A stretch of DNA of 64,000 nt from Candolleomyces eurysporus. Taxonomy: Eukaryota; Basidiomycota; Agaricomycetes; Agaricales; Psathyrellaceae. The DNA lies in contig JANBPK010001193.1 of assembly GCA_027579435.1 (NCBI GenBank), forward strand, positions 118,721 to 182,720, given 5' to 3'. Under the pieces are notes generated by a model. It worked only from the letters and a program-made list of their open reading frames with translations, was not told the origin of the DNA and ran no database searches. This document shows positions 1 through 64,000 of this stretch, piece by piece. The first letter of the stretch is position 1, and each line of letters begins with the position of its first letter. Made by a program: the position numbers and the translations under genes.

Positions 1-298
1 CGAAGTTGAAACACTGCGCCCAGAGCCGGGCAGCCCGAAAGTGGCCATGTCAGGGGATTCATGCACCGATAATCTCCACTCAATGACTGAGGAATCAGCC
101 CCTTGTCGTGTACAGGGTAATAATTTCATGGAGAATCTTAATCTCATGGGAGAAGGTTCATTCCACATGGTTATTGGGAAACTCGTTCGTATGGAAGATT
201 CAACATGTATGGTCAATCCTATTGGCCCAGGGAAAATATCAGAAACATTCATAAAGATGGAAGACTTTTGCCCCTCGCTCGGTCATATCTTGACTGCA

Positions 299-1353
299 AT
301 GTGCTTTTCGATTAGGATAATCCTGGCCATATCATGCTTGGCCCCGAGTCTCGCCGCCCCTCCCCTACTGGCCAAGCGTGCTTACATTACAGAGCTCAAG
401 GCCTCAATGGTGCACATCGATCAATCGTGGAAGAAGATTGAGAACGATTTCAAGGCGCTGCCCACAGTCGGTGCGACGGTGGACGATTTTAAGGTGGGCG
501 TAAAATTTCTTTCAATGTATAGTGGGAGACTGATCACCATGGGGTACAATAGGGTGCACAGTCGGCTCTTGACGGATTCACCAACTACATGCGCAGTGAA
601 TACGAGGTCGCGATTGAGGTAGGCCCACTCCCATTTAGGATTTCTATGTTTTTAACCATCTTCAAATATCTTCAGAGAAACGGTCCATTTACTAATACCA
701 AGTGGTCCGATGAGTTTCTCCAGGATATGAAGCCGTACCAATTGAACGCTGTCAGAGCGATGAGTACCTTGAAGACATATGCGCCGGAGATTAACGGTTT
801 GTGATCCTACTGGCTATTCGTCGTGTCCCTCTCAATATCCTCTTTGCTTAGCAACTGGTGGTAATCATCTCGTCAGGAATTTCTACCTCAGCATGAGCAA
901 TCTATGGAACGATTTCAATGCCATGGAAGTGTATCTTGGTCGATACATTGTACGTCTGTTTGTTGAAATTCCAGAGCGATCTCTTGACACCGATGGCTTA
1001 TCACAATAGTTTCGATTCGTTGGTGGTGCGGCTCTCTTAAGTCCCATCATCAATGAGTACCATATGGTGGCAGAAATGGCTGATACAAGAGACGCTTTTT
1101 ATAAGGGATACTGTGAAATTGAATGGGGTGAGCCGTGTTAAGTAAATACTTCAGGAACCATTGGGTCCCAGGGGAGATCAAGTGTTGTATCGAAGGTGGT
1201 GAAGCGAAAGAGAATTTTGAAAAGCGGTATTTCACTTATCAGGTGTCAACAATGAGTGACCCGAGATATTGGACGGAATCTTTTGGAAAATGGGAACGGC
1301 AATTGCGCACCCCTAGCTGGATTATCGGACAGGGAGAGATCTTTGCACATTGA
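299..1353 (+). CDS. Small secreted protein of unknown function (six exons)
   Basis: Proposed exons are 299-493, 553-618, 676-796, 852-949, 1010-1127 and 1172-1353. All phases fit and the product is about 259 residues. The ATG at 299 opens a hydrophobic signal peptide ending near SLAA, followed by a Lys-Arg pair (LAKR) that could be a Kex2 site. The mature part is helical and polar, with motifs such as IDQSWKKIENDFKALP and RSEYEVAIERNGPFTN. The first third loosely recalls HsbA-type hydrophobic surface-binding proteins (inference from pattern only). The last intron (1128-1171) is only 44 nt; if it is not spliced, the protein stops at 1141 after ...EIEWGEPC. The splice model is mine and unverified. 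Secretion is likely; function is unknown. Confidence 0.55.
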
Positions 1354-2379
1354 GTAGAGATACAACTCGTAGACGAAACTCTCGGATACAGCATACCTTT
1401 GCATAGCCCAAGACTGCCTGTTCCCCTTCCCTGCTTAGCACCCGCGCTTTGACATCACCCATGAGCTCTAAATGCCATCACCATGCTATTCCCGGTCTAG
1501 AAATTCCGGGGGTCCAAGTCGAGTGAACGAAAGCCGACGCGATGTCTCTTGGTAGGCTGATCCCTCGCCGGCAAGTGGAGGTGCTACCCTGAGCCTGAAA
1601 CGAAGAAGCGTGAAATGTTTGGGAGCCAAACAGAGCCAAACGTGTTGGAACCAAACATCGGAAGTATGGCACTGATCCGAGGTGGGGGGCGAATAAAGAA
1701 TGGGGTTCCCATTGACCGCAATACCACCCTTGAATTGGGCTCCATACACTCCACATATCCCACCCTGGATCTGAAGTGCGTGGTGTCAAAGCCCAAAACA
1801 TTTTCTCATGGTGCCGATACTCTGTCCTTGCCTTATCGTTGCCGCTCTCGAGTCTCGAAAATGAACCCTAGATGTTGGCCAGTGCAATCAGACTTACGCC
1901 GGACAGCTGACCTGACCTTTCTGACGGAAGGCAAAGGAGGTTAAATTCATCATGTAATTGAGGCACATTAGAGGGATGGAGCTTCAGGGCGACGGCTCTC
2001 TGCGCAGCTGAGCCAACTCACCGTGCCGCTCACCGTTCATAGGGTAGCGCTTTTTCGTCCAGGAGTCGAGCACGTCTGTGTTTGACTCGTCACAAAACTC
2101 AAGGGTAATGCGCGTTAAGCATCTTCAACCTAGTTATCACCGCCGTGTGTACGTATCTGAGATCATAGTCAGAGATGTATACTCCAAGCCCTGCAGCTCG
2201 CTTAACCATAGCTACGTTCAGGATGACGCAGCTATTCGGAGGATGTATGGAGAGCGCTTCCATAGGTAGCCATCCCTTAGACTAGACACGCACTCATATC
2301 GGCTCGGCTGTGTTTCCAATTCATTTAAGGATTACATACAGTCACCAGTAGCAACAGGAGTGCGCTTGCCTATGTCGGT
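1354..2379. other. Intergenic, no gene recognised
   Basis: Only short open frames occur and none resembles a known protein. I see no RNA gene. The right-hand end leads into the promoter part of the first peptide-precursor repeat. Confidence 0.5.
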
Positions 2380-3330
2380 GCAAACCATTAACACTCAGCG
2401 GAGCGACGAACGAACATACGAACGTCCTAAATTGGGTACTGCCTTGTTTGTGGTGGGATCATCTAACTAACTTTGAATTTGGCCTCCGGCGGCGGCATGC
2501 AAAGGCTAGCTTCAGGAACGGCTATCATTGCCACATCTTGTTGGGGAAAGAAACGAATGCTTGGCAGACTCGGGCGGACGGTATATATGCTGCCACTGAG
2601 CGGTAGGAACGAGCCAGGATTCACAACCGTTCTCTCAGCACTTCGGTTTTCTCTGTATCTCGAAGCCGAGTCTATCTACCTCTTTGCTACACTCAAATCA
2701 TCCAATAGCACCATGCAGTTCACCCGCATCGTCTTCGCCGGCGTCGTCGCTGTCTTTGCTGGTGCGTTCATCGTCTAATTTCCGCTTGAGTGGAGGTTGG
2801 CTAATTAAAGTACTTGGTGCAATTCATAGGCTTGTCGTTTGTGGTTGCATCGCCCGTCCCAGCACCAGAGCCCGCTGCGGAGGCCGCACCTCAGAGTTGC
2901 CAGATTCTGAACTCCTGCGGTTAGATGTGAGTTGACATACGCTCTTTGGGTGTAAGCACGAGCTCATGGACAAGCAGGCTTATTATCATCTCGCAGAGTT
3001 GACATCCAACATCAGTCTCAATTATCCTCCACAACATCGTTTAGATCTCCATTCTTCCGCCGCTTTCATCTTTCGTACATCTGGGTCTTTGTTCTGGGTT
3101 CGTTTGTCACCGTGTCGCCACTCTTTTGCATCGCAAATTCGCTCTCGAATTCATCAGCATCCTATCATTATCTTCCGTACCCCGGCCGTTATTTTGCTAT
3201 TCACACATCCGCTCGATCATTTGCATTCTCATGTGCTTCACTTGGTAGTTATCCATCTGCTCGCCCTATTTCTCACTTGACGGACTCTGCTCTGTCTCAT
3301 TCATTATCCAACGTAGACTGAGGGACTCTA
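2380..3330 (+). repeat. Dispersed repeat R, copy R1, with peptide gene copy 1
   Basis: This segment is recognisably similar to 32770-34195 (inverted), 40270-42120 and 45940-47660. Shared landmarks are a block CGAACGAACATACGAACGTC about 300 bp upstream of the peptide ATG, a TATATA box about 125 bp upstream, the peptide gene itself, and a 3' block around TTCCGTACCCCGGC. R1 is the shortest and most diverged copy and lacks the left part seen in R3 and R4. Confidence 0.75.
2713..2924 (+). CDS. Secreted peptide precursor, CQILNSCG family, copy 1
   Basis: Exons 2713-2761 and 2830-2924, with a phase-1 intron after codon 16, give 47 residues. The N-terminus is a signal peptide beginning MQFTRIVFAG with a hydrophobic core and a probable cut near VVA|SP. 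The pro-region is a row of X-Pro/X-Ala dipeptides, SP-VP-AP-EP-AA-EA-AP, followed by QS, and the C-terminus is CQILNSCG. There is no Kex2 dibasic site. This is the only copy in which the dipeptide before the octapeptide ends in Ser rather than Ala, which could slow or stop dipeptidyl-peptidase trimming there. A TATATA box lies near 2580. Secretion is well supported. Peptide release and disulfide closure between the two Cys are inference. I do not recognise the family. Confidence 0.85.
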
Positions 3331-5336
3331 GCTCTTATTCTGCATTTGTAGAGATCAGTGTAGCCACCTAGGAATACCATGGTTTCTCAGCAAATGGCAA
3401 GTCGTGTGTCGCGTAAAAACGGTATTAGCAGAGAATCTTTCTCCACATGGTATTGCCTGCATCAGAGGCCGCCGTGATTGAGCACTTCCGACGTCGCAGC
3501 GGCGCTGGCGCTGGACTGACTATTCGACACTCATTCTGCGCTCAATTTGAGATCTTGAACTGACGAAAAAAAAGACCGGATTCTCAGACGGACACTTTGC
3601 TGGTCTTAGTGAATGAGGATGACAGAGATTCCTAGGATTGTGCTTTTAGACGAAATATTGCTAGTAGCGACTACGAAACCCTGTAGAATCCGGTTCCCAG
3701 TACTTCTCGTTTGGAATTGACCAATCACTGGTCATTTGCTCAATTCTTTGGGGCGCGAATGAAAGAAAGGCGGACCTAGTTCAGTAGCTGGCATGATCAG
3801 TAAGGGAGCGTGGAACGACGAGTGCTCTAGCGATCGATATGTCATTCAGGGTTCCAAAAGAGGAGGTAGTAAGAACCCTCGCGGGCTCAATCCTGCGAGA
3901 GGTCACGCTAAGTTAGAAGATGAATGAATCGGTCAATCGAGATAAAAATGCACGGACTAAAAGGATGAAAGAATCGACAAGTAGGAAAGAAACAGGACGT
4001 GAAACAGCTCGGAATCAACCCAGGGAAGACTAACAAGCATCAAATACATCGGTAGAATGCAGATGCTTATGGTAAAGCTGCCGAGCCACCGGAAGTCATA
4101 TTGGCATTTCACTAGTGTTGTGAGGAATTTAGTGTGACGAGCTCCCTGAAGTTTCCTGTCCCGGTGCTCCTCTTGTCTCTTGAGAATATAGTGATGTGAG
4201 CAGAACTTGGACTCAAGATTACCCCAAACGACGAGGTAACATTGATACATAGTAAAAAGATGATAGAAGAAATTATCTGTATCCACGATCGACGGACTCA
4301 CCGAACGGGCGAAGAGTAATGATATAAGCTTGAATCTAATGGTACTGTTGGATTGGACGCAGCTGTACTTACTCCTCCTTTCAGCTCGCTCAACACTGAA
4401 CATCGGCCATAATGATATCACTAGATCACAAATTCTTGTGGACTGGTTAACATACATCGCTCTTTTTTTGTCGCACTTTATTCCGTTGCCTACTGATCTC
4501 GCCTGAAGCTCATGCTGGCGAGATTTAATATCACACAAGCCTCTTGACACTACAGGCAAAGATTTGTAAGGTCAGAGGTCAAATGTTCCTACGAATCAAC
4601 ACACAAATTTTATAGACAGGATTGAGTTCTTTTACTGACAGAATCCTTGCCCATATTCAAAAATTTGCCCACAATTCAGTCTTGGAGGAAATAGTAAGCA
4701 CATTTTTTGAATATTTTCCCAGACCAAATGCCTTTTCTTGGGAGGGCATTGGGCAGTTCTGGAACAAATAGATTCCCAAATTCAAAATAAGTCCAACTGG
4801 ATCCATTCCAAGCATAAATTGTTTGATATGTTTAAAATTTATGTAGTCATTCAGCTTTTTACAATATTGAATAAGTGATTCAAAATTTAGGAGACCATTT
4901 GTGGGAACAGTTGTTCCTCAGCCAAATTCATCCATGTCTGTAGTGTGATTTATCTCTAGCACGCTACATCCCCTTTTGAAGCGCTCAGTTTGATGGCTAT
5001 ATTGTACTCGCTTGTCCATCCATCGATACTAAGCAAAACGCATAGTTGAAACTTCTGACCGCCCATTACCCATCGAATACTCGCGATCAACTGAGTTATA
5101 TGCAGCACCCCACGCATCATTGTTTCTACCTGGTACCCCGTCGGAGTCACCCCTTGCAATTGACCGGAGGTGGAGTAACATCCGGGTCGAGAGAGTGGCA
5201 TGAAGAACGGTTTCAGGCCTGAGTATGAAGCGACTATAAGGGGTACCGCTTCAAACACTAGAGAAATGTTGGACGTACTGCGAAAGGATGAACTTATAAA
5301 TGGGTGGAACCTAACAATGCTCAGTGAGCCAGAGTC
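3331..5336. other. Intergenic; one unexplained 200-codon open frame
   Basis: No recognisable gene. A 200-codon frame on the minus strand (3957-4559) contains stretches such as LVKCQYDFRWLG and splice-like GTAAGT/GTGAGT sites. It could be fragments of a small intron-bearing gene, but I recognise no domain. AT-rich sequence follows from 4600 to 4950. Confidence 0.35.
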
Positions 5337-6712
5337 TCACTTTTGTGAGATGAAATTCAACCATACCCCAGGCGCAAAGTTGATGATCACGTTGGTTAGT
5401 GCCAGAACTGAAAGTGGGCATGAAATTCTCAGTGTGACCACAATGAATATTTGTACTCACCCGACAAGAGTACGAAATAGCCAATCCCATCACGGTAGAA
5501 GGTCTTTATCAAAGAGCTTCTGTAGGCCTTGTATTTTCGGTACGTGATGAACAGCATCCCAAGCATTGCACCTCCAAATATGCGCAATCATTAAGTCGAT
5601 TATCAAGCATGAAGATAGCTTTGGAGGACTCACTAGACACATTCGCCAGGATGAGTACAAAGACAGCTCCGAACAGCTTGTGGTCTCCACTGGTGTTTAT
5701 ACATACATTAGGAACTGGTGACTTGACATCTATTAAGCCACGTTCAGCTCCAAGATATCCAATCCCTAAGACTTGGACGTACAGGATAAGGTCTGATAGA
5801 ATTTGACCAACAGTACGGCTGCTGCCGTCATGGTACCCTGGAACAGATCACAATGAGGCAACTAATCCAAGAAGACCAAAAAAGCAGAAAGAGCTGACAA
5901 TGAATACCAGCAAAGAAGGCCCAAATAGCCGTTTGTCCCTCCCAGAGAAGCCGTATAAGCGAACAAATAGAATAGCTGTAGGTATAGCGTCAGTTACCCT
6001 GGCAACGGTCGTGGAATGTCGACACTTGCCTTCTGCCAGAATTATAACTACAGCGGAAGAAACTTTCGAGAAGCATTTTGTTAGTGCTTCATTTCAGATC
6101 CAGAAAGAACTCACTTGAAATCTGCACAACGTTTCGTTTGCAGGAGCTTGCGGAACTGCTCACATGAAGGGCATCTGGAATCAGGTAGATTCGCTTTAGC
6201 ACAATCGAAGTTACTACAACTTGGGCGGCTACCTGAGACTTACAGTGTACGAAGAGCGTAAAATTTACTATCCCGTAGTAACGCACCGCAAGAAACAACG
6301 CTTTTGGTATGCTCCAAGGGGCTGGCCATATTAATTCAACCTTAGCATCGAACTCACACGTTACTTCTCAGCGCTTTCCTGTCAGGGTATCAAAGATGTA
6401 CCTCGCTTGGAAGCGTATGCAGATAGTCGACGACCTAGACCCAGCGTTTATCGAGCTTGGCGCAGTAGCCAGTCCGTTTTCTCACTCACTATGAAAGTTA
6501 AGCAGGCCAAGTCCTACGGCTGCTTCTTCAGCGAACTGTGGCACTGGGTCTCTATGCCGGCCCAGCTTATTTAAGAAGAATTTGACTCACAACATACTGG
6601 AAGTTTGAAGTGCAATGTCATTCGTAAGAGAAACTCATACAAATGAACTTTGACTTACAATAAAAAGCAAGTGATATGCAACAAACGTCGATAGGTGAGC
6701 AGTCAGATCCAT
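5337..6712 (-). CDS. DUF6533-family multi-pass membrane protein
   Basis: The minus-strand ATG at 6712 starts MDLTAHLSTFVAYHLLFI (exon 6712-6659). It follows a TATA-like TTTATAAG about 90 bp upstream. Readable exons include 6434-6402 (VVDYLHTLPSE) and 6340-6244 (VELIWPAPWSIPKALFLAVRYYG), which together match the conserved DUF6533 N-terminal signature DYLLTLxxEVxxIW...W...RY. Further down are AILFVRLYGFSGRDKRLFG with a long hydrophobic segment, the loop YHDGSSRTVGQ, and a C-terminal RDGIGYFVLL...ALTNVIIN. This gives about seven membrane segments. One intron appears to use a GC donor (gcaagt, near 6028). Exons 2-3 and the 3' end are not fully resolved; 5337 is a provisional stop. The family is common in Agaricomycetes and its function is unknown. 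Confidence 0.6.
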
Positions 6713-6975
6713 GGACAAGAGATGAAGATTTCCGCAGGACCGGTCGATGCGACCAGGAGGTGGGGAGTTGATACTAGGAGTGCAGAGATGTATCGCGTCG
6801 CCTTATAAACCGTTCACAGAGCCTCAGAAGTCCAGAAGGATCGCAGATTCATCAATAGAAAGATTGATGCTCCCAGTACGGCTGATATCCGAGCAAAGCG
6901 GGGCGAAGGCGAGAAGTATCGTCATGATCTCTCGGCAGCATATCGTCATTTTGGAATCTGGTCTCTACAAGTCAC

Positions 6976-7140
6976 CTAGATAACACAGCACTCAGGCCCA
7001 AAAGACGGAGAGTCATTACTAGAGAAAAATGATGTTGGTTGGAACTGGACATATTTTCCTTTCCCAGGGCCTTTATTTCTCTCACAGACATCGTCGATGG
7101 TTTTAGAATCATTGCCAACAGGATAGAGCCACCTGTCCAT
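6976..7140 (-). CDS. Small ORF ending in a CaaX-like motif (54 aa)
   Basis: An ATG-initiated minus-strand frame of 54 codons starts MDRWLYPVG, contains CERNKGPGKGKY in the middle, and ends FGPECCVI followed by a stop. The last four residues CCVI fit a prenylation CaaX box, and small MD-starting precursors ending in CaaX are the hallmark of basidiomycete lipopeptide pheromones. No STE3-type receptor is seen in the window. The only ER pair is 33 residues from the end, farther than usual for pheromone processing. It could instead be the last exon of a gene starting upstream, because coding-like residues (CSFYRDYSAVFDDFMFSP) occur near 7200-7290 on the same strand. Treat as a candidate only. Confidence 0.3.
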   Translation of the reverse strand: MDRWLYPVGNDSKTIDDVCERNKGPGKGKYVQFQPTSFFSSNDSPSFGPECCVI

Positions 7141-10100
7141 CAAGAATGGGATGAGCAATCAACCTTGGGCTGGTCAAATATGAGACGGCATCACAGCTAA
7201 CCTTACTAGGTGCGCAGCCCAACAGACACAGATGTCGCAACGGCGAGAACATGAAGTCATCGAAGACGGCAGAATAATCACGGTAGAAGGAACACCTGAA
7301 ACAGGAATGTGGACCCGGGTGAGCCGCCCAGAGAAGAGCAGTGTCAGTGGAACCAGCGCCGTCTAATTCGACTCACCGGGTGCAATTCCGATCTCTGGAA
7401 GCCTGATGCTGCGCAGTGAGGTCAAGAATTTTCAAAGATCGACAACTCTAGGCTATTCTTTTCTCGCTATTTATTTTGGTTCATCTAGTCTCTTAACCCT
7501 TTGAAGCACTCAAACGTAAGAGAGCATACTCGTACCTCTTGTCCACTCTTTCTGGTCCCACCCGAGTAGATCGCGATCGACAACTGGATAAACGGGTCGG
7601 TAGGTTGTGAAAGATGATGGACGGTAATGCATACTCTTGACCTCTGACGGATTCTCGCTGTTGTACAACCTGGAGAGGGCATAGCGGAGTTACAGGAAAG
7701 AATATGAGGAGTGGCGCCAGGAGACTCAGAGAGCCTGGCAAGGCTGATCAAGATGCCTGTATCTTGTGCTCGTTGACATCTCAAGAGTAATTCAATGTTC
7801 CTTAAGAATGATGTACCGTTTCAGGAACGTGTAACGGCGATCATCTTCATAGAGATGTCGGTACAGGTACAAGGGAAATAAAGTGGCGTTATCATCCTTC
7901 TCTCATACGCGTGTTCATGGGTAAAGGATAAGTGTTCTTTCAGATTTGTGCCTCTGGGAAACCATTTATGAAATGGCTGTGCGCAGGCTGTGTATGATTG
8001 GGCCAGGTTCACAGCCTAATCATATATTCCCAACATTTGACTAGCAATGTCTGTTCAGTTCCGATTCAGGTCGTAATGCAGCTCTATAAGGGTAGGGACC
8101 AGAGTTAGGTTGTTCATAAAAAGTGTCTTGCAGGCTATGGAGATACACACCCGCCTGGAATCCCTGATCTACAAGCCCTGCTCGCATACTGCCTCATACG
8201 TACGTTGAAGGTTTCCAACGAGGATGACAGCTTTCTCGGCCTGCCCATTCTTCCCTTCTCCCACCATTAACAATCGAGTCAACGTGCGGATGACGAACTA
8301 AGTCCAGGACTACCGAAAGAATGAAATGTATGGGAGCCGCCGGCCTCTTATTATATCGACCTTGTGCCGCTACTAACCACTGGTCCGTCGAGTCATACTC
8401 CTTCCCTGTGAGGTGCATTCCCAGCCATTCTTCATTCCCTTCTTTCTCCCTCTGGGCAGACGATTCGATCCCTTCATCCTCCTTAATTCTCTATATTTCA
8501 TTCCTTTACCCTTCCCTTTGNTTTTTTTCCCACACTGTCGCTCAACTATTCTCCCAGGACAACGAGACAGTACGCAGGCGAAAGCTATGCCCGGAAGCCG
8601 ACATCGGATTTCTCCGAGGTACGGCTTCCCGATTTACCGGCCCACTTTGTCTGTCTTGCTGATCAGTGCGCCTGAGAATGGCCCTGGTCATAGCAGAAAA
8701 AGCGAAGAAGCCACCATCGGAAGCAGACGTATGATCCAACACTATATCTTGTCATATACGCGTGTAGCTCTCCTGCTCCCTCGAGCACGCGTTCTCCGCA
8801 TTTTATACCCATTCCGTAGAACTAATTAAATATCACCGAGAATACATACTCGCTTCTGGCACCTGGAAGGCAGTTCGTGTCATTTTTTGAGATATCTCGT
8901 CACTAGATGCATCGATAAAGCCAGGAGAAATGAGACAGTCGGGTCGACTGGTCTGGAAGATCAATTGAGCAGTTTTCCTCATACCATTTTCCTTCAGCTA
9001 AGAGATTGTCCCTGGTAGCAGTGTCGGCCAACCTTTCTAACAGGCTAGCAGTCGCCCCACGGCTTTTGAAGCCCCGTTAGCCATGCCTCGTGAAGATAGC
9101 TCGATATATTCACGTACAGACCAAAGCCTCTTCATTATAGCTAATCGTGCGAAACTCCTTGGTTTTACGAAGCTCCGACTACAGTTCATTCCGGAAGGCC
9201 CCCTTTGAACTCCATATCTCACATGGTGCAATGTCAACCTCAAGGCAAGACTGTTAAGAAACTCGATCGTCCTATCTCTTCATTAACTTTCTCTCCTCGA
9301 CTCCTCCTCTGGCTCTGTCTTACCACCACCTACCACCACTCGATCCCGAGTGCTCACGCAGCATGGAAGGACTACATCTTTGACCGTTTACTCTGGCTTT
9401 GCTAGGTCCCTCTCTTATGGTTCTCTGCACTTCCTTCTTCCTTCGTCGGTTCTACCACTGATCGAATGTTGAAGATCGAATCGCCGACTTGCATCCATTC
9501 GCTCAGCAGGGTATCTCTGTCACCCCGTATTCCTCTCGACCTTCTGACAGTTCGAGAGACTCCCCGCATTAATTCTATGAGCAAGTCCTGCTTCCTTTGC
9601 TACTGTCTCGCGATACAGGGACAGTAGGATCGAGTTTGGAGTCGATATGTCTCTTGGCTTTTGAAATTACTGCGTATGATGACCTTCAATGAGTTGGGGG
9701 TGTCCGGTACAGACCCATGATTCGATCGAGGGCTACGGTAAGATGCGACATGCGACTGCGCCAGCGATTCCGATCGGGGCAAAAATACCTACCTCTGACG
9801 CCCTCATTACTTGTAAGAATAAGATCAGTGATGTGCTCATTCCTCTCAGTTGGGGCACCATCACGATTGTATCCGGGAAGATGTGATCTTTTGGCAAAGC
9901 CTATCGCGTTCACATAGAAGCGATTAAATAGACGACACCTGTTCAAAGTCCCGACTTTTGAAAGGGACAAAACTTGAAGGGAACTCGAGCTCGGTGTGTA
10001 AATTTAGAATATGATGACGCTGGGAATCATTAAAGCTGGAGCAAAAAGTGATAGTACAGAATGCAGAAAGGGCGGATTTGGAAACAACAACCGGTCAAAG

Positions 10101-10438
10101 AGAAAGCAGCCAAGCAGTAAGTAAGTAAACAGAAACAAACTAATTGAGGATAGGAAAGGTGCCAGCACCGGGTCGCAATCATCTATCTTTCAGGATACTA
10201 GAGAATTTGACCGGATTCACTCAAAGTGGGCAATCCAGGTGAATAGCTACCGTATCTCACAACATGTTGCGCCAGTGTAACCTCCTAACCCAGTGCTCAG
10301 ACGTCTGCCAAGTCAAACAAATTCTGCATGGACAACGTCTACGACGATTAAGTACATTTCTTTGCGAACGGAAAAAACCCAACATGATGTAAATATCCTC
10401 AGATGTAAGCATATCCAAGGAGTCAGAGTGATGGTATA
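7141..10438. other. Intergenic; pyrimidine-rich promoter-like stretch near 8.45 kb
   Basis: No recognised protein. A C/T-rich tract at about 8420-8520, ending at an N (8521), precedes an ATG at 8587 with possible short spliced exons (MPGSRHRISP, then APENGPGHSRKSEE). This may be the start of an unknown gene, but no continuing exon could be followed. The remainder shows only short open frames. Confidence 0.3.
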
Positions 10439-11843
10439 CTACAACTGGCCGTAAGGAAGCAACTGAGTGCAACCCCCGAGAGAGATATTAACTGCTGTGT
10501 ACCAATACTGGAGGTTCTTGATCAGGTTTCTCTTCAAAATGCCGGTCGGGCTCGGATACAACTCCACCACGCTTTCCACCACACGGTCATACAAACGGCA
10601 CCGATGTTCAAAATCCGCCGAGGTGGGATCGACGACATAGTTATTAACTTTACCATCCGCGTTTCCACCAGGGAGCCAAGAGTGGGCCGCGATGACTTGG
10701 TCGACGCCTTGGTTGCTGGTAGGATGGTCGGACCTGTGGAAGTCGGGTGGGAACCTCATATCCCTGAAAAACGATGCCGCGTCCTCCATGGAGAGCTTGC
10801 GATCGGTGGTTACGCGTCCATCGACGAAGAAGTTGACGGGAAAGACGGTCTCACCGTACGCAGTGATGTAGCGAACGTTCTTGAATGAGAACTGGGGATT
10901 GGTAGCGATGGAGTCTTGAATACGTGAGTAGCGGAGCTCTCCTGCGACAGTGTAGTTATAGAAACCTCCGCCGTAACGGTTGCTAAAGTCGACAAGCTGA
11001 AGTATAATGCCACTTCGTCAGCATGTTGAAGCTTGGATAGTAGTGAGGGAGAACAAATGAACGAACCTTATCGAACAAAGTTTGGTTGAAGCTGTGGTTA
11101 TCCCCGAAGAACTCGTCCGCACGAGTCAAGCCAGCGTCACCTGGAAAACAAGGGTTGTTGGATCAACGAATTCCGAAAGCAGAATTATACACACCCTCAA
11201 AAGTTCCGTGCACGTTGAGACCACCGGCGTGGGCAGGAGCTGGAGGAGGAGGTCCAGTCTTTGGGGTCTTGCCACCGATGCTGAGCAGATCGGTGACCAG
11301 ATTCCCGTTCAAGAGGTGTCCCAGGTATGTAGCAAGGATTGCGGCAGTATTCTCCATGTTAAGCCCTAGAACGGAGCAAGATCGTCAGGAGTTCATACCA
11401 CGTTTTCGTCGTTTCATCGAGATACGTACCTTCTTGAATGGCGTTGATAATCTGGGTAGGAGTGGCGACGCCGTCACGGGGGAGATACTGAGCAAGCGCT
11501 GTTAGTCACTCTCGGAAAGTACATGAGTATGGTGAATTGAACTTACACCATGAGACGCAAGAGTGTTTAGTCCTGGGCACGGACCGCGAACATCACCTTT
11601 TCTCAACGGTTTCCATGGGTGATCACGGTCGTTGACCAACTTCAATCCCGTAAAGCTGGGAGGACCAGGTGGCGGAGGTGCATCGACCCCATATTCTGCT
11701 TGAGACACGGTTGAGTCCTCGACTCCCTGGCGTCTCAGCAGGTCCCCGTTGGGGACTTGGAAGTTAGGAAGCGCGAACGACGCGGTGAGGGTCGCGAGGG
11801 TAGATAGCAAGGCGGTGAGAAGAGCGAAAGGTTTGAGAACCAT
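10439..11843 (-). CDS. Unspecific peroxygenase (heme-thiolate peroxidase), secreted
   Basis: Five minus-strand exons (11843-11547, 11487-11430, 11365-11195, 11140-11067, 10996-10439) join in phase to 385 residues. The signal peptide MVLKPFALLTALLSTLATLTA is followed by LLRR, a possible Kex2 site. The heme-ligand motif PCPGLNTLASHG has its axial Cys at residue 89, E175-G-D fits the magnesium site, and GDNHSFN is conserved. R242 and E249 in VRYITAYGE match the acid-base Arg/Glu pair of long-type (group II, Agrocybe-like) enzymes. A C-terminal Cys pair (HRCRLYD and GGCTQLLPYG) fits the structural disulfide. Family knowledge: secreted peroxygenases (EC 1.11.2.1) use H2O2 to insert oxygen into aromatic and aliphatic compounds. 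All key residues are present, so it should be active. Confidence 0.93.
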
Positions 11844-13679
11844 CAGTGAGGTTTGTTGGATGAAGAGGCGTAGGCCCAGGTGTAAGGTGAGTCCTATACG
11901 ATTCATAGGCAAATACAGAGCTTTTATGTGTTGCTCACCATTTTCATAGATACGCATATGGGGCAGACTCGCATGGACTCTTGCCTTTGCTGTTCCGCGG
12001 CGCCGGATCGCCTGGAGCTACGGCCTTTCTCAACACCCATTTAGCTCCTACTCTGAGACCATGAACTTGTCACCAGGCACCCCAGTCGTAAGTATAAACA
12101 GTAGAATTGGCGACACAAACCGCATTTACAGGTGCTATTCTGGTCGATGAGATTCGGGCCATGAGTCCGCTTTACAAGCGCTTTCGAGAAGTCGGATAGC
12201 ACGAATCTGCCTTGCTTCTGCTCTCTTTCCCAGTCTCTAGCTTCAAAGCTGGTTCATGCCTTTGTCAGGAGGTCAGACAAATGAGTGCCACGGTGAAGTA
12301 GCTGATGCATATCATCATGGGCAAAGGACCAAGTTTCGTAACGTTAAAGATGGCAGGTCAAAGCAATACAATACAAACGGTACCGATTGTCCAATCATAC
12401 CGCAGGCATTTGGATGAGTAAGACATCAGCAGTAGGCACTGCCGTCGTCTGTACGTACGTCTAATCTGAACAAAAGCAGATGCTTTAGAATACCTTCCAC
12501 AGAGAAGCGCTAGCAAGTCTTATCAAGCAGGCTTCTGGTGAGCCGGATCCGAGCGCTGGCGAAGACCACAGATCCCAAATGATTCTCAGACGCGATCCGA
12601 CCCCAGCGAAGGGTAGGACCATTGAATTCAGCCTCAGCCTGAAGCATGGAAGCATCGAAGAGAAGCCTTCAGAAGCGGTCAATTACTTAATCGCGCTGAA
12701 TTGTGCATTCCGTTCAGAAAATACTGCCATTTTGACGCCCTTTTTCGCAGACCTTGTGCTTATTTCCCATGAACAGGATGAGAAGCAAGGAGTAAAGCCA
12801 GATGGAGGACGGCGGCCGAGGTCAAAGACTCCACTGGGTCGTTGTCGGGCGAAGCAAAATCGATCTAGGGAGGTAGCGTGGCTGAGGAGAGCCGAGGGTG
12901 CGAGCACAGCCAGAGAGAGGAGAGTCACTGAGGAACATCGTGCCCAGGGCAAAAAAAGAGAGGTTGGAGTTTCCAATCGACTGGAGACGTCGAGAATCTT
13001 GAATTCTGGAGGGGCCTCGAGTGAGGGGAGTATGCATTGTCAGTTTCGAGAGGCGACTGTTCAAATGAGTTTTCTTGCCTTATAAACGTGGGGTTCCCTC
13101 AGGCACCTTCAGCAGCGGTACACCATCTTCGTGATTGTAACGCTACCTCGTAGCTGAATCCAACGGATTTGCATCGTTGGCTTCGGGAGATTCGCTATTG
13201 AGAATACCGATGCTAGATTATTCGCATGGTGCTTCTCCGAGCCATTTTTGCAAACGGGTATTGTGGTAGGGAGAATCTACGTGTGTGGAGAGCCATGGCG
13301 CACAAATCTTGGGCTGGAATCAATTGCCAAACGAGCCGCAAGATATCCTGGCGTCTTTTTGGTGGGCATCGATGAACCAGTGACGCTTGAAATGTTCACT
13401 CAGATCAGACGCCGGCTACAGCAAACGACCACCACCGTGCTTGGAGTTTCACAGGCGCGTGATTTCAGGGCATATCAATAAGACCGATCAATTGAATGCA
13501 GAGAAAACTAGTATGGAGAACAGAGAGCATGAAATTGACGAACATCGAGCCTGACATCTGTTGACGATTGAACGATTCGTACATTTTGGGACCTGTGTGC
13601 TCTCGATGAGGCCGGTTTTTGTTAAGGATTCCAATTTGGATGATAGTTTCGAAGGAGTCAAATTTCAACCATAAGTCGA
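11844..13679. other. Intergenic; a 168-codon open frame without recognised domain
   Basis: Nothing is recognised. The plus frame 12579-13085 has an ATG and 168 codons, rich in Arg/Glu/Ser (for example ERRVTEEHRAQGKKREVG). Overlapping minus frames are similarly long, so chance GC-rich openness is likely. The plus frame 13248-13481 (77 codons) is also unassigned. Confidence 0.35.
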
Positions 13680-15400
13680 CATGCATGCATGCATGCAGAA
13701 CCCACGTATGTCGTACAGGTCGTGTAGAGCGAGGGCGGACGAATCTGCAACGCGAACCCGTCTTTGGCTTTGCCATCACTTTGCCCGTTGTTTGGCAAGA
13801 CTTTCCTGGTCAAATACAAACAAGTCTGTTGGTTTGGTGAAATCGACGATACTGGATACCCCTCGAGGATCATATCAGCTTCGTGGACTCCCAGGGCATG
13901 CTTCAGTGTTGTCCGAGCAGCTCTTCTTCCAGTGTTTCTCTTCTCACCTCGCCTTTCTCCTCGTTCACCAAACTCGCCTTTTGCCAATGTATATCTGGAT
14001 GAAAGGAGAACACAACAATCCCAAGCGATACGGCGATGCAAAAGCGTCATTCAAACCTTCCTACAAGTCTACCTTATCGAAAAGGAATCCCCTCATGAAG
14101 TCTTCTCCCTTTCTCCCTCAGTGGCTTAGCCCCGCCGCTTTCCGCTCCCTCCTCTCTCCCGCCGTCGAGCTGACCCTCAAATATCGTACCTCACTGTCAC
14201 AATCCCTCAACAGGTCAGATGGAGACGGAACACGTGGTGGAATGCGCAGCAACTGGTTTGGAGGAATGGAAAGGTGTATGCAAGGAGGCGTGAGATCCCT
14301 TTCGATCGGCCATATGAGTGACTCAAGAGCGAGGAGCTTCGCCTGAAGGTTTAGATCTTAAGTTCTTTTCCTCTTTCCTCTTCGTGGTTCTTCGCCCAGG
14401 ATCATGCGACTTTTACTTAATTTTTGGTTTCGAACGTTTCTCGCCGATCTGCTTCCAGCGTTTTGGGGTTTTGGGAGAAATTACTTGATACTTTATTCCT
14501 TCAGTCAGATTACAATCTCCGGTTTCCTCTTTTTCTCCACTGCGTCACTTTTCGAGTTCCAGGGAATGCCTCTTTCTTCCCTGAAGATATCTCCACTGCT
14601 CCGGTTCCAAAGCTTCCTCAGCTACGCTTCATACGCGTTCCTGAATCAGCGCTCTGTGGACTCCAGTGTTTTTTCGACGCCGAACCGAGATCCAACTCCA
14701 TCTTACTCCTAGATCCGCGTACACTTCCGCTGAATTGGGACTGTCTTCTTCCATTTGGGTGCTACGCTCACTCACTCAGTCTATTGGTCATCTACACATC
14801 GCTCATTCTCTTTGATTCTCGTCCCCGCTCACTCCCTCGTGCCTGTGCTTTCTTTTCCCGTTCCTTCGATCGGTCCCTCGTCGCGTTCATCTTTGCCTCT
14901 TTCGCTCGCCAGCCTTGAACATATTTAACCTTCCGTCCGCCCGGAGGAAGTAGCTGTCAACTTCATTGAATCATCACCTCAGCTCAGATCCGCCAGTCGA
15001 AGTCATCCCCGGCTGTCTCTGTCTAGTAGTGGCTCGCTCTCAGGAATGGCTTAGGAGGTAGTGAAAGCGCATATGGAGATGGGTGATATGTGGTTGTGGT
15101 GCTTCAAATTTGAGAAGCGACACAGGACGGAAGAATGTCAGGAGGTTGTGAGGGTGAGCGTGCAGAGTAGAGGAATAGGCACGTTTAGCAGAGTATGAAT
15201 CCGCATGATCGGGATGTAGGAGAGAGGAGGAAGAAGGTTTCACGGCTGATCTGTGGCACCGTTGGTATAATTAATATGTTTGTTTTTCGTCATGATCTTC
15301 ACTGAAATGCGTTCTTCAACACGTTCTTTTTTGAATATTCCGTCCCTTCATGTCACCTAGTCCTCCAGCCAGCCATTTTGATTCCGCTCGGTTCCCAACC
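13680..15400 (+). repeat. Direct repeat left of the G-alpha gene
   Basis: This segment is collinear with 18290-20120. Shared landmarks include ACGTATGTCGTACAGG versus GCGTATGTCATATAAG near the left edge, CCGTTTTGGGG-type cores near 14450/18970, GGAATGGCTTAGGAGG versus GGAATGGCTGAGGAGG, and CCATTTTGATTCC near the right edge. It is pyrimidine-rich and has no convincing gene; the open frames differ between copies. It starts with a short CATG tandem repeat at 13681. Confidence 0.7.
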
Positions 15401-16105
15401 CTAACGCTGACCGCAGCTAGACTCCACTTAACAAAAGATCGCGTCGTCGCCTTCTAGCCTAATCCCCATAGACACTCCCTTCGGTACCGTGGTGAAGGCT
15501 ATGGCGAACTGAGGCAATTCTTGTCCACAGAGAACTAGACCAAGAAAGGGAGGCACATAAGTGGACAACATACTTTTTGCAAAACGGGCTTTGTGTTCAT
15601 AGAGAAATAATTTCAGCCGGCCTACAGAACCTACCCAGCTCACATTCTTTCTGATCACAAATGTGGTGCCTCAGACAAATTTCCCAAGGAATCAGAAAAC
15701 AACCAGCCCGCATGCGAGGAGGCAGATCAAGGAGGGTGATCTCCACCACAATCTATTGTGGTTGTCGCCACCCGAAAACAGGTTCCCCTTTAGTGATGTT
15801 TTTATTCAGTCTTACGCCCGCCCATGCCCACGCTCTCGCCTATTACACGGCTGCCAATTCAATGGCTTCCGATTTGATCAGAGAGCTTGGAGTCGAGATC
15901 CGAAATTTTCTGAGCGTCTATCACTCCGCACAGGAAAAACGAGACGGCTGGAATGTTCCAAACATTTGACTGCTCGCTAACCTCTCGCTCAGCTCGGATC
16001 CCTCAGCCGGCAGGTTTTTCACAACCAAAATCTCTCGCCACCGGATAGCCCAAATGCTCTTGTAAACCGCCGCCAGCACGAGGCTCTTAGACACGTCATC
16101 TCGGC
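15401..16105. other. Upstream region of the G-alpha gene
   Basis: No gene seen. It lies between the left repeat and the G-alpha start codon and must hold that gene's promoter. Two overlapping plus-strand open frames at 15661-15980 show no domain. Confidence 0.4.
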
Positions 16106-17979
16106 ATGGCAGAAGGCATGCGTCGCGACGACCCCTTTGCCATTTTCCTGAAGCCACCCGCGAACGAGACTTCTACTGAACGTGCTACACGTGAAGCTCG
16201 TGCAGCCAAGGCCAAGAAGAGGAGCGATGCGATTGACGAGGAGTTGAGAAAGGAACGAAAGAGGCTCACGAGAACTCAGAAAGGCCTACTAAAAGTGGTG
16301 TTGGTTGGGGACTCCGGAAGCGGTGCGTCGTCCTTCATTCCGATATCCAGTGTTCCCCGAACTACATCTTTTTGCAGGGAGGGAAAAGATGGTCAAGCGT
16401 GAGTACGCTTTGGATAAATCCTAGTCATCCCGACCGACGTCAGCCCTGCAGAGCTGCGAATAAGATACGCTCGAGAAGAATGGGATGCGGAGCTGGCAAG
16501 GTGGAAATCCGTTATCCAGCTCAGGATTCTCGGGGGAATCGTGACNAATGCTTGATGCATTGCAGTCTGAGCTGGACGGTGAAGCCCTCCCCGAAACCTC
16601 GGAAGACACTCACTCGAACGGCGCGACCGAGTATCTTTTCGATACGTCATCCTGTCCAGACGCAGGCCTTTTAGGTCAACTTGAGCCATCGCCCTCCGGA
16701 GATCAAGACACTGATACTTCAGTTGACGACGATGGTAGCGTTGAGGACAAACACTTGCGTCTGTTGACCCGACTGGCTCCCATTAGGTATGCAGAAGAGA
16801 ACCTACGTAAATGGCTAGACACCTCGATCGAGCCAAACTCGACCTTTCAAGCTGGGAAGGAGAGTCAAGAAGCGACGGGTGTGATCACTCGCTGTCAAGA
16901 ACATATCAAAATCCTGTGGAGGGACGAGACGGTGAAGGCAGTGTTGAAAAAGAGAAGGATCAAGTTGGAGAAATCGGCCCAGTTGTACGTTCCTTCCTCT
17001 TCTCTTCGAGAATGGTACTATGGCCCATGCTCATTGGCATGTCTCACAGTTTCTTAGAAGAAATCGGACGGATCATCTCTCGTGGCTACGCACCTTCCGA
17101 CGAAGACGTCGCGCTTGTTTGCTCGAGAACTGGTATTCAAGAGTACCGGATAAAACTCGAGCAAACGGTAAAGGCTAACGGGAGTAGGTCCATGTGTGTG
17201 TATGATATTGGGGACTGGAGAATGGCACAAAAAACATGGATGCCGTACTTTGAAGGGGTAGACGCAGTTATGTTTTGTAAGCGAATCTTCGCCGTCTCTT
17301 TCCCTGGTTCTCTCATCGTTAATTTGAATCGTATAGTCGTTTGTGAGTACGCTCTAAATATCTTGAATTCGTGATAACTAACGCTGAGCTGCAGCTCTCT
17401 CAAGCTTTGACGAGCATTCGCCGGAGGACCCGGAGACCAACCAACTGGAGAATTCGTTGCTCTTCTGGGCCTCAATCTGCGGGTCCTGGTCACTCNAAAA
17501 AATCTGGCTTCGTACTTTTTCTGACCAATTGTGATGTGCTCCGACGCAAGCTGAAGAGGGGTTCGCAGATCAGAGACTATGTCTCAAGCTTTGGAAGTAG
17601 ACCTAACGACCCACAAACGGTTGCAAAATGTAAGCTCATGCTTGTCGCAGTCGCCTCAACTCCACTGAGCTCGAAGTCTAGATTTTAAAGATAAATTTAG
17701 GTCGATGGCGAAGCAAGAATTAGGCGAAGGACGTTCTCCCTATATCTACTTGGTTTCCACCGTGGTTTGTGTCATTCCTTGCGACCGTTCTCCTCCTTCC
17801 GTATCTCACTTCCCTCAACTCTGAATTCGTTTTGCCGCAGGATATGGAAACTGCTGAGATCGCTATCTTGGCTGGTCCGTCATATTCTCTTTGTATCTGT
17901 CTACCTTTTGTTGACGATTCGTTTCCCAGTCAAGGACATTCTGTTGCGCGAGAATATCAAAAGAACCACCCTCGTGTAG
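16106..17979 (+). CDS. G-protein alpha subunit, divergent, with degenerate nucleotide-binding motifs
   Basis: Nine exons join in phase: 16106-16322, 16378-16398, 16452-16984, 17050-17276, micro-exon 17337-17342, 17395-17629, 17691-17764, 17841-17874 and 17930-17979. Ns at 16546 and 17496 must be omitted, giving 464 residues. Family hallmarks are the N-terminal DPFAIFLKPP, a long helical insert (EEWDAELARWKSVIQL, APIRYAEENLRKWL), GIQEYRIKLE, SSFGSRPNDPQTVAK and a C-terminal LLRENIKRTTLV. The motifs deviate: the P-loop GxGESGKST reads GDSGSGREK (68-76; K to R, S to E), DVGG reads DIGD (309-312), and NKCD reads TNCD (378-381). No Gly2 for myristoylation. Nucleotide binding is probably weak or altered. 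Agaricomycetes carry many diverged G-alpha paralogs, and this is one of them. Confidence 0.88.
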
Positions 17980-18289
17980 GTTTTATGAGATTCCGTTGCG
18001 GCGTCGGAGGAGAGATGTCATACTCCTTTTCGCTATTAGTCTCGCTGTACTCGCAGTTTCGTGCAACTGTCGAGTATTAGGGTTTGGATAGGTGTCGTGA
18101 CGCATACCTCCAGGGCAAGTGACACACATACACATACAAGGATACCCATGTGTCTCGCTTACATACTGCTATTTCGTTTGTAAAAATCTACGAGCATGCG
18201 TCCATGCTGCTTCAAACAGTGTGCTCAGTCGACTGCCTGAAAAGAATCAATTACGAGGATATTTGTCGAGGACGGAGACAAAGTTCAAC

Positions 18290-20120
18290 CCTGAGTGGAT
18301 ATGTCTGCATGCACATCCGCGTATGTCATATAAGTCGTAGGGCGAGGGCAACTTGAACCAGAACGCATTTTTGACTTTGTCGCTGTTTGGCAAGACCTTC
18401 CGATGGACAAGCACAAACACTTTTCGCCATCTCGCTGTTTCCGGTTTTCCGTTGTTGGTTTGGCCGGGTGGACGATACTGCATACCCTAGAGGATGATTG
18501 AACTCGCTCTTACAATCCGGGTGGGCCCTTTCTTTCAGTGTTCTTTTCCTAACTTTTCCTTTCTCTTCCGAGTCATTCACACCTTTCCGCCAACGCAGCC
18601 GTAAAAAATGAAACACCAACATTCCCAAACGATATGGGTATACAAGGACGGTATACAGGGTCCACTGCCTAAAGTCCTTTCAAGTCGACTCCAGATATCG
18701 TGTCTCACCGTCGATACGATCCCTCAAGCAGGTTGGATCGAAATGGAACACGAAGCGGAATGCGCACGAGCTGGTTTGGAGGAATAGAAGGGTTTACACA
18801 AGGAAGATTCATTTCGAATCATGAGTGTCCCAGGAGTGAGGAGGTTCATTTAGAAGGTTTAGATTCCGTGTAAGTTTCGAGTTCTTTACCCCTTTTCCTC
18901 TTTGCGGTTGTTCATTCAGACTCCTGCGACTTTCGCTCCGTTTTTGTTTGTCAACGTTCTCTGTCGAGCTGCTTCCACCGTTTTGGGGCCTCGGAGCAAC
19001 ATTCTTAGTGTTCTGTTCCCTCAGGCAGACTCTGGTTTCTGACTTCCTCTTTTCTCCGTTGTGTCGGCTTTCGAGTTCCAGAGGATGCTTCGTATCGCTC
19101 TCTCCTGGAGCCATCTCCACTATGTGCTCCGGTTCTGAAGCCTGTCGGTTGGGCCCCATGCGCGTCCCTAAATCAGCGTTGACCCTCCAGTGTCATTGTC
19201 CTTCTTTTCCTGTTTCGTCAAAGAACGATCCCGCGTTACCTTCATTCTTGCCTCTTTCGTTACCCTGCACTTGCCTGTCTACTCTTCTCCACTCTTCGAA
19301 GCACGTTTGCTTACTAGCACTAGACCACAATCCACCCTCGTTCAGCGGTGGCGCTCTTTCTCTCATAATTCTCGAAGCACCGTACGAAGCCAACAGTGCT
19401 CTCGGGAGAGCGAGGAGCGTCCCGATGATTTTCATCGCGTCTTGCTAATCCTTAAAGCACGAAGCCACGAGTGTGGGTGTGCCTGATACTGAGAGATCGA
19501 GCGATCGTCCTTCCAGGTTTTCACTCGCTCGCCTATCCCTTCTTGCTATTCGCTCACCGTGATCACGTAACGCTTTCATTCGTTTGTCTTTCCGGCTGTC
19601 ATCCTCCTGTTCGCGCAGATTTGTATGAATTAGGTGAATAGTCAATATTACGACATGGTTTAGGATACCGATAGGCAAGAGACAAGAGTAGAGCTCCGGG
19701 GTGGAGACAATCCAAGTTGATGTTCTCGAGACCCCCTCAGAATGTCTGAGGTCTGGTGTTCTTTGGAGCAGAGGTATCTGAGCTNGGGCCGGTCCCTTTG
19801 CGCAAACGGTTGCTGTCGACGCGCTGGAATCCCTTCGGACGGCGCACTTGTGGTATGCGCCGTTGCCGCTGAGGAATGGCTGAGGAGGCAGTGAAACGGC
19901 TACGGATATGGGTGACGCGTAGTTGAAGTTTGAGAAGTGGAAGAGAATGTAACGGAGTTAGAGAGTTTGAGCGAGGGAGAGATAGCGTGCCACGGAGCCA
20001 AGGAATGGGGAAGTTTAGCGGAGTCGGCACGGATGAACACTTCACCCGTTTGTTTCGGTATTCCGTCAGTTCGTTTCACCTAACCCTCAAGCCGACCATT
20101 TTGATTCCCCTCGGTTCCTC
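18290..20120 (+). repeat. Direct repeat right of the G-alpha gene
   Basis: Second copy of the 13680-15400 segment, about 300 bp past the G-alpha stop codon. Order and spacing of landmarks are kept but the sequence is clearly diverged, with many substitutions and indels. An N lies at 19785. I see no supported gene in it. Recombination between the two copies would delete the G-alpha gene. Confidence 0.7.
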
Positions 20121-20689
20121 ACAGATTCGAGTTTAAAAAAGCTATGCCACAGCCAACAGCCGGCGCACGTATCGAGAGTATGAGGATCAAGAATAAGAGA
20201 TTGAGTTGACCAAACCAGTCCAACTTAACGTCTCCTCCAGTTCGCGAAATCAACGAATCAATATTGAGTGGGGAAAGTCGGAAATGACAGTTATATAATG
20301 AGGAGCACCTGTTCTAACTAAAAGAGCTAGATGGTACCAATACTGTAGAAGCCTGCATGGAGGATTTCATAATGCATGACAATGGCGTTTTTGCACTTTA
20401 CAGTTTGTATCATGTAACGTCCGTCCAGGTTGCACAAAATAGACGTAGATATATCGGAAAGCAATTGAGCGGAGACAAAGATAATTAAACGTGTGTGACA
20501 ATGAAGTCCGCCCACTCGATGGAGGGAAGGCTGGACAGCGTTACGGCACTGAAGACAATGGCACAAGCGGCAACACAAGGCACCGGTAGAGACAGTCGAC
20601 TCGTCAGCATGGGGATCCCTTGTATGACTCACGAGTGCCCAGCGGAGTGCTATGCCGAGAACTCGAGCACTTGAAGACCTCGCCCCGAG

Positions 20690-22315
20690 AACCCTTGTTC
20701 ATGAAGAAAGGGGTGTTCTTGTAGGACGCAGAGCTAAGAGCAGTCGTGTGGCCGTGCTTCTTGTGATTGCGTATTTTCACTAATTGACGGACCTTTGGCA
20801 CCAAATGGGATAATTCAGGAAGGGATCGCGCGGTACTGCAAACGGTGATGATCGACCCGGCCACTGGGAGTTTTAGGGTCGGGTCAAATTGGATTGTTGT
20901 CACTTCCTACGAGCGATTGAACCCGGGGATCTGATCAAGGCTATCTGCGCGTCTGCCGTCGCCCATGGTGCAGCCGACGAAGGCAATCCATTGGATCTAA
21001 TGTCATCGTCCGATCCATGGGTCTTGTTACTTTAAGTTACGCAGACAGAGCTGTTATATTCTTATTCTAACCGGGAAAGTGCAAGCAAGTAAGCACAAAA
21101 GCCAAGCTGTTAGTCCCAGGCAGCAAACTAAAGTGCAACCCTGCGTGGTATATTATAAGTTACGTGCTAATCTCTGGTACGGTGCCCTGCACCGCTCGGC
21201 CATCTCTCACTGCGTTCAAAGGTATCTACGTCCCCAGGTCGGCCCAGATGATCTCCCTCTACCTCTGCTGGTTTTGAAGAAGAATCCTGCCCCAGTTAAT
21301 CAGGACACTCGGCCGAGGCCGCGCATATCAGACAAGGGTAAAGGTTGCTGGTTGATCAAGTTAAGATTTTGTATCGTATCATCCGGCGGATTGCCACCTG
21401 CTCTCCCTGGGGTGCTCCAATCTATTGGACCGCTTGATCCTGAGACGCTGACTACGTAGCCAACCATGAGGGAAACGGCTGGAGTGAATTCGGATACCGT
21501 GTACTCACAGCAAGTTAAATAGTTCCACAGATCTGACCAGCACCCCCACTCGCAGCAGGCACAACAGCAATCACCTAGTGGCCGTTGATAGAGTTAACCA
21601 ACTGCGACCGAAAATTTTCCATGGAATATGGAAAGTGTACTCACAGCACCCACAGTCACAGCAGCTACATTCACAATCACATCCACCACAATCACATCCA
21701 CAATCACAACAATCACACATCTCGACTTGTGCGCCGTATTAGTTTGTAATAGTGAAGTTAGACCTCGAGGTAGGTCGTTCGAGTTTCGAGGTGTGAAAAT
21801 ATGCAACAACAAGATAAAGCAGATCCTTTGTACCTAGTCCCGGAAGTAACCGCAACCGAACAAAAGGAGTCTGAAACATGCACGGCTACGTATACCCGGG
21901 TGGATCATGAGAATTGTGAGACACCGCACGTAATGGCGACTCGCCGCCCCTCCTTGACTGCCTGAGGATGCTTGATGAACAGGGCGTTAGATTCGTGATT
22001 TGTGGTTCGCTGTTTGGGATACCGGAACATCTATCGTCCTCACTGGTCAGTCTCTAGTGCTCATGAGGACAGGACATGGCCCCTCGACTCCGTGATATCC
22101 GGAAGGTAGCCTTTGACACCAACCATAATTCACTCTGTCATTCATGGAGCATAGGAGAGCATACACACACTCGCTTACCCCTTTGGTCAATGGCACCAGT
22201 CGGGTTCAAGTCAGAAACCACGTTGTCATGGAAATAACCCGGTCAAAATTTGCCGCAATATCGTTCATTGTGTAATTGACGTTTAGTGTCGTTTTCTCTC
22301 CAATATATCTTTAGA
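20690..22315 (-). repeat. Tandem duplication unit A
   Basis: About 1.65 kb, collinear with unit B (22720-24450). Shared anchors: GATCGCGCGGTACTGCAAA / GATTGCGCGGTACTGCAAA, GTCAAATTGGATTGTTGTCAC, the complete three-exon cysteine-rich gene, TGTTTGGGATAC, and ATTGACGTTT(A/G)GTGTCGTTTT at the right edge. Just past the right edge (about 22316-22347) is a short stretch matching the 3' coding end of the NACHT gene at 24745-24776, so the original unit probably lay next to that gene. Confidence 0.75.
21300..21720 (-). CDS. Cysteine-rich metallothionein-like protein, tandem copy A
   Basis: Minus-strand exons 21720-21645, 21574-21509 and 21451-21300 join in phase to 97 residues. Exon 1 codes almost only for Cys, Asp and Gly in CDCG-type units (starts MCDCCDCGCDCGGCDC). 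Exon 2 begins CDCCCACCEWGCWSDLWNY. Together 21 of the first 47 residues are Cys. The C-terminal third is ordinary and ends INQQPLPLSDMRGLGRVS. There is no signal peptide, so it is probably cytosolic. Dense CxC and CC pairs are typical of metal-thiolate proteins, so copper or zinc binding or detoxification is an inference; no named family is recognised. The 15-nt periodicity of exon 1 suggests growth by slippage. All splice sites are shared with copy B. Confidence 0.6.
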
Positions 22316-22719
22316 GACAGGGATTTCGAGTCAATTCCAGTGTGGGGAGTGTACCGACTCTGAGCGGAGTATCGGTTCACTTGCCCTATCCAGTTCGCTT
22401 AGCTCATTCCCTTGCCCGTTCGGGATCCTGAATTTATGCGGACGTTTTTTTTTCTCTTGTGGATTGTTCTCGACTGTTTTTAGGATATTGCGGTTGCATA
22501 GCGACGTCAGATTGGACCCACGCTTTGTTTGTACACCAGTCGGGTACACACCAACCGGGATACCTTATACCCTGCTCTTTCTGATTCATTCATTAATTCG
22601 GACTCGAGAAGTCATATCTCGCATTCGCATTGGCTTCGTTACATTCCTGCTCGCTTCTCGTTGTCACCAATCTCGTCTAGAGTTATAATTACTATCAATA
22701 CACTCGTTCCACCCCTTGT

Positions 22720-24450
22720 TGAGGGAGAAGAGTGTGCCTTTGCAGAACGCAAAACTAAGAGTAGTATGGCGCCGTGTGACTGTGTAATTGTGTATGTGGA
22801 CTAATTGATGGACCTTTGCTCTGTTGTGATTGGTGTAGCCGCAAGGCAGCAAACCGGATGATTCGGGAGGGGATTGCGCGGTACTGCAAAAAGTGATGAT
22901 CGGCCCAACCACTGGGAGTTTTGAAGTCAAGTCAAATTGGATTGTTGTCACTGCCTCTGAGCGGTTGAACCAGGGATCTGACTGACGCTATTCGCCTATT
23001 TGCCTTCGCCCCATGGTGCAGCCAGCAAAGGTAATATATTGGATCTAATGACATCGTCTGAATCATGGGTCGTGTTACTTTAAATCGTACAGAAACAGAG
23101 CGCCGTTACATTTGTATTCTGACTAGGAAAGTACAAGAAAGCAAACACAGAAGCCCAGGTATCCAACCGAAGGGCAACCCTTTGTGGTATATTATAAGTT
23201 ACGTGCTGATCTCTGGCCTGGCGCCCCGGACCGCTCAGCTATCTCTCACTGCGGTCAAAGGTATCCACGTTCAGGTCGGCCCAGATGATTTCCTTCCACC
23301 TCTGTTGGTTTTCAAAAAGGATCCTCCCCAAGTTGATCAGGATTCTCGGCCAAGGCTGGGCATGTCGCAGAACGATAAAGGTTGCTGGTTGATCAATTTA
23401 ACATTCTCTGAACCTTGTATCGTGTTTTTCGGTGGATTGGCGTCTGCCTTTCCTGCCGAGGTGCCCCAATCTCCTGAGCCACTTGATAGATGTGGGACTG
23501 AGCCGAAGACTACGACGACAACCATGAGGGAACGGCTGGAGCGAATTCAGGCAACGTGTACTCACAGTCAGTGAAATAGTTCCACAGATCTGACCAGCAC
23601 TCCCACTCGCAGCAGGCACAACAGCAATCACCTAGTGGAGATTAATAGCGTCAACTAACTGCAACTAAAAGTCTTCTATGGAAGGCGTACTCACAGCATC
23701 CACAATCACACCCACCACAATCACATCCACCACAGTCACATCCATCACACATCTCGACTTGTGTGCCGTATTGGTTTTGTAAAAGGTGAAGTTAGACCTC
23801 GCGGTAGGTCGTTCGAATTTCGAGGTGTGAAGATATGCAACACCAAGATAAAGTGGATCTTTTGTACCTAGGCCGGGCAGTAACCGCAACCGAACCAAAG
23901 GAGCCTGAAACGTGCGCAGCTACTCGGGTGGATCATGAACTGACATCGCTACTCTCTCCAACAAAAACGAGCGGAGCATGAGAATTGTGAGACACCGCAC
24001 TTCGCAAATGACAAAAGGCTGTGGATCCGCAGATTGACGTGGCGACTCGCCACCGCTCCCTGGCTCCCTGAGGATGCTTGGACAGGGCGCTAGATTCGTG
24101 ATTCGCAGTTTGCTGTTTGGGATACTGCATCATCTATCGTCCTCGCTGGTCAGTCTGTAGTGTTCATTAGGACAGGACATGGCTCCTCGACTCCGTGATG
24201 TCCGGAAAGTACCCTGACATTGACACCAACGATAATTCACTCTGTCATTCATGGAGCACAGGAGAGCACACACACACACACAAACACACTTGACAATAGC
24301 ACCGCTCGGGTTCGAAGCACAAACCAGTGTCATGAAAATACGGCGGTCAAAATTTGCCGCAGCATACGTTGCAGGTAAACGCTGTTTCCTTGAACATCGT
24401 CCATGATGTGATTGACGTTTGGTGTCGTTTTTCTCTCCAATTTATCTGCG
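22720..24450 (-). repeat. Tandem duplication unit B
   Basis: Direct copy of unit A in the same orientation, separated from it by about 400 bp. It carries the second cysteine-rich gene. Its right end lies about 280 bp from the NACHT stop codon. It has a CA-rich microsatellite-like tract near 24270 that is shorter in unit A (near 22160). Confidence 0.75.
23337..23752 (-). CDS. Cysteine-rich metallothionein-like protein, tandem copy B
   Basis: Minus-strand exons 23752-23695, 23631-23566 and 23509-23337 join in phase to 98 residues. Exon 1 is a near-perfect CDCGG repeat (MCDGCDCGGCDCGGCDCGC), 18 nt shorter than in copy A. Exon 2 (CDCCCACCEWECWSDLWNY) differs from copy A at only a few positions. 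The C-terminal part keeps INQQPLSF and LGRES. It has 15 Cys in the first 41 residues and no signal peptide. That both copies keep an open frame, three exons and the same intron phases, while the repeat number in exon 1 differs, argues that these are real genes. The metal-binding role is inferred from composition only. Confidence 0.6.
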
Positions 24451-24727
24451 TTTTGATCGTGTTTACTGTTCGCACCGTTAAGATGGTGACATTTATAATC
24501 TCTAGGCGCCGTCGGCCGGTCCAGATCGTCTAATATACGTCTCCCAACCAAGTCCACGGTACAATCATTGAGAGCGAAAAGGATGCCAGCTAGGTGCCCG
24601 CAGTATTATATTGCCATACCATTCACAAGTTTGTATCATAAAGGTGTGTTAAGTATGGAGTCTATCTAAACAGAATGCAGTAACTCCATAGGAAAAAGGC
24701 TTCCTTAATAAGTACAACCTCCTATTT

Positions 24728-27359
24728 TTATAAGCCAGCAAGTAGAGATTGGGATTTTGAGTCAATTCCAGTGTCACTTCCGGTTTCGCCGACGTCAACC
24801 TCGGGCAAGTCTTGGAATGGATGATCTTCTCTCTCTAGAATTGGATTCCTGTCATGAAGCATTGACTTGTAAATATACCCCCTCAGGTCCCGTGGAGCAT
24901 ATTGCTGGAATATCTCCATGAATAAGGCGATCCCCCTTGGTCCAGGACTTCGCAGCTCTTGAACAAGCTTGTTTTCTTTCCAATCGGCTCGACTGACGAC
25001 TTCCTTCAAATAATCCACACAGTCGCAAGCAATCAACCAGACAGCCCTTGGCGAGCCGTCAGGGAGCTCTGTTGATTGGAGAAGGGAAATGAATGCTGCC
25101 TCGACTGAGGATTTTGTATGGGAGGTGGCAGTGTGAATGATGGAACCACACTCGGTGAATTGCATGGGTTGGATCAGGAAGTTGGAAGGTTCGGGAGATG
25201 AGAACAAACGCCAGACGGGTGAATGGTACCGGTTCCGCTTCTGCGAGTCGTCAATGCTAAGGTAAGATCGGATGAGGCAGGCCGAGAGGTCGAGAGCAAG
25301 CATCTTCTCAATCATGCAAATATGGGCTGCTCTTGAAATTTGAAATAGTCCGAGACTCAGCCTACTCCAGAGGGGGCACCAATTATTCAGGGAAAACAGG
25401 ATGTGTTCTTCCAGCTGCTCGCTGATGGTATTCATGGTGATGGAGGTCATGCAGTTGAGCATGTTTGACAGTAGTCGCTCCTGTCCTCTGTTGAGGTCCA
25501 CAGAAAACTCCATAGAGATTGGAGGTGTCGATAGAAATTCCGTGAACGAGGAATGGAAGAAAAGGCTGTACATGGGTTCATTCATGCTCCCGATCCGAAG
25601 GACCGCATGCAAGGGTCGGAGGGCCTTGATTCCGCTGCCAAGAGATCGGCTTGATAGACGATCGAGAAGTTCAAGAACCTTCCCACAAGGCAATCTCCTG
25701 ACAATGTTCCGTATCCTGAATGCTATCGCATCCTCCAGCACCTCCAACATCAGGGTCCGATTTCTCTCAGGACAAGATCGCATAATCTGCCGGTAGAGCT
25801 CGTGAAGGGATAATAATGGTGTAGAGTGTGAGACAGGTGAACTCTTTGCAGAGTTATTGACGATGTCCTTCAAGAGCTGCCGTGGGTCGCCGTATGGATC
25901 GTCGATATGACGAATAACAGTGGCTGCGTAGAGTATGTGACCATCACTCTCCGATACTAGCCAAGCTTCCTCTGGCCACTCTTCCTCAACCCCTTCAAGA
26001 CCATGAGACGCTGCGATGCGCGAGAGCTCCACCCTCACATACCGTTTGACATCGGACATGTGGTCCCCAACCTCCCGAAGATCGAGAGGCTCCACGATCT
26101 CACGGAAATGGCTGGATTCTAAATGCCGCTTGATCCATGCCTCAGGCCTGCTGAGAATGAGGAAGGAGAGAGGAAGATGATGGGATTGGAGGCAATGGAT
26201 GAGGTTGAGCACTCGGATCTGAACGATCTCCTGCAGCTCGGCGTACTGCTTCTGCACGCGAGACTCGCGATCCGAGTTGATACATTCGTCAATCCCGTCG
26301 ACAATAATGACTCGGTTGGGCATAGCGTTGAAATCGGGGAGGCATTTGAAAGACTGAACTATCAGCTCTACAAGCTGAATCTCAAGCGCCATCTTCACGA
26401 TACCAGGCTTGGATTTGACTACGGCCTCGATGCGGGGGCGGAGCTCTGGGATTGACTCTGCCAGTTGGTACGCGAGGGTGATTATAAAACGGGAGGGGGA
26501 GTTGCGTTCCGGCGAGGTCCTCCAGAAGAAGAAAGCTGCGCCAACGGGGTTGAAACCGAGCTCATTCTTCATTGCTTTCAGCTTCTCTGTAACAGTTCCG
26601 GCAACTGCCGTTTTGCCATAACCTGCTGGTGCCTGCACCCACATAATATGTTTCTTCCCTCTATTGTTGTCCAGATACCAGCCAACGATCCTAGTAACGA
26701 CGACCTCACGAGTCCCAGGGTGGCACAATGGAGGTGGGTATCGTTCGTCAGATTCATGCATCGCGCCCATGGCGGCATGTTGATACAGAAGCTGGAGACC
26801 TGGTAGCATGAGTGAGTTCCCTGTTGATCGGGGCCATATTCACTACCACAGAGTGCATGGGCACTTACCGTCAAGCGTGGAAATATGTGTATCGTTGTAA
26901 ACGTCGCCAGAGATGGGCCCGTTGAAAATGGGACCATTATTGGACGGCTGATAGTACAGGAGCGGTCGCTCAACTTGGCTTTGACAGTCTAGCGTTCGCG
27001 ATCGAGTTAGAACACAATCAAAGTTCGGATCTTGACAGTGTTACATACGATGAATGTGACTGTAGTACTCCTCATTCGCTCTATGGCTGGCTCGTGCGAC
27101 TGATGGGCAATGATGTTGAAAGGGTGGGGTTATCGTGGCTTCAGGTGTCCAAATAGAATCATTAAGAGCTGATACTTCGGAGCCAGCACCTGTCTGAGCC
27201 AGCATAAGGACTTCGTTAGGCAGATTCACGGAACCGTTGCAGGCATCAAGGGCCAAGTCTATCGGACCTCTAGTGTGTCAGTTTTTTCTCCACTCTGAGA
27301 TAAATCTGGACCTCACCATCTTCTCCTAACTGACTCGACTTCCTTCTTGTGCCGAGCAT
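24728..27359 (-). CDS. NACHT-domain STAND NTPase (NLR-like)
   Basis: Minus-strand exons 27359-27317, 27258-27049, 26988-26869 and 26799-24728 join in phase to 814 residues, starting MLGTRRKSSQLGED. An N-terminal stretch GPIFNGPISGDVYNDT precedes the NTPase, as often seen in agaric NACHT proteins. The P-loop reads APAGYGKTA (about 181-189), followed by AAFFFWR, a Walker-B VIIVDGIDEC (about 288-297) and a sensor-like LSFLILSRPEAWI. The remaining C-terminal half is helical with no WD40, ankyrin or TPR repeats that I can see, so it lacks a classic recognition array. Family knowledge: such proteins act as regulated switches in fungal incompatibility and innate-immunity-like responses. The ligand is unknown. 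Confidence 0.88.
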
Positions 27360-29817
27360 GACAAACGCGGTGGGGCGCTGGAAAGAATGTTGTAATATAA
27401 TGTAGCGCCTAGCACATCGTATTATTTATTATGATGTTTATCATTAGGTTACACGCCTGCACACTTGCATCCCCTACGGTTGTATCGCGGGCTGTGTTTG
27501 TGCTGATATCCGCATGCCTGAAGAACTTCACAGCAGGAAAGCTGTTCTTTTGTACAGTACCTCGACATGTCCAACAGCCTCATTCATAAACGCCCGTCGA
27601 CCCTGCACGTAACCATGGCTTCTGTCCTGACTTATTAACTGTCGAAAATGCTCTAAATGATATGTACTCGGTTCTCCGGATGCCGTACATACAGGAAGAG
27701 CCTTGACACCAACGGCAGTTGCATCACAGCTTCATACCCCATCGAGCTACACAGCATTTTAACACTCATAAGGTCCGCCACATAGGGACTTCAGCTTTTC
27801 CAAATGTTCTTCCATCACTCCTGCGCAAAACCTAAAATTAGCAGCGTCAACTAGGGATCTCGAGGGCTCGGAGGTGGATGAGGGTTCGAAAGAGAAGGTT
27901 CGGAACGTTATTGTTTTCAACGCGGTGATTATTTAATCTTTCAGTCGCAATCACCTCTGTGTTGCGCAATGATCGGACTCAACGACGGCTCGTTCTCGTC
28001 GATCAAGGAAGTCGAGTCTTCCTCTAAGCATATGATGAACGGCCGGAGAGGCACCCTTCCAAAGACCGACATCTCCAATTTCGGCAGTTGGGAGAGACTT
28101 GACCAGAAATTTCGCGGTTTCCATTTCCATCTGAACACGACAACAGCTGGGGGAGGACTAATTTCATGCCTGCAGCAACGCCAAAGCTTTCAGAGACCCC
28201 GCACACCTCGGGGTCTAGTAATGCGTCTGCGAGGACGGACCCTTAGTAGCGTCGAGGAATATATATGTGAGGGAAATGTATGTCGGTAGAGAGCTACGTA
28301 GAAGTTCAGTCGAATGGTTGACATAACCCGCCAATCCGTCCTTGGCCATCCATCTCTGGGTGTATATTGGAAGAGTCTACGACAGTCTACGGCGAATGCA
28401 ACGCTCACGGTTGAGGGAGCGGGTGCTATGTGGACATGCTGGGAGGATCTCCGTGCTTCTGCAGCAGTCCAGCTTAGGCAGTGGAGGGAATGTGGGTGAG
28501 TGCAAGGATGACGGACTTCATATCGTAGTCGTATTTTGCTTCTTCTTTGGATTTAGTAACTTGTTCGACATTGGCGGTGAGCACGATCTCGATAGCCGCA
28601 ACGGTTTCGACGTCGACAAGCCTTACCTTCCTTCCTCCTTCCTCGTCATCGGCTTCGATTATCAATGTTTCATGATCAGCGCCTCATCAACCTCTGTACC
28701 TGCTCCATCGCCTTCACAAATTTAATTATCCTGACCTCCACGTTATTCTACGATAGCGACTGCGACCCAAGAACTGCAGCAACACCAACCTCTCCTACAA
28801 ATCGAATCATTCAACTCATGGAATCGAGCGAGCATCCTCGTTCCACAGCTGAGCTTCGCACAGCAGGCAGAGCAGCGGAAGTAATTTCGAGATCGTGAGG
28901 GTTGGGCCAGACTCGAATTGAGGATGGTCGACTAGACTGAGATAGGGAAGGGTTCGAAGGTGGATGGGCCATGACCCAGAGTCTCTGCTGATGTCCTATC
29001 AGTGATCCTAATCTTGGCTGGGGACGACGTTCTCGAGGCTGTCAATGGTCTTCGACGTCGTAAAGTCCGTGGTATCATTTTATTTGGGTCCATGGGTTCA
29101 TATCACTAGGTTTTTCAATGAATTGCGTCCAAAAAGTCATTCTCAGTCCCAAACGTCACTCCGAACAAATACCGACCGCAGAAAAGCCCATTTCAATAGT
29201 CTTGTTTTACCTCTGAAAATCGACTATTGAGGATATAAAGGGACGAATCTGTCGCAGAAGTAGACTGTTTGTCCCATCCAGAAGATTCTTTGCCCAAAAT
29301 TACGGAGAAGAACCGGGCGTGTATGGCCTTCTTGTGACGCGTCAGTCCGAGAGGGTATCACGGCGTACTCCTCCCCAATATGACAGGTTCATTATACCGA
29401 GCCGGCCGCTTCTATTGGCTCGTCATTGCACCCGTTTTGGACTCTTTGAATCCTAAGTCCCGACCATACCTCGATTCACCGCTTCTTGGTGTGATTTTGA
29501 ACGAGGAAGCATGCCACCTGACAGTACAAGAGCCTTCGCTGAGTCCCACCCCGCTAGTGTCAGATGCTGCATTACTGGCACACATGCTCTTCCCTCTCCC
29601 CCGTTCTTCTGCCAGAGCCGTGTGCGGTGAAAACATCTTTCAAGATGGCACCAGTTCTGCTTCGATTCCTCACAGATCTCTTCTCGTGGCGACCGTATAC
29701 CCAGTGGCAAAACGATATCCTGCCGAAGTTCTTGCTGCTTCAGTATATTAAGAGGTCAGACGCATACCAAATATCGTTGACGGCTCTTAGCTGACTGTCA
29801 ACTCTGAAAAGGCCATC
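27360..29817. other. Intergenic between NACHT gene and GH11 gene
   Basis: No gene recognised. Open frames near 27.9-28.9 kb overlap on both strands and lack domains. The final 80 bp holds a TATA-like GTATATTAAG (about 29742), consistent with the GH11 promoter. The plus frame 29380-29751 shows no homology and is probably promoter sequence. Confidence 0.4.
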
Positions 29818-30566
29818 ATGAAGCTCTTACTCTCGTCTATCATTGCTGCCGCTACCGCCATCGTCGGCGTCCTCGCTGCCCCATCCGCCGAGCCCCCTGT
29901 AGTACAGGCTGACACTGGAACGCCCAGTGCTACTGGTATCCACNGGGGGGCATTACTACTTCTGGCAGACGGATAACCAGGCTACCGCGTATTACACCAA
30001 CACCGGTAATGGAACTTATAGTCTCCAATGGACCGGTACCAAGGAAAACCTCGTCGGTGGAAAGGGATGGAACCCCGGGACTGCTGACCGGTGAGAGGCA
30101 ACATCCTTCGTCGCTATCCCCTTTGCTCACACGTTGATCTTTTTACAGAGTAATCAGCTACAACGGCACGTACCAGCCAAGAGGTAGCAGCCTCCTCGGC
30201 GTCTATGGCTGGACTCGCAACGCTTTGACCGAGTACTACATTGTCGAGTCCTACGGCAGGCGTAATCCATCCTCGGCTGCGAAACATAGGGGGAGCGTGA
30301 GGTGCAACGGTGCGAGATACGATATACTTTCCACCTGGAGGAAGGACCAGCCTTCGATTGAAGGCACGGCGACGTTCGAGCAGTTCTGGTCCGTGAGGAG
30401 TCGCAAGAAGAGACTTGGTAGAGAGATTAGTGGGACGGTGGATGTTGCATGCCACTTCGATGCTTGGAAGAGCGCTGGCATGAATGTGGGTTCGGAGTAT
30501 AGTTTCCAAATTATGGCCACGCAGGGGTCTTTCGGCAGCGGCTCGTCTAGTATTACAATTTCCTAG
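29818..30566 (+). CDS. GH11 endo-xylanase-like protein with acid/base Glu replaced by Gln
   Basis: Exons 29818-30090 and 30149-30566 give 229 residues if the N at 29944 is left out, which restores HGGHYYFW. The signal peptide is MKLLLSSIIAAATAIVGVLAA. GH11 jelly-roll hallmarks are GTYSLQW, VGGKGWNPG, GVYGWTRN, the thumb PSIEGTATFEQFWSVR and the tail SGSSSITIS. The nucleophile is kept in TEYYIVES (Glu119, 30231-30233). The general acid/base site, normally A-T-E-G, reads MATQGSF: Gln216, codon CAG at 30522-30524. FGTYNP is GRRNP. Family knowledge: GH11 enzymes cut beta-1,4-xylan by a retaining mechanism that needs both Glu. Inference: it folds and is secreted but is strongly impaired as a xylanase, possibly a binding or decoy protein. 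Confidence 0.9.
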
Positions 30567-31940
30567 GTTCTGTTGGTGTAGTTTGTGCGGGCGGAAGAGA
30601 TGTATAATGAATGTGTTCGTGATGTGCTAACTGGATGGACTCACATGTCAAGCTACGGCCAAGTAATCAGGTCCATGAAACCAACGAAGATCACCTTGAG
30701 CTGACGTCACGATTTTTATCGATCGATAAGAAGGACGTCCCTTCACTCGGGAATTCCGGCACTCCGTGATAAGAGAGAATGCGTTGTAAAAGAGCGGGCT
30801 GCGGGACGATGCTGCTTAACCGTGTAGGGAAAGCGTCGTGTGTGCAATGTGACCCGTCAACGGATAGATATATAATCGCTGGGAGATTTTCAAGCTCCCT
30901 ACGAGTTGGAATTTGATGCAATTGCAGGAGTATGGTGGTATTTAGGACCACTCATGGCTCGGGAGATAGTGTAGGATGAGGAATCATTCATACCCGCAGG
31001 ATGAAATCAAAAAGGTGAATAACCGCCGAGCATGGCTCTCAGCTCTCATTAAACGAGACAGCCCATAGAACTTCCTTTCATTTTTGTCATAGCTTTAGGA
31101 TGAGCTCAAACCGACATCAACTCGAAGGCGACCAAGCGAAATTGAAGGTTCCGTCCCCTTGTGCTCAGAAACCACCCAAAGACTGCACAAGGAGCCTCGA
31201 ACGAGGTCGATTTTTGAGATGAATGGCAAGAGCTTGATCCCCTTGTCTCCCTATGATGAAGTTGCCGCTATTAACCACCCTACTTGGGACGTACCGTCCT
31301 TGGAGAGCAAAGGCATGACAGCAATCGGCAATCGACAAGGTGGGTATAGACTGGAGTCGTACCATCAGGCGACATCATCATAACCCTTCCGTCTTGTGAA
31401 TAACACAGATAAGGCGTTGAAGAGGGATTGTCTACGCCTCTGGAGCAACAGAGCAGGAGCTGAAAACCTGCTGCCTTCCCAAACTTGGGGCAAGCAGGCG
31501 GAGTTGCTTTGTCATCACTGTGCACCGATGTTTGGCAAGAGCTTCCGATGCGTGAGGGTAACAGCACCTTTGCGTTCGACATCGCTCCTCGCCAACACTA
31601 CCGTCGTTCTGCCTCATGGCCGACTGTCAGGCGATCAAGAGCCCCCAAGTGTACCATCTCGCTCGCATCCGATCATCAGCAAGCAGTTGACGCAGAACTT
31701 CCGTACTTTCGAATGGTCTCGATTCATTGTCTGCAATGTCGTATCAGCCTGCGTTCGCTGCCGGTGAAGCCATGGATTCCATCCACACATTGAGTCGTCT
31801 GTTCATAGCTTTTCTTCATTTTACTGACCTATTCTTAGTCTCCTGAGTTCCTGCGAGAAACGTTCACCATCTCTGGTTAGATCCGTACCGCGGGCTCCTC
31901 TCTGTTTTAACAGGTCGCTTTGTCGCAAACAGTCCCGCTC
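30567..31940. other. Intergenic; short segment repeated near 56.4 kb
   Basis: No supported gene. A segment around 31513-31545 (GTCATCACTGTGCACCGATG and following) recurs near 56440, pointing to a shared mobile or duplicated fragment. Frames on both strands are short and overlapping. Confidence 0.4.
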
Positions 31941-32068
31941 CCTCCCTCCCCCGCTCGTCACTAGTTCACTCCTTCCTCTGTCAGCCCCGATTGCACTTCC
32001 CCTTTGTCCCCCAGCACAGCCGGGCCCTTCACTCCTCCAGCGTTCTTCTCTCCAGATCGCTCCTTGCC

Positions 32069-32272
32069 ATGCCTGCTCAAGATTTTCCCCCTCCTCTCTG
32101 GCGTCAAGTCCGGAGCCAAGCTGAGCTTGGTCTCCCAAATACCCTTTCGAGTCCCGATAACAACTGGGACGCTAGCTCTGCTCCCTCTGATTTGCTCGGT
32201 GAAAAGCTGGGTATGGGTCTCGTCTCCAGTTGGGACGAATTTTCCTCAGGCGCTCGAGGCGAGCTAGCATGA
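32069..32272 (+). CDS. Small ORF of a two-copy family Z (67 aa)
   Basis: The ATG frame starts MPAQDFPPPLWRQVRSQ and ends DEFSSGARGELA. The surrounding 31950-32360 segment matches the minus strand of 43680-44200, where a diverged frame keeps PHDFTPP, a region near SPDNN and a TRGELE ending. Coding status is uncertain: similarity could reflect DNA duplication rather than protein conservation, and the second copy carries an extra insert and frame changes. No domain or signal peptide recognised. Confidence 0.3.
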   Translation: MPAQDFPPPLWRQVRSQAELGLPNTLSSPDNNWDASSAPSDLLGEKLGMGLVSSWDEFSSGARGELA

Positions 32273-32769
32273 TCCTACCCTTATTCTGTGTTCCTGGCTG
32301 GGCAGCTTGCCCAACTGTTGTTTCAGTAATTTTGCGCACTGCTGAACCCTTCTTTGCGAGCAGCTGGTGCCACCGACCATATCCCTAATGGATGTCGCGT
32401 GTCTGTAGAATTTCGTTTTCCTTTATTCTTCGACTGATTCTGTGTATAACTCGGTTATTCGTCCCTTATTACCATTCGTAGTATTCGTAGTATCGGGCAA
32501 ACCCTAGCGCTAAGCGGTCAATGGTTGCAATGAAGCTCTATCGAACCTTCATACCACCGACCTCTAGATCTCGGTTGTGGGTGCAGTAGACACTCTCGAA
32601 TAATAGAGGTTCCGCTACGTCTTCGAACAGTTTGTATGGATAAAAGCGAAATGGATGAGGGTATGGATACTTCGAACGCTCGAGTGGGAAACAGCTGGAT
32701 GATTGAGTTCCGTGGCAGCTATTTAAGAGCCTTCAGGAATCTATTTCCGCAACTCTCGACTTGGAGGAA

Positions 32770-34195
32770 TTAGGCACGGAAGAAAACACAGGAATATACT
32801 TCGGTTGAACTTAGACTGAGCAATGTGCTGCTGTCCGACAGACGATAAAGAGGGCTATCAAAATATATTGCTAGCAGAGTGAGTAGATATAAATGAGTAA
32901 GACAATGAGCGAAATACACAATGACGGCCGGGTTACGGAAGATAATGATAGCAACAACGAATAGCGAACCAAGAAAAAGGATTGGCAACGTGACAAAAAA
33001 CCCAAAAATGGAACCCGAGAAGTACCAGTGACGGAAGAATGGCGATCTAAAGAATGGTGCGGAAGATATATTGAGGTGTTAGGTTTCGACTCTATCGAGT
33101 GACTCTAGGCCTGCTTTCATGAGCTCGTGTGCAAACCAAAAAAAGAGCAGAAAAGACTCACGTTTAGCCGCAGGAGTTCAAGATCTGGCAAGCCTGGGGT
33201 TGAGCCTTTGCAACAGGGGCTGGTGCCGGCATAGGCGACGCAATGACGAACGACGAGCCTATCGATTGTATGAAATTAGTTCATTGACCAAGTTCCACTC
33301 TCAAAGACAAAGGGCTTACCAGCGAAGACAGCGAGGACAGCGGCAAAGACGATGCGGGTGAACTGCATGGTTTGTGAAAAAATTCAAGGTAGTGAGGTGG
33401 AGTGGCAGAGGCTCGATTTCGAGATATAGAGACTGTAGATGTTTTCTGAGAGGGTAGAGGACGGTTGTTAATCCTGGTTCCTCTCTCAAACCCAGAATAT
33501 ATACCCTCTTCCTGTATTCGCCAACGATCATCATTCTTTCCCCGAAAAGGTGTGGCAACAAAAGCTGTTCCTGATACTAACGTTTCCCATCCCGCCGCCG
33601 ATGGCAAAATTCAAAGTTAATTAAATTGAGTCCCACTGCTCGGTCCCTGCTCCTAGAACAAGGCAGTACCCAATTTGGGACGTTCGTATATTCGTTCGTC
33701 CATCCACTGAATGTTGGTGGTCGGGACGGAATTAACCAAGCCTACTATTCATCGTGATTGCAACTACTTAGCGACTAGACAGCAAGGATTTAATACATTG
33801 AATGAATAGGTATTCAAGCAGGCGAGACATGGGGGTATCCCTAAGAAATGGATATCTATGGAAGTGCGCTTGTGCATCCTCCCAAACCCCTGCATCATCC
33901 CCTTGGTAAACCGGAGTCAAGTGCTGGCTCTCATTTGTTATTGAACTGGATCGATCTCACGTACATCCATGCGGCGGTGACAGCCATATTAACGATATTT
34001 AGAATAGCTCATCTTTGAGCTTTTGGGGGAGGGAAGCATAAGCCTCGTCGGTTTTTGGATAGAAATGCGCTTTCTTATGAACGATACTCGACGCAATCTC
34101 ACTCGAGCCGAGGGTACGTTGACTGAGCGGTCTACGCAGATGTAATCTCGAATCCACCTTCCACTTCTCTGAGTGTCACTTCTCATACAGCATGT
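32770..34195 (-). repeat. Dispersed repeat R, copy R2 (inverted), with peptide gene copy 2
   Basis: Reverse-complement copy of 40755-42120 and 46240-47650. Shared anchors read on the minus strand: CACTCAGAGAAGTGG, a TTTTGGATGGAAAT-like block, GTCTAGTCGCTAAGTA, CGAACGAATATACGAACGTC, a TATATTCTGGG promoter, the peptide gene and the 3' block with CCGGCCGTCATTGTG. Confidence 0.75.
33164..33368 (-). CDS. Secreted peptide precursor, CQILNSCG family, copy 2
   Basis: Minus-strand exons 33368-33320 and 33258-33164 give 47 residues with the same phase-1 intron after codon 16. Signal peptide MQFTRIVFAAVLAVFAG. The pro-region has eight X-Pro/X-Ala dipeptides, SP-MP-AP-AP-VA-KA-QP-QA, then CQILNSCG and a stop. 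Compared with copies 3 and 4 the pro-region changes at several residues (IP to MP, VP to AP, EA to KA) but every change leaves Pro or Ala in the second position. This is what dipeptidyl-aminopeptidase trimming would require. The promoter has a TATATTCTGGG element near 33495 (minus strand). Confidence 0.88.
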
Positions 34196-34859
34196 GAATG
34201 GGCTCGCTTTACCGAAGATCGGAGGACATTACAAAATGGCTTCTAACGAGTGAGATCGGAAAGTGTGTGCCGAACTCCGTGGATCCAAGTGACGGTACGT
34301 AACGACTGCAAGTTAGTTGAGTTGAAGGGGGGAGACAAGCGAGACGATGCGATTTAGACGCAAAGCAACGGAGTAACGTGAGATATGTATACGTCGTTGT
34401 TGCTTAGAGCAATCTTCGCTCTCAAAGCGTACGCCTCAACATAACACTGATGGCTGCTTCGCAACTCACGCTCCCTTTTTATATTTCGAAGTATTTTCTG
34501 ATACGAGTCAAAGCAATTTCAGAGCCTTCTAAAGCATTCTTACTTAGATTGCTCCATTTCGCACTGGTCATTCACTCAGCTTCCACCACAATTGTTACTA
34601 ACTGACTGATGCCCATCCAGCGTCAGACAGATGATCTACGTTGCTGATTGCGTGGGAGCGATTGGGAATTCACCCTGAAGCGGTTGGAAGTCGAGGAGGT
34701 CGAGTAAAGAGCAAACGGTGCTGAAGGTCTGTGGCAGACATGGCATACGTTGAAGGTGAGTCAATCGTCAGCAGAAAAGGGGAGTGCCAAAGATGTCCGA
34801 AGATGCATCAGAAGTCGAGAGGAAACTCGGGAGAAACACACTTGAATTGATAGAGGATC

Positions 34860-35853
34860 CATTTAGTACCAAGCTTCTTTCGCACTTCCGCGCTTACAAC
34901 GGGGTCGATTCCCACTCTCACAAAGTAGTACTTTAGGTTTTGAGCGCTTCAGCAGGCTCATAACACGCTCTACCAGATGTCGGACTCGCGAACAGAAGCA
35001 ATCATAGGCAAGAAGCGCAAGAGCGGGGGACGTGTTTGAGATAAATAGAGCGGCCCAGGCCACGATGCCAGCGGGGGCATAAGGATGTCTATTCGTTAAG
35101 GTATAATTGTTGGCCCCGGGTATGCGACGGCGCTCGACGTTATTTCAGGAAACTCCGTCGGTCGAGATGACCATGCTCTAGAACGTGGGGAGCACAGCCC
35201 GGAAAGCATGCGCGTTGAACCAAAGAGCATATCAATTTGACGTGCAAGGTTGATCTTCTGATCACTCCTAGTTTCGAAAGCTTTACAATCCAGGACGCTG
35301 TACGTGTCAATCGTTGTGAGACTCCCTTGGGAAACAGCGAGGGAAACTCACTGAGTGATCGTCGAGGATGGGAAACGAACAAATCATGACGACTTCACGA
35401 GCCTCTTCAGGAAGCCCTTCGTAAACCTCCCTGATGGTATCAAACACGATGGACGCCTTTCAGGCTGAGCCATAGCTGAGCATACGATTCGAGGACCTGG
35501 AGGACATTGGTCTCAGTCAAAAGACCCAGCATATCGCCGTCAGGGTGAATGTTTTCATCGGCGGTCATCTCAGACCTCCGGGCTTCGTCACCATCTGAAG
35601 TGCGTAGAAAGAGAGGCAAACCACCTCGAAGGAAGGGAGTCGTGAGCCTGTGCAACCTCCTGGTGAAACACCTTCCATGCAAAATGGCGTAGAGCAAAGG
35701 CCGTAGAGTGAGGCGCACCATCGGAGTAGAAAGGTAAATTGAGAGGAAAGGCGGCTTCAAGTTGAGAGATTTGATCGGCACGATGGAGCCGGACGTTCGG
35801 CATGGGCACGTACCGCACCTCCCCCTCTCATCTTTCGCATAGACACCAGACAC
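34860..35853 (-). pseudogene. Gene X, best-preserved copy (possibly intact, exons unresolved)
   Basis: Minus-strand coding-like blocks in order: VRYVPMPNVRLHRADQISQLEAAF with FYSDGAPHSTAFALRHFAWK (35818-35588), a block encoding DTIREVYEGLPEEAREVV (about 35450-35380), and a C-terminal block AWAALFISNTSPALALLAYD with SLLKRSKPKVLLC ending in a stop at 34863. Homologous blocks occur at 39.96-40.27 kb and 44.45-45.75 kb, in the latter with stops. I recognise no domain; the C-terminal block has one possible membrane segment. It lies directly upstream of peptide copy 2 on the same strand, as in R3 and R4. Could be a working gene with about four exons or a relic. Confidence 0.4.
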
Positions 35854-36191
35854 TTACAGATGCACATACGTACGTGCAATATCTTCGTTTCGTATCATCC
35901 TTCAAGTCAATGGGTCGGCGCACATCCTCGATCCTGACGAATTCCTGACTCTCATCCCCCAACAGAGCAAGCTAACGAAGTCGGGGTGGCAGCTTCTTTC
36001 ACCCAAGTACCTCGAGCTCGAATACGCGCCATACCAAGTTAACCTGTGCCCCATTCAAGGCGCTTTCTGGGAGACGCCGAAATTCCGGAGCGCCGGCCTT
36101 GGATGTCCACTTTTGGAAGTACGCCACGTGTCACAACGTTGATGATGATAGCTGTGGCAGGGGCACCACTTTCTTTTCACGACATACCACC

Positions 36192-38687
36192 ATGACCACC
36201 GACGCGAGCCCTCTGAAGAAGGGAGGGCCGTATTCCGCTTCCTCCTCTGACTTCATGACCGAACGCTCCCGCCCACTCAGCAAGCAGCAACAGATGCGCT
36301 ATCGTCTGAGCATGGAAGGGAAATGCATTCTCTACTCTTACGACGACATGATGAACCGTTACGTCCACGCGCCGGAGAATCGGGAATCACCGAAATTCGA
36401 ACTCAGCCCTAGTCTCAAGAAACTGCGAGAAGATATACTCGATGGCAAGATTCAGGAGAAACTCATGTACAAACCTTTGGTTCGTGAGCTCTCGTCCTCT
36501 CATCATGCATTTATTTGACGCCTATTCCACACGTTTCAGTCAGAGACCATCAACTCCTGGCTGGCGGGAACTGAATTTACACTGGTCATCACCGAAGATA
36601 AGCAAGATTCCAAAGATCAGACCAGGCAGCGAATCGACGGCGGGATCTATAGAGGGGAGGAAGCCCCCAGTCACGAGCAGCGACCCAACTGGGAAGCACT
36701 CGACGCGGGCATGGAGGTCAAGCGGCACCACACATCCGACCCTTTTAGTGACCACAGTGCCACGAACTTCGTCCCAACATCCATGCATGGCCAGGAAGCT
36801 CTTGGCCAGATTATGTCATATTCCTCCCTCACCTTCGTCTACCAACACCGCACTCACCACTTTACGCTCCTCATTCTTGGAGTACAAGCCCGCATTGTTC
36901 GATGGGATCGCGCTGGCGTTGTCTTCTCGGAAGCGTTCGACTACTTTGATTACCCCGAAAAGCTGGGCTCGTTTGTCTGGTGCTACGCTCATATGACCGA
37001 TGCTCAACGTGGCCATGACCCTACCGTTGAGAGGATTCTCAGCACCCACGATCAGCATAAACTGATCGAACGACGTGCAGCCTCCCCGCGCAGATCGCCC
37101 CAGGGCCATGCCTTGGACGATCATGTCACGAAGCTTTTCCGGAAGACTGTCGAGGTCGGCCAACGGTACAAGTTGGACGTCGGTGAAGGGTGTGAACGTC
37201 GTACGTTCCTCGTTGGCCAACCTCACATTTGCAGCCCGGTTCTCGCAGGGCGGGGCACTCGCGGCTACATCGCCATCGACGCCCAAGACCCTGAAGGCCC
37301 GTTTGTCTTCCTCAAAGACACCTGGCGCGTGGCGTCCGACGCGCTGGAGCCAGAAGGCCGCACTCTCGAAACACTGAACCAGCCTGGCCCAGAGACGGAA
37401 CCCGATTGGACAGGTATACCAACTCTTGTCTGCCATGGAGATGTCGGTGACCAGGAGACGGATTCTCAAAAGCTGTGGCAGGAGCTTCATCCTGGAGAAG
37501 AGTGTCCCCTCAGAACACACCGTCACTATCGTCTCGTTGTAAAGGAGGTTGGCTTGCGAATTACCGAGTTCGTCAATGGGTACGAGATGATCATGTTGAT
37601 CATAGAGGCTATTCTCGGTGAGTCTCTCGATATTGATGCACCATACCGTCTAATCCCTCTCACCTTCCAGCACACGAGTATGCGTACAAAAAGGGTTTCA
37701 TTCACCGAGACATCAGCGCTGGGAACGTCCTCATCGTTGTTGATGAAAAGGTCAACGAACATGGGGACTTGATTTCAGATCGTCACGGGTTTTTGACCGA
37801 TTGGGAACTGGCGAAGCGAGTCAGCGATACGAGCCCCCGCCAGCAAGAACGTACGGTGCGTAGCTTTAAACTATCAAATTCATTCCGTAACATGACCTCC
37901 TTTTTAGGGGACTTGGCAATTCCTCTCCGCAGACATTCTATCTAATCCCCGTAAGGCTGTCAAGATCTCGCATGAAATGGAGTCTTTCTTTCATCTCATG
38001 ATCTGGCTCGCAATTCAGTACCTGCCACACAACGCCGTTGACGTTTCGGGATTTGTCACCGACTATTTCGACGCCTACACTCCTGCACAAGATACGACGT
38101 CGTTCCCTTCGTGCGGTCGGTACAAGATGTCAGTCATGCAAAGTGGGATAATATCGATTGGAACATCTGAATGGCTCAAATTTTTTTGCGAGGCAAATCC
38201 CACTTCCCCCCATTCAACTTCGACGATCCACCCCATCAACGCCATCATCACCACGCTGCTGTCGAAGTTTCGTTCTCGTTACACTCTCCTACTGGCTCCA
38301 CCTCCTGAGCCACCACGGCGGCGCGCTGGTAGCTCTAACCCCCGCGGGAACATAACACAGCTGCTAGCTGCTCATCGCAGCAAGCAACCAGCCTCGACTA
38401 CGCGCGCCCCAGCAGATCGCGCAGTTCTGTTACAGGATGAGCAGGATCTTGAAGATCATACCCTCTTTGCTGGTATGATAGCCGAACATATAGAAGACCC
38501 CGAAGTATGGCCGTCCAGCGACAAGACGGAGCCGCAGCTCTTGTATGGCGATCGGATACGGGAACCACTCCCTTCCAGTGCCGTCCCCTTGTCCAGAGGC
38601 TTAAAGCGCACCCATCAGAGTATGACTGACGCTGACGACCAACAGCCTAAACGAACGAGGAGCAGAGGTGGACCATTGTCATCCTAG
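36192..38687 (+). CDS. FunK1-type fungal protein kinase
   Basis: Exons 36192-36479, 36540-37617, 37671-37855 and 37908-38687 join in phase to 776 residues. The N-terminal region (about 1-200) is the FunK1 leader with WEALDAGMEVKR. The kinase core has HEYAYKKGFIHRDISAGNVLI (catalytic HRD at 467-469), DWELAK in the DFG position (Asp499), then RTGTWQFLSADIL and HEMESFFHLMIWLA, all diagnostic of FunK1. The tail (from about 620) is polar with a basic nuclear-signal-like LKRTHQSM...PKRTRSR. FunK1 kinases are strongly expanded in Agaricomycetes and their substrates are largely unknown. The metal-binding Asp and catalytic Asp are both present, so activity is possible. It sits inside a repeat-rich region between cassette R2/X and R3. 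Confidence 0.9.
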
Positions 38688-39090
38688 TATGATCTTACAT
38701 GTAACTATGGAGCGCAATTTCAGCGATTTTGTAGTAGACTAATTATTGTTCAAACTCGTCGTGTGAGGACTCATTTCGGGTTGTGGCTGAGTATTGCGCT
38801 GCAGCCCTTTGTCAAATTTGTACATTTTGTGTAGAGGTAGGCAAAGAGGTTGAGTCGCGCTCAACGAGAACGAAGACGAGGAGGAAAGGCTGAGTACAGA
38901 CTTTCCTCGAACGACGAGCGGAATGACTGGCGAAACAGTCAGTACCTAAGATTTGCAAACTTGCAGAAGCGTGGTACTCGGAGATCGTGACGGCCGTCGA
39001 TCAGGAATGAAGACACAGTTCACAACGGAGCTGATAGATAGGAGGGGATACTGCCAGCACGACGCGTGAAGCTCTCTGAACATTTTCTAA
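38688..39090. other. 3' region of the FunK1 gene
   Basis: Untranslated and spacer sequence. A repeat of family Y begins at its right side. No gene seen. Confidence 0.4.
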
Positions 39091-39099
39091 CTTATATGT

Positions 39100-39960
39100 C
39101 ATGGACAAAACACACGTCGAGGTTCTTGGTCGGTGGCATGGGTTGGAAGTGGTAGATAGCCATACCATCAGCTTGAGTTCTAATATAATCATTCGTTCGA
39201 GGGAAGTAGGATGTAGGGTACATTCGATCGCAGGCGACGCTGGTGGTCGAGATCGAAAAAAAATCAGCTTTATACATATTCAACCGGGCAAGCGCATATA
39301 TTCCGTGCTGCAAGGCGAGATAGGCAGCCGCAAAAGAGTAAAACGACTGGAATAAACACGTACGTTCGGCTATGACATGATTGGGAGTCGAAAGAGGGAC
39401 GAGCCGGTGACCATGATACAACACGCAATATAAGAAGATATACGAACAAAATTATGTCGGGAATCGTCCGTGACGGCGAGAGCTCGGGAGATGAAAGAAA
39501 GAGTTGATAGGTAGCACTTTGGAAGATTTAAATGGGACGGACTGGGGAATCATCAATCTTACTTTCTCGTTTCCTCAATGCTGTAATGGCAAAGGTAGTC
39601 CGATGGTCGATGCTATACACCAATCGAGTCAGTACCAATTGTGGTGGAACGGATGCTTGACAAATGAAAGTACTGGACAAAGTGGAGGAGGACATTAACG
39701 GGAATGGAGGGATATCGGGAAAGAGGCATCGAAGGTCTGGACAGGGCGGGTACCGGGGGGAAAAAGCAAAAGGACAAAGTGAGGAAATGAGAATATCGAA
39801 AGAAGAGGAATATAGGGACACATGAAAGAACACTCACCTCCACGAAACGTCCTCCGCCCTCGCATGTTTCTCAACCTCTGTTTCTTCATCATACGCAACA
39901 TACTATGCTACCATAACTTGCTCTCGGAGACCATTCGCGAGACAATACTTGGGATGTTGA
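39100..39960 (-). repeat. Dispersed repeat Y, copy Y1
   Basis: Minus-strand copy related to 42600-43110 and 57120-57940. Coding-like remnants shared between Y1 and Y3 are RMMKKQRLRNMRGRRTFRGG (versus RMIKKLGMRSMRGQRTFRGG) with a GTGAG donor behind it, and YHGHRLVPLSTPNHVIAERT (versus YHSHRRFPLSALNHVIRERT). Between them the frames are broken. Probably fragments of one multi-exon gene or element. No domain recognised. Confidence 0.55.
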
Positions 39961-40270
39961 GCCTTACGTTCTGCTTATCCCCGGAAAAATGCATACGGTT
40001 AGTGGTGGACAGCAACGAGCAAAGAACACACCGGGATGTGAAGGAAGAACCGTCGGTGAGAGAAAACAAGAAATCCCATAGCAGCCATAGTGAGGAGGTC
40101 TTCCTTGGCCTTGCCGAGCGGTGGTCGTCCGCTTGGACGTCAACTTTTTCTTCGGCCGACCTCCCGAACCTTTGGGCGCTGAGGGCGATAGACGTGCTCC
40201 TTCCCCTTGGAGAGACCCGCGACCTGACTCCTGAAGAGGTGAAAGAAATGGAGACGGTATGGTGGTAGCG
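39960..40270 (+). pseudogene. Gene X fragment upstream of peptide copy 3
   Basis: Plus-strand block with VDVNFFFGRPPEPLGAEGDR in one frame and TRDLTPEEVKEME in another. The same two blocks appear at 44.45-45.0 kb. The frame shift between blocks and the loss of the C-terminal part indicate a truncated relic. It immediately precedes repeat copy R3. Confidence 0.45.
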
Positions 40271-42120
40271 TAGATCATCTGGCTGACGCTGGATGGACAT
40301 CAGTCAGTAACGATAGTGGTGGGAGCTCAGTGAATGGCCAATGCGAAATGTAGCGATCTAAGGAACAATGCTTTAGGAGGCTCCAAATCGCTTTGACTGT
40401 CAGAAAAGACTTCACAATGTGAAAAGGGAGCGCGGTTTGCGAAGCAGCCACCAATTTTATGTTGGGGAGTAGCCTTCGAGAGCGAAGACTGACGCAAGTA
40501 ACGAACGTATACATATTTTACGTTGCTCTCTTGCTTTGGGCTTAGGTCGCATGTTTAACTCTAAACTTCAATTTGACTGGCTTATATCACCACCAACCGT
40601 CATTCAGGTCCCAAGGCAAGGTTATATAGGTGATAGCTTAACCACTGTAGTGCGGTACCATGGATCAGAGCCATGGAGTTCGTTACAGTTTCCGACCTGT
40701 TGAAACCATTTCGTAATGTACTCTGCCCCTCGGCAAAGCGACCCCATTCGTGTGCTGTATGAGAAGTGACACTCAGAGAAGCGAAAGGCGGGTTCGGAAT
40801 TCCATCTGCGTAGACTGCTGAGTCAACTCACCCTCGGCTCGAGTGAGCCTCCGTCGAGTATAGTTTATAAGAGAGCACATTTCCATCCAAAAATCGACGA
40901 TGCCTATGCTTACTTCTTCCAAAAGCTGAAAGATCAGGNTTTTTTTTGAATATCTTGAACTTGGCTGTCACCGCCACATGTATGAGATCGATACAATTCA
41001 ATTAGTAATAAAAGCTAGTACTTGATTCCGATTGACGAAGGCTCGGGAGGGGACGGTGAAGAGGCTCAGGAGGATTTAACAAGCGTGCTTCCATAGATAT
41101 GCATCTCTCAGGCATGCTCTCATGTCTCGCCTGCATCGCCTATTCATTCAATGTACTAAATCCTTGCTGTCTAGTCGCTAAGTAATTGCAATCATGATGG
41201 ATAGTGAGCTTGTTTAATTCCTTCCCAACCACCATGGGCGAACGAACATACGAACGTCCCAAATCGGCTACTGCCTTGTTCGAGGAGCAGGGACCGAAGA
41301 GTTCATTCAATTTACTTGACTTTGAATTTCGCCATCAGCAGCGAGATGGGAAGGTCAACGTCAGGAACAGCTTTTGTTGCCACACCTTTTTGGGGAAATG
41401 AAAAGAATCCTCGGCAAATACAGGAAGAGGGTATATATTCTGGGTTTGAGAGACGAACCAGGATCACCAACCACACCAACCAACCTCTACTCTCTCGAAA
41501 CGCATCTACAGTCTCTATCCTGAAGCCGAGCCTCTCTGCCACTCCACTCCGCTACCTTAAATCCTTTCAAACACTATGCAGCTCACCCGCATTGTCTTTG
41601 CTGTTGTCCTCGCTGTCTTTTCTGGTACGCCCTTCTTCCAATTTGCCTTTGAGCGTGGAACCTGGTCAATCGACTGATTTCGTACAATTTGTAGGCTCAT
41701 CGTTTGTTATTGCGTCGCCTATCCCTGCACCAGTGCCTGTTGCCGAGGCCCAACCCCAGGCTTGCCAGATTTTGAACTCCTGCGGCTAAATGTGAGTTTT
41801 GTCCGGTCTTTCTTGGTCTGCGCAAGAACTCATGAAAGCAGATTTGGAGTCACTGAAATGGAGTCAGAACCTATCTTCCGCACCATTTTCTAGATTGCCA
41901 TTCTTCTGTCACTGCTCTCTTTCGTACTTCTCAGGGTTTATTTCTGGTTTAGTTGTCACGTCGCCATCATATCCTTATTTTCCGTACCCCGGCTATCATT
42001 GTATTATTCGCTCAATTCCTTACTCATTCGTTACCTACTTGCTCTACTGGCTAAGAATCTATTTAGTAACTCTCTTGCCACCTTTCAGACACCAGCATAT
42101 GGCTCAGTCTGAGTAGTAAA
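40270..42120 (+). repeat. Dispersed repeat R, copy R3, with peptide gene copy 3
   Basis: Closest to R4 (45940-47660). Anchors: CATCTGGCTGACGCTGGATG / CATCTGGCTGATGCTGGATG at the left edge, AAATCGACGATGCCTATG / AAATCGAAGATGCCTATG, ACGAACGTCCCAAATCGG, GAGGAGCAGGGACCGA(A/G)GAG, the peptide gene, and TTCCGTACCCCGGC. An N lies at 40939 before a T run. Confidence 0.8.
41576..41789 (+). CDS. Secreted peptide precursor, CQILNSCG family, copy 3
   Basis: Exons 41576-41624 and 41695-41789 give 47 residues with the family intron after codon 16. Signal peptide MQLTRIVFAVVLAVFSGSSF. The pro-region is an unbroken series SP-IP-AP-VP-VA-EA-QP-QA, followed by CQILNSCG. In this copy and in copies 2 and 4 every dipeptide from the predicted signal cut to the first Cys ends in Pro or Ala. 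That is the substrate rule of Ste13/DPAP-type dipeptidyl peptidases, as in the EAEA leader of yeast alpha-factor. The TATATTCTGGGTTTGAGAG promoter element lies near 41433. Relative to copy 1, octapeptide codons differ only at synonymous positions. Confidence 0.9.
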
Positions 42121-42599
42121 TTCCTGTTCTCTATTCTTGGCTAGCTAGGAATGTCATGGTACCTGATAGAGGAGGGAACAGGGTATACACCTGATCTACT
42201 CAGCGTTCAGAACCTCGTATCTTCGAACTACGATTTAACCATTTGACGGCGTAGTCGTTGCTGACCAGTTATGATGCAAATGACTGTAAGGCATTGTTTA
42301 CCCTGATGGTGCAACGGTAAATACGCGCCCAGACCCAACACAGATCGGGGAGCCGACGGGTGAAAAGAACACACTTTGAATGGAGGAATAGTGTCTCCTG
42401 CTGCGTGGGCGGACGAGCGACTGGGGGGTTAACCTGACGGGCCGCTTAAAGCACCAGGAGATGCCGCTTGACTTCGACACATTGATCAAGGTCTTATGCC
42501 CAACATGAGTCAAGGGACAAGGCATGCTGCCTGTGGAGTTTCTCAGCTGAGAAGGCTGTTTAAGAGCAGTCAGGAATCTATTTCCGCAACCCTCAACTT
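42121..42599. other. Spacer between repeats R3 and Y2
   Basis: No gene recognised. A 139-codon minus frame reaches through 42298-42717 but overlaps repeat Y2 and shows no domain. Confidence 0.4.
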
Positions 42600-43110
42600 G
42601 GAGGAATGGCCAACTTAGGCATATTGACTGTATTGACGAAATAGGATATGAAGGAGGTGCGTCTGTTGATTCTTGCAAGGCTCGGTCTATGCCACTGGCA
42701 AAGATCCATTCCACCACAATTGGTGCTGACTTGATTGATGTCTAGCATCAGCCATCTAGCTACCTCTGCCACCACAGTGCATCGGGAAAAGGAGGAAGCA
42801 AGACTGATATTTCCCCAGTCTGTCCCGTTAGAGACCTCCGAATAGTAGCTATTGCCTCTTCCTTTCATCTCCCAATCTCTCGTCATCGCCGACGGCTTCC
42901 AACGTAATTTGGCTCGTATACCTTCTTTTATAAGTCTGTGTTGTATGACGGTCATCGACACTTCCTTCCTGCTCTCAATCGTGTCATACGCGAACATACT
43001 GTTCATTCCAATTGTTTCACTCTTTTCCGGCTTTCTATCTCGCCTTGCGCCACGGAATATATGCGCTCGCTCGGTTAATTATGTATAGAGCTGACATTTC
43101 TCGATCTCAA
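42600..43110 (+). repeat. Dispersed repeat Y, copy Y2 (partial)
   Basis: Collinear with 57510-57860: anchors CTGATTTGATTGATGTC / CTGATTTGATTGGTGTC, CCTCTGCCACC(A/G)CAGTGC, CAATC(G/A)TGTCATACGCGA, and ATTATGTATAGA(G/A)CTGACAT. The left part of the family, with the RGRRTFRGG-like block, is missing. Confidence 0.6.
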
Positions 43111-43679
43111 CGCACCGTCATCTACTTCGCTCGAACGAGTGATTACAATACCGTTCCTGAGCTCAAGCTGATGACCTATCAATTCCAACGCATAGAAATA
43201 ATCCATGAACCCATACGCACCTATTACTTACTTGTATGTAGCCTGTTCTCCTTGCATTTGTTCTCGTTGAGCACGACCCAACCTCTTAAGAGCAATTGAG
43301 TGACTGAGAAAGAATTTGTAACGATAATCGACGAGTTGTGTGGGCCGTGAAAGAAGGTTGTGTCTGCGTAAACAAAGTGATAGATTAGGGTATGCGTGCG
43401 TTGAATAAACAAAGGTATGAACGAGAGATGGATGGGTCATCGAGACGCATCCAGATTGTTGTCTGTGAGAGGGTATCCAGAATGTCCAAGACAATAGGTA
43501 GGAGGGAAGGGTGTGCAAGATATGGTACCGTGAACAGCGATGAGGGACGAATAACCGGGTGATACAATCAGCCACACGAAGAATAAAAAAAAACATTAGA
43601 AGAAAGAATCAAGGAGACAACAGACACTGTTAGGAATATCAGCTGACATAAAAAAGAGGTGAGTGGTGCACAAAAGTAA

Positions 43680-44200
43680 TAAAACAGCGATTGGGAAGCT
43701 GCCCGACCAGCAAGGCGTCCGTACCCAGAAATGAGGGTAGGATCGCTCTAGCTCGCCTCGAGTGCCCGAGCAAATTCCGTCCCACATCGGAACCAGTTGA
43801 GCCAAGAGGGTCCTCAATGGGCTAATTGGGGCGTCCCAGACCCATACTCCGCTGTTCACCGACTAGAGCGAAGGGAATCGAGTTGACGTCGCAGTTGTTA
43901 TCGAGAGTCGAGGGAGTATTCGGCCGTCCTCAGGGAAGCTGGCTGAAATCGAGCTAGAGCCACACTGGAGACCGAGCTCAGGTTGGCTCCTCGCTTGACA
44001 CAGGACAGTTCCCGAGGAGGGGTAAAATCATGGGGAACGGTTGGGAAGAAGCGCTCCTCCGGTGAAGGGACCAGCGATGCTGTTTGCGACATGACGACCT
44101 GTTGAAGCAGAGGAACCCGCGATGCAAACCTGAACAAGAATGGTGGATATTCATCGCAAGGACTCAGGAGACTAGAAATATAAGCAAGTAGATAACGAGA
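43680..44200 (-). pseudogene. Family Z, second copy (diverged)
   Basis: Minus-strand match to 31950-32360, sharing CGATAACAACTG, GCACTCGAGGCGAGCTAG and GTCGCAAACAG blocks. It encodes a frame MSQTASLVPSPEERFFP then PHDFTPP, but later blocks are in other frames and carry an insert. Probably a decayed duplicate. Confidence 0.35.
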
Positions 44201-44449
44201 AGATATGAGCAGACGACTCACCATGTGGATCGGACCCGTTTACCAGTAGCGAACGCAGACAGCATGTACGACGTTGCAGGCAAGTAGTCAAGGCCGTTCG
44301 AGAGTACGATCTGCGTCAACTGCTTCCTGCTATTGAACGCTGGAGAGAGGTAGTAGAATTGAGGGTTCTGATCGTCTGGCAGCTGGGGCTTAGGGAAAGC
44401 AACANGGGGGGTTGGCGAGGAGCGACGATGAACGCCCAGGTGTCGCCAA

Positions 44450-45760
44450 TCTCATCACCCTCTTCTTGAACGTAGATTATTCTTTGGCCAACCATCCTTA
44501 TCCTTTGAGCACTGAGGGCCATAGACGTGCCACTAAATCTCTCCACAACGACGTTCCTCCAGAGTCCAAGCTTAGGCTCCGCTGATCCTCTTGGAGGTCC
44601 GCTTCAGAAGGCCATCGGTTAACTGCGTTGCGTCAAAAAAGTCCACGGTAGGGTATACGTTCTCTGAAGGCAAACGAAATGGCGTCGAGGAATGGAACGC
44701 GTCAGAGCTGCAGGTTCGTGCCCATGCCAGACATGCGGCTCCATCGTGCCGATCACGATCATATGAGGACGCTTCGAGCCTTCGCGCTCGCCCTCTTCTC
44801 TTTCCGCCGCATCTGAATCCAAACCTCTCAAGCCACCTTTCCGCTGTATGATGGTGCGCATCACTCCATGTTCAAGTTTCCTCTACGCCCTTTCGAATGT
44901 GTCCGAGGCCAATATCTTCCAGCTCCTCGAGTCGTATTTGTTGTCATGGTCCAGCCTGCATCGCTGTGGTCCCGAAGACCTGACCCCTGAAGAGGTGAAC
45001 AAGATGGAGTAAGCCCTGGATCAGGCTTCCATCGTATCTGACACCATAATGGAAGTTTATGACGAGCTTCCGGAAGAGGTCCGTAAGCTCGTCAAGAGTT
45101 CTCCGATTCCCATCCACGACCAACGACAATCACTCGGTGAGTTTCTCTCGCTGTTGTCTCAAGGCAATCTCCCAACGATTGACATGCAGCAACATCCCAT
45201 ACTATGAAGCATTCAAAGCTAGCGGGAATTAAAAGGCTAGCATGGGACGTCAAATTGACATGGTCTTTGGTTCAAAGCGCAGTGCCTTCCGGGCAGTGTT
45301 CTTCACACCATGGTTATTTTAACAGACGGAGTTTCCACAAATAACGTCGAGCGCCGTCGCATACTCGGAGCCAACACTTTTACCTTCCTAAAAAATAAAT
45401 ATCCTTCATCGTAATGCGCCGCATTGCTGTCCTACCCTTCTTTGCATTTCGTCGCTTTCCACATCGATCACCCATGCCCCATCGCCGAGACCACATCTCC
45501 CTGTGCCCTCGCTGGCACTGTGGCCTGGTTCACCCGGTTTCTTCCGAAGACGTCTCCACGTTCCCTCGCTGTTGCGCTTCTTACTTATGATCGCTTCTGC
45601 TCGTGATTTGACAGCCTGTAGAGTGTGTTTTGAACCTGCTGACGAATTCGAAACCTCAAGTATTATTCTGCGAAATCGGGAATCGGCGAGTTTGCTGCAA
45701 AGGCGGAAGAGTGAAAGAGCCTTGTTACTAAAATAGATTCTCTATAAATGCGAGTGTGAT
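44450..45760 (+). pseudogene. Gene X relic upstream of peptide copy 4
   Basis: Plus-strand blocks in the same order as gene X at 35.85-34.86 kb: LNVDYSLANHPYPLSTEGHR (about 44470), a block matching the VPMPNVRLHRAD region (about 44715-44860), DLTPEEVNKME followed at once by a stop (TAA near 45014), EVYDELPEEVRKLVK (about 45055-45100), and a C-terminal block ending LLTYDRFCS then a stop (45604). In-frame stops and frame changes mark it as inactive. Confidence 0.5.
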
Positions 45761-45939
45761 TCTCCCCAGCTTCCCCCCGACTTCTTATGCTCCTGCAGAC
45801 AAATTTGACACCTCCATTTCTCCTCACGATTGACGTACCTTTAATGTATGTCATTCGTGCCGCGGGCGATAAAGGTGACAATATTCAAATGAGACGCATT
45901 AGCAAACCTTCCTTCCTCCTGTCCTCAACGTGATGTGGT

Positions 45940-47660
45940 GATAAATGTAGACCATCTGGCTGATGCTGGATGGACATCAGTCAGTAACAATCTTGGTGGA
46001 AGCCGAGTGAACGACCGATGCGAAATGTAGAAAGTAAGTATTAAGAATGCTTCAGGAGACCTCGAAATTGCTTTGAATTTCAGAAGAGTCTTCGAGATGT
46101 GACAAGGGAGCGTGAGTCAACCAGTGCAGTGCGGTGCCATGATTTAGAGCCATGGAGTCCGGCGTACAGTTCCCGATCTAACTTGTTGAAGCCATTCCGT
46201 AATGTCCTCTGCTCTTCAGCAAAGCGACCCTGTTCGCGTGCTGTACGAGAAGTGACATTCAGAGGTGGAAGGCGGATTCGGGACTCCATCTGCATAGAAT
46301 CATCGGTCACCTCACCCTCGACTCGAGTGAGCTTGCCTTGAGTATCGTTCATAAGACAGCGCATTTCCATCCAAAAATCGAAGATGCCTATGTTTACCTC
46401 GTCCAAAAGCTGAAAGATCAGGAATTATCAATATCTTTAATCTGGCTGTCATCGCCGCATGTATGTACGTGAGATTGATCCTATTTAGTAGGCAATAAGA
46501 GCTTGTACTTGAATCCGATTGACCAATGCTCCGTAGGGCATGATGCAGGGGTTCGGGAGGATGTAACAAGCGCGCTTCCATAGATATCCACCCCTTAGGG
46601 ATACTCTCATGTTTCGCCTTAAATACCTATTCATTCAACGCATTAGATCCCTACTGTCTAGTCGCTAAGTAGTCGCAATCATGATGCATAGTGCGTTTGG
46701 TGAATTCCTTCCCGACCACCAACATTCAGGATGGGCGAACGAACATACGAACGTCCCAAATCGGTTACTGCCTTGTTCGAGGAGCAGGGACCGAGGAGTT
46801 CATTCAATTTAATTAACTATGAATTTTGTCATCGGCGGCGGTATGGAAAAGGTTAACGTCAGTCACAGCTTTCGTTGCCACACCTTTTCGGGGAAATGAA
46901 AACGATTCTTGGCAAATACAGGAAGAGGGTATATATTCTGGGTCTGAGAGACGAACCAGGATCAACAACCAGCCTCTACCCTCTCGAAACTCATCTCAAG
47001 TCTCTATATCTTGAAGCTGAGCCTCTCTGCCACACCACTACCTTGAATCCTCTCAAGCACCATGGAGTTCACCCGCATCGTGTTCGCTGCTGTCCTCGCT
47101 GTCTTCGCTGGTACGCGCTTTGTCCAATTTGTCTTTGAGCATGGAACTTGGTCAATGGACTGATTTCGTTCAATTGATAGGCTCCCAGTTTGTCATTGCG
47201 TCGCCCATCCCTGCCCCAGTGCCTGTTGCAGAGGCTCAACCCCAGGCTTGCCAGATTTTGAACTCTTGCGGCTAAACGTGAGTTTTTGGCTGCTCTTTTT
47301 CGGTGTGCGCACGAATTCATGGAAGCAGACTTAGAGTCACTCGATAGAGTCGGAACCTACTCAATCTGTCTTCCACAGCATCCTTTAGATCGACATTCCT
47401 CTGTCGCCCGTATCCTTCGTACTTCTCGGGTTCTATTTTTGGGTTATTTGTCACATTGCCACTCCTTTTTCCTGGTTCGCTACTCGTCGTCATTCTATCA
47501 TTATCTTCCGTACCCCGGCCGTCATTGTATCATTCGCTCGCTGTCTTGCTCATTTCTTACCTATTCGCTCCACTAGCGAACAATCTATTTTGATCGCTCT
47601 CTTTGTCGTCTTTCGGACACCGGCACATTGCTCAGTCTAAGTACAACCAAAGTAGATTCC
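45940..47660 (+). repeat. Dispersed repeat R, copy R4, with peptide gene copy 4
   Basis: Collinear with R3 over about 1.7 kb and, inverted, with R2. Same anchors as R3, including the conserved upstream ACGAACGTCCCAAATCGG and the 3' TTCCGTACCCCGGCCGTCAT. Confidence 0.8.
47062..47275 (+). CDS. Secreted peptide precursor, CQILNSCG family, copy 4
   Basis: Exons 47062-47110 and 47181-47275 give 47 residues. Signal peptide MEFTRIVFAAVLAVFAGSQF. The pro-region SP-IP-AP-VP-VA-EA-QP-QA is identical to copy 3, then CQILNSCG. Within the octapeptide the only change from copy 3 is a synonymous Ser codon (TCC to TCT). Promoter element TATATTCTGGGTCTGAGAG near 46933. It is the third copy with a gene X block just upstream on the same strand. 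Confidence 0.9.
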
Positions 47661-49450
47661 TCTTTTTTCTTCTCTACATGTAGAGGTCCCTGCGGCTACT
47701 GTCATCGTATTTTAGCTAGTGGGAGGTTTTGTTCGCTCTTCTAGAGTCGAATCCTCTATTCTCTCGGTTTCTCAATGCAGAGAGGTGCTAACTAGCGTGT
47801 GAGGAGAAGAATGAATTTGCGAATATCTAAGAACGCAAATGTCGAGCAAATGTGAATATTCAGTTCCACTATGGAGGCCTTATTCTTTAAATTGGAGTAG
47901 GCATGAATAATGGAGCGGGTCAAAGCATTTTTCGTCCCTCTTCAACACGGACGCTTTATCTAACCTCTGATCCTCCCGGGAACTGACTCTGCCAATCTGG
48001 CAGCACATCGATTACATGGAAGGGTTTCTCGGTACCAGATTTGATTCATCGTGGCTGCGGTGTAAGATGGAGCACTTGGAACATATACACAGAGCTTGAA
48101 TATTGGCGTCGGAAACACGAAGTGACGTCCAGGCTCACCTTTGTAAAAGTCATCTACCTTGGCCTCGAGGAACAGACAGAGGAACAGACAGAGACATCTG
48201 GGTTTTACAGACCCACGGAGACTACGGATTACTTACTCTACTCGACCCACGTAGCTTCGAATCAAGACCACGGACACATCTTGTGCCCCCTCGTCCGTTT
48301 CATTATTCTTCTTACAATTCGGTTCCCACGAAACGAGTCGTGGGTGGTTTTTGCTTCGTTTACAAACGTGTATTGTGTGCTGTTGTTGAAATAAGCTCGT
48401 GCAGGCGTAAGAGATTGAGATTTTTAGGTGAAGAGTTGGACCGTGACCACGTCGCAGCGCTTGGAGATCTGATAGAAGTTGTAAAGGTAAGCTACCAGTG
48501 AGATTCGCAAAGAGGTGCCTTCGTTTATTTAAAACCAGCTCCATTCTCTTTCTATTACTTCAACCCCAGCACCCACATTCCTCAATACAGAAAATTTGAA
48601 GACTTAGTTGAACGACCATTCTTCAAGACTATCCGCTGTGTCTAAAACCAAAATCCCGAGATCAGTAGCATGAAGCTCTTTGGTCGAGCTTCATTGTGAC
48701 CATTGACCGCTTAGCGCTAGAGTTGTCACCGCTGTGAGACGGGCACATATCTTCATGAGATCCCAATTGCCCTGAATCAAGGTCAACATTACGGTCACTT
48801 GAGTTCTCCACCTCGTAGTCTAAAACGCGCGTCGTACGACGGGTCGAGGTCACAAGCCAACTTGAAGTCCGGGTTGAGACGTGGTCTCGTACGCCTCCGA
48901 CCTGCGAGACGGCTGCCCTTTTCCTTGTCTATCAGCGGCCTAGCGAGCCTCGGTTCAGCCAAGGAATATTGGTCAAGTAACCACTCCTTTACCTTTCCTT
49001 GGTTCATTTGTGAGTCGCTGGTGTGCACCTAGTTGAACTTGACCCACCAGATCAACTTCTCAACGAGGTTTGGGATGTCGCCGACTCTTCAATTTACCAT
49101 GTATCGTCTACTTACTTATCGGCAGCTGTAATTGTCGTCACCTGAGTACCCCACCAGAATAATAAAGGTACCTTACACAGCACGGCACTGCCCGACCTGC
49201 TGGAGATTTATTTGATCAGCAGAGACCAGCCAGTCAGCATATATGGTTATGTTGGGATCAGTTGGGCAGAGCGACTTCGATTTTTGTAGAACCAACGGTA
49301 GCGGAACTGTAAGTCAATTGAGTCTGGTACAATAACGTGATCCGATTCAAAGGTTCGCTGTGTTCGCGGTAGTACAAGCTCAATGGTGTCATCTCACGGT
49401 CCCTGCGACGTAGCATCATCTTGAATTCTTCAATCCCTTCCGTGTAAATT
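47661..49450. other. Intergenic, no gene recognised
   Basis: Only overlapping short frames. A small tandem repeat of GAACAGACAGAG units sits at 48172-48194. No domain seen. Confidence 0.4.
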
Positions 49451-49552
49451 TCGGGTATGGTGTAAAGGTAACATGTCCTCCCACTTGTGCCGCTACACCT
49501 AGTGCAGATGGTCAAGGCGCAGGAAGTTCGAGGTTCGATTCCTCGTGCTCGA
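49451..49552 (+). tRNA. tRNA-like gene or tRNA-derived element, anticodon unresolved
   Basis: A Pol III A box TGGTGTAAAGG (49458-49468) and B box GGTTCGATTCC are both perfect. Flanking TCGGGTA (49451-49457) can pair with TGCTCGA (49546-49552) over seven positions, allowing two G-U pairs, and CGAGG/CCTCG form a T stem. A T-rich terminator (TTTTTATTTT) follows. The total of 102 nt needs an intron or a long variable arm. I could not place a U33-containing anticodon loop with a good stem, so it may be a pseudogene or SINE-like relic. Confidence 0.4.
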
Positions 49553-50644
49553 GATTCTTTTTATTTTATCTAGGTCAGGGCTTTACCGCTTTCGAGTTTG
49601 AGAGTTTGGGGATTTTAGATGCATTCTTGCAACCCTCCGAAGTTTGCATCCAGAAGAGCGACCGTCAAATTTAAGGTATGATGCGGGTCCAGCCCGACGA
49701 GCCGAGCGTGAAGGCGGTCTGTTACGACGGTGACAAGATTGGCACTCAAGTATTCTCTACAGACCGCACGACTGATCGTCTGGCCGGCTCCTCCGAATCT
49801 ATCTCTTGCGCATCGAGAGAGGCATTTATCTATCTGTGCAACGGCATCCGATTCACGTCTACCTAAAATTGCCTATATCTGTAACTCGAACTACAGACAC
49901 GCAATGTTGATACTGTAATAGAGCCTGGTGGGCATGGCAATGCTGCAATCTCGAAATTCCGCTCTTTACGCCTTCTTCATTGTGATCTTTGAGTTGAGGA
50001 TGTCAGCCAGGTAGGTGATTGTCATATCGCTCAGCTCGTTAAACGTCTGGCCATGCATGGGCCGCATAACCGAGTCTCCATCTCCTACAGGAAACACGTT
50101 TGTATAGTGTCGACTCCACAAACCTGCGCACATTTGAGCTTCATCGCACTCCAATGGTCTCGCGTAACCAGCTTCGTTCGGCTATCCTTACGCATACGCC
50201 ATATGTGGCTAACAAAGCAGTCTGACATTGTCGCCGATTGCATCACATGTCGTGTCGCGTCTAACAAGTGCTGATTAGTGACCATTGTAACAAAGGGCGC
50301 AGACAACGCTTTGACCAGTAAAGATGCCACACACCTCCCCTGAGACATATTTAGAGTAATTGGATGCGGCATTCCTTCGTCTTAAACCTCTTTCATTCCT
50401 TGAATATTTCCTTTTCTTTGATTTTGATTCACTTTCTAGAGCGGCTTTGACAGTCGTTCTCCGAGGTACGTGAGCCTCGTCTGGATGCTTTCGTCGTTGT
50501 GCTAACGAATAATTTTAGTTTTTCTTTTCACGCGCCTCTATTCATCGAGCGTCTTTTATCTACGCCCAACGACGACGACATATCATTCAAGTCTAAGCTA
50601 CTACATAACGGATTAATTTCTCCAAGACAAAAAACACAATTACG
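49553..50644. other. Intergenic; coding-like minus frames at 49.97-50.37 kb
   Basis: Two minus frames (50372-50085 starting MPHPITLNMSQG, and 50154-49966 containing SVMRPMHGQTFNELSDM) look protein-like but could not be joined by a splice of acceptable length and phase. The last 250 bp is pyrimidine-rich and probably the promoter of the gene starting at 50645. Confidence 0.35.
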
Positions 50645-52149
50645 ATGGCTTCTCACACTCGCAGGGCCACTTACCTACTCGAACGAGATATCGAGGACAG
50701 CTTGATGACCACGCTCGATTCCAACTTTGACACTCGGATGTCACCTACTCCTCCTCCTTCGCTTCCTTCGCTTGCGCCTACTCTTCTTCAGCCTCACACC
50801 ACTGACTCGATTTCTATCTCTCCAGCTCTCCTCGAGCANTTCAACCTCCGAAACCCCATACCCTCTGCGTAAGCGAGCCAAACGGACTGTGGTCTCTGAT
50901 GGACTGCAGGACCAGGGCGTACATACGCCGAGGAGGCCTACGGCTCTCCAGTTGGAGCTCGCCAAGTATCCCCGGAGGGCATCACCTGTCAAGGTCACCT
51001 CTCCTTCCGCCCCTCGCTCGACATCGGGGGTTTCCACCGCTCGGTCGGCTTCGGGCGGGAGGTCAGCATCGGGAGGTAGTGAACCAGGGACTGGGACTCC
51101 TCGTAAGAGGGCAAGTGGGAGGAATGGAGACATGGCAAAGACGAAGANGGGGGGTCAGCGCACGACAGAGGATCTACTCCGTTGATAAAGGGAATGGCTA
51201 TGACGGACCTGCAGGCAGATCAGTCAGCGACTCGTGTACGACACCTCTCCTCATCTTGCCTCCTTCTGCTCCTTTGCTTACACTCACATCCACTACCGAT
51301 GCCACCAATACTCATACTTCTACTATCCCTATAGCACCTGCTACGACGACTAAGACAACACGTCCCGACATCTATACCAAACGCAAAGCCTTCCCCACCC
51401 CCTCTTTGCCCTCCGTATCCAGGAAGGGCACCGGCAAAGGCTACAAGCCCTTGAAATCACCTTCCACGCCCCTTAGATCTCCCCGAGCTCGAAAGGCGAC
51501 GACGAGTCCTAGCGCTAAGGCGGCCTCTCTTGGAGGAGTTGGGGGGAGGTGGGGGAGTAGCAGCAGCACTAGCATGCTGAGTATGTTCGCGAGGGGTTTG
51601 AAGAAGCGGATTCAGGGGAAGAAGCAGGAAAAGTTGAAGGCCAAGGCAAAGGGAGGAAAGGTAAAGGAGGAAGACGCAGGAGAGATGGTGATCAGCCCAC
51701 CACCCTCCTCGATGGGCATGGAGTTCACGTTCGCTAGCGCGCAGGAGGACGACCTGGAGTGGAATAGGCAGAGAAACTTTACGATGGTGGAAGATAACGA
51801 GGATGCGGACGACGAATGCGATGACGGCCACGAAATCGAGCTCGATTTGTCACAGGATGAAGACGCCGATGTGCCGATGTCGATGTCGCTCCCTCTCCCT
51901 CGCTCGCCTACAACAGGCATGCAGTTCCTGTCCATCTCTACTCCGATCAACCACACCGACGTCAAGGACCCCTTCGGCACGCCAGGAGCGATAAGGGACG
52001 TGGATGAAGACTGTGAGATGATGCTGGCTTCTTCACCTTGCTGTAGCGTGAACAACAGTCCGGTGAGCATCAGCGCGAGCATGCGAAAGGCACATAGCAG
52101 AGGAAAGGCGATGAAAGTACTGGGATACGAAGCCCACGAAGCTTTCTAA
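50645..52149 (+). CDS. Disordered basic protein of unknown function (500 aa)
   Basis: A single exon starting MASHTRRATYLLERDIED. Ns at 50839 and 51148 each shift the frame by one; leaving them out gives one open frame of 500 codons ending GYEAHEAF. The protein is low-complexity: Pro/Ser/Thr-rich N-terminal third, basic patches (PLRKRAKRTVV, FARGLKKRIQGKKQEKLKAK) that could be nuclear signals, then an acidic middle (EDNEDADDECDDGHEIELDL) and a Ser-rich end. A short helical motif MLSMFARGLKKRI is the only structured-looking part. No catalytic domain recognised. Likely nuclear or chromatin-associated by composition, which is inference only. Confidence 0.7.
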
Positions 52150-52743
52150 GGTACTTGTTTGCATGTAAACAATTAGGTCACCGAATCGTTGTTGAATATC
52201 TGGGACGTTCCGCGATGTTTGGGAAGTTCACCTTGTTTGCGAGAATCCATGTAAGTGTGGTGGAGCGAGGGAGTCAACTGCGTCGTCTGTGATTCAATTG
52301 CAATTTTGCTCGTGCATCTAAGTCGTGGGCTCGGTCAAGTTTGTCCGTCGGTTCCTTGTCGCAGTGCGTAGAGAGGGTGAGCAACGAGAAGCAAATAAGA
52401 GAGACTTTTCAGGTGCTCTAGATGGTACTACTGGGGCTCTTTCTGTAAGTATTTTACGGCTCACACCCCATTTGAAGGCGCCGCTACAATCAGGAACGGC
52501 CCGGACGCATCACAGTGATAGAACAGACCCCTCCCACTCCCTCAACGCCACCGGCCAAAATCGACGCCAAACAACGGCCCATAGGTAACTTCATCGTGCA
52601 CACTCATCTGCTTAAGTCTTCTTAGCTTGCCTCAGGTGACACATCATCACTGAGAGTGAACCTCAAACGGCTACCCTTCATACCCATCAATCGCCAGAAC
52701 CGTTCTGCTCTCATTCCGTTTTCTCTCTCCATCACAATTCGCA

Positions 52744-53998
52744 ATGCCTCCGGAACATATCAAGGCTTCATCGAAGCATCGTCTAAGCAGGAAAGAGCTG
52801 GATAAATATCAGTTCAGCGACACACCTGACAAGGAGCTGGAAACGAAGCGCAATCGAGGTGCGTGGTGTATCCTGCTGACGTGCCCATGTCTGATCCATT
52901 GTCTCGGATTTCTTATCCATGCTTCCACAGGCGAGGTAGGTCTATCGTGAGCTTCTCGCCAGTCTTCTATTAACAGAATTTATATTGCAAAGGTTAGCTG
53001 TGCCGAATGTCGAAGGTGTGCGACCATCGGTTCCCTCGTTACCGTTCTCATCTTAGCCGTTTAGACTAACGATAAAGTGCAATAAGCAGATACCATGCCA
53101 ATCGTGTCAGGTATGTCCTCGTCTTCTGTCGTTCTAGTCTTGTAGCGCTCACTCTCGCTGTCTGTAAGCGTCGAGGTTGTGCCACCCTGTGCCCCAACGG
53201 TGAGCGTTTACTCAATGGTGTGGTTGGAGCAAGACCTCAACGTCGATTTAGGCAGTCTATAGACTGGACAGCGGTGCGTGTTTCGATCCCCAATGCAATT
53301 GCTGTCTCATCTTTCTCTCAGCTTTATCCTCGCTGCCGCAGGGGACTTTCTCAGCAAGATCTCAACTCTCAGCAGTCGAATCAGACAACTCGAAGAGGCT
53401 CTCTCAACCTTGCAGGCGGAGCAATCAACCGAACCTCACCCATTGCTGGCCGCCGATCTCATTTCCTCCCAAGAAAAATCTAGCGCAGATCGTGATTTGG
53501 AGATGCATTATGAGCCGACTAGAGGCGAATCGTCGGAGAGAGGGGGCAGTGGGCAGACTTCGAGCTCATGCTCAAATACTGAAGAGGTTATTAATACTTC
53601 CGGGATGTGTTTCACACCCCAGCTTGGGGTGTCTCAATTTTTTGGGCCGACGGGGGACCCTGACGTGCGTGCTGTATTCTATCGTTCTTCTCCTCCCTGA
53701 TCCGTTGCGTTCATAGTCATTTTGGTGCCGAGAATCCCCAGACATCAACCCTGTCACGTCTGGGCCGTCCTCCTTCTCTCTTCCACCCTCTGAAGAAATT
53801 TCTGCTAACGCTAGGACTGCCGATCGCTCCACGACTCATAGCTCAGCAAGTTTCAACGACCTTTCTCTCTTCCCGTCGGCTTTCCCATCCATTCTATCGA
53901 TCAACCAGCCGACATCCAAAACGTATCCTGGAGTCTGGTCAACATCACCGCCGACTTCCATGTTATTGCCAAAGACGATAGAGGATTGTGTGTGGTGA
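52744..53998 (+). CDS. Zn(II)2Cys6 transcription factor, apparently truncated
   Basis: Exons 52744-52858, micro-exon 52931-52935 (5 nt), 52993-53015, 53065-53110, 53169-53199, 53256-53273 and 53342-about 53652, then a last exon from about 53719. The DNA-binding cluster is SCAECRRLTIKCNKQIPCQSC followed by QRRGCATLCPN, a correct C-x2-C-x6-C-x5-C-x2-C pattern. A coiled coil LSKISTLSSRIRQLEEALSTLQ and GVSQFFGPTGDPD follow, as in agaric regulators of this type. After that only about 90 residues remain before the stop at 53998, and the large Fungal_trans middle domain (PF04082) is missing. It may be a shortened DNA-binding protein or a gene cut off by rearrangement. Target genes unknown. Confidence 0.65.
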
Positions 53999-53999
53999 T

Positions 54000-56900
54000 G
54001 AGAATAAGTGACGCTCTTCTTCGTCGGTTGCTTAGCTGCGATAGCACCGAGGACAATTGAACATGTTGTAGAATACTCTCTTGATTCCTGCTAGCCAGGA
54101 CGTGATGTCTATCAAGTCTACGCTCAAGCCGAACGATAGAACCCACTGAATTAGCTTGTGACTCAGGCGTTCGAGCTGATTAGTATGACGATGAACTAAG
54201 TCCTCCACATTGAGCCCCAGCGGCTCATGACCATGTTCTCTCTTTCCATTGAATTCCATGTTGCCACAGCAACCCACCGTCATCGAGTCGTAGGCCTCAT
54301 TGAGATTAGCTAGCCTTGATACGTCACTGACTGCTCACGTCTTGTCATTGAGAACGATGGACTTCAAGTGCCCTCATTGAACGTATTTGGTATTTAGGAG
54401 GCTGGTCACAAGGCGTACAAAAACAAAATGAACTCGAGGTAAGGTAAGATGATAGGATTATTTTGCGGAAATTTGAGAGTAGAGGGGTGTTATGAACAGC
54501 TTCGACTTCTGCAACTCCCGGACATAGTTGGATGATTTTGCGCGGTCTGGCCCATCTACCTTTGTTCTCACTCCAAGTTTAACTTATCATTAAGCCTCCA
54601 TTGTATCTCTCAATCACGATTACCCCTACTCAAATGTGCAAACGTTAAGCGTGGAATTAGTCCAAGTCTCTCCGAGTCGCGGGCATACACTATGGTACGA
54701 AGAAACATGGAGCTTCGGCTCATAAGTGACTCACCAGTCAGCTTACTATTTCACTTGTGATACGGCTCCCAAGCACTCATGACTCGCCGCCGAGGTACAG
54801 AGCCGTGACATCGTTCCATTCTTTGTCACTAATTAACGATCGGAGGTTGCGCCAAGGTATACCCGCGGCGGGAGTCAGGTCATCTTTTCAAGACCGAGCG
54901 ACAAGGTGAACGACTTGCGCCTAGACAGGAACAAGGCTTGAGGTGTTGTCAGACAAGCTGGACTCCGTCTTCTCTCCGGTACACATGGATCCATAGAGCT
55001 TGGGCCAAGATCGATAGGGAGCAAGAATGCTCATTTTACGAACAATTTTGGTTGTCTCAACCTCACACCGTCATTTATATCCGTTAATGAGGTAGTGGGG
55101 AAAATTGGGTCTGAATGCATAAGACAAAGATAATTAGGAAGCGTGTTATTCTTTCTTTCACTAGTGGCTTCGTTATATCCTGAACCTACGTGCAATCATG
55201 ATCGAGTGTTCGAGTCGAACAGGTGTTGTGTTGCTTCTGTTGTAGCAGTTTGAAACGCGGGAGCTATCAAAAAGTGTTGGACCTTTCATCTCAGGCTCAG
55301 CGACTCAGCTAGTAGATCCACAGACGTACACATGAAAAAATATTATACTTGACCGAATTTATGCTTGCTTGGTAGCAAATTTTCACAGCTATTTGTCTGA
55401 GCAGCACGGTCAAACAGCGTACCCCGTCGAATTCCAGCGTCGGTGTCGCCAGTTGAGAAAAGTGCAAAGCTTAAAAGAAGCCAGCTAGCCAGTACGCCAA
55501 GCACTACTCGGCCTTGCTATCAGTCGGTGAGCCTCTCGGGAGTGAGGTGAGGAGGTTAAATGTCGGCACAACGCGTCGTTGATTAAGGAGGAGAAGGTTT
55601 GGTTGCCTCCGAATGTGATGAAGCGTTGAAGCGGTGGAGGACCAGCGGGGTTGATAGTGTAGCAAAGTTTAACGACGATCACGACGAGTGCTGGCGAGTT
55701 GGGAGAAAGAGGGGACAGCATACTTTGAAGTGTAGCTGAGACGAATTGTATCAGATCGAACTAGTATTTGATTTTGAAGATAAACTTCTGTTTCCATTCG
55801 TCTACATCTCACAACGAACGAGGGTAAGACGAGCCTTGTCATGCGGATAGATAGGACGTAGGAGCCAAGTATATCATACTCCTTATTATGCTAATGACGC
55901 AAGGTAATGAATGACCTGGAGAAGAGGAAGAAGACAAGCAGGTTACTCGTCGACAACAAACGACCGACACAAATTCTAAGATCCTCCGAAATTCGGCAAA
56001 CTAACGATGGAGAATGGACTCACGTTCCCAAAATTAGATTGATCATTAATTTGTACGCCCACGAGCATGCACGGAGGCTCGCTGGACCTCGAACGTATTA
56101 TTGAACGCATGAATGAAACCTCTTTGCGCAGGACCGAATATCATCTGTGCAAAAGGTGACTTGTTGAGGGAACAGGGGGTATCGCAGGTCACCTGTGCTA
56201 GGAAACCCTTGGCGTTGGCCAAAATTTGTGCGGGCCACTCGTGATTCAGGAAAGAATCCGGTGGTAACGGGTAGATGACCCACCAGGCCAGCTGGACTTG
56301 CTGTTGGTCTAGCAACCTATGAGTAGCTTCAGAGTAGTGGCATGTGAACAACGGTGGCGCTATTAGATAGGGAGACAGAAGTCTGCTCCTTTAACCGCCG
56401 ATCGCAGGGAAGATTCGCCAGGTGCGGCGTGTCTAGACGTCATCACTTTGCACCGATGTTTGGCAAGAGCTCTGATGGGTCACAACACCGTCTGCTGTCG
56501 TCCGTCGCCGTTGACTTTGGTGGGGCAACCAAGGAAGCCCCGTTCCCGACTCCCCATTCATGATATCTCCCTCGTCATGTGCGCCTTTTACCAGAATTCC
56601 CGTCGATGCTGTTGACCTCACCGCAAACTCCTAAAGGATACTACGAGCCGGACCGACCACGTTTCTCTCCACACGAGAAGACGGATAGGCAGAGATATTG
56701 GGTACCGAGATCTGATACCTCCCACAAGGATGATGAACCGAGATGACCTGGCGCAGTGGGAATGGTGTGCGAGGAGAGGCGGATAGGGATGTGTGTTGCG
56801 ATACGCAATTGTGCAGCGGCGAAAGATGACTTTATCTTCCCAAGGTGCGTGTATTTTCCCCTTCTCCTTTCACCCTCGCATTACTTATGAACTGTGTACG

Positions 56901-57100
56901 CGTTTGAATAGGACAATGAGATTATCATATGCAGTCTCACTTCAATTGGAATCGGCAAACGACAGACCCACAAACCTCGACCCTCGCGATTGCGATGTCT
57001 GTTCGGGATTTCTTTTTTATCAGCGACGGCCCTTTCTTCCTCTCGGTCTTGATTGCATCTTCTTTCTTTCTTCACACTTCAGTGTGCTTCTTGCTCGTCA
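54000..57100. other. Intergenic; one 101-codon protein-like frame
   Basis: The minus frame 56351-56046 (containing HYSEATHRLLDQQQVQLAWW and FGPAQRGFIHAFNNTF) looks protein-like but has no clear ATG or recognised domain, and may be a gene fragment. AT-rich spacer occupies 54.4-55.4 kb. A segment near 56440-56470 repeats 31513-31545. Confidence 0.35.
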
Positions 57101-57119
57101 ATGTTTAACATCGACCCTA

Positions 57120-57940
57120 TGCANTTTTTTGGTGATAGGAGGAACACAAGGCTCGACATCCCATGTATCGTCTCGCGACGGGACTCCAGGAGCAGCGCAT
57201 ATGAACAGAGTCTGTTGCGTATGATAAAGAAACTAGGCATGAGAAGCATGCGAGGGCAGAGGACGTTTCGTGGAGGTGAGTGTTATTCTCATGTGTTGCT
57301 GCTCTCTTTCCCTTCGTACCATGCTCACATTTCCTCACTTTGTCCTGTCCTCTGCTTCTTTCGGCGTCCCCACCGTTCATCATACCCTATCCAGACTCTC
57401 GTTTTCCCCCTTTTTCAGTCCTCTAACTTCTCGATGTTCCTTAATCCTCGTTTGTATCTCCCTCTACTTGGCTCAGTACAGTTTGTCTGTCAAGGATCCA
57501 CGACAATTGGTACTGATTTGATTGGTGTCCAGCACCGACCATCTATCTGCCTCTGCCACCGCAGTGCGTTGAAGAAAGGAGGAAACAAGATTGATGATTC
57601 CCCGGTCCGTCCCATTCAAATCTTCCTAACCGTCAACTACCGCCTCGTCCTTTCGTTTCCCGAGCTGTTGCCGTCCCAAAGTAATTTGGTTCGTATAGCT
57701 TCTTTGATCATGCGTTGTACCACAGTCACCGGCGCTTCCCTCTCTCTGCTCTCAATCATGTCATACGCGAGCGCACATGTTTATTCCATTCATTTCATTC
57801 TTTTGCTCCTGTCTACTTCGCCTTACGCCGCGGAATACGTGCTCGCCTGATTATGTATAGAACTGACATTTTCAATCCCCGTCATCTGCGATCGAATATA
57901 TATGTCCCGATTCCCGAAGAGCCGAACCAAAGGCTTCGTT
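57120..57940 (+). repeat. Dispersed repeat Y, copy Y3 (longest)
   Basis: Plus-strand copy of family Y with both ends: RMIKKLGMRSMRGQRTFRGG near 57220-57275 followed by a GTGAG donor, and YHSHRRFPLSALNHVIRERT near 57715. An N at 57124 precedes a T run. Open over 265 codons in one frame (57053-57850), but that frame crosses probable introns, so I do not call it a gene. Confidence 0.5.
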
Positions 57941-58285
57941 CTCGGATTGCGCACTCATGATCCCAATGTGACGGGCGTTTATTTAGCACGGAGGCTGAAA
58001 TTCCCTGGAAATCGTGAATTGAAATAAAGGATCTTGGGTCCGAAATGAATATGTACATTGCATCACAAAATGTAGGTATCAAGCGAGACGTTCGTTCTTT
58101 AGAATACATTGGCCGTGGGTGATGTACAAGTAGTGTAAGTCAAGAAGTTGAGAGCGCCATGACAGTTGGGTTCAATCGAGACGTAAAAAATAGGAAGAAG
58201 ATCGAAATCGTTCTGAGTTTCCTATTCCAAGAAGAATCTAAATTCACGCACAATTCACCGGCTAATACCGCAGTTGAGTCCTGGC

Positions 58286-59747
58286 TCACTGGGCGTGCGT
58301 GCGGAACGTCCACGGCGTAAAGACTAATTCCACCTCCTCAGTCAAACATAGATCCCTGGTGGCCCGACGAACTCGAAGATTCTGAGACGTCGATGTCCCC
58401 AATGAATGATCTTCTTGTTCGAGGAACGACATCAACAGTCGTCGTTGGTCCGCCGAGAAGTTTGGACAATCAATAATTGTGAGAGAGGTGAGATGGGCCA
58501 ACAGTCGTCGTGTGTGATGACTCGACATCTCCTTCCTCAGCTCTACCCAAAATCCATCGTCTACACAAGAGCAGTTGATCAGCTCGAGGTGCTGCCCATC
58601 AAAGTGAGCTACCATCTTCGGGATAACTCGATGATTGTCCATAGGGATGTCCACGAGAACCAACTTTGAACTGCTCAAGACGTGAATGGGAGATGTGGAA
58701 GTGAAGTAGCAGCAGATGAGGATGAGGGTCCGAGGACTGGTGATTCTGTCGAGAACGAACTCGACCGAGTCCTGTTTCGTATGCTTGATAATGATACGAG
58801 GCATGAATGTTGAGATGAGTGGTGTCCTAGCTTGGGCAGACGATAAGCACGCGGGTTTCAAGTAGGGTCCTCGGACTGTCCAAGGGTGGCCATCATCTAT
58901 TGGCTCAAAGGTGTCCAAGTCCAACGTTACGAGTCGTGGAAAGGACGGTAAGACGTCGAGGAAGAAGTGGTGGACGAGTACGTCAGAATAGCCATCCACG
59001 CGGAAGGTAAGGTTGCTTATGCTGAACGTCTCAAGCATTGGCATTCTAGAGAATACGTCCTCCATTCCAGATCCACTTTGGTGAATCGACGATCGAATCA
59101 TTACCAAAAGGTTCTTCCCATCGACATGAACCGTTGTCAACATTGGATTGACTTCGAATCGACTGTGAACTGGAGGCGGGGGAGAGGCTGGAGGAGGCTG
59201 GAGGATCGAATCGTCTCCGTTGCATCTCAACACAATCGTCCTCAGCGTCCTAAGTCGATGAACATTGCTTGAGTGGAGGAGTGATTGAAGGTCGGGTAGG
59301 GACGAAGCCTGGTTGGTCTCTACCACCAGCATCTCAACCCTCTCCAAGTCCCCCTCCAACGCGTTCAAGAGCACCTCTATCAATCCACGTTCGTCAAAGT
59401 CGAGGGTAGATGGGATCTTCATCTTCCTGAAAAGGTAGACGCAGACGGTGAGAGGTGCAGAGCGAGTGGGGTNGGGTATTGAGAGGAGACGTCGACAGTG
59501 TTTCGACAGTGTGTGGTGAATCGATGAAGATCGTTATGTGTCGCCATGTCGAAGAGGTACGGCGTGAGATATCATTCCAGCGTCGACAGACGCGGCCGAG
59601 GTAGTGGAGGCCGGAGTGTACTCGCTCTATGCTGCGGGGCAGATATCCCCGAGGCTTCAAGTCGATGTTCGGAGTGGCCGCATATTCGAGGATCAGGGAA
59701 ATGTTGTCGGCGGGTAGTCTTCTGATGGGGCAACCCCTGCTGGACAT
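58286..59747 (-). CDS. F-box protein with LRR-like C-terminal region
   Basis: A single minus-strand exon of 486 residues once the N at 59473 is left out; with it the frame breaks after SPLNT. It starts MSSRGCPIRRLPADNISLIL. The N-terminal F-box runs from LPADNISLILEYAA to CRRWNDISRRTSSTW (about 10-70). The remainder has repeated hydrophobic strands with spaced Leu (LETFSISNLTF, FPRLVTLDLDTFEPI, GQHLELINCSCVDDGFW, LTSLTIIDCPNF), as in the large agaric F-box family. Family knowledge: F-box proteins bridge substrates to SCF ubiquitin ligases via Skp1. Substrate unknown. Confidence 0.82.
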
Positions 59748-60814
59748 CGATGGGAATGATCTCGAGGAACAAAGACAGTGTTCGCTGGAGAATAGTAGGC
59801 GCCGTTCGGTGACGATCTGCTGCAGAAAGTGGGTTTGAAACGTTGAAAGAGAAGCGAATCAAAGGTCTCGCCGGGGAGAAGCTCATAAGAGCCATGGATA
59901 TCTTTTCAGAAGAGGAGAGGATCTGGCAGTCTTCAAGCCACGCTGCCGCTCCAGTTGCAAATAAGCTGAGTGCGAGGCAGGCAAGAAGGAGGCGGAATCG
60001 CATAGAACGTTCAGGGTCAGCTTTTTTCAGCTCAGTTGACTCCACCGGAGAATCATGCGCACCGTCGAATAAGGTTCTACCACAGTCCAGGTGACCATCC
60101 GCGCCAGAGACTGCCAACGAGGACAAAAAAATTCTAATTGCTCTGTGCCGCGAGGCGTCGTTTTTAAGGTGGTGATCGGTCCTGAGACGAGATCCGAAAA
60201 TCATCAACCCTACGAGTCTATTGGATTCCCCAAAGAAACGCTCTCCGTTATACCGTGCCGGTCGACGAAAAACGTCAGACTTCGAATCACTCCGCAGCTG
60301 CTCGGATTCGAAAGGGATCATTCTACACAATTTTCTTACTGGAAGTCTGGGACGCTGTGAACTCAAAAATTTTCTTTCCGATGGACTTTACTGCTTTATT
60401 AATGTATTGCTATCCTTGAGATAGGATCGGTTCAAGTGGAAGCAAGGTAGTCGTTGATGACAACCACGACGGTGCGGCGGTCGAAATCAATTGAGTCGCA
60501 TTTCAGTCACCGGCGCGCCGATTCCCGAATTCAGAGCACGGAAAGTTTGCCTCACAAGGGCCACGATTGAATTCCAAAAACCAGAGGCAATGTATTGAGA
60601 ACCGTAACAGACATGCAAATGCGGTGGGTATCAGCAAGACTGACTACTAGAAAGGCGAGGGTCGAATCCATGAATTGATAAATAAATAGATAGGATGTGA
60701 AATTCGACAGCGATGCATATGAATATTGAGTGAGAGACAAAGAGGAACGGAGAAAGTCCAATGAATCGACAACTACGATAACAATAACAGAAAAAAAAGA
60801 AGCGAAACATCCAA
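59748..60814. other. Spacer upstream of the F-box gene and downstream of the TBC gene
   Basis: A minus frame of 264 codons (60366-59572) overlaps the F-box start in another phase. It includes a signal-peptide-like MRFRLLLACLALSLFATGAAA at about 60003, but no second support exists. The rest is 3' flanking sequence of the TBC gene. Confidence 0.4.
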
Positions 60815-63800
60815 TTAAGGTCTAGGTAACGAGATGGAACCAGTCGCATTCGACGGACGAGGTTGTTGTTGCTGAGTCTGTCTCTTCACCTGAGCCTCCA
60901 TTTTGATTCTCTGCTTCCTCACATCGTCGTCCTTCAACTTGATGGAGAGGATGAACGACACATAATTTTCGGGAGTAGGCGGAAGGCTGACAGGCGGTGG
61001 TCGGTGGAGTAAATTGAGTACGGCTTCTTCCGATGTACACTCGAGAAGTTGTCGGCGAACGAAGGAGACGATGGCCAGACCGACTCGCAGGAGGAACGGA
61101 ATACCTGAGATGACGTAGTCAGAACGAATCAAACTGAGTTGAAAAGACGCAGCGAAACTTACCATCGTACAAGAACAAGTCCCACGTCCGCGTCAGATAT
61201 TCTGAGGGGAGACACCCGACGTACAGAGACGAGAACCATGGCGCACAAATCGAACTTGGTGAGATACCCATATTGACCAACAACTTCTTCGCCACTGCCG
61301 CATCGTTCACCTCTAACGCCCTCGAGAACAATGCCGAATCAACCTCCATCTGCGTCGAACCAGACGAAAAGTACGGCCGAATGTGTGTGTCCATGATGGA
61401 GATGAAGATCCAAAATGCGTCTTCCTCGGGAGCGAGAAGGAGAAGTTGACCAACGATATGAGGTAGGCCTGCACAACCCGACTAGTCAGCGTTCCCATCC
61501 TCGAAAATCGAACAAAACAGCTTACCAGGCATGTACTGAATATCTGGTACCATATTTAAATATGCCTGCAAAAGTTGCACAACTCCGCCGCCCGCCTCAG
61601 CCAACGTCCTCAGCTGCTTCTGCTCCTCCCGCGCGAACCACGGCCCCTTCTCCACGTCCTTCTCGATCTCCTCCGTCAACGGTACCTTGCCTCTCTTACA
61701 CAGCTGTTCATACACACCCGGCACACACCTCGCCTTTCCGTCTGTCAAATGCGACCAGACGAGGTACCGAACGGATGAAGGGACACCTTCGAGGAGGAGT
61801 TTGCGAACCTTTTTAGTTTTACGAGCTTGAGAGGGGGGTGAAGAGGATAGGAGCGACATCCATTTGAGCTCTCGGTTCCTATGAGCCTCCATCTGAGATT
61901 CCGATTCTGGGGGTGGTCTAGTCGCGACAGGTGACGGAGGCCCTGCGTTTCCCCAACTCATCGAACCCTCGATCGTAGGTGAGCGAGCACCCGAGCTGAG
62001 CATCGAGATGGCCGGAGAGTCAGCTCGGAGGTACGGGGTCGTGTTGCTTCCTGGGCCGGCTCCGAGAGTGCCAACGTCTAGGCCTTCTCGACCAAGGACC
62101 GATGAGTCTTCGCTACTCCGAGCAGCTGTGAGGTACTGGTTCAAGTTGGGCCGAACGAGCTCGAATTCCATATCTTGAACTTGGAGAAGTAGGTCTTGCT
62201 GCGCGTCGACTAAACCATACAATTAACACCCGAGAAAGACGGGAGAAGAGAAAATAGAAGACGAGGGCAGAGATGGAAACGTACTGGGACTAACAGGCAA
62301 CTCGTCCTGCCTACTCCTATTCCTCCTCAAATTCGGCAACGAAAGCTTGGCCCTCAACGAGCTCTGCCTTACAACCGTAGGCGTTTGCACCGTCGGAACA
62401 GGAGACATCACTAGTTGACTTCTGGTCTCACTACCGCTCGACATCGACTCTCTCCCACCTGCTCCTGCGCTCTCTTCTGCACTGGGACTGAGATTGAGAC
62501 TACCCATCCGCGAAGGCACCGCTCCAGGTCCATCACCACCGGTACTGGGAGACGCGGCGGCGGCGTTCCCAGACAAATCGACCATCGAAACCGACTTTGA
62601 GATCGATATAGGCAGCGTACTCCTCGAAACCGGAACAGGCCTTCCCACACTCGAGCTCGATTCTGTAGGGTTCGTACTGGCGCTGGTGGCGTCACTGATA
62701 GATGTTGAGCTTTGTCGACTCGCAGAGGAGGAGCCGATTGAGTCGCTATTCATCGTCGACCTCGAAGCCAGCTTCCTCAGATGCAAACCGGGCGTCGAAC
62801 CTGTGGCATTATTCGTGTTGACTGACAAGACGGAGACGCTTGGCGAGGGAGGGACAGGAGACATAGCATTCGAAGAGACTGAGGACGAGGTTGAAGGTGG
62901 GAACATCGTCTGAGCGAGTGGAGAAGTAGGGGACTTCAACGGCACATTCAAAGCCGTCGTAACCTTGAGCGAGGAAGAGTTCGAGGGATTCGTCACGGAT
63001 AGGGATAGCGGTGAAGGTCGAAGAGGGGAAGACTTGACAGGTTTATTCGACGCGTTCGGTGGAGTCAACGTCGACGAATTGGAAGACGGAGAGGAACCGG
63101 ACAGGTTGGACCCAGTAATCGATGTTGACTTTTTAATCTCTCCTCCTCCACTCAACGAAGACCTCAAACTACATAAACGCGTTGATCAATCTCGATCGAG
63201 AGGTGAAGACGGGAGATGACTCACTTAGACGACTGCGGCCCAGAGGCGCTCTTCAAGTCACTAAAGCTCCTACTCCTAGGTCTCATCCCCGCAGCCTTTG
63301 GCAGAAAGTTGGGTCGTGGAATCGGTTTCGCTCCTGAACTTCCCGCTCCGTTAGTGTTCGGAGCCTCACCACCAACACCACCTAGGTCAGACGCAGTCAT
63401 CGACCTATTCGCCAACGGACTCCCACCCGAACCCTCTCGAAGACTTGTCGCAGTCGGCCTCTTCATCGGCGGCCCTGGGTTTTGTGGAGGTGCGAGACTG
63501 GGTGAACCTCTCCCACTCGGACCTGTACCTACAGTCAAACTCGGGCTCGTCCCCGAGTTCGCCAACGGGGACGGGGCGTGAGGAGAAGGATGGGGGTGAG
63601 AGTGAAGACCGGGATGTGGACCACCGGGGGGCGGGGCATGCGGAGGAGCACCAGCGTTCATGTTCATCTGCGACGGCTGCCGATGCATAACCTTGGTCGG
63701 TGGCGGTTCCAAACTCCATACGACAGGCACAGGCCACATCGAACTCGCAAAGTCAGCTTCCAGTCTCCCGTAAATCGTGGGTCCTCTTCTCGGAGGAGGT

Positions 63801-64000
63801 GGTCTTCCGGCGTTCGGAGGCATGTGAGGTGGGGGCGGAGGGGCATGCTGGTGGGCGTGCATTGCCTGCATCAACACAACGTTGAACGGCGCTCGAGGCC
63901 TCTGCTGCTGCTGATAATGGCCTTGAGCTGTTGGTTGTTGTCCTGGATACATCCCGCCCATCTGCTGAGGCATCGGAGGCGGCGGCGGACCCTGTTGACG
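60815..64000 (-). CDS. TBC-domain protein lacking canonical finger residues (5' end beyond window)
   Basis: Minus-strand exons from 64000 to 63225, then 63168-62285, 62209-61526, 61468-61163 and 61104-60815. All phases fit, giving at least 979 residues. The frame is still open at the window edge, so the start is probably outside. About 650 residues of Pro/Gln/Ser-rich disorder (HQHAPPPPPHMPP and similar) precede the TBC domain, which runs from LLLEGVPSSVRYLVW to GIPFLLRVGLAIVSF. A basic coiled tail KDDDVRKQRIKMEAQVKRQ follows. The Arg-finger motif IxxDxxR reads IEKDVEK and the Gln-finger YxQ reads YMP, so the dual-finger Rab-GAP chemistry should not work. It may be a Rab-binding scaffold; conservation in other fungi is untested. 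Confidence 0.85.

Follow-up and report, generated by a model that had tools for sequence, protein, structure and literature searches.

Ascomycete alpha-pheromone precursors, both the yeast MF-alpha and the two-cysteine type of Sordariomycetes, are described as having a signal peptide and a series of XA/XP dipeptides of the STE13 type, placed right before a short core. Neurospora and Magnaporthe have forms that begin with QWC. A long X-Pro/X-Ala pro-region right after the signal peptide is also found in the promelittin-like animal precursors processed stepwise by DPP-IV, for which the reference is reportedly Kreil et al. 1980. Basidiomycete a-type pheromones are encoded by small peptide genes, present in several copies, with a CaaX end and no signal peptide; they are described as synthesized in the cytoplasm and prenylated.

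The Fusarium graminearum alpha-pheromone is reported as WCTWKGQPCW (PMC7329813), and STE13 is stated to remove XA/XP dipeptides (PMC6339444). Basidiomycetes, too, are described as having precursors with an STE13 signature, and in Pleurotus their processed products were detected; among them are KEPs that, as the family presented here would, combine STE13 dipeptides with short secreted mushroom peptides (PMC9769878, PMC6339444). The given definition of KEPs is based on repeats, at least three, lying between KEX2 sites (PMC7329392).

Gene structure and family size

The window, i.e. the whole stretch of 64,000 nucleotides of Candolleomyces eurysporus DNA that was analysed, contains four small genes of the family:

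2713-2924, forward strand: first gene; exon 1 2713-2761, intron 2762-2829 (68 nt), exon 2 2830-2924; MQFTRIVFAGVVAVFAGLSFVVASPVPAPEPAAEAAPQSCQILNSCG
2850-2897, forward strand: pro-region of the first gene, SP VP AP EP AA EA AP QS (16 aa)
2898-2921, forward strand: core of the first gene, CQILNSCG
33164-33368, reverse strand: second gene; exon 1 33368-33320, intron 33319-33259 (61 nt), exon 2 33258-33164; MQFTRIVFAAVLAVFAGSSFVIASPMPAPAPVAKAQPQACQILNSCG
33191-33238, reverse strand: pro-region of the second gene, SP MP AP AP VA KA QP QA
33167-33190, reverse strand: core of the second gene, CQILNSCG
41576-41789, forward strand: third gene; exon 1 41576-41624, intron 41625-41694 (70 nt), exon 2 41695-41789; MQLTRIVFAVVLAVFSGSSFVIASPIPAPVPVAEAQPQACQILNSCG
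41715-41762, forward strand: pro-region of the third gene, SP IP AP VP VA EA QP QA
41763-41786, forward strand: core of the third gene, CQILNSCG
47062-47275, forward strand: fourth gene; exon 1 47062-47110, intron 47111-47180 (70 nt), exon 2 47181-47275; MEFTRIVFAAVLAVFAGSQFVIASPIPAPVPVAEAQPQACQILNSCG
47201-47248, forward strand: pro-region of the fourth gene, SP IP AP VP VA EA QP QA
47249-47272, forward strand: core of the fourth gene, CQILNSCG

An earlier note on this DNA had given positions and strands for the four genes, 47-residue products, exons of 49 + 95 nt and a CQILNSCG tail, all of which proved exact in 4/4; the phase-1 intron that it proposed is also present in each gene, with GT..AG borders, and a further intron in the 3' UTR is possible. 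The same note spoke of a four-copy family. Genome-wide, at least 16 intact copies were found instead, a lower bound that corresponds to 13 different sequences and three copies taken as allelic; the fourth gene of the window differs from its presumed allelic copy, on contig C301, by two synonymous changes. Nine of the 13 sequences are in an array and four are dispersed, on contigs C1193, C1218, C1229 and C202; with C198, C297 and C301, peptide genes are located on seven contigs. An open reading frame, two exons, a phase-1 intron and a hydrophobic N-terminus are present in all 16 copies.

A search of the genome with the exon-2 protein found 15 places, thus the family is not due to chance; 13 of them have E <= 5.3e-10, and the remaining two matches, which are weak (E 0.107 and 0.176), were accepted because gene structure and a second query back them. 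The tail pattern gave 27 matches in the genome, 11 of which were left out of the member count. For one of these 11, on C555, the surroundings were read; its tail fits the pattern, but by eye they resemble a retroelement polyprotein, and it was rejected as a member. Since all the copies were taken from one genome, much of the agreement among them reflects shared descent.

A Pfam scan of 12 of the 13 sequences (C297_21 was left out) gave nothing above the gathering score, the best match being DUF4516, with 17.6 bits against a cut-off of 27, on residues 2-21, which are the putative signal peptide. The Rfam scan of the window had no match; PDB sequences included no relative, the single hit, a flagellar protein, being at chance level (E 7.9), and collections of viral and prokaryote contigs, not meant for fungi, contained 1 and 22 pattern stretches, respectively, and no relative. 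Literature searches did not find CQILNSCG, or an LNSC peptide in basidiomycetes, and for two-cysteine peptide hormones in Agaricomycetes they returned plant work.

The pro-region and its dipeptide register

The hydrophobic N-terminus has a VIA|S-like end and was judged by eye to be a signal peptide. After it, X-Pro/X-Ala dipeptides follow one another up to the core and in register with it, as in STE13/DPP-IV-type precursors; such dipeptides are the kind of substrate that STE13/DPP-IV dipeptidyl aminopeptidases cleave. The pro-region is also like that of promelittin, although organism and product are unrelated and no homology is claimed. Pro or Ala is the second residue in 101 of the 112 in-register dipeptides, versus 25/112 as first residue, i.e. 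in the other frame. The length of the pro-region is even in 13/13 sequences (16 aa in ten, 20, 22 and 22 in the others). Within the array (nine sequences), residue changes affect one of the eight second positions (A/S), compared to five of the eight first positions. The last pair preceding the core is Q-A in 8/13 and other than X-P/X-A in 5/13. The XA/XP run is only partial in the copies on C1218 and C202, two dispersed genes that depart from the dipeptide rule within the pro-region (7/10 and 6/11 pairs in register, the last pair counted) and that may need a cut at Arg.

Dibasic sites (KR, KK, RK, RR) are absent from all 13 sequences, so the KEX2 site that stands ahead of the STE13 dipeptides in ascomycete alpha-pheromone precursors has no counterpart here; single basic residues occur in three pro-regions, a Lys in the second gene of the window, an Arg in C1218 and two Arg with a His in C202. 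Each precursor carries one core, unrepeated, in 13/13; on these two grounds membership in the KEPs was rejected, and the KEP criterion would miss the family.

The conserved core

CQILNSCG, which had been described as invariant, is indeed identical in the nine array sequences; the four dispersed ones do not retain it, having CQILNSCH, CQMLNSCI, CRMLNSCT and CRMLNSCI, with the last residue changed in all four (H, I, T, I), Ile replaced by Met in three and, in two of these, also Gln by Arg. Constant over the 13 sequences is Q-x-C-[QR]-[IM]-L-N-S-C-x: Gln at -2 of the core is present in 13/13, followed at -1 by A, S, T or G. Thus, conservation may extend over a unit of ten residues, and it may be a decapeptide starting from Gln, rather than an octapeptide, that is released. 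The two core cysteines are shared with ascomycete alpha-pheromones; however, they are separated by five residues here and by six in the Fusarium graminearum example, and the core is single, C-terminal and unrepeated, without a C-terminal Trp.

The array core has six variable codons, all with synonymous changes (pN 0, pS 0.398), while pN/pS is 0.28 for the pro-region and 0.37 for the signal. Amino-acid variation in the array affects 0/8 codons of the core versus 21/39 of the rest (Fisher p 0.0056, indicative only, since the rows are related). Ten of the 13 cores contain neither charged residues nor His; Arg is found in two and His in one.

Receptors, G-alpha genes and a candidate processing enzyme

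A search of the genome located STE3 matches on C215, C63, C912, C1217, C372 and C1141 only, and on none of the seven peptide contigs. An a-type pheromone was rejected also by the tails, which are ..LNSC[GHIT] in 13/13 with Cys at -2 and -8 and no CaaX, and by the signal peptide seen by eye. For STE2 (PF02116), the receptor of ascomycete alpha-pheromones, no match was obtained genome-wide, in a search run without a positive control.

Head-to-head G-alpha-like genes adjoin several array copies, an adjacency explained by their duplication as blocks; among the matches listed, C1193 is the one dispersed contig out of four to have a G-alpha, at a distance of about 8.5 kb. An attractive link between G-alpha and peptide genes was rejected on these grounds. 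The C1193 G-alpha perhaps belongs to another subfamily, judging from its exon pattern. The G-alpha-like copies of the duplicated blocks look ragged by eye.

The genome search revealed one DPPIV_N match (C1250:61414-62715, E 1.5e-82), a candidate STE13-type enzyme; two stop codons, a TAG and a TAA, occur in the aligned stretch and could come from introns that were read through.

Proposed maturation and function

The earlier proposal that a variable pro-region followed by a short conserved tail indicates a processed secreted peptide finds good support in the in-register X-P/X-A pairs, the even lengths in 13/13, the selection on the core and the DPPIV_N match; the signal or effector function suggested with it would be reasonable. 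From these sequence features, the family probably encodes precursors that are trimmed by dipeptides and release a two-cysteine peptide resembling alpha-pheromones. Signal peptide cleavage would fall near VIA|SP and expose the pro-region, from which a STE13/DPP-IV-type dipeptidyl aminopeptidase would then take off one pair of residues after another, in most copies without a KEX2 cut. Trimming would halt at Q-x-C..., so that the product would be Q-[ASTG]-C-[QR]-[IM]-L-N-S-C-x. Its first residue, Gln, may cyclise to pyroglutamate, and for KEPs pyro-Gln peptides are reported upon expression in yeast, Pichia (PMC9769878, PMC6339444). The two cysteines may form a disulfide ring, and the terminal Q-A pair, present in 8/13, may also be removed to give the octapeptide. 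Recomputation of the mass of disulfide-closed CQILNSCG gave 834.3364 (monoisotopic), in agreement with the 834.34 Da anticipated before, and the predicted processing is directly testable by mass. For the other predicted disulfide-closed products the calculated masses are 1016.4055 (pyroGlu-ACQILNSCG), 1033.4321 (QACQILNSCG) and, for the first gene of the window, 1032.4005 (pyroGlu-SCQILNSCG). The nine array sequences would provide dosage of the same core, and the four dispersed paralogues its variants.

The most likely role of such a product would be an extracellular, alpha-pheromone-like signal between hyphae; signalling taken by itself is a plausible role, to which we give slightly less than even chances. 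A broader scheme is speculative and rather unlikely as a whole: a system of peptide hormones in a mushroom, separate from the mating locus, with alpha-pheromone-like two-cysteine rings trimmed by dipeptides alone, an array amplified for dosage, dispersed copies diversified at the last residue, sensing by a G-protein-coupled receptor and the array G-alpha-like genes as response machinery.

The same processing could instead yield a secreted defence or interaction peptide acting on competitors or hosts and not sensed by the fungus that makes it, an unlikely alternative. The amplification of one product in nine array sequences with identical core suggests a demand for quantity, and an effector role is kept open, in what they state on KEPs, by the KEP authors (PMC6339444); however, the core is short and mostly free of charged residues and His, and in the array it is frozen rather than diversified as expected in an arms race. 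It is improbable that the precursor stays untrimmed, as a mature secreted peptide of 24 residues or slightly more whose tail is conserved for fold or binding: a small protein that remains intact would account equally well for the signal peptide and the selection, and the pro-region is itself conserved, but the two-residue Pro/Ala periodicity is kept in register despite length changes of 4-6 residues, with no obvious reason other than dipeptide removal.

Still less probable is a RiPP, in which enzymes encoded nearby would cross-link or oxidise the core further. The array contig is crowded with genes of the Peroxidase_2 (peroxygenase-like) family; however, they are found on many contigs and on none of the four dispersed peptide contigs, and were rejected as tailoring enzymes. 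UstYa (DUF3328) has two matches on C202, at 10-13 kb from the peptide gene, and none on C198, C297, C301, C1193, C1218 and C1229, i.e. it occurs on one of the four dispersed and one of the seven peptide contigs; Tyr, on which ustiloxin-type cyclisation is described to act, is absent from the core, and a dikaritin-type product was rejected. Finally, a chance or pseudogene series can practically be dismissed: the loci lie in a highly duplicated region, but all 16 copies are open and spliceable and the array core changes only synonymously, next to G-alpha-like copies that by eye look ragged in the same blocks.

Implications

As far as their procedures are described, three surveys of fungal peptide precursors look for KEX2 sites and repeats (PMC6339444, PMC7329392, PMC9769878); because the present family has neither, although it shares the STE13 signature and its core is strongly conserved, these surveys may be missing a class of precursors that have a single core and STE13 dipeptides only. 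Whether alpha-type peptides serve as non-mating hormones in basidiomycetes is a question raised by the authors of one of them (PMC6339444); if the peptide is sensed by its own fungus, it would provide a concrete ligand for that question.

Gene family and copy number

Four peptide genes are present in the window at the positions proposed in the earlier note, and in each of them the joining of 49 and 95 nt exons yields 47 residues:

2713-2924 (+), peptide gene W1
33164-33368 (-), peptide gene W2
41576-41789 (+), peptide gene W3
47062-47275 (+), peptide gene W4

The introns measure 68, 61, 70 and 70 nt, respectively, all GT..AG; in an enumeration of splice combinations, only the 49/95 model fits every one of the ten 47-residue sequences, with alternative combinations possible in some copies (W1 and W4 within the window). 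GTGAGT is found 2 nt past the stop codon in all four genes (2927 +, 33161 -, 41792 +, 47278 +) and across the family 10 of 13 sequences have a GT at this point, which possibly marks a conserved 3' UTR intron. A TATATATT box lies about 130-145 nt upstream of W4 (window 46930) and W3 (window 41432); TATA-like boxes also precede the dispersed copies.

The family had been described as four-copy, but it is larger. The genome comprises 65.85 Mb in 1296 contigs, and its 5.8S/ITS stretch and gene content may point to an Agaricales mushroom close to Agaricaceae. Searching it with the exon-2 protein identified 15 places, 13 of them at E <= 5.3e-10 and two weak, on contigs C1218 (E 0.107) and C1229 (E 0.176). 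Scanning the DNA for the tail motif (C-x-x-[L/F]-N-[S-like]-C-x, followed by TAA, TAG, TGA or TGG) produced 27 hits, compared with 3 when the motif was reversed as a control; 16 of the 27 hits belong to the family, among them a new one at C202:133508, which as a query recovers C1218 (1.9e-10) and C1229 (0.018). An open two-exon, phase-1 model exists for all 16, and since these counts are lower bounds, the genome carries at least 16 copies.

The window is positions 118721-182720 of contig C198. Its stretch 41787-64000 matches contig C301 at 93-97% identity, and stretches of C297 and C198 match each other at 97-99.5%; because of this identity C301 and C297 are taken as the other haplotype, and three copies are therefore considered alleles. 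Two of these presumed alleles have identical coding sequence, while that of W4 differs at two synonymous sites and twice in the intron, where one difference is an N in C301. The two haplotypes seem to be partly represented in the assembly, at 93-99.5% identity; stretches that on C198 are separated by about 60 kb adjoin in C297, one of them inverted, which suggests either a misjoin or that the haplotypes are rearranged relative to each other. After removal of alleles 13 different sequences remain, eight on C198, spread over about 162 kb, and one each on C297, C1193, C1229, C1218 and C202. The C297 sequence may be an extra paralogue or the allele of a copy past the C198 end; together with the eight it forms what is here called the array (n=9). 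In a tree of the 13 sequences (gene plus 150 nt upstream), C1218 and C202 form a fully supported split from the remaining eleven; the order is left open at 7 of the 10 inner branches, and C1229 is a long branch whose placement is unsure according to a program warning.

Precursor organization and core conservation

Each precursor consists of a signal peptide, judged by eye, an SP-xP... pro-region and the C-terminal core. Taking the SP[IVM]P motif as the start of the pro-region, because by eye the signal peptide is probably cut there, gives a length of 16 residues in ten sequences and 20, 22 and 22 in the others, always even. In the dipeptide register anchored on the core, Pro or Ala is the second residue in 101 of 112 pairs, versus the first in 25 of 112. 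Of the 11 pairs that break this pattern, five are the pair directly before the core (QS in W1 and C1193, QT in C1229, QG in C1218 and C202) and six lie further inside, all in C1218 (AE and AR) or C202 (EH, VR, GE and AR). In both C1218 and C202 an Arg precedes EA-NP-QG or EA-DP-QG, reminiscent of yeast precursors, where EA pairs follow a basic cut; the pro-region has no basic residue in 10 of 13 sequences, and W2 carries one Lys.

The core is C-[QR]-[IM]-L-N-S-C-x, preceded by Gln at -2 in 13/13. The octapeptide reported as invariant is indeed so in W1-W4 and in all nine sequences with final G, while the other four end in I (two), H or T. Within the array, values summed over pairs are pS 0.398 and pN 0 for the core, 0.282 and 0.079 for the pro-region, and 0.286 and 0.105 for the signal. 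Six of the 8 core codons vary, all synonymously; 21 of the 39 codons outside show amino acid variation. When C1193 is included, its final His raises core pN to 0.021.

Alignment of eight array sequences, W1 being left out, gave an identity of 0.94 for core plus stop, 0.87-0.88 for the remaining exons and 0.82 for the intron; upstream it is 0.74 (-50 to -1), 0.81-0.85 (-450 to -51) and 0.65-0.75 beyond, and downstream 0.70-0.81 (+1 to +200) and 0.53-0.58 beyond. This profile indicates a duplicated unit of about 1 kb that surrounds the gene and takes in the promoter; introns are as similar as promoters, and no promoter-specific excess conservation was seen.

Genomic neighbourhood

The array lies in a mosaic of duplicated families, and the window contains:

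10278-11863 (-), peroxygenase-like gene (Peroxidase_2), a member of a set expanded on C198
~15857-17784 (+), G-alpha-like gene copy (PF00503 matches at C198:135765-135998 and 136217-136351)

Peroxidase_2 matches are many on C198 and occur on numerous other contigs, with none on the four dispersed peptide contigs (C1193, C1229, C1218, C202). For the array peptide genes at C198:3.8 kb, C198:73 kb and C297:21 kb, and also for the presumed allele that the C198:3.8 kb gene has on C297, a G-alpha-like gene lies head to head, at a distance of 1.6-2.5 kb from the peptide start codon; a blastn fragment of the block adjoins the C198:97 kb copy. The window copy belongs to this duplicated set and has no peptide gene beside it. 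The inspected copies have reading frames that look, by eye, atypical or ragged; at least 93 exon-level G-alpha matches are distributed on many contigs. The linkage is attributed to block duplication, and co-function is only a possibility.

Two UstYa (PF11807) matches, of 17 genome-wide, lie at C202:120797-123287, 10-13 kb from the peptide gene. An extended open reading frame in window 24731-26839 (-), about 700 aa in length, resembles by eye a NACHT-type P-loop protein, and window 20797-24361 contains a direct repeat with 79-84% identity (about 1.1 kb plus 0.33 kb).

Proposed processing and relation to known peptides

XA/XP dipeptides preceding alpha-pheromones are cut off by STE13, a dipeptidyl aminopeptidase of the DPP-IV type (PMC6339444), and basidiomycetes possess STE13-signature precursors, with no function assigned (PMC6339444, PMC9769878). 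Profile searches of the genome found one DPPIV_N match and three P_proprotein matches, candidate kexins. STE3 matches are on six contigs, none of them carrying peptide genes; a STE2 search, run without a positive control, gave no match.

A strict STE13 rule would halt before Gln in five of 13 precursors, since residue -1 there is neither Pro nor Ala. Coprinopsis KEPs (KEX2-processed repeat proteins) expressed in Pichia are reported to yield peptides with N-terminal Gln, partly as pyro-Gln, and the authors take the pyroglutamate as protecting the peptide end (PMC9769878). On these two grounds a ten-residue product starting at Gln is favoured; release of the octapeptide is possible where the pair is Q-A (8/13).

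In a Fusarium alpha-pheromone six residues separate the cysteines; the core described here has five. No Pfam match reached the cut-off in 12 of 13 sequences scanned. The survey of PMC7329392, which required at least three repeats between KEX2 sites, could for this reason not detect the family, and searches of open-access literature, covering the tail sequence as well as STE13 or dipeptidyl-aminopeptidase precursors in basidiomycetes, showed no description of it.

The peptide genes, known here from one genome, are a real, selected family with a clear processing logic. By their sequence they would be best filed among STE13-processed fungal peptide precursors, as a variant of these, and the likeness to alpha-pheromones and the frozen core suggest that the trimmed peptide may act as a signal.
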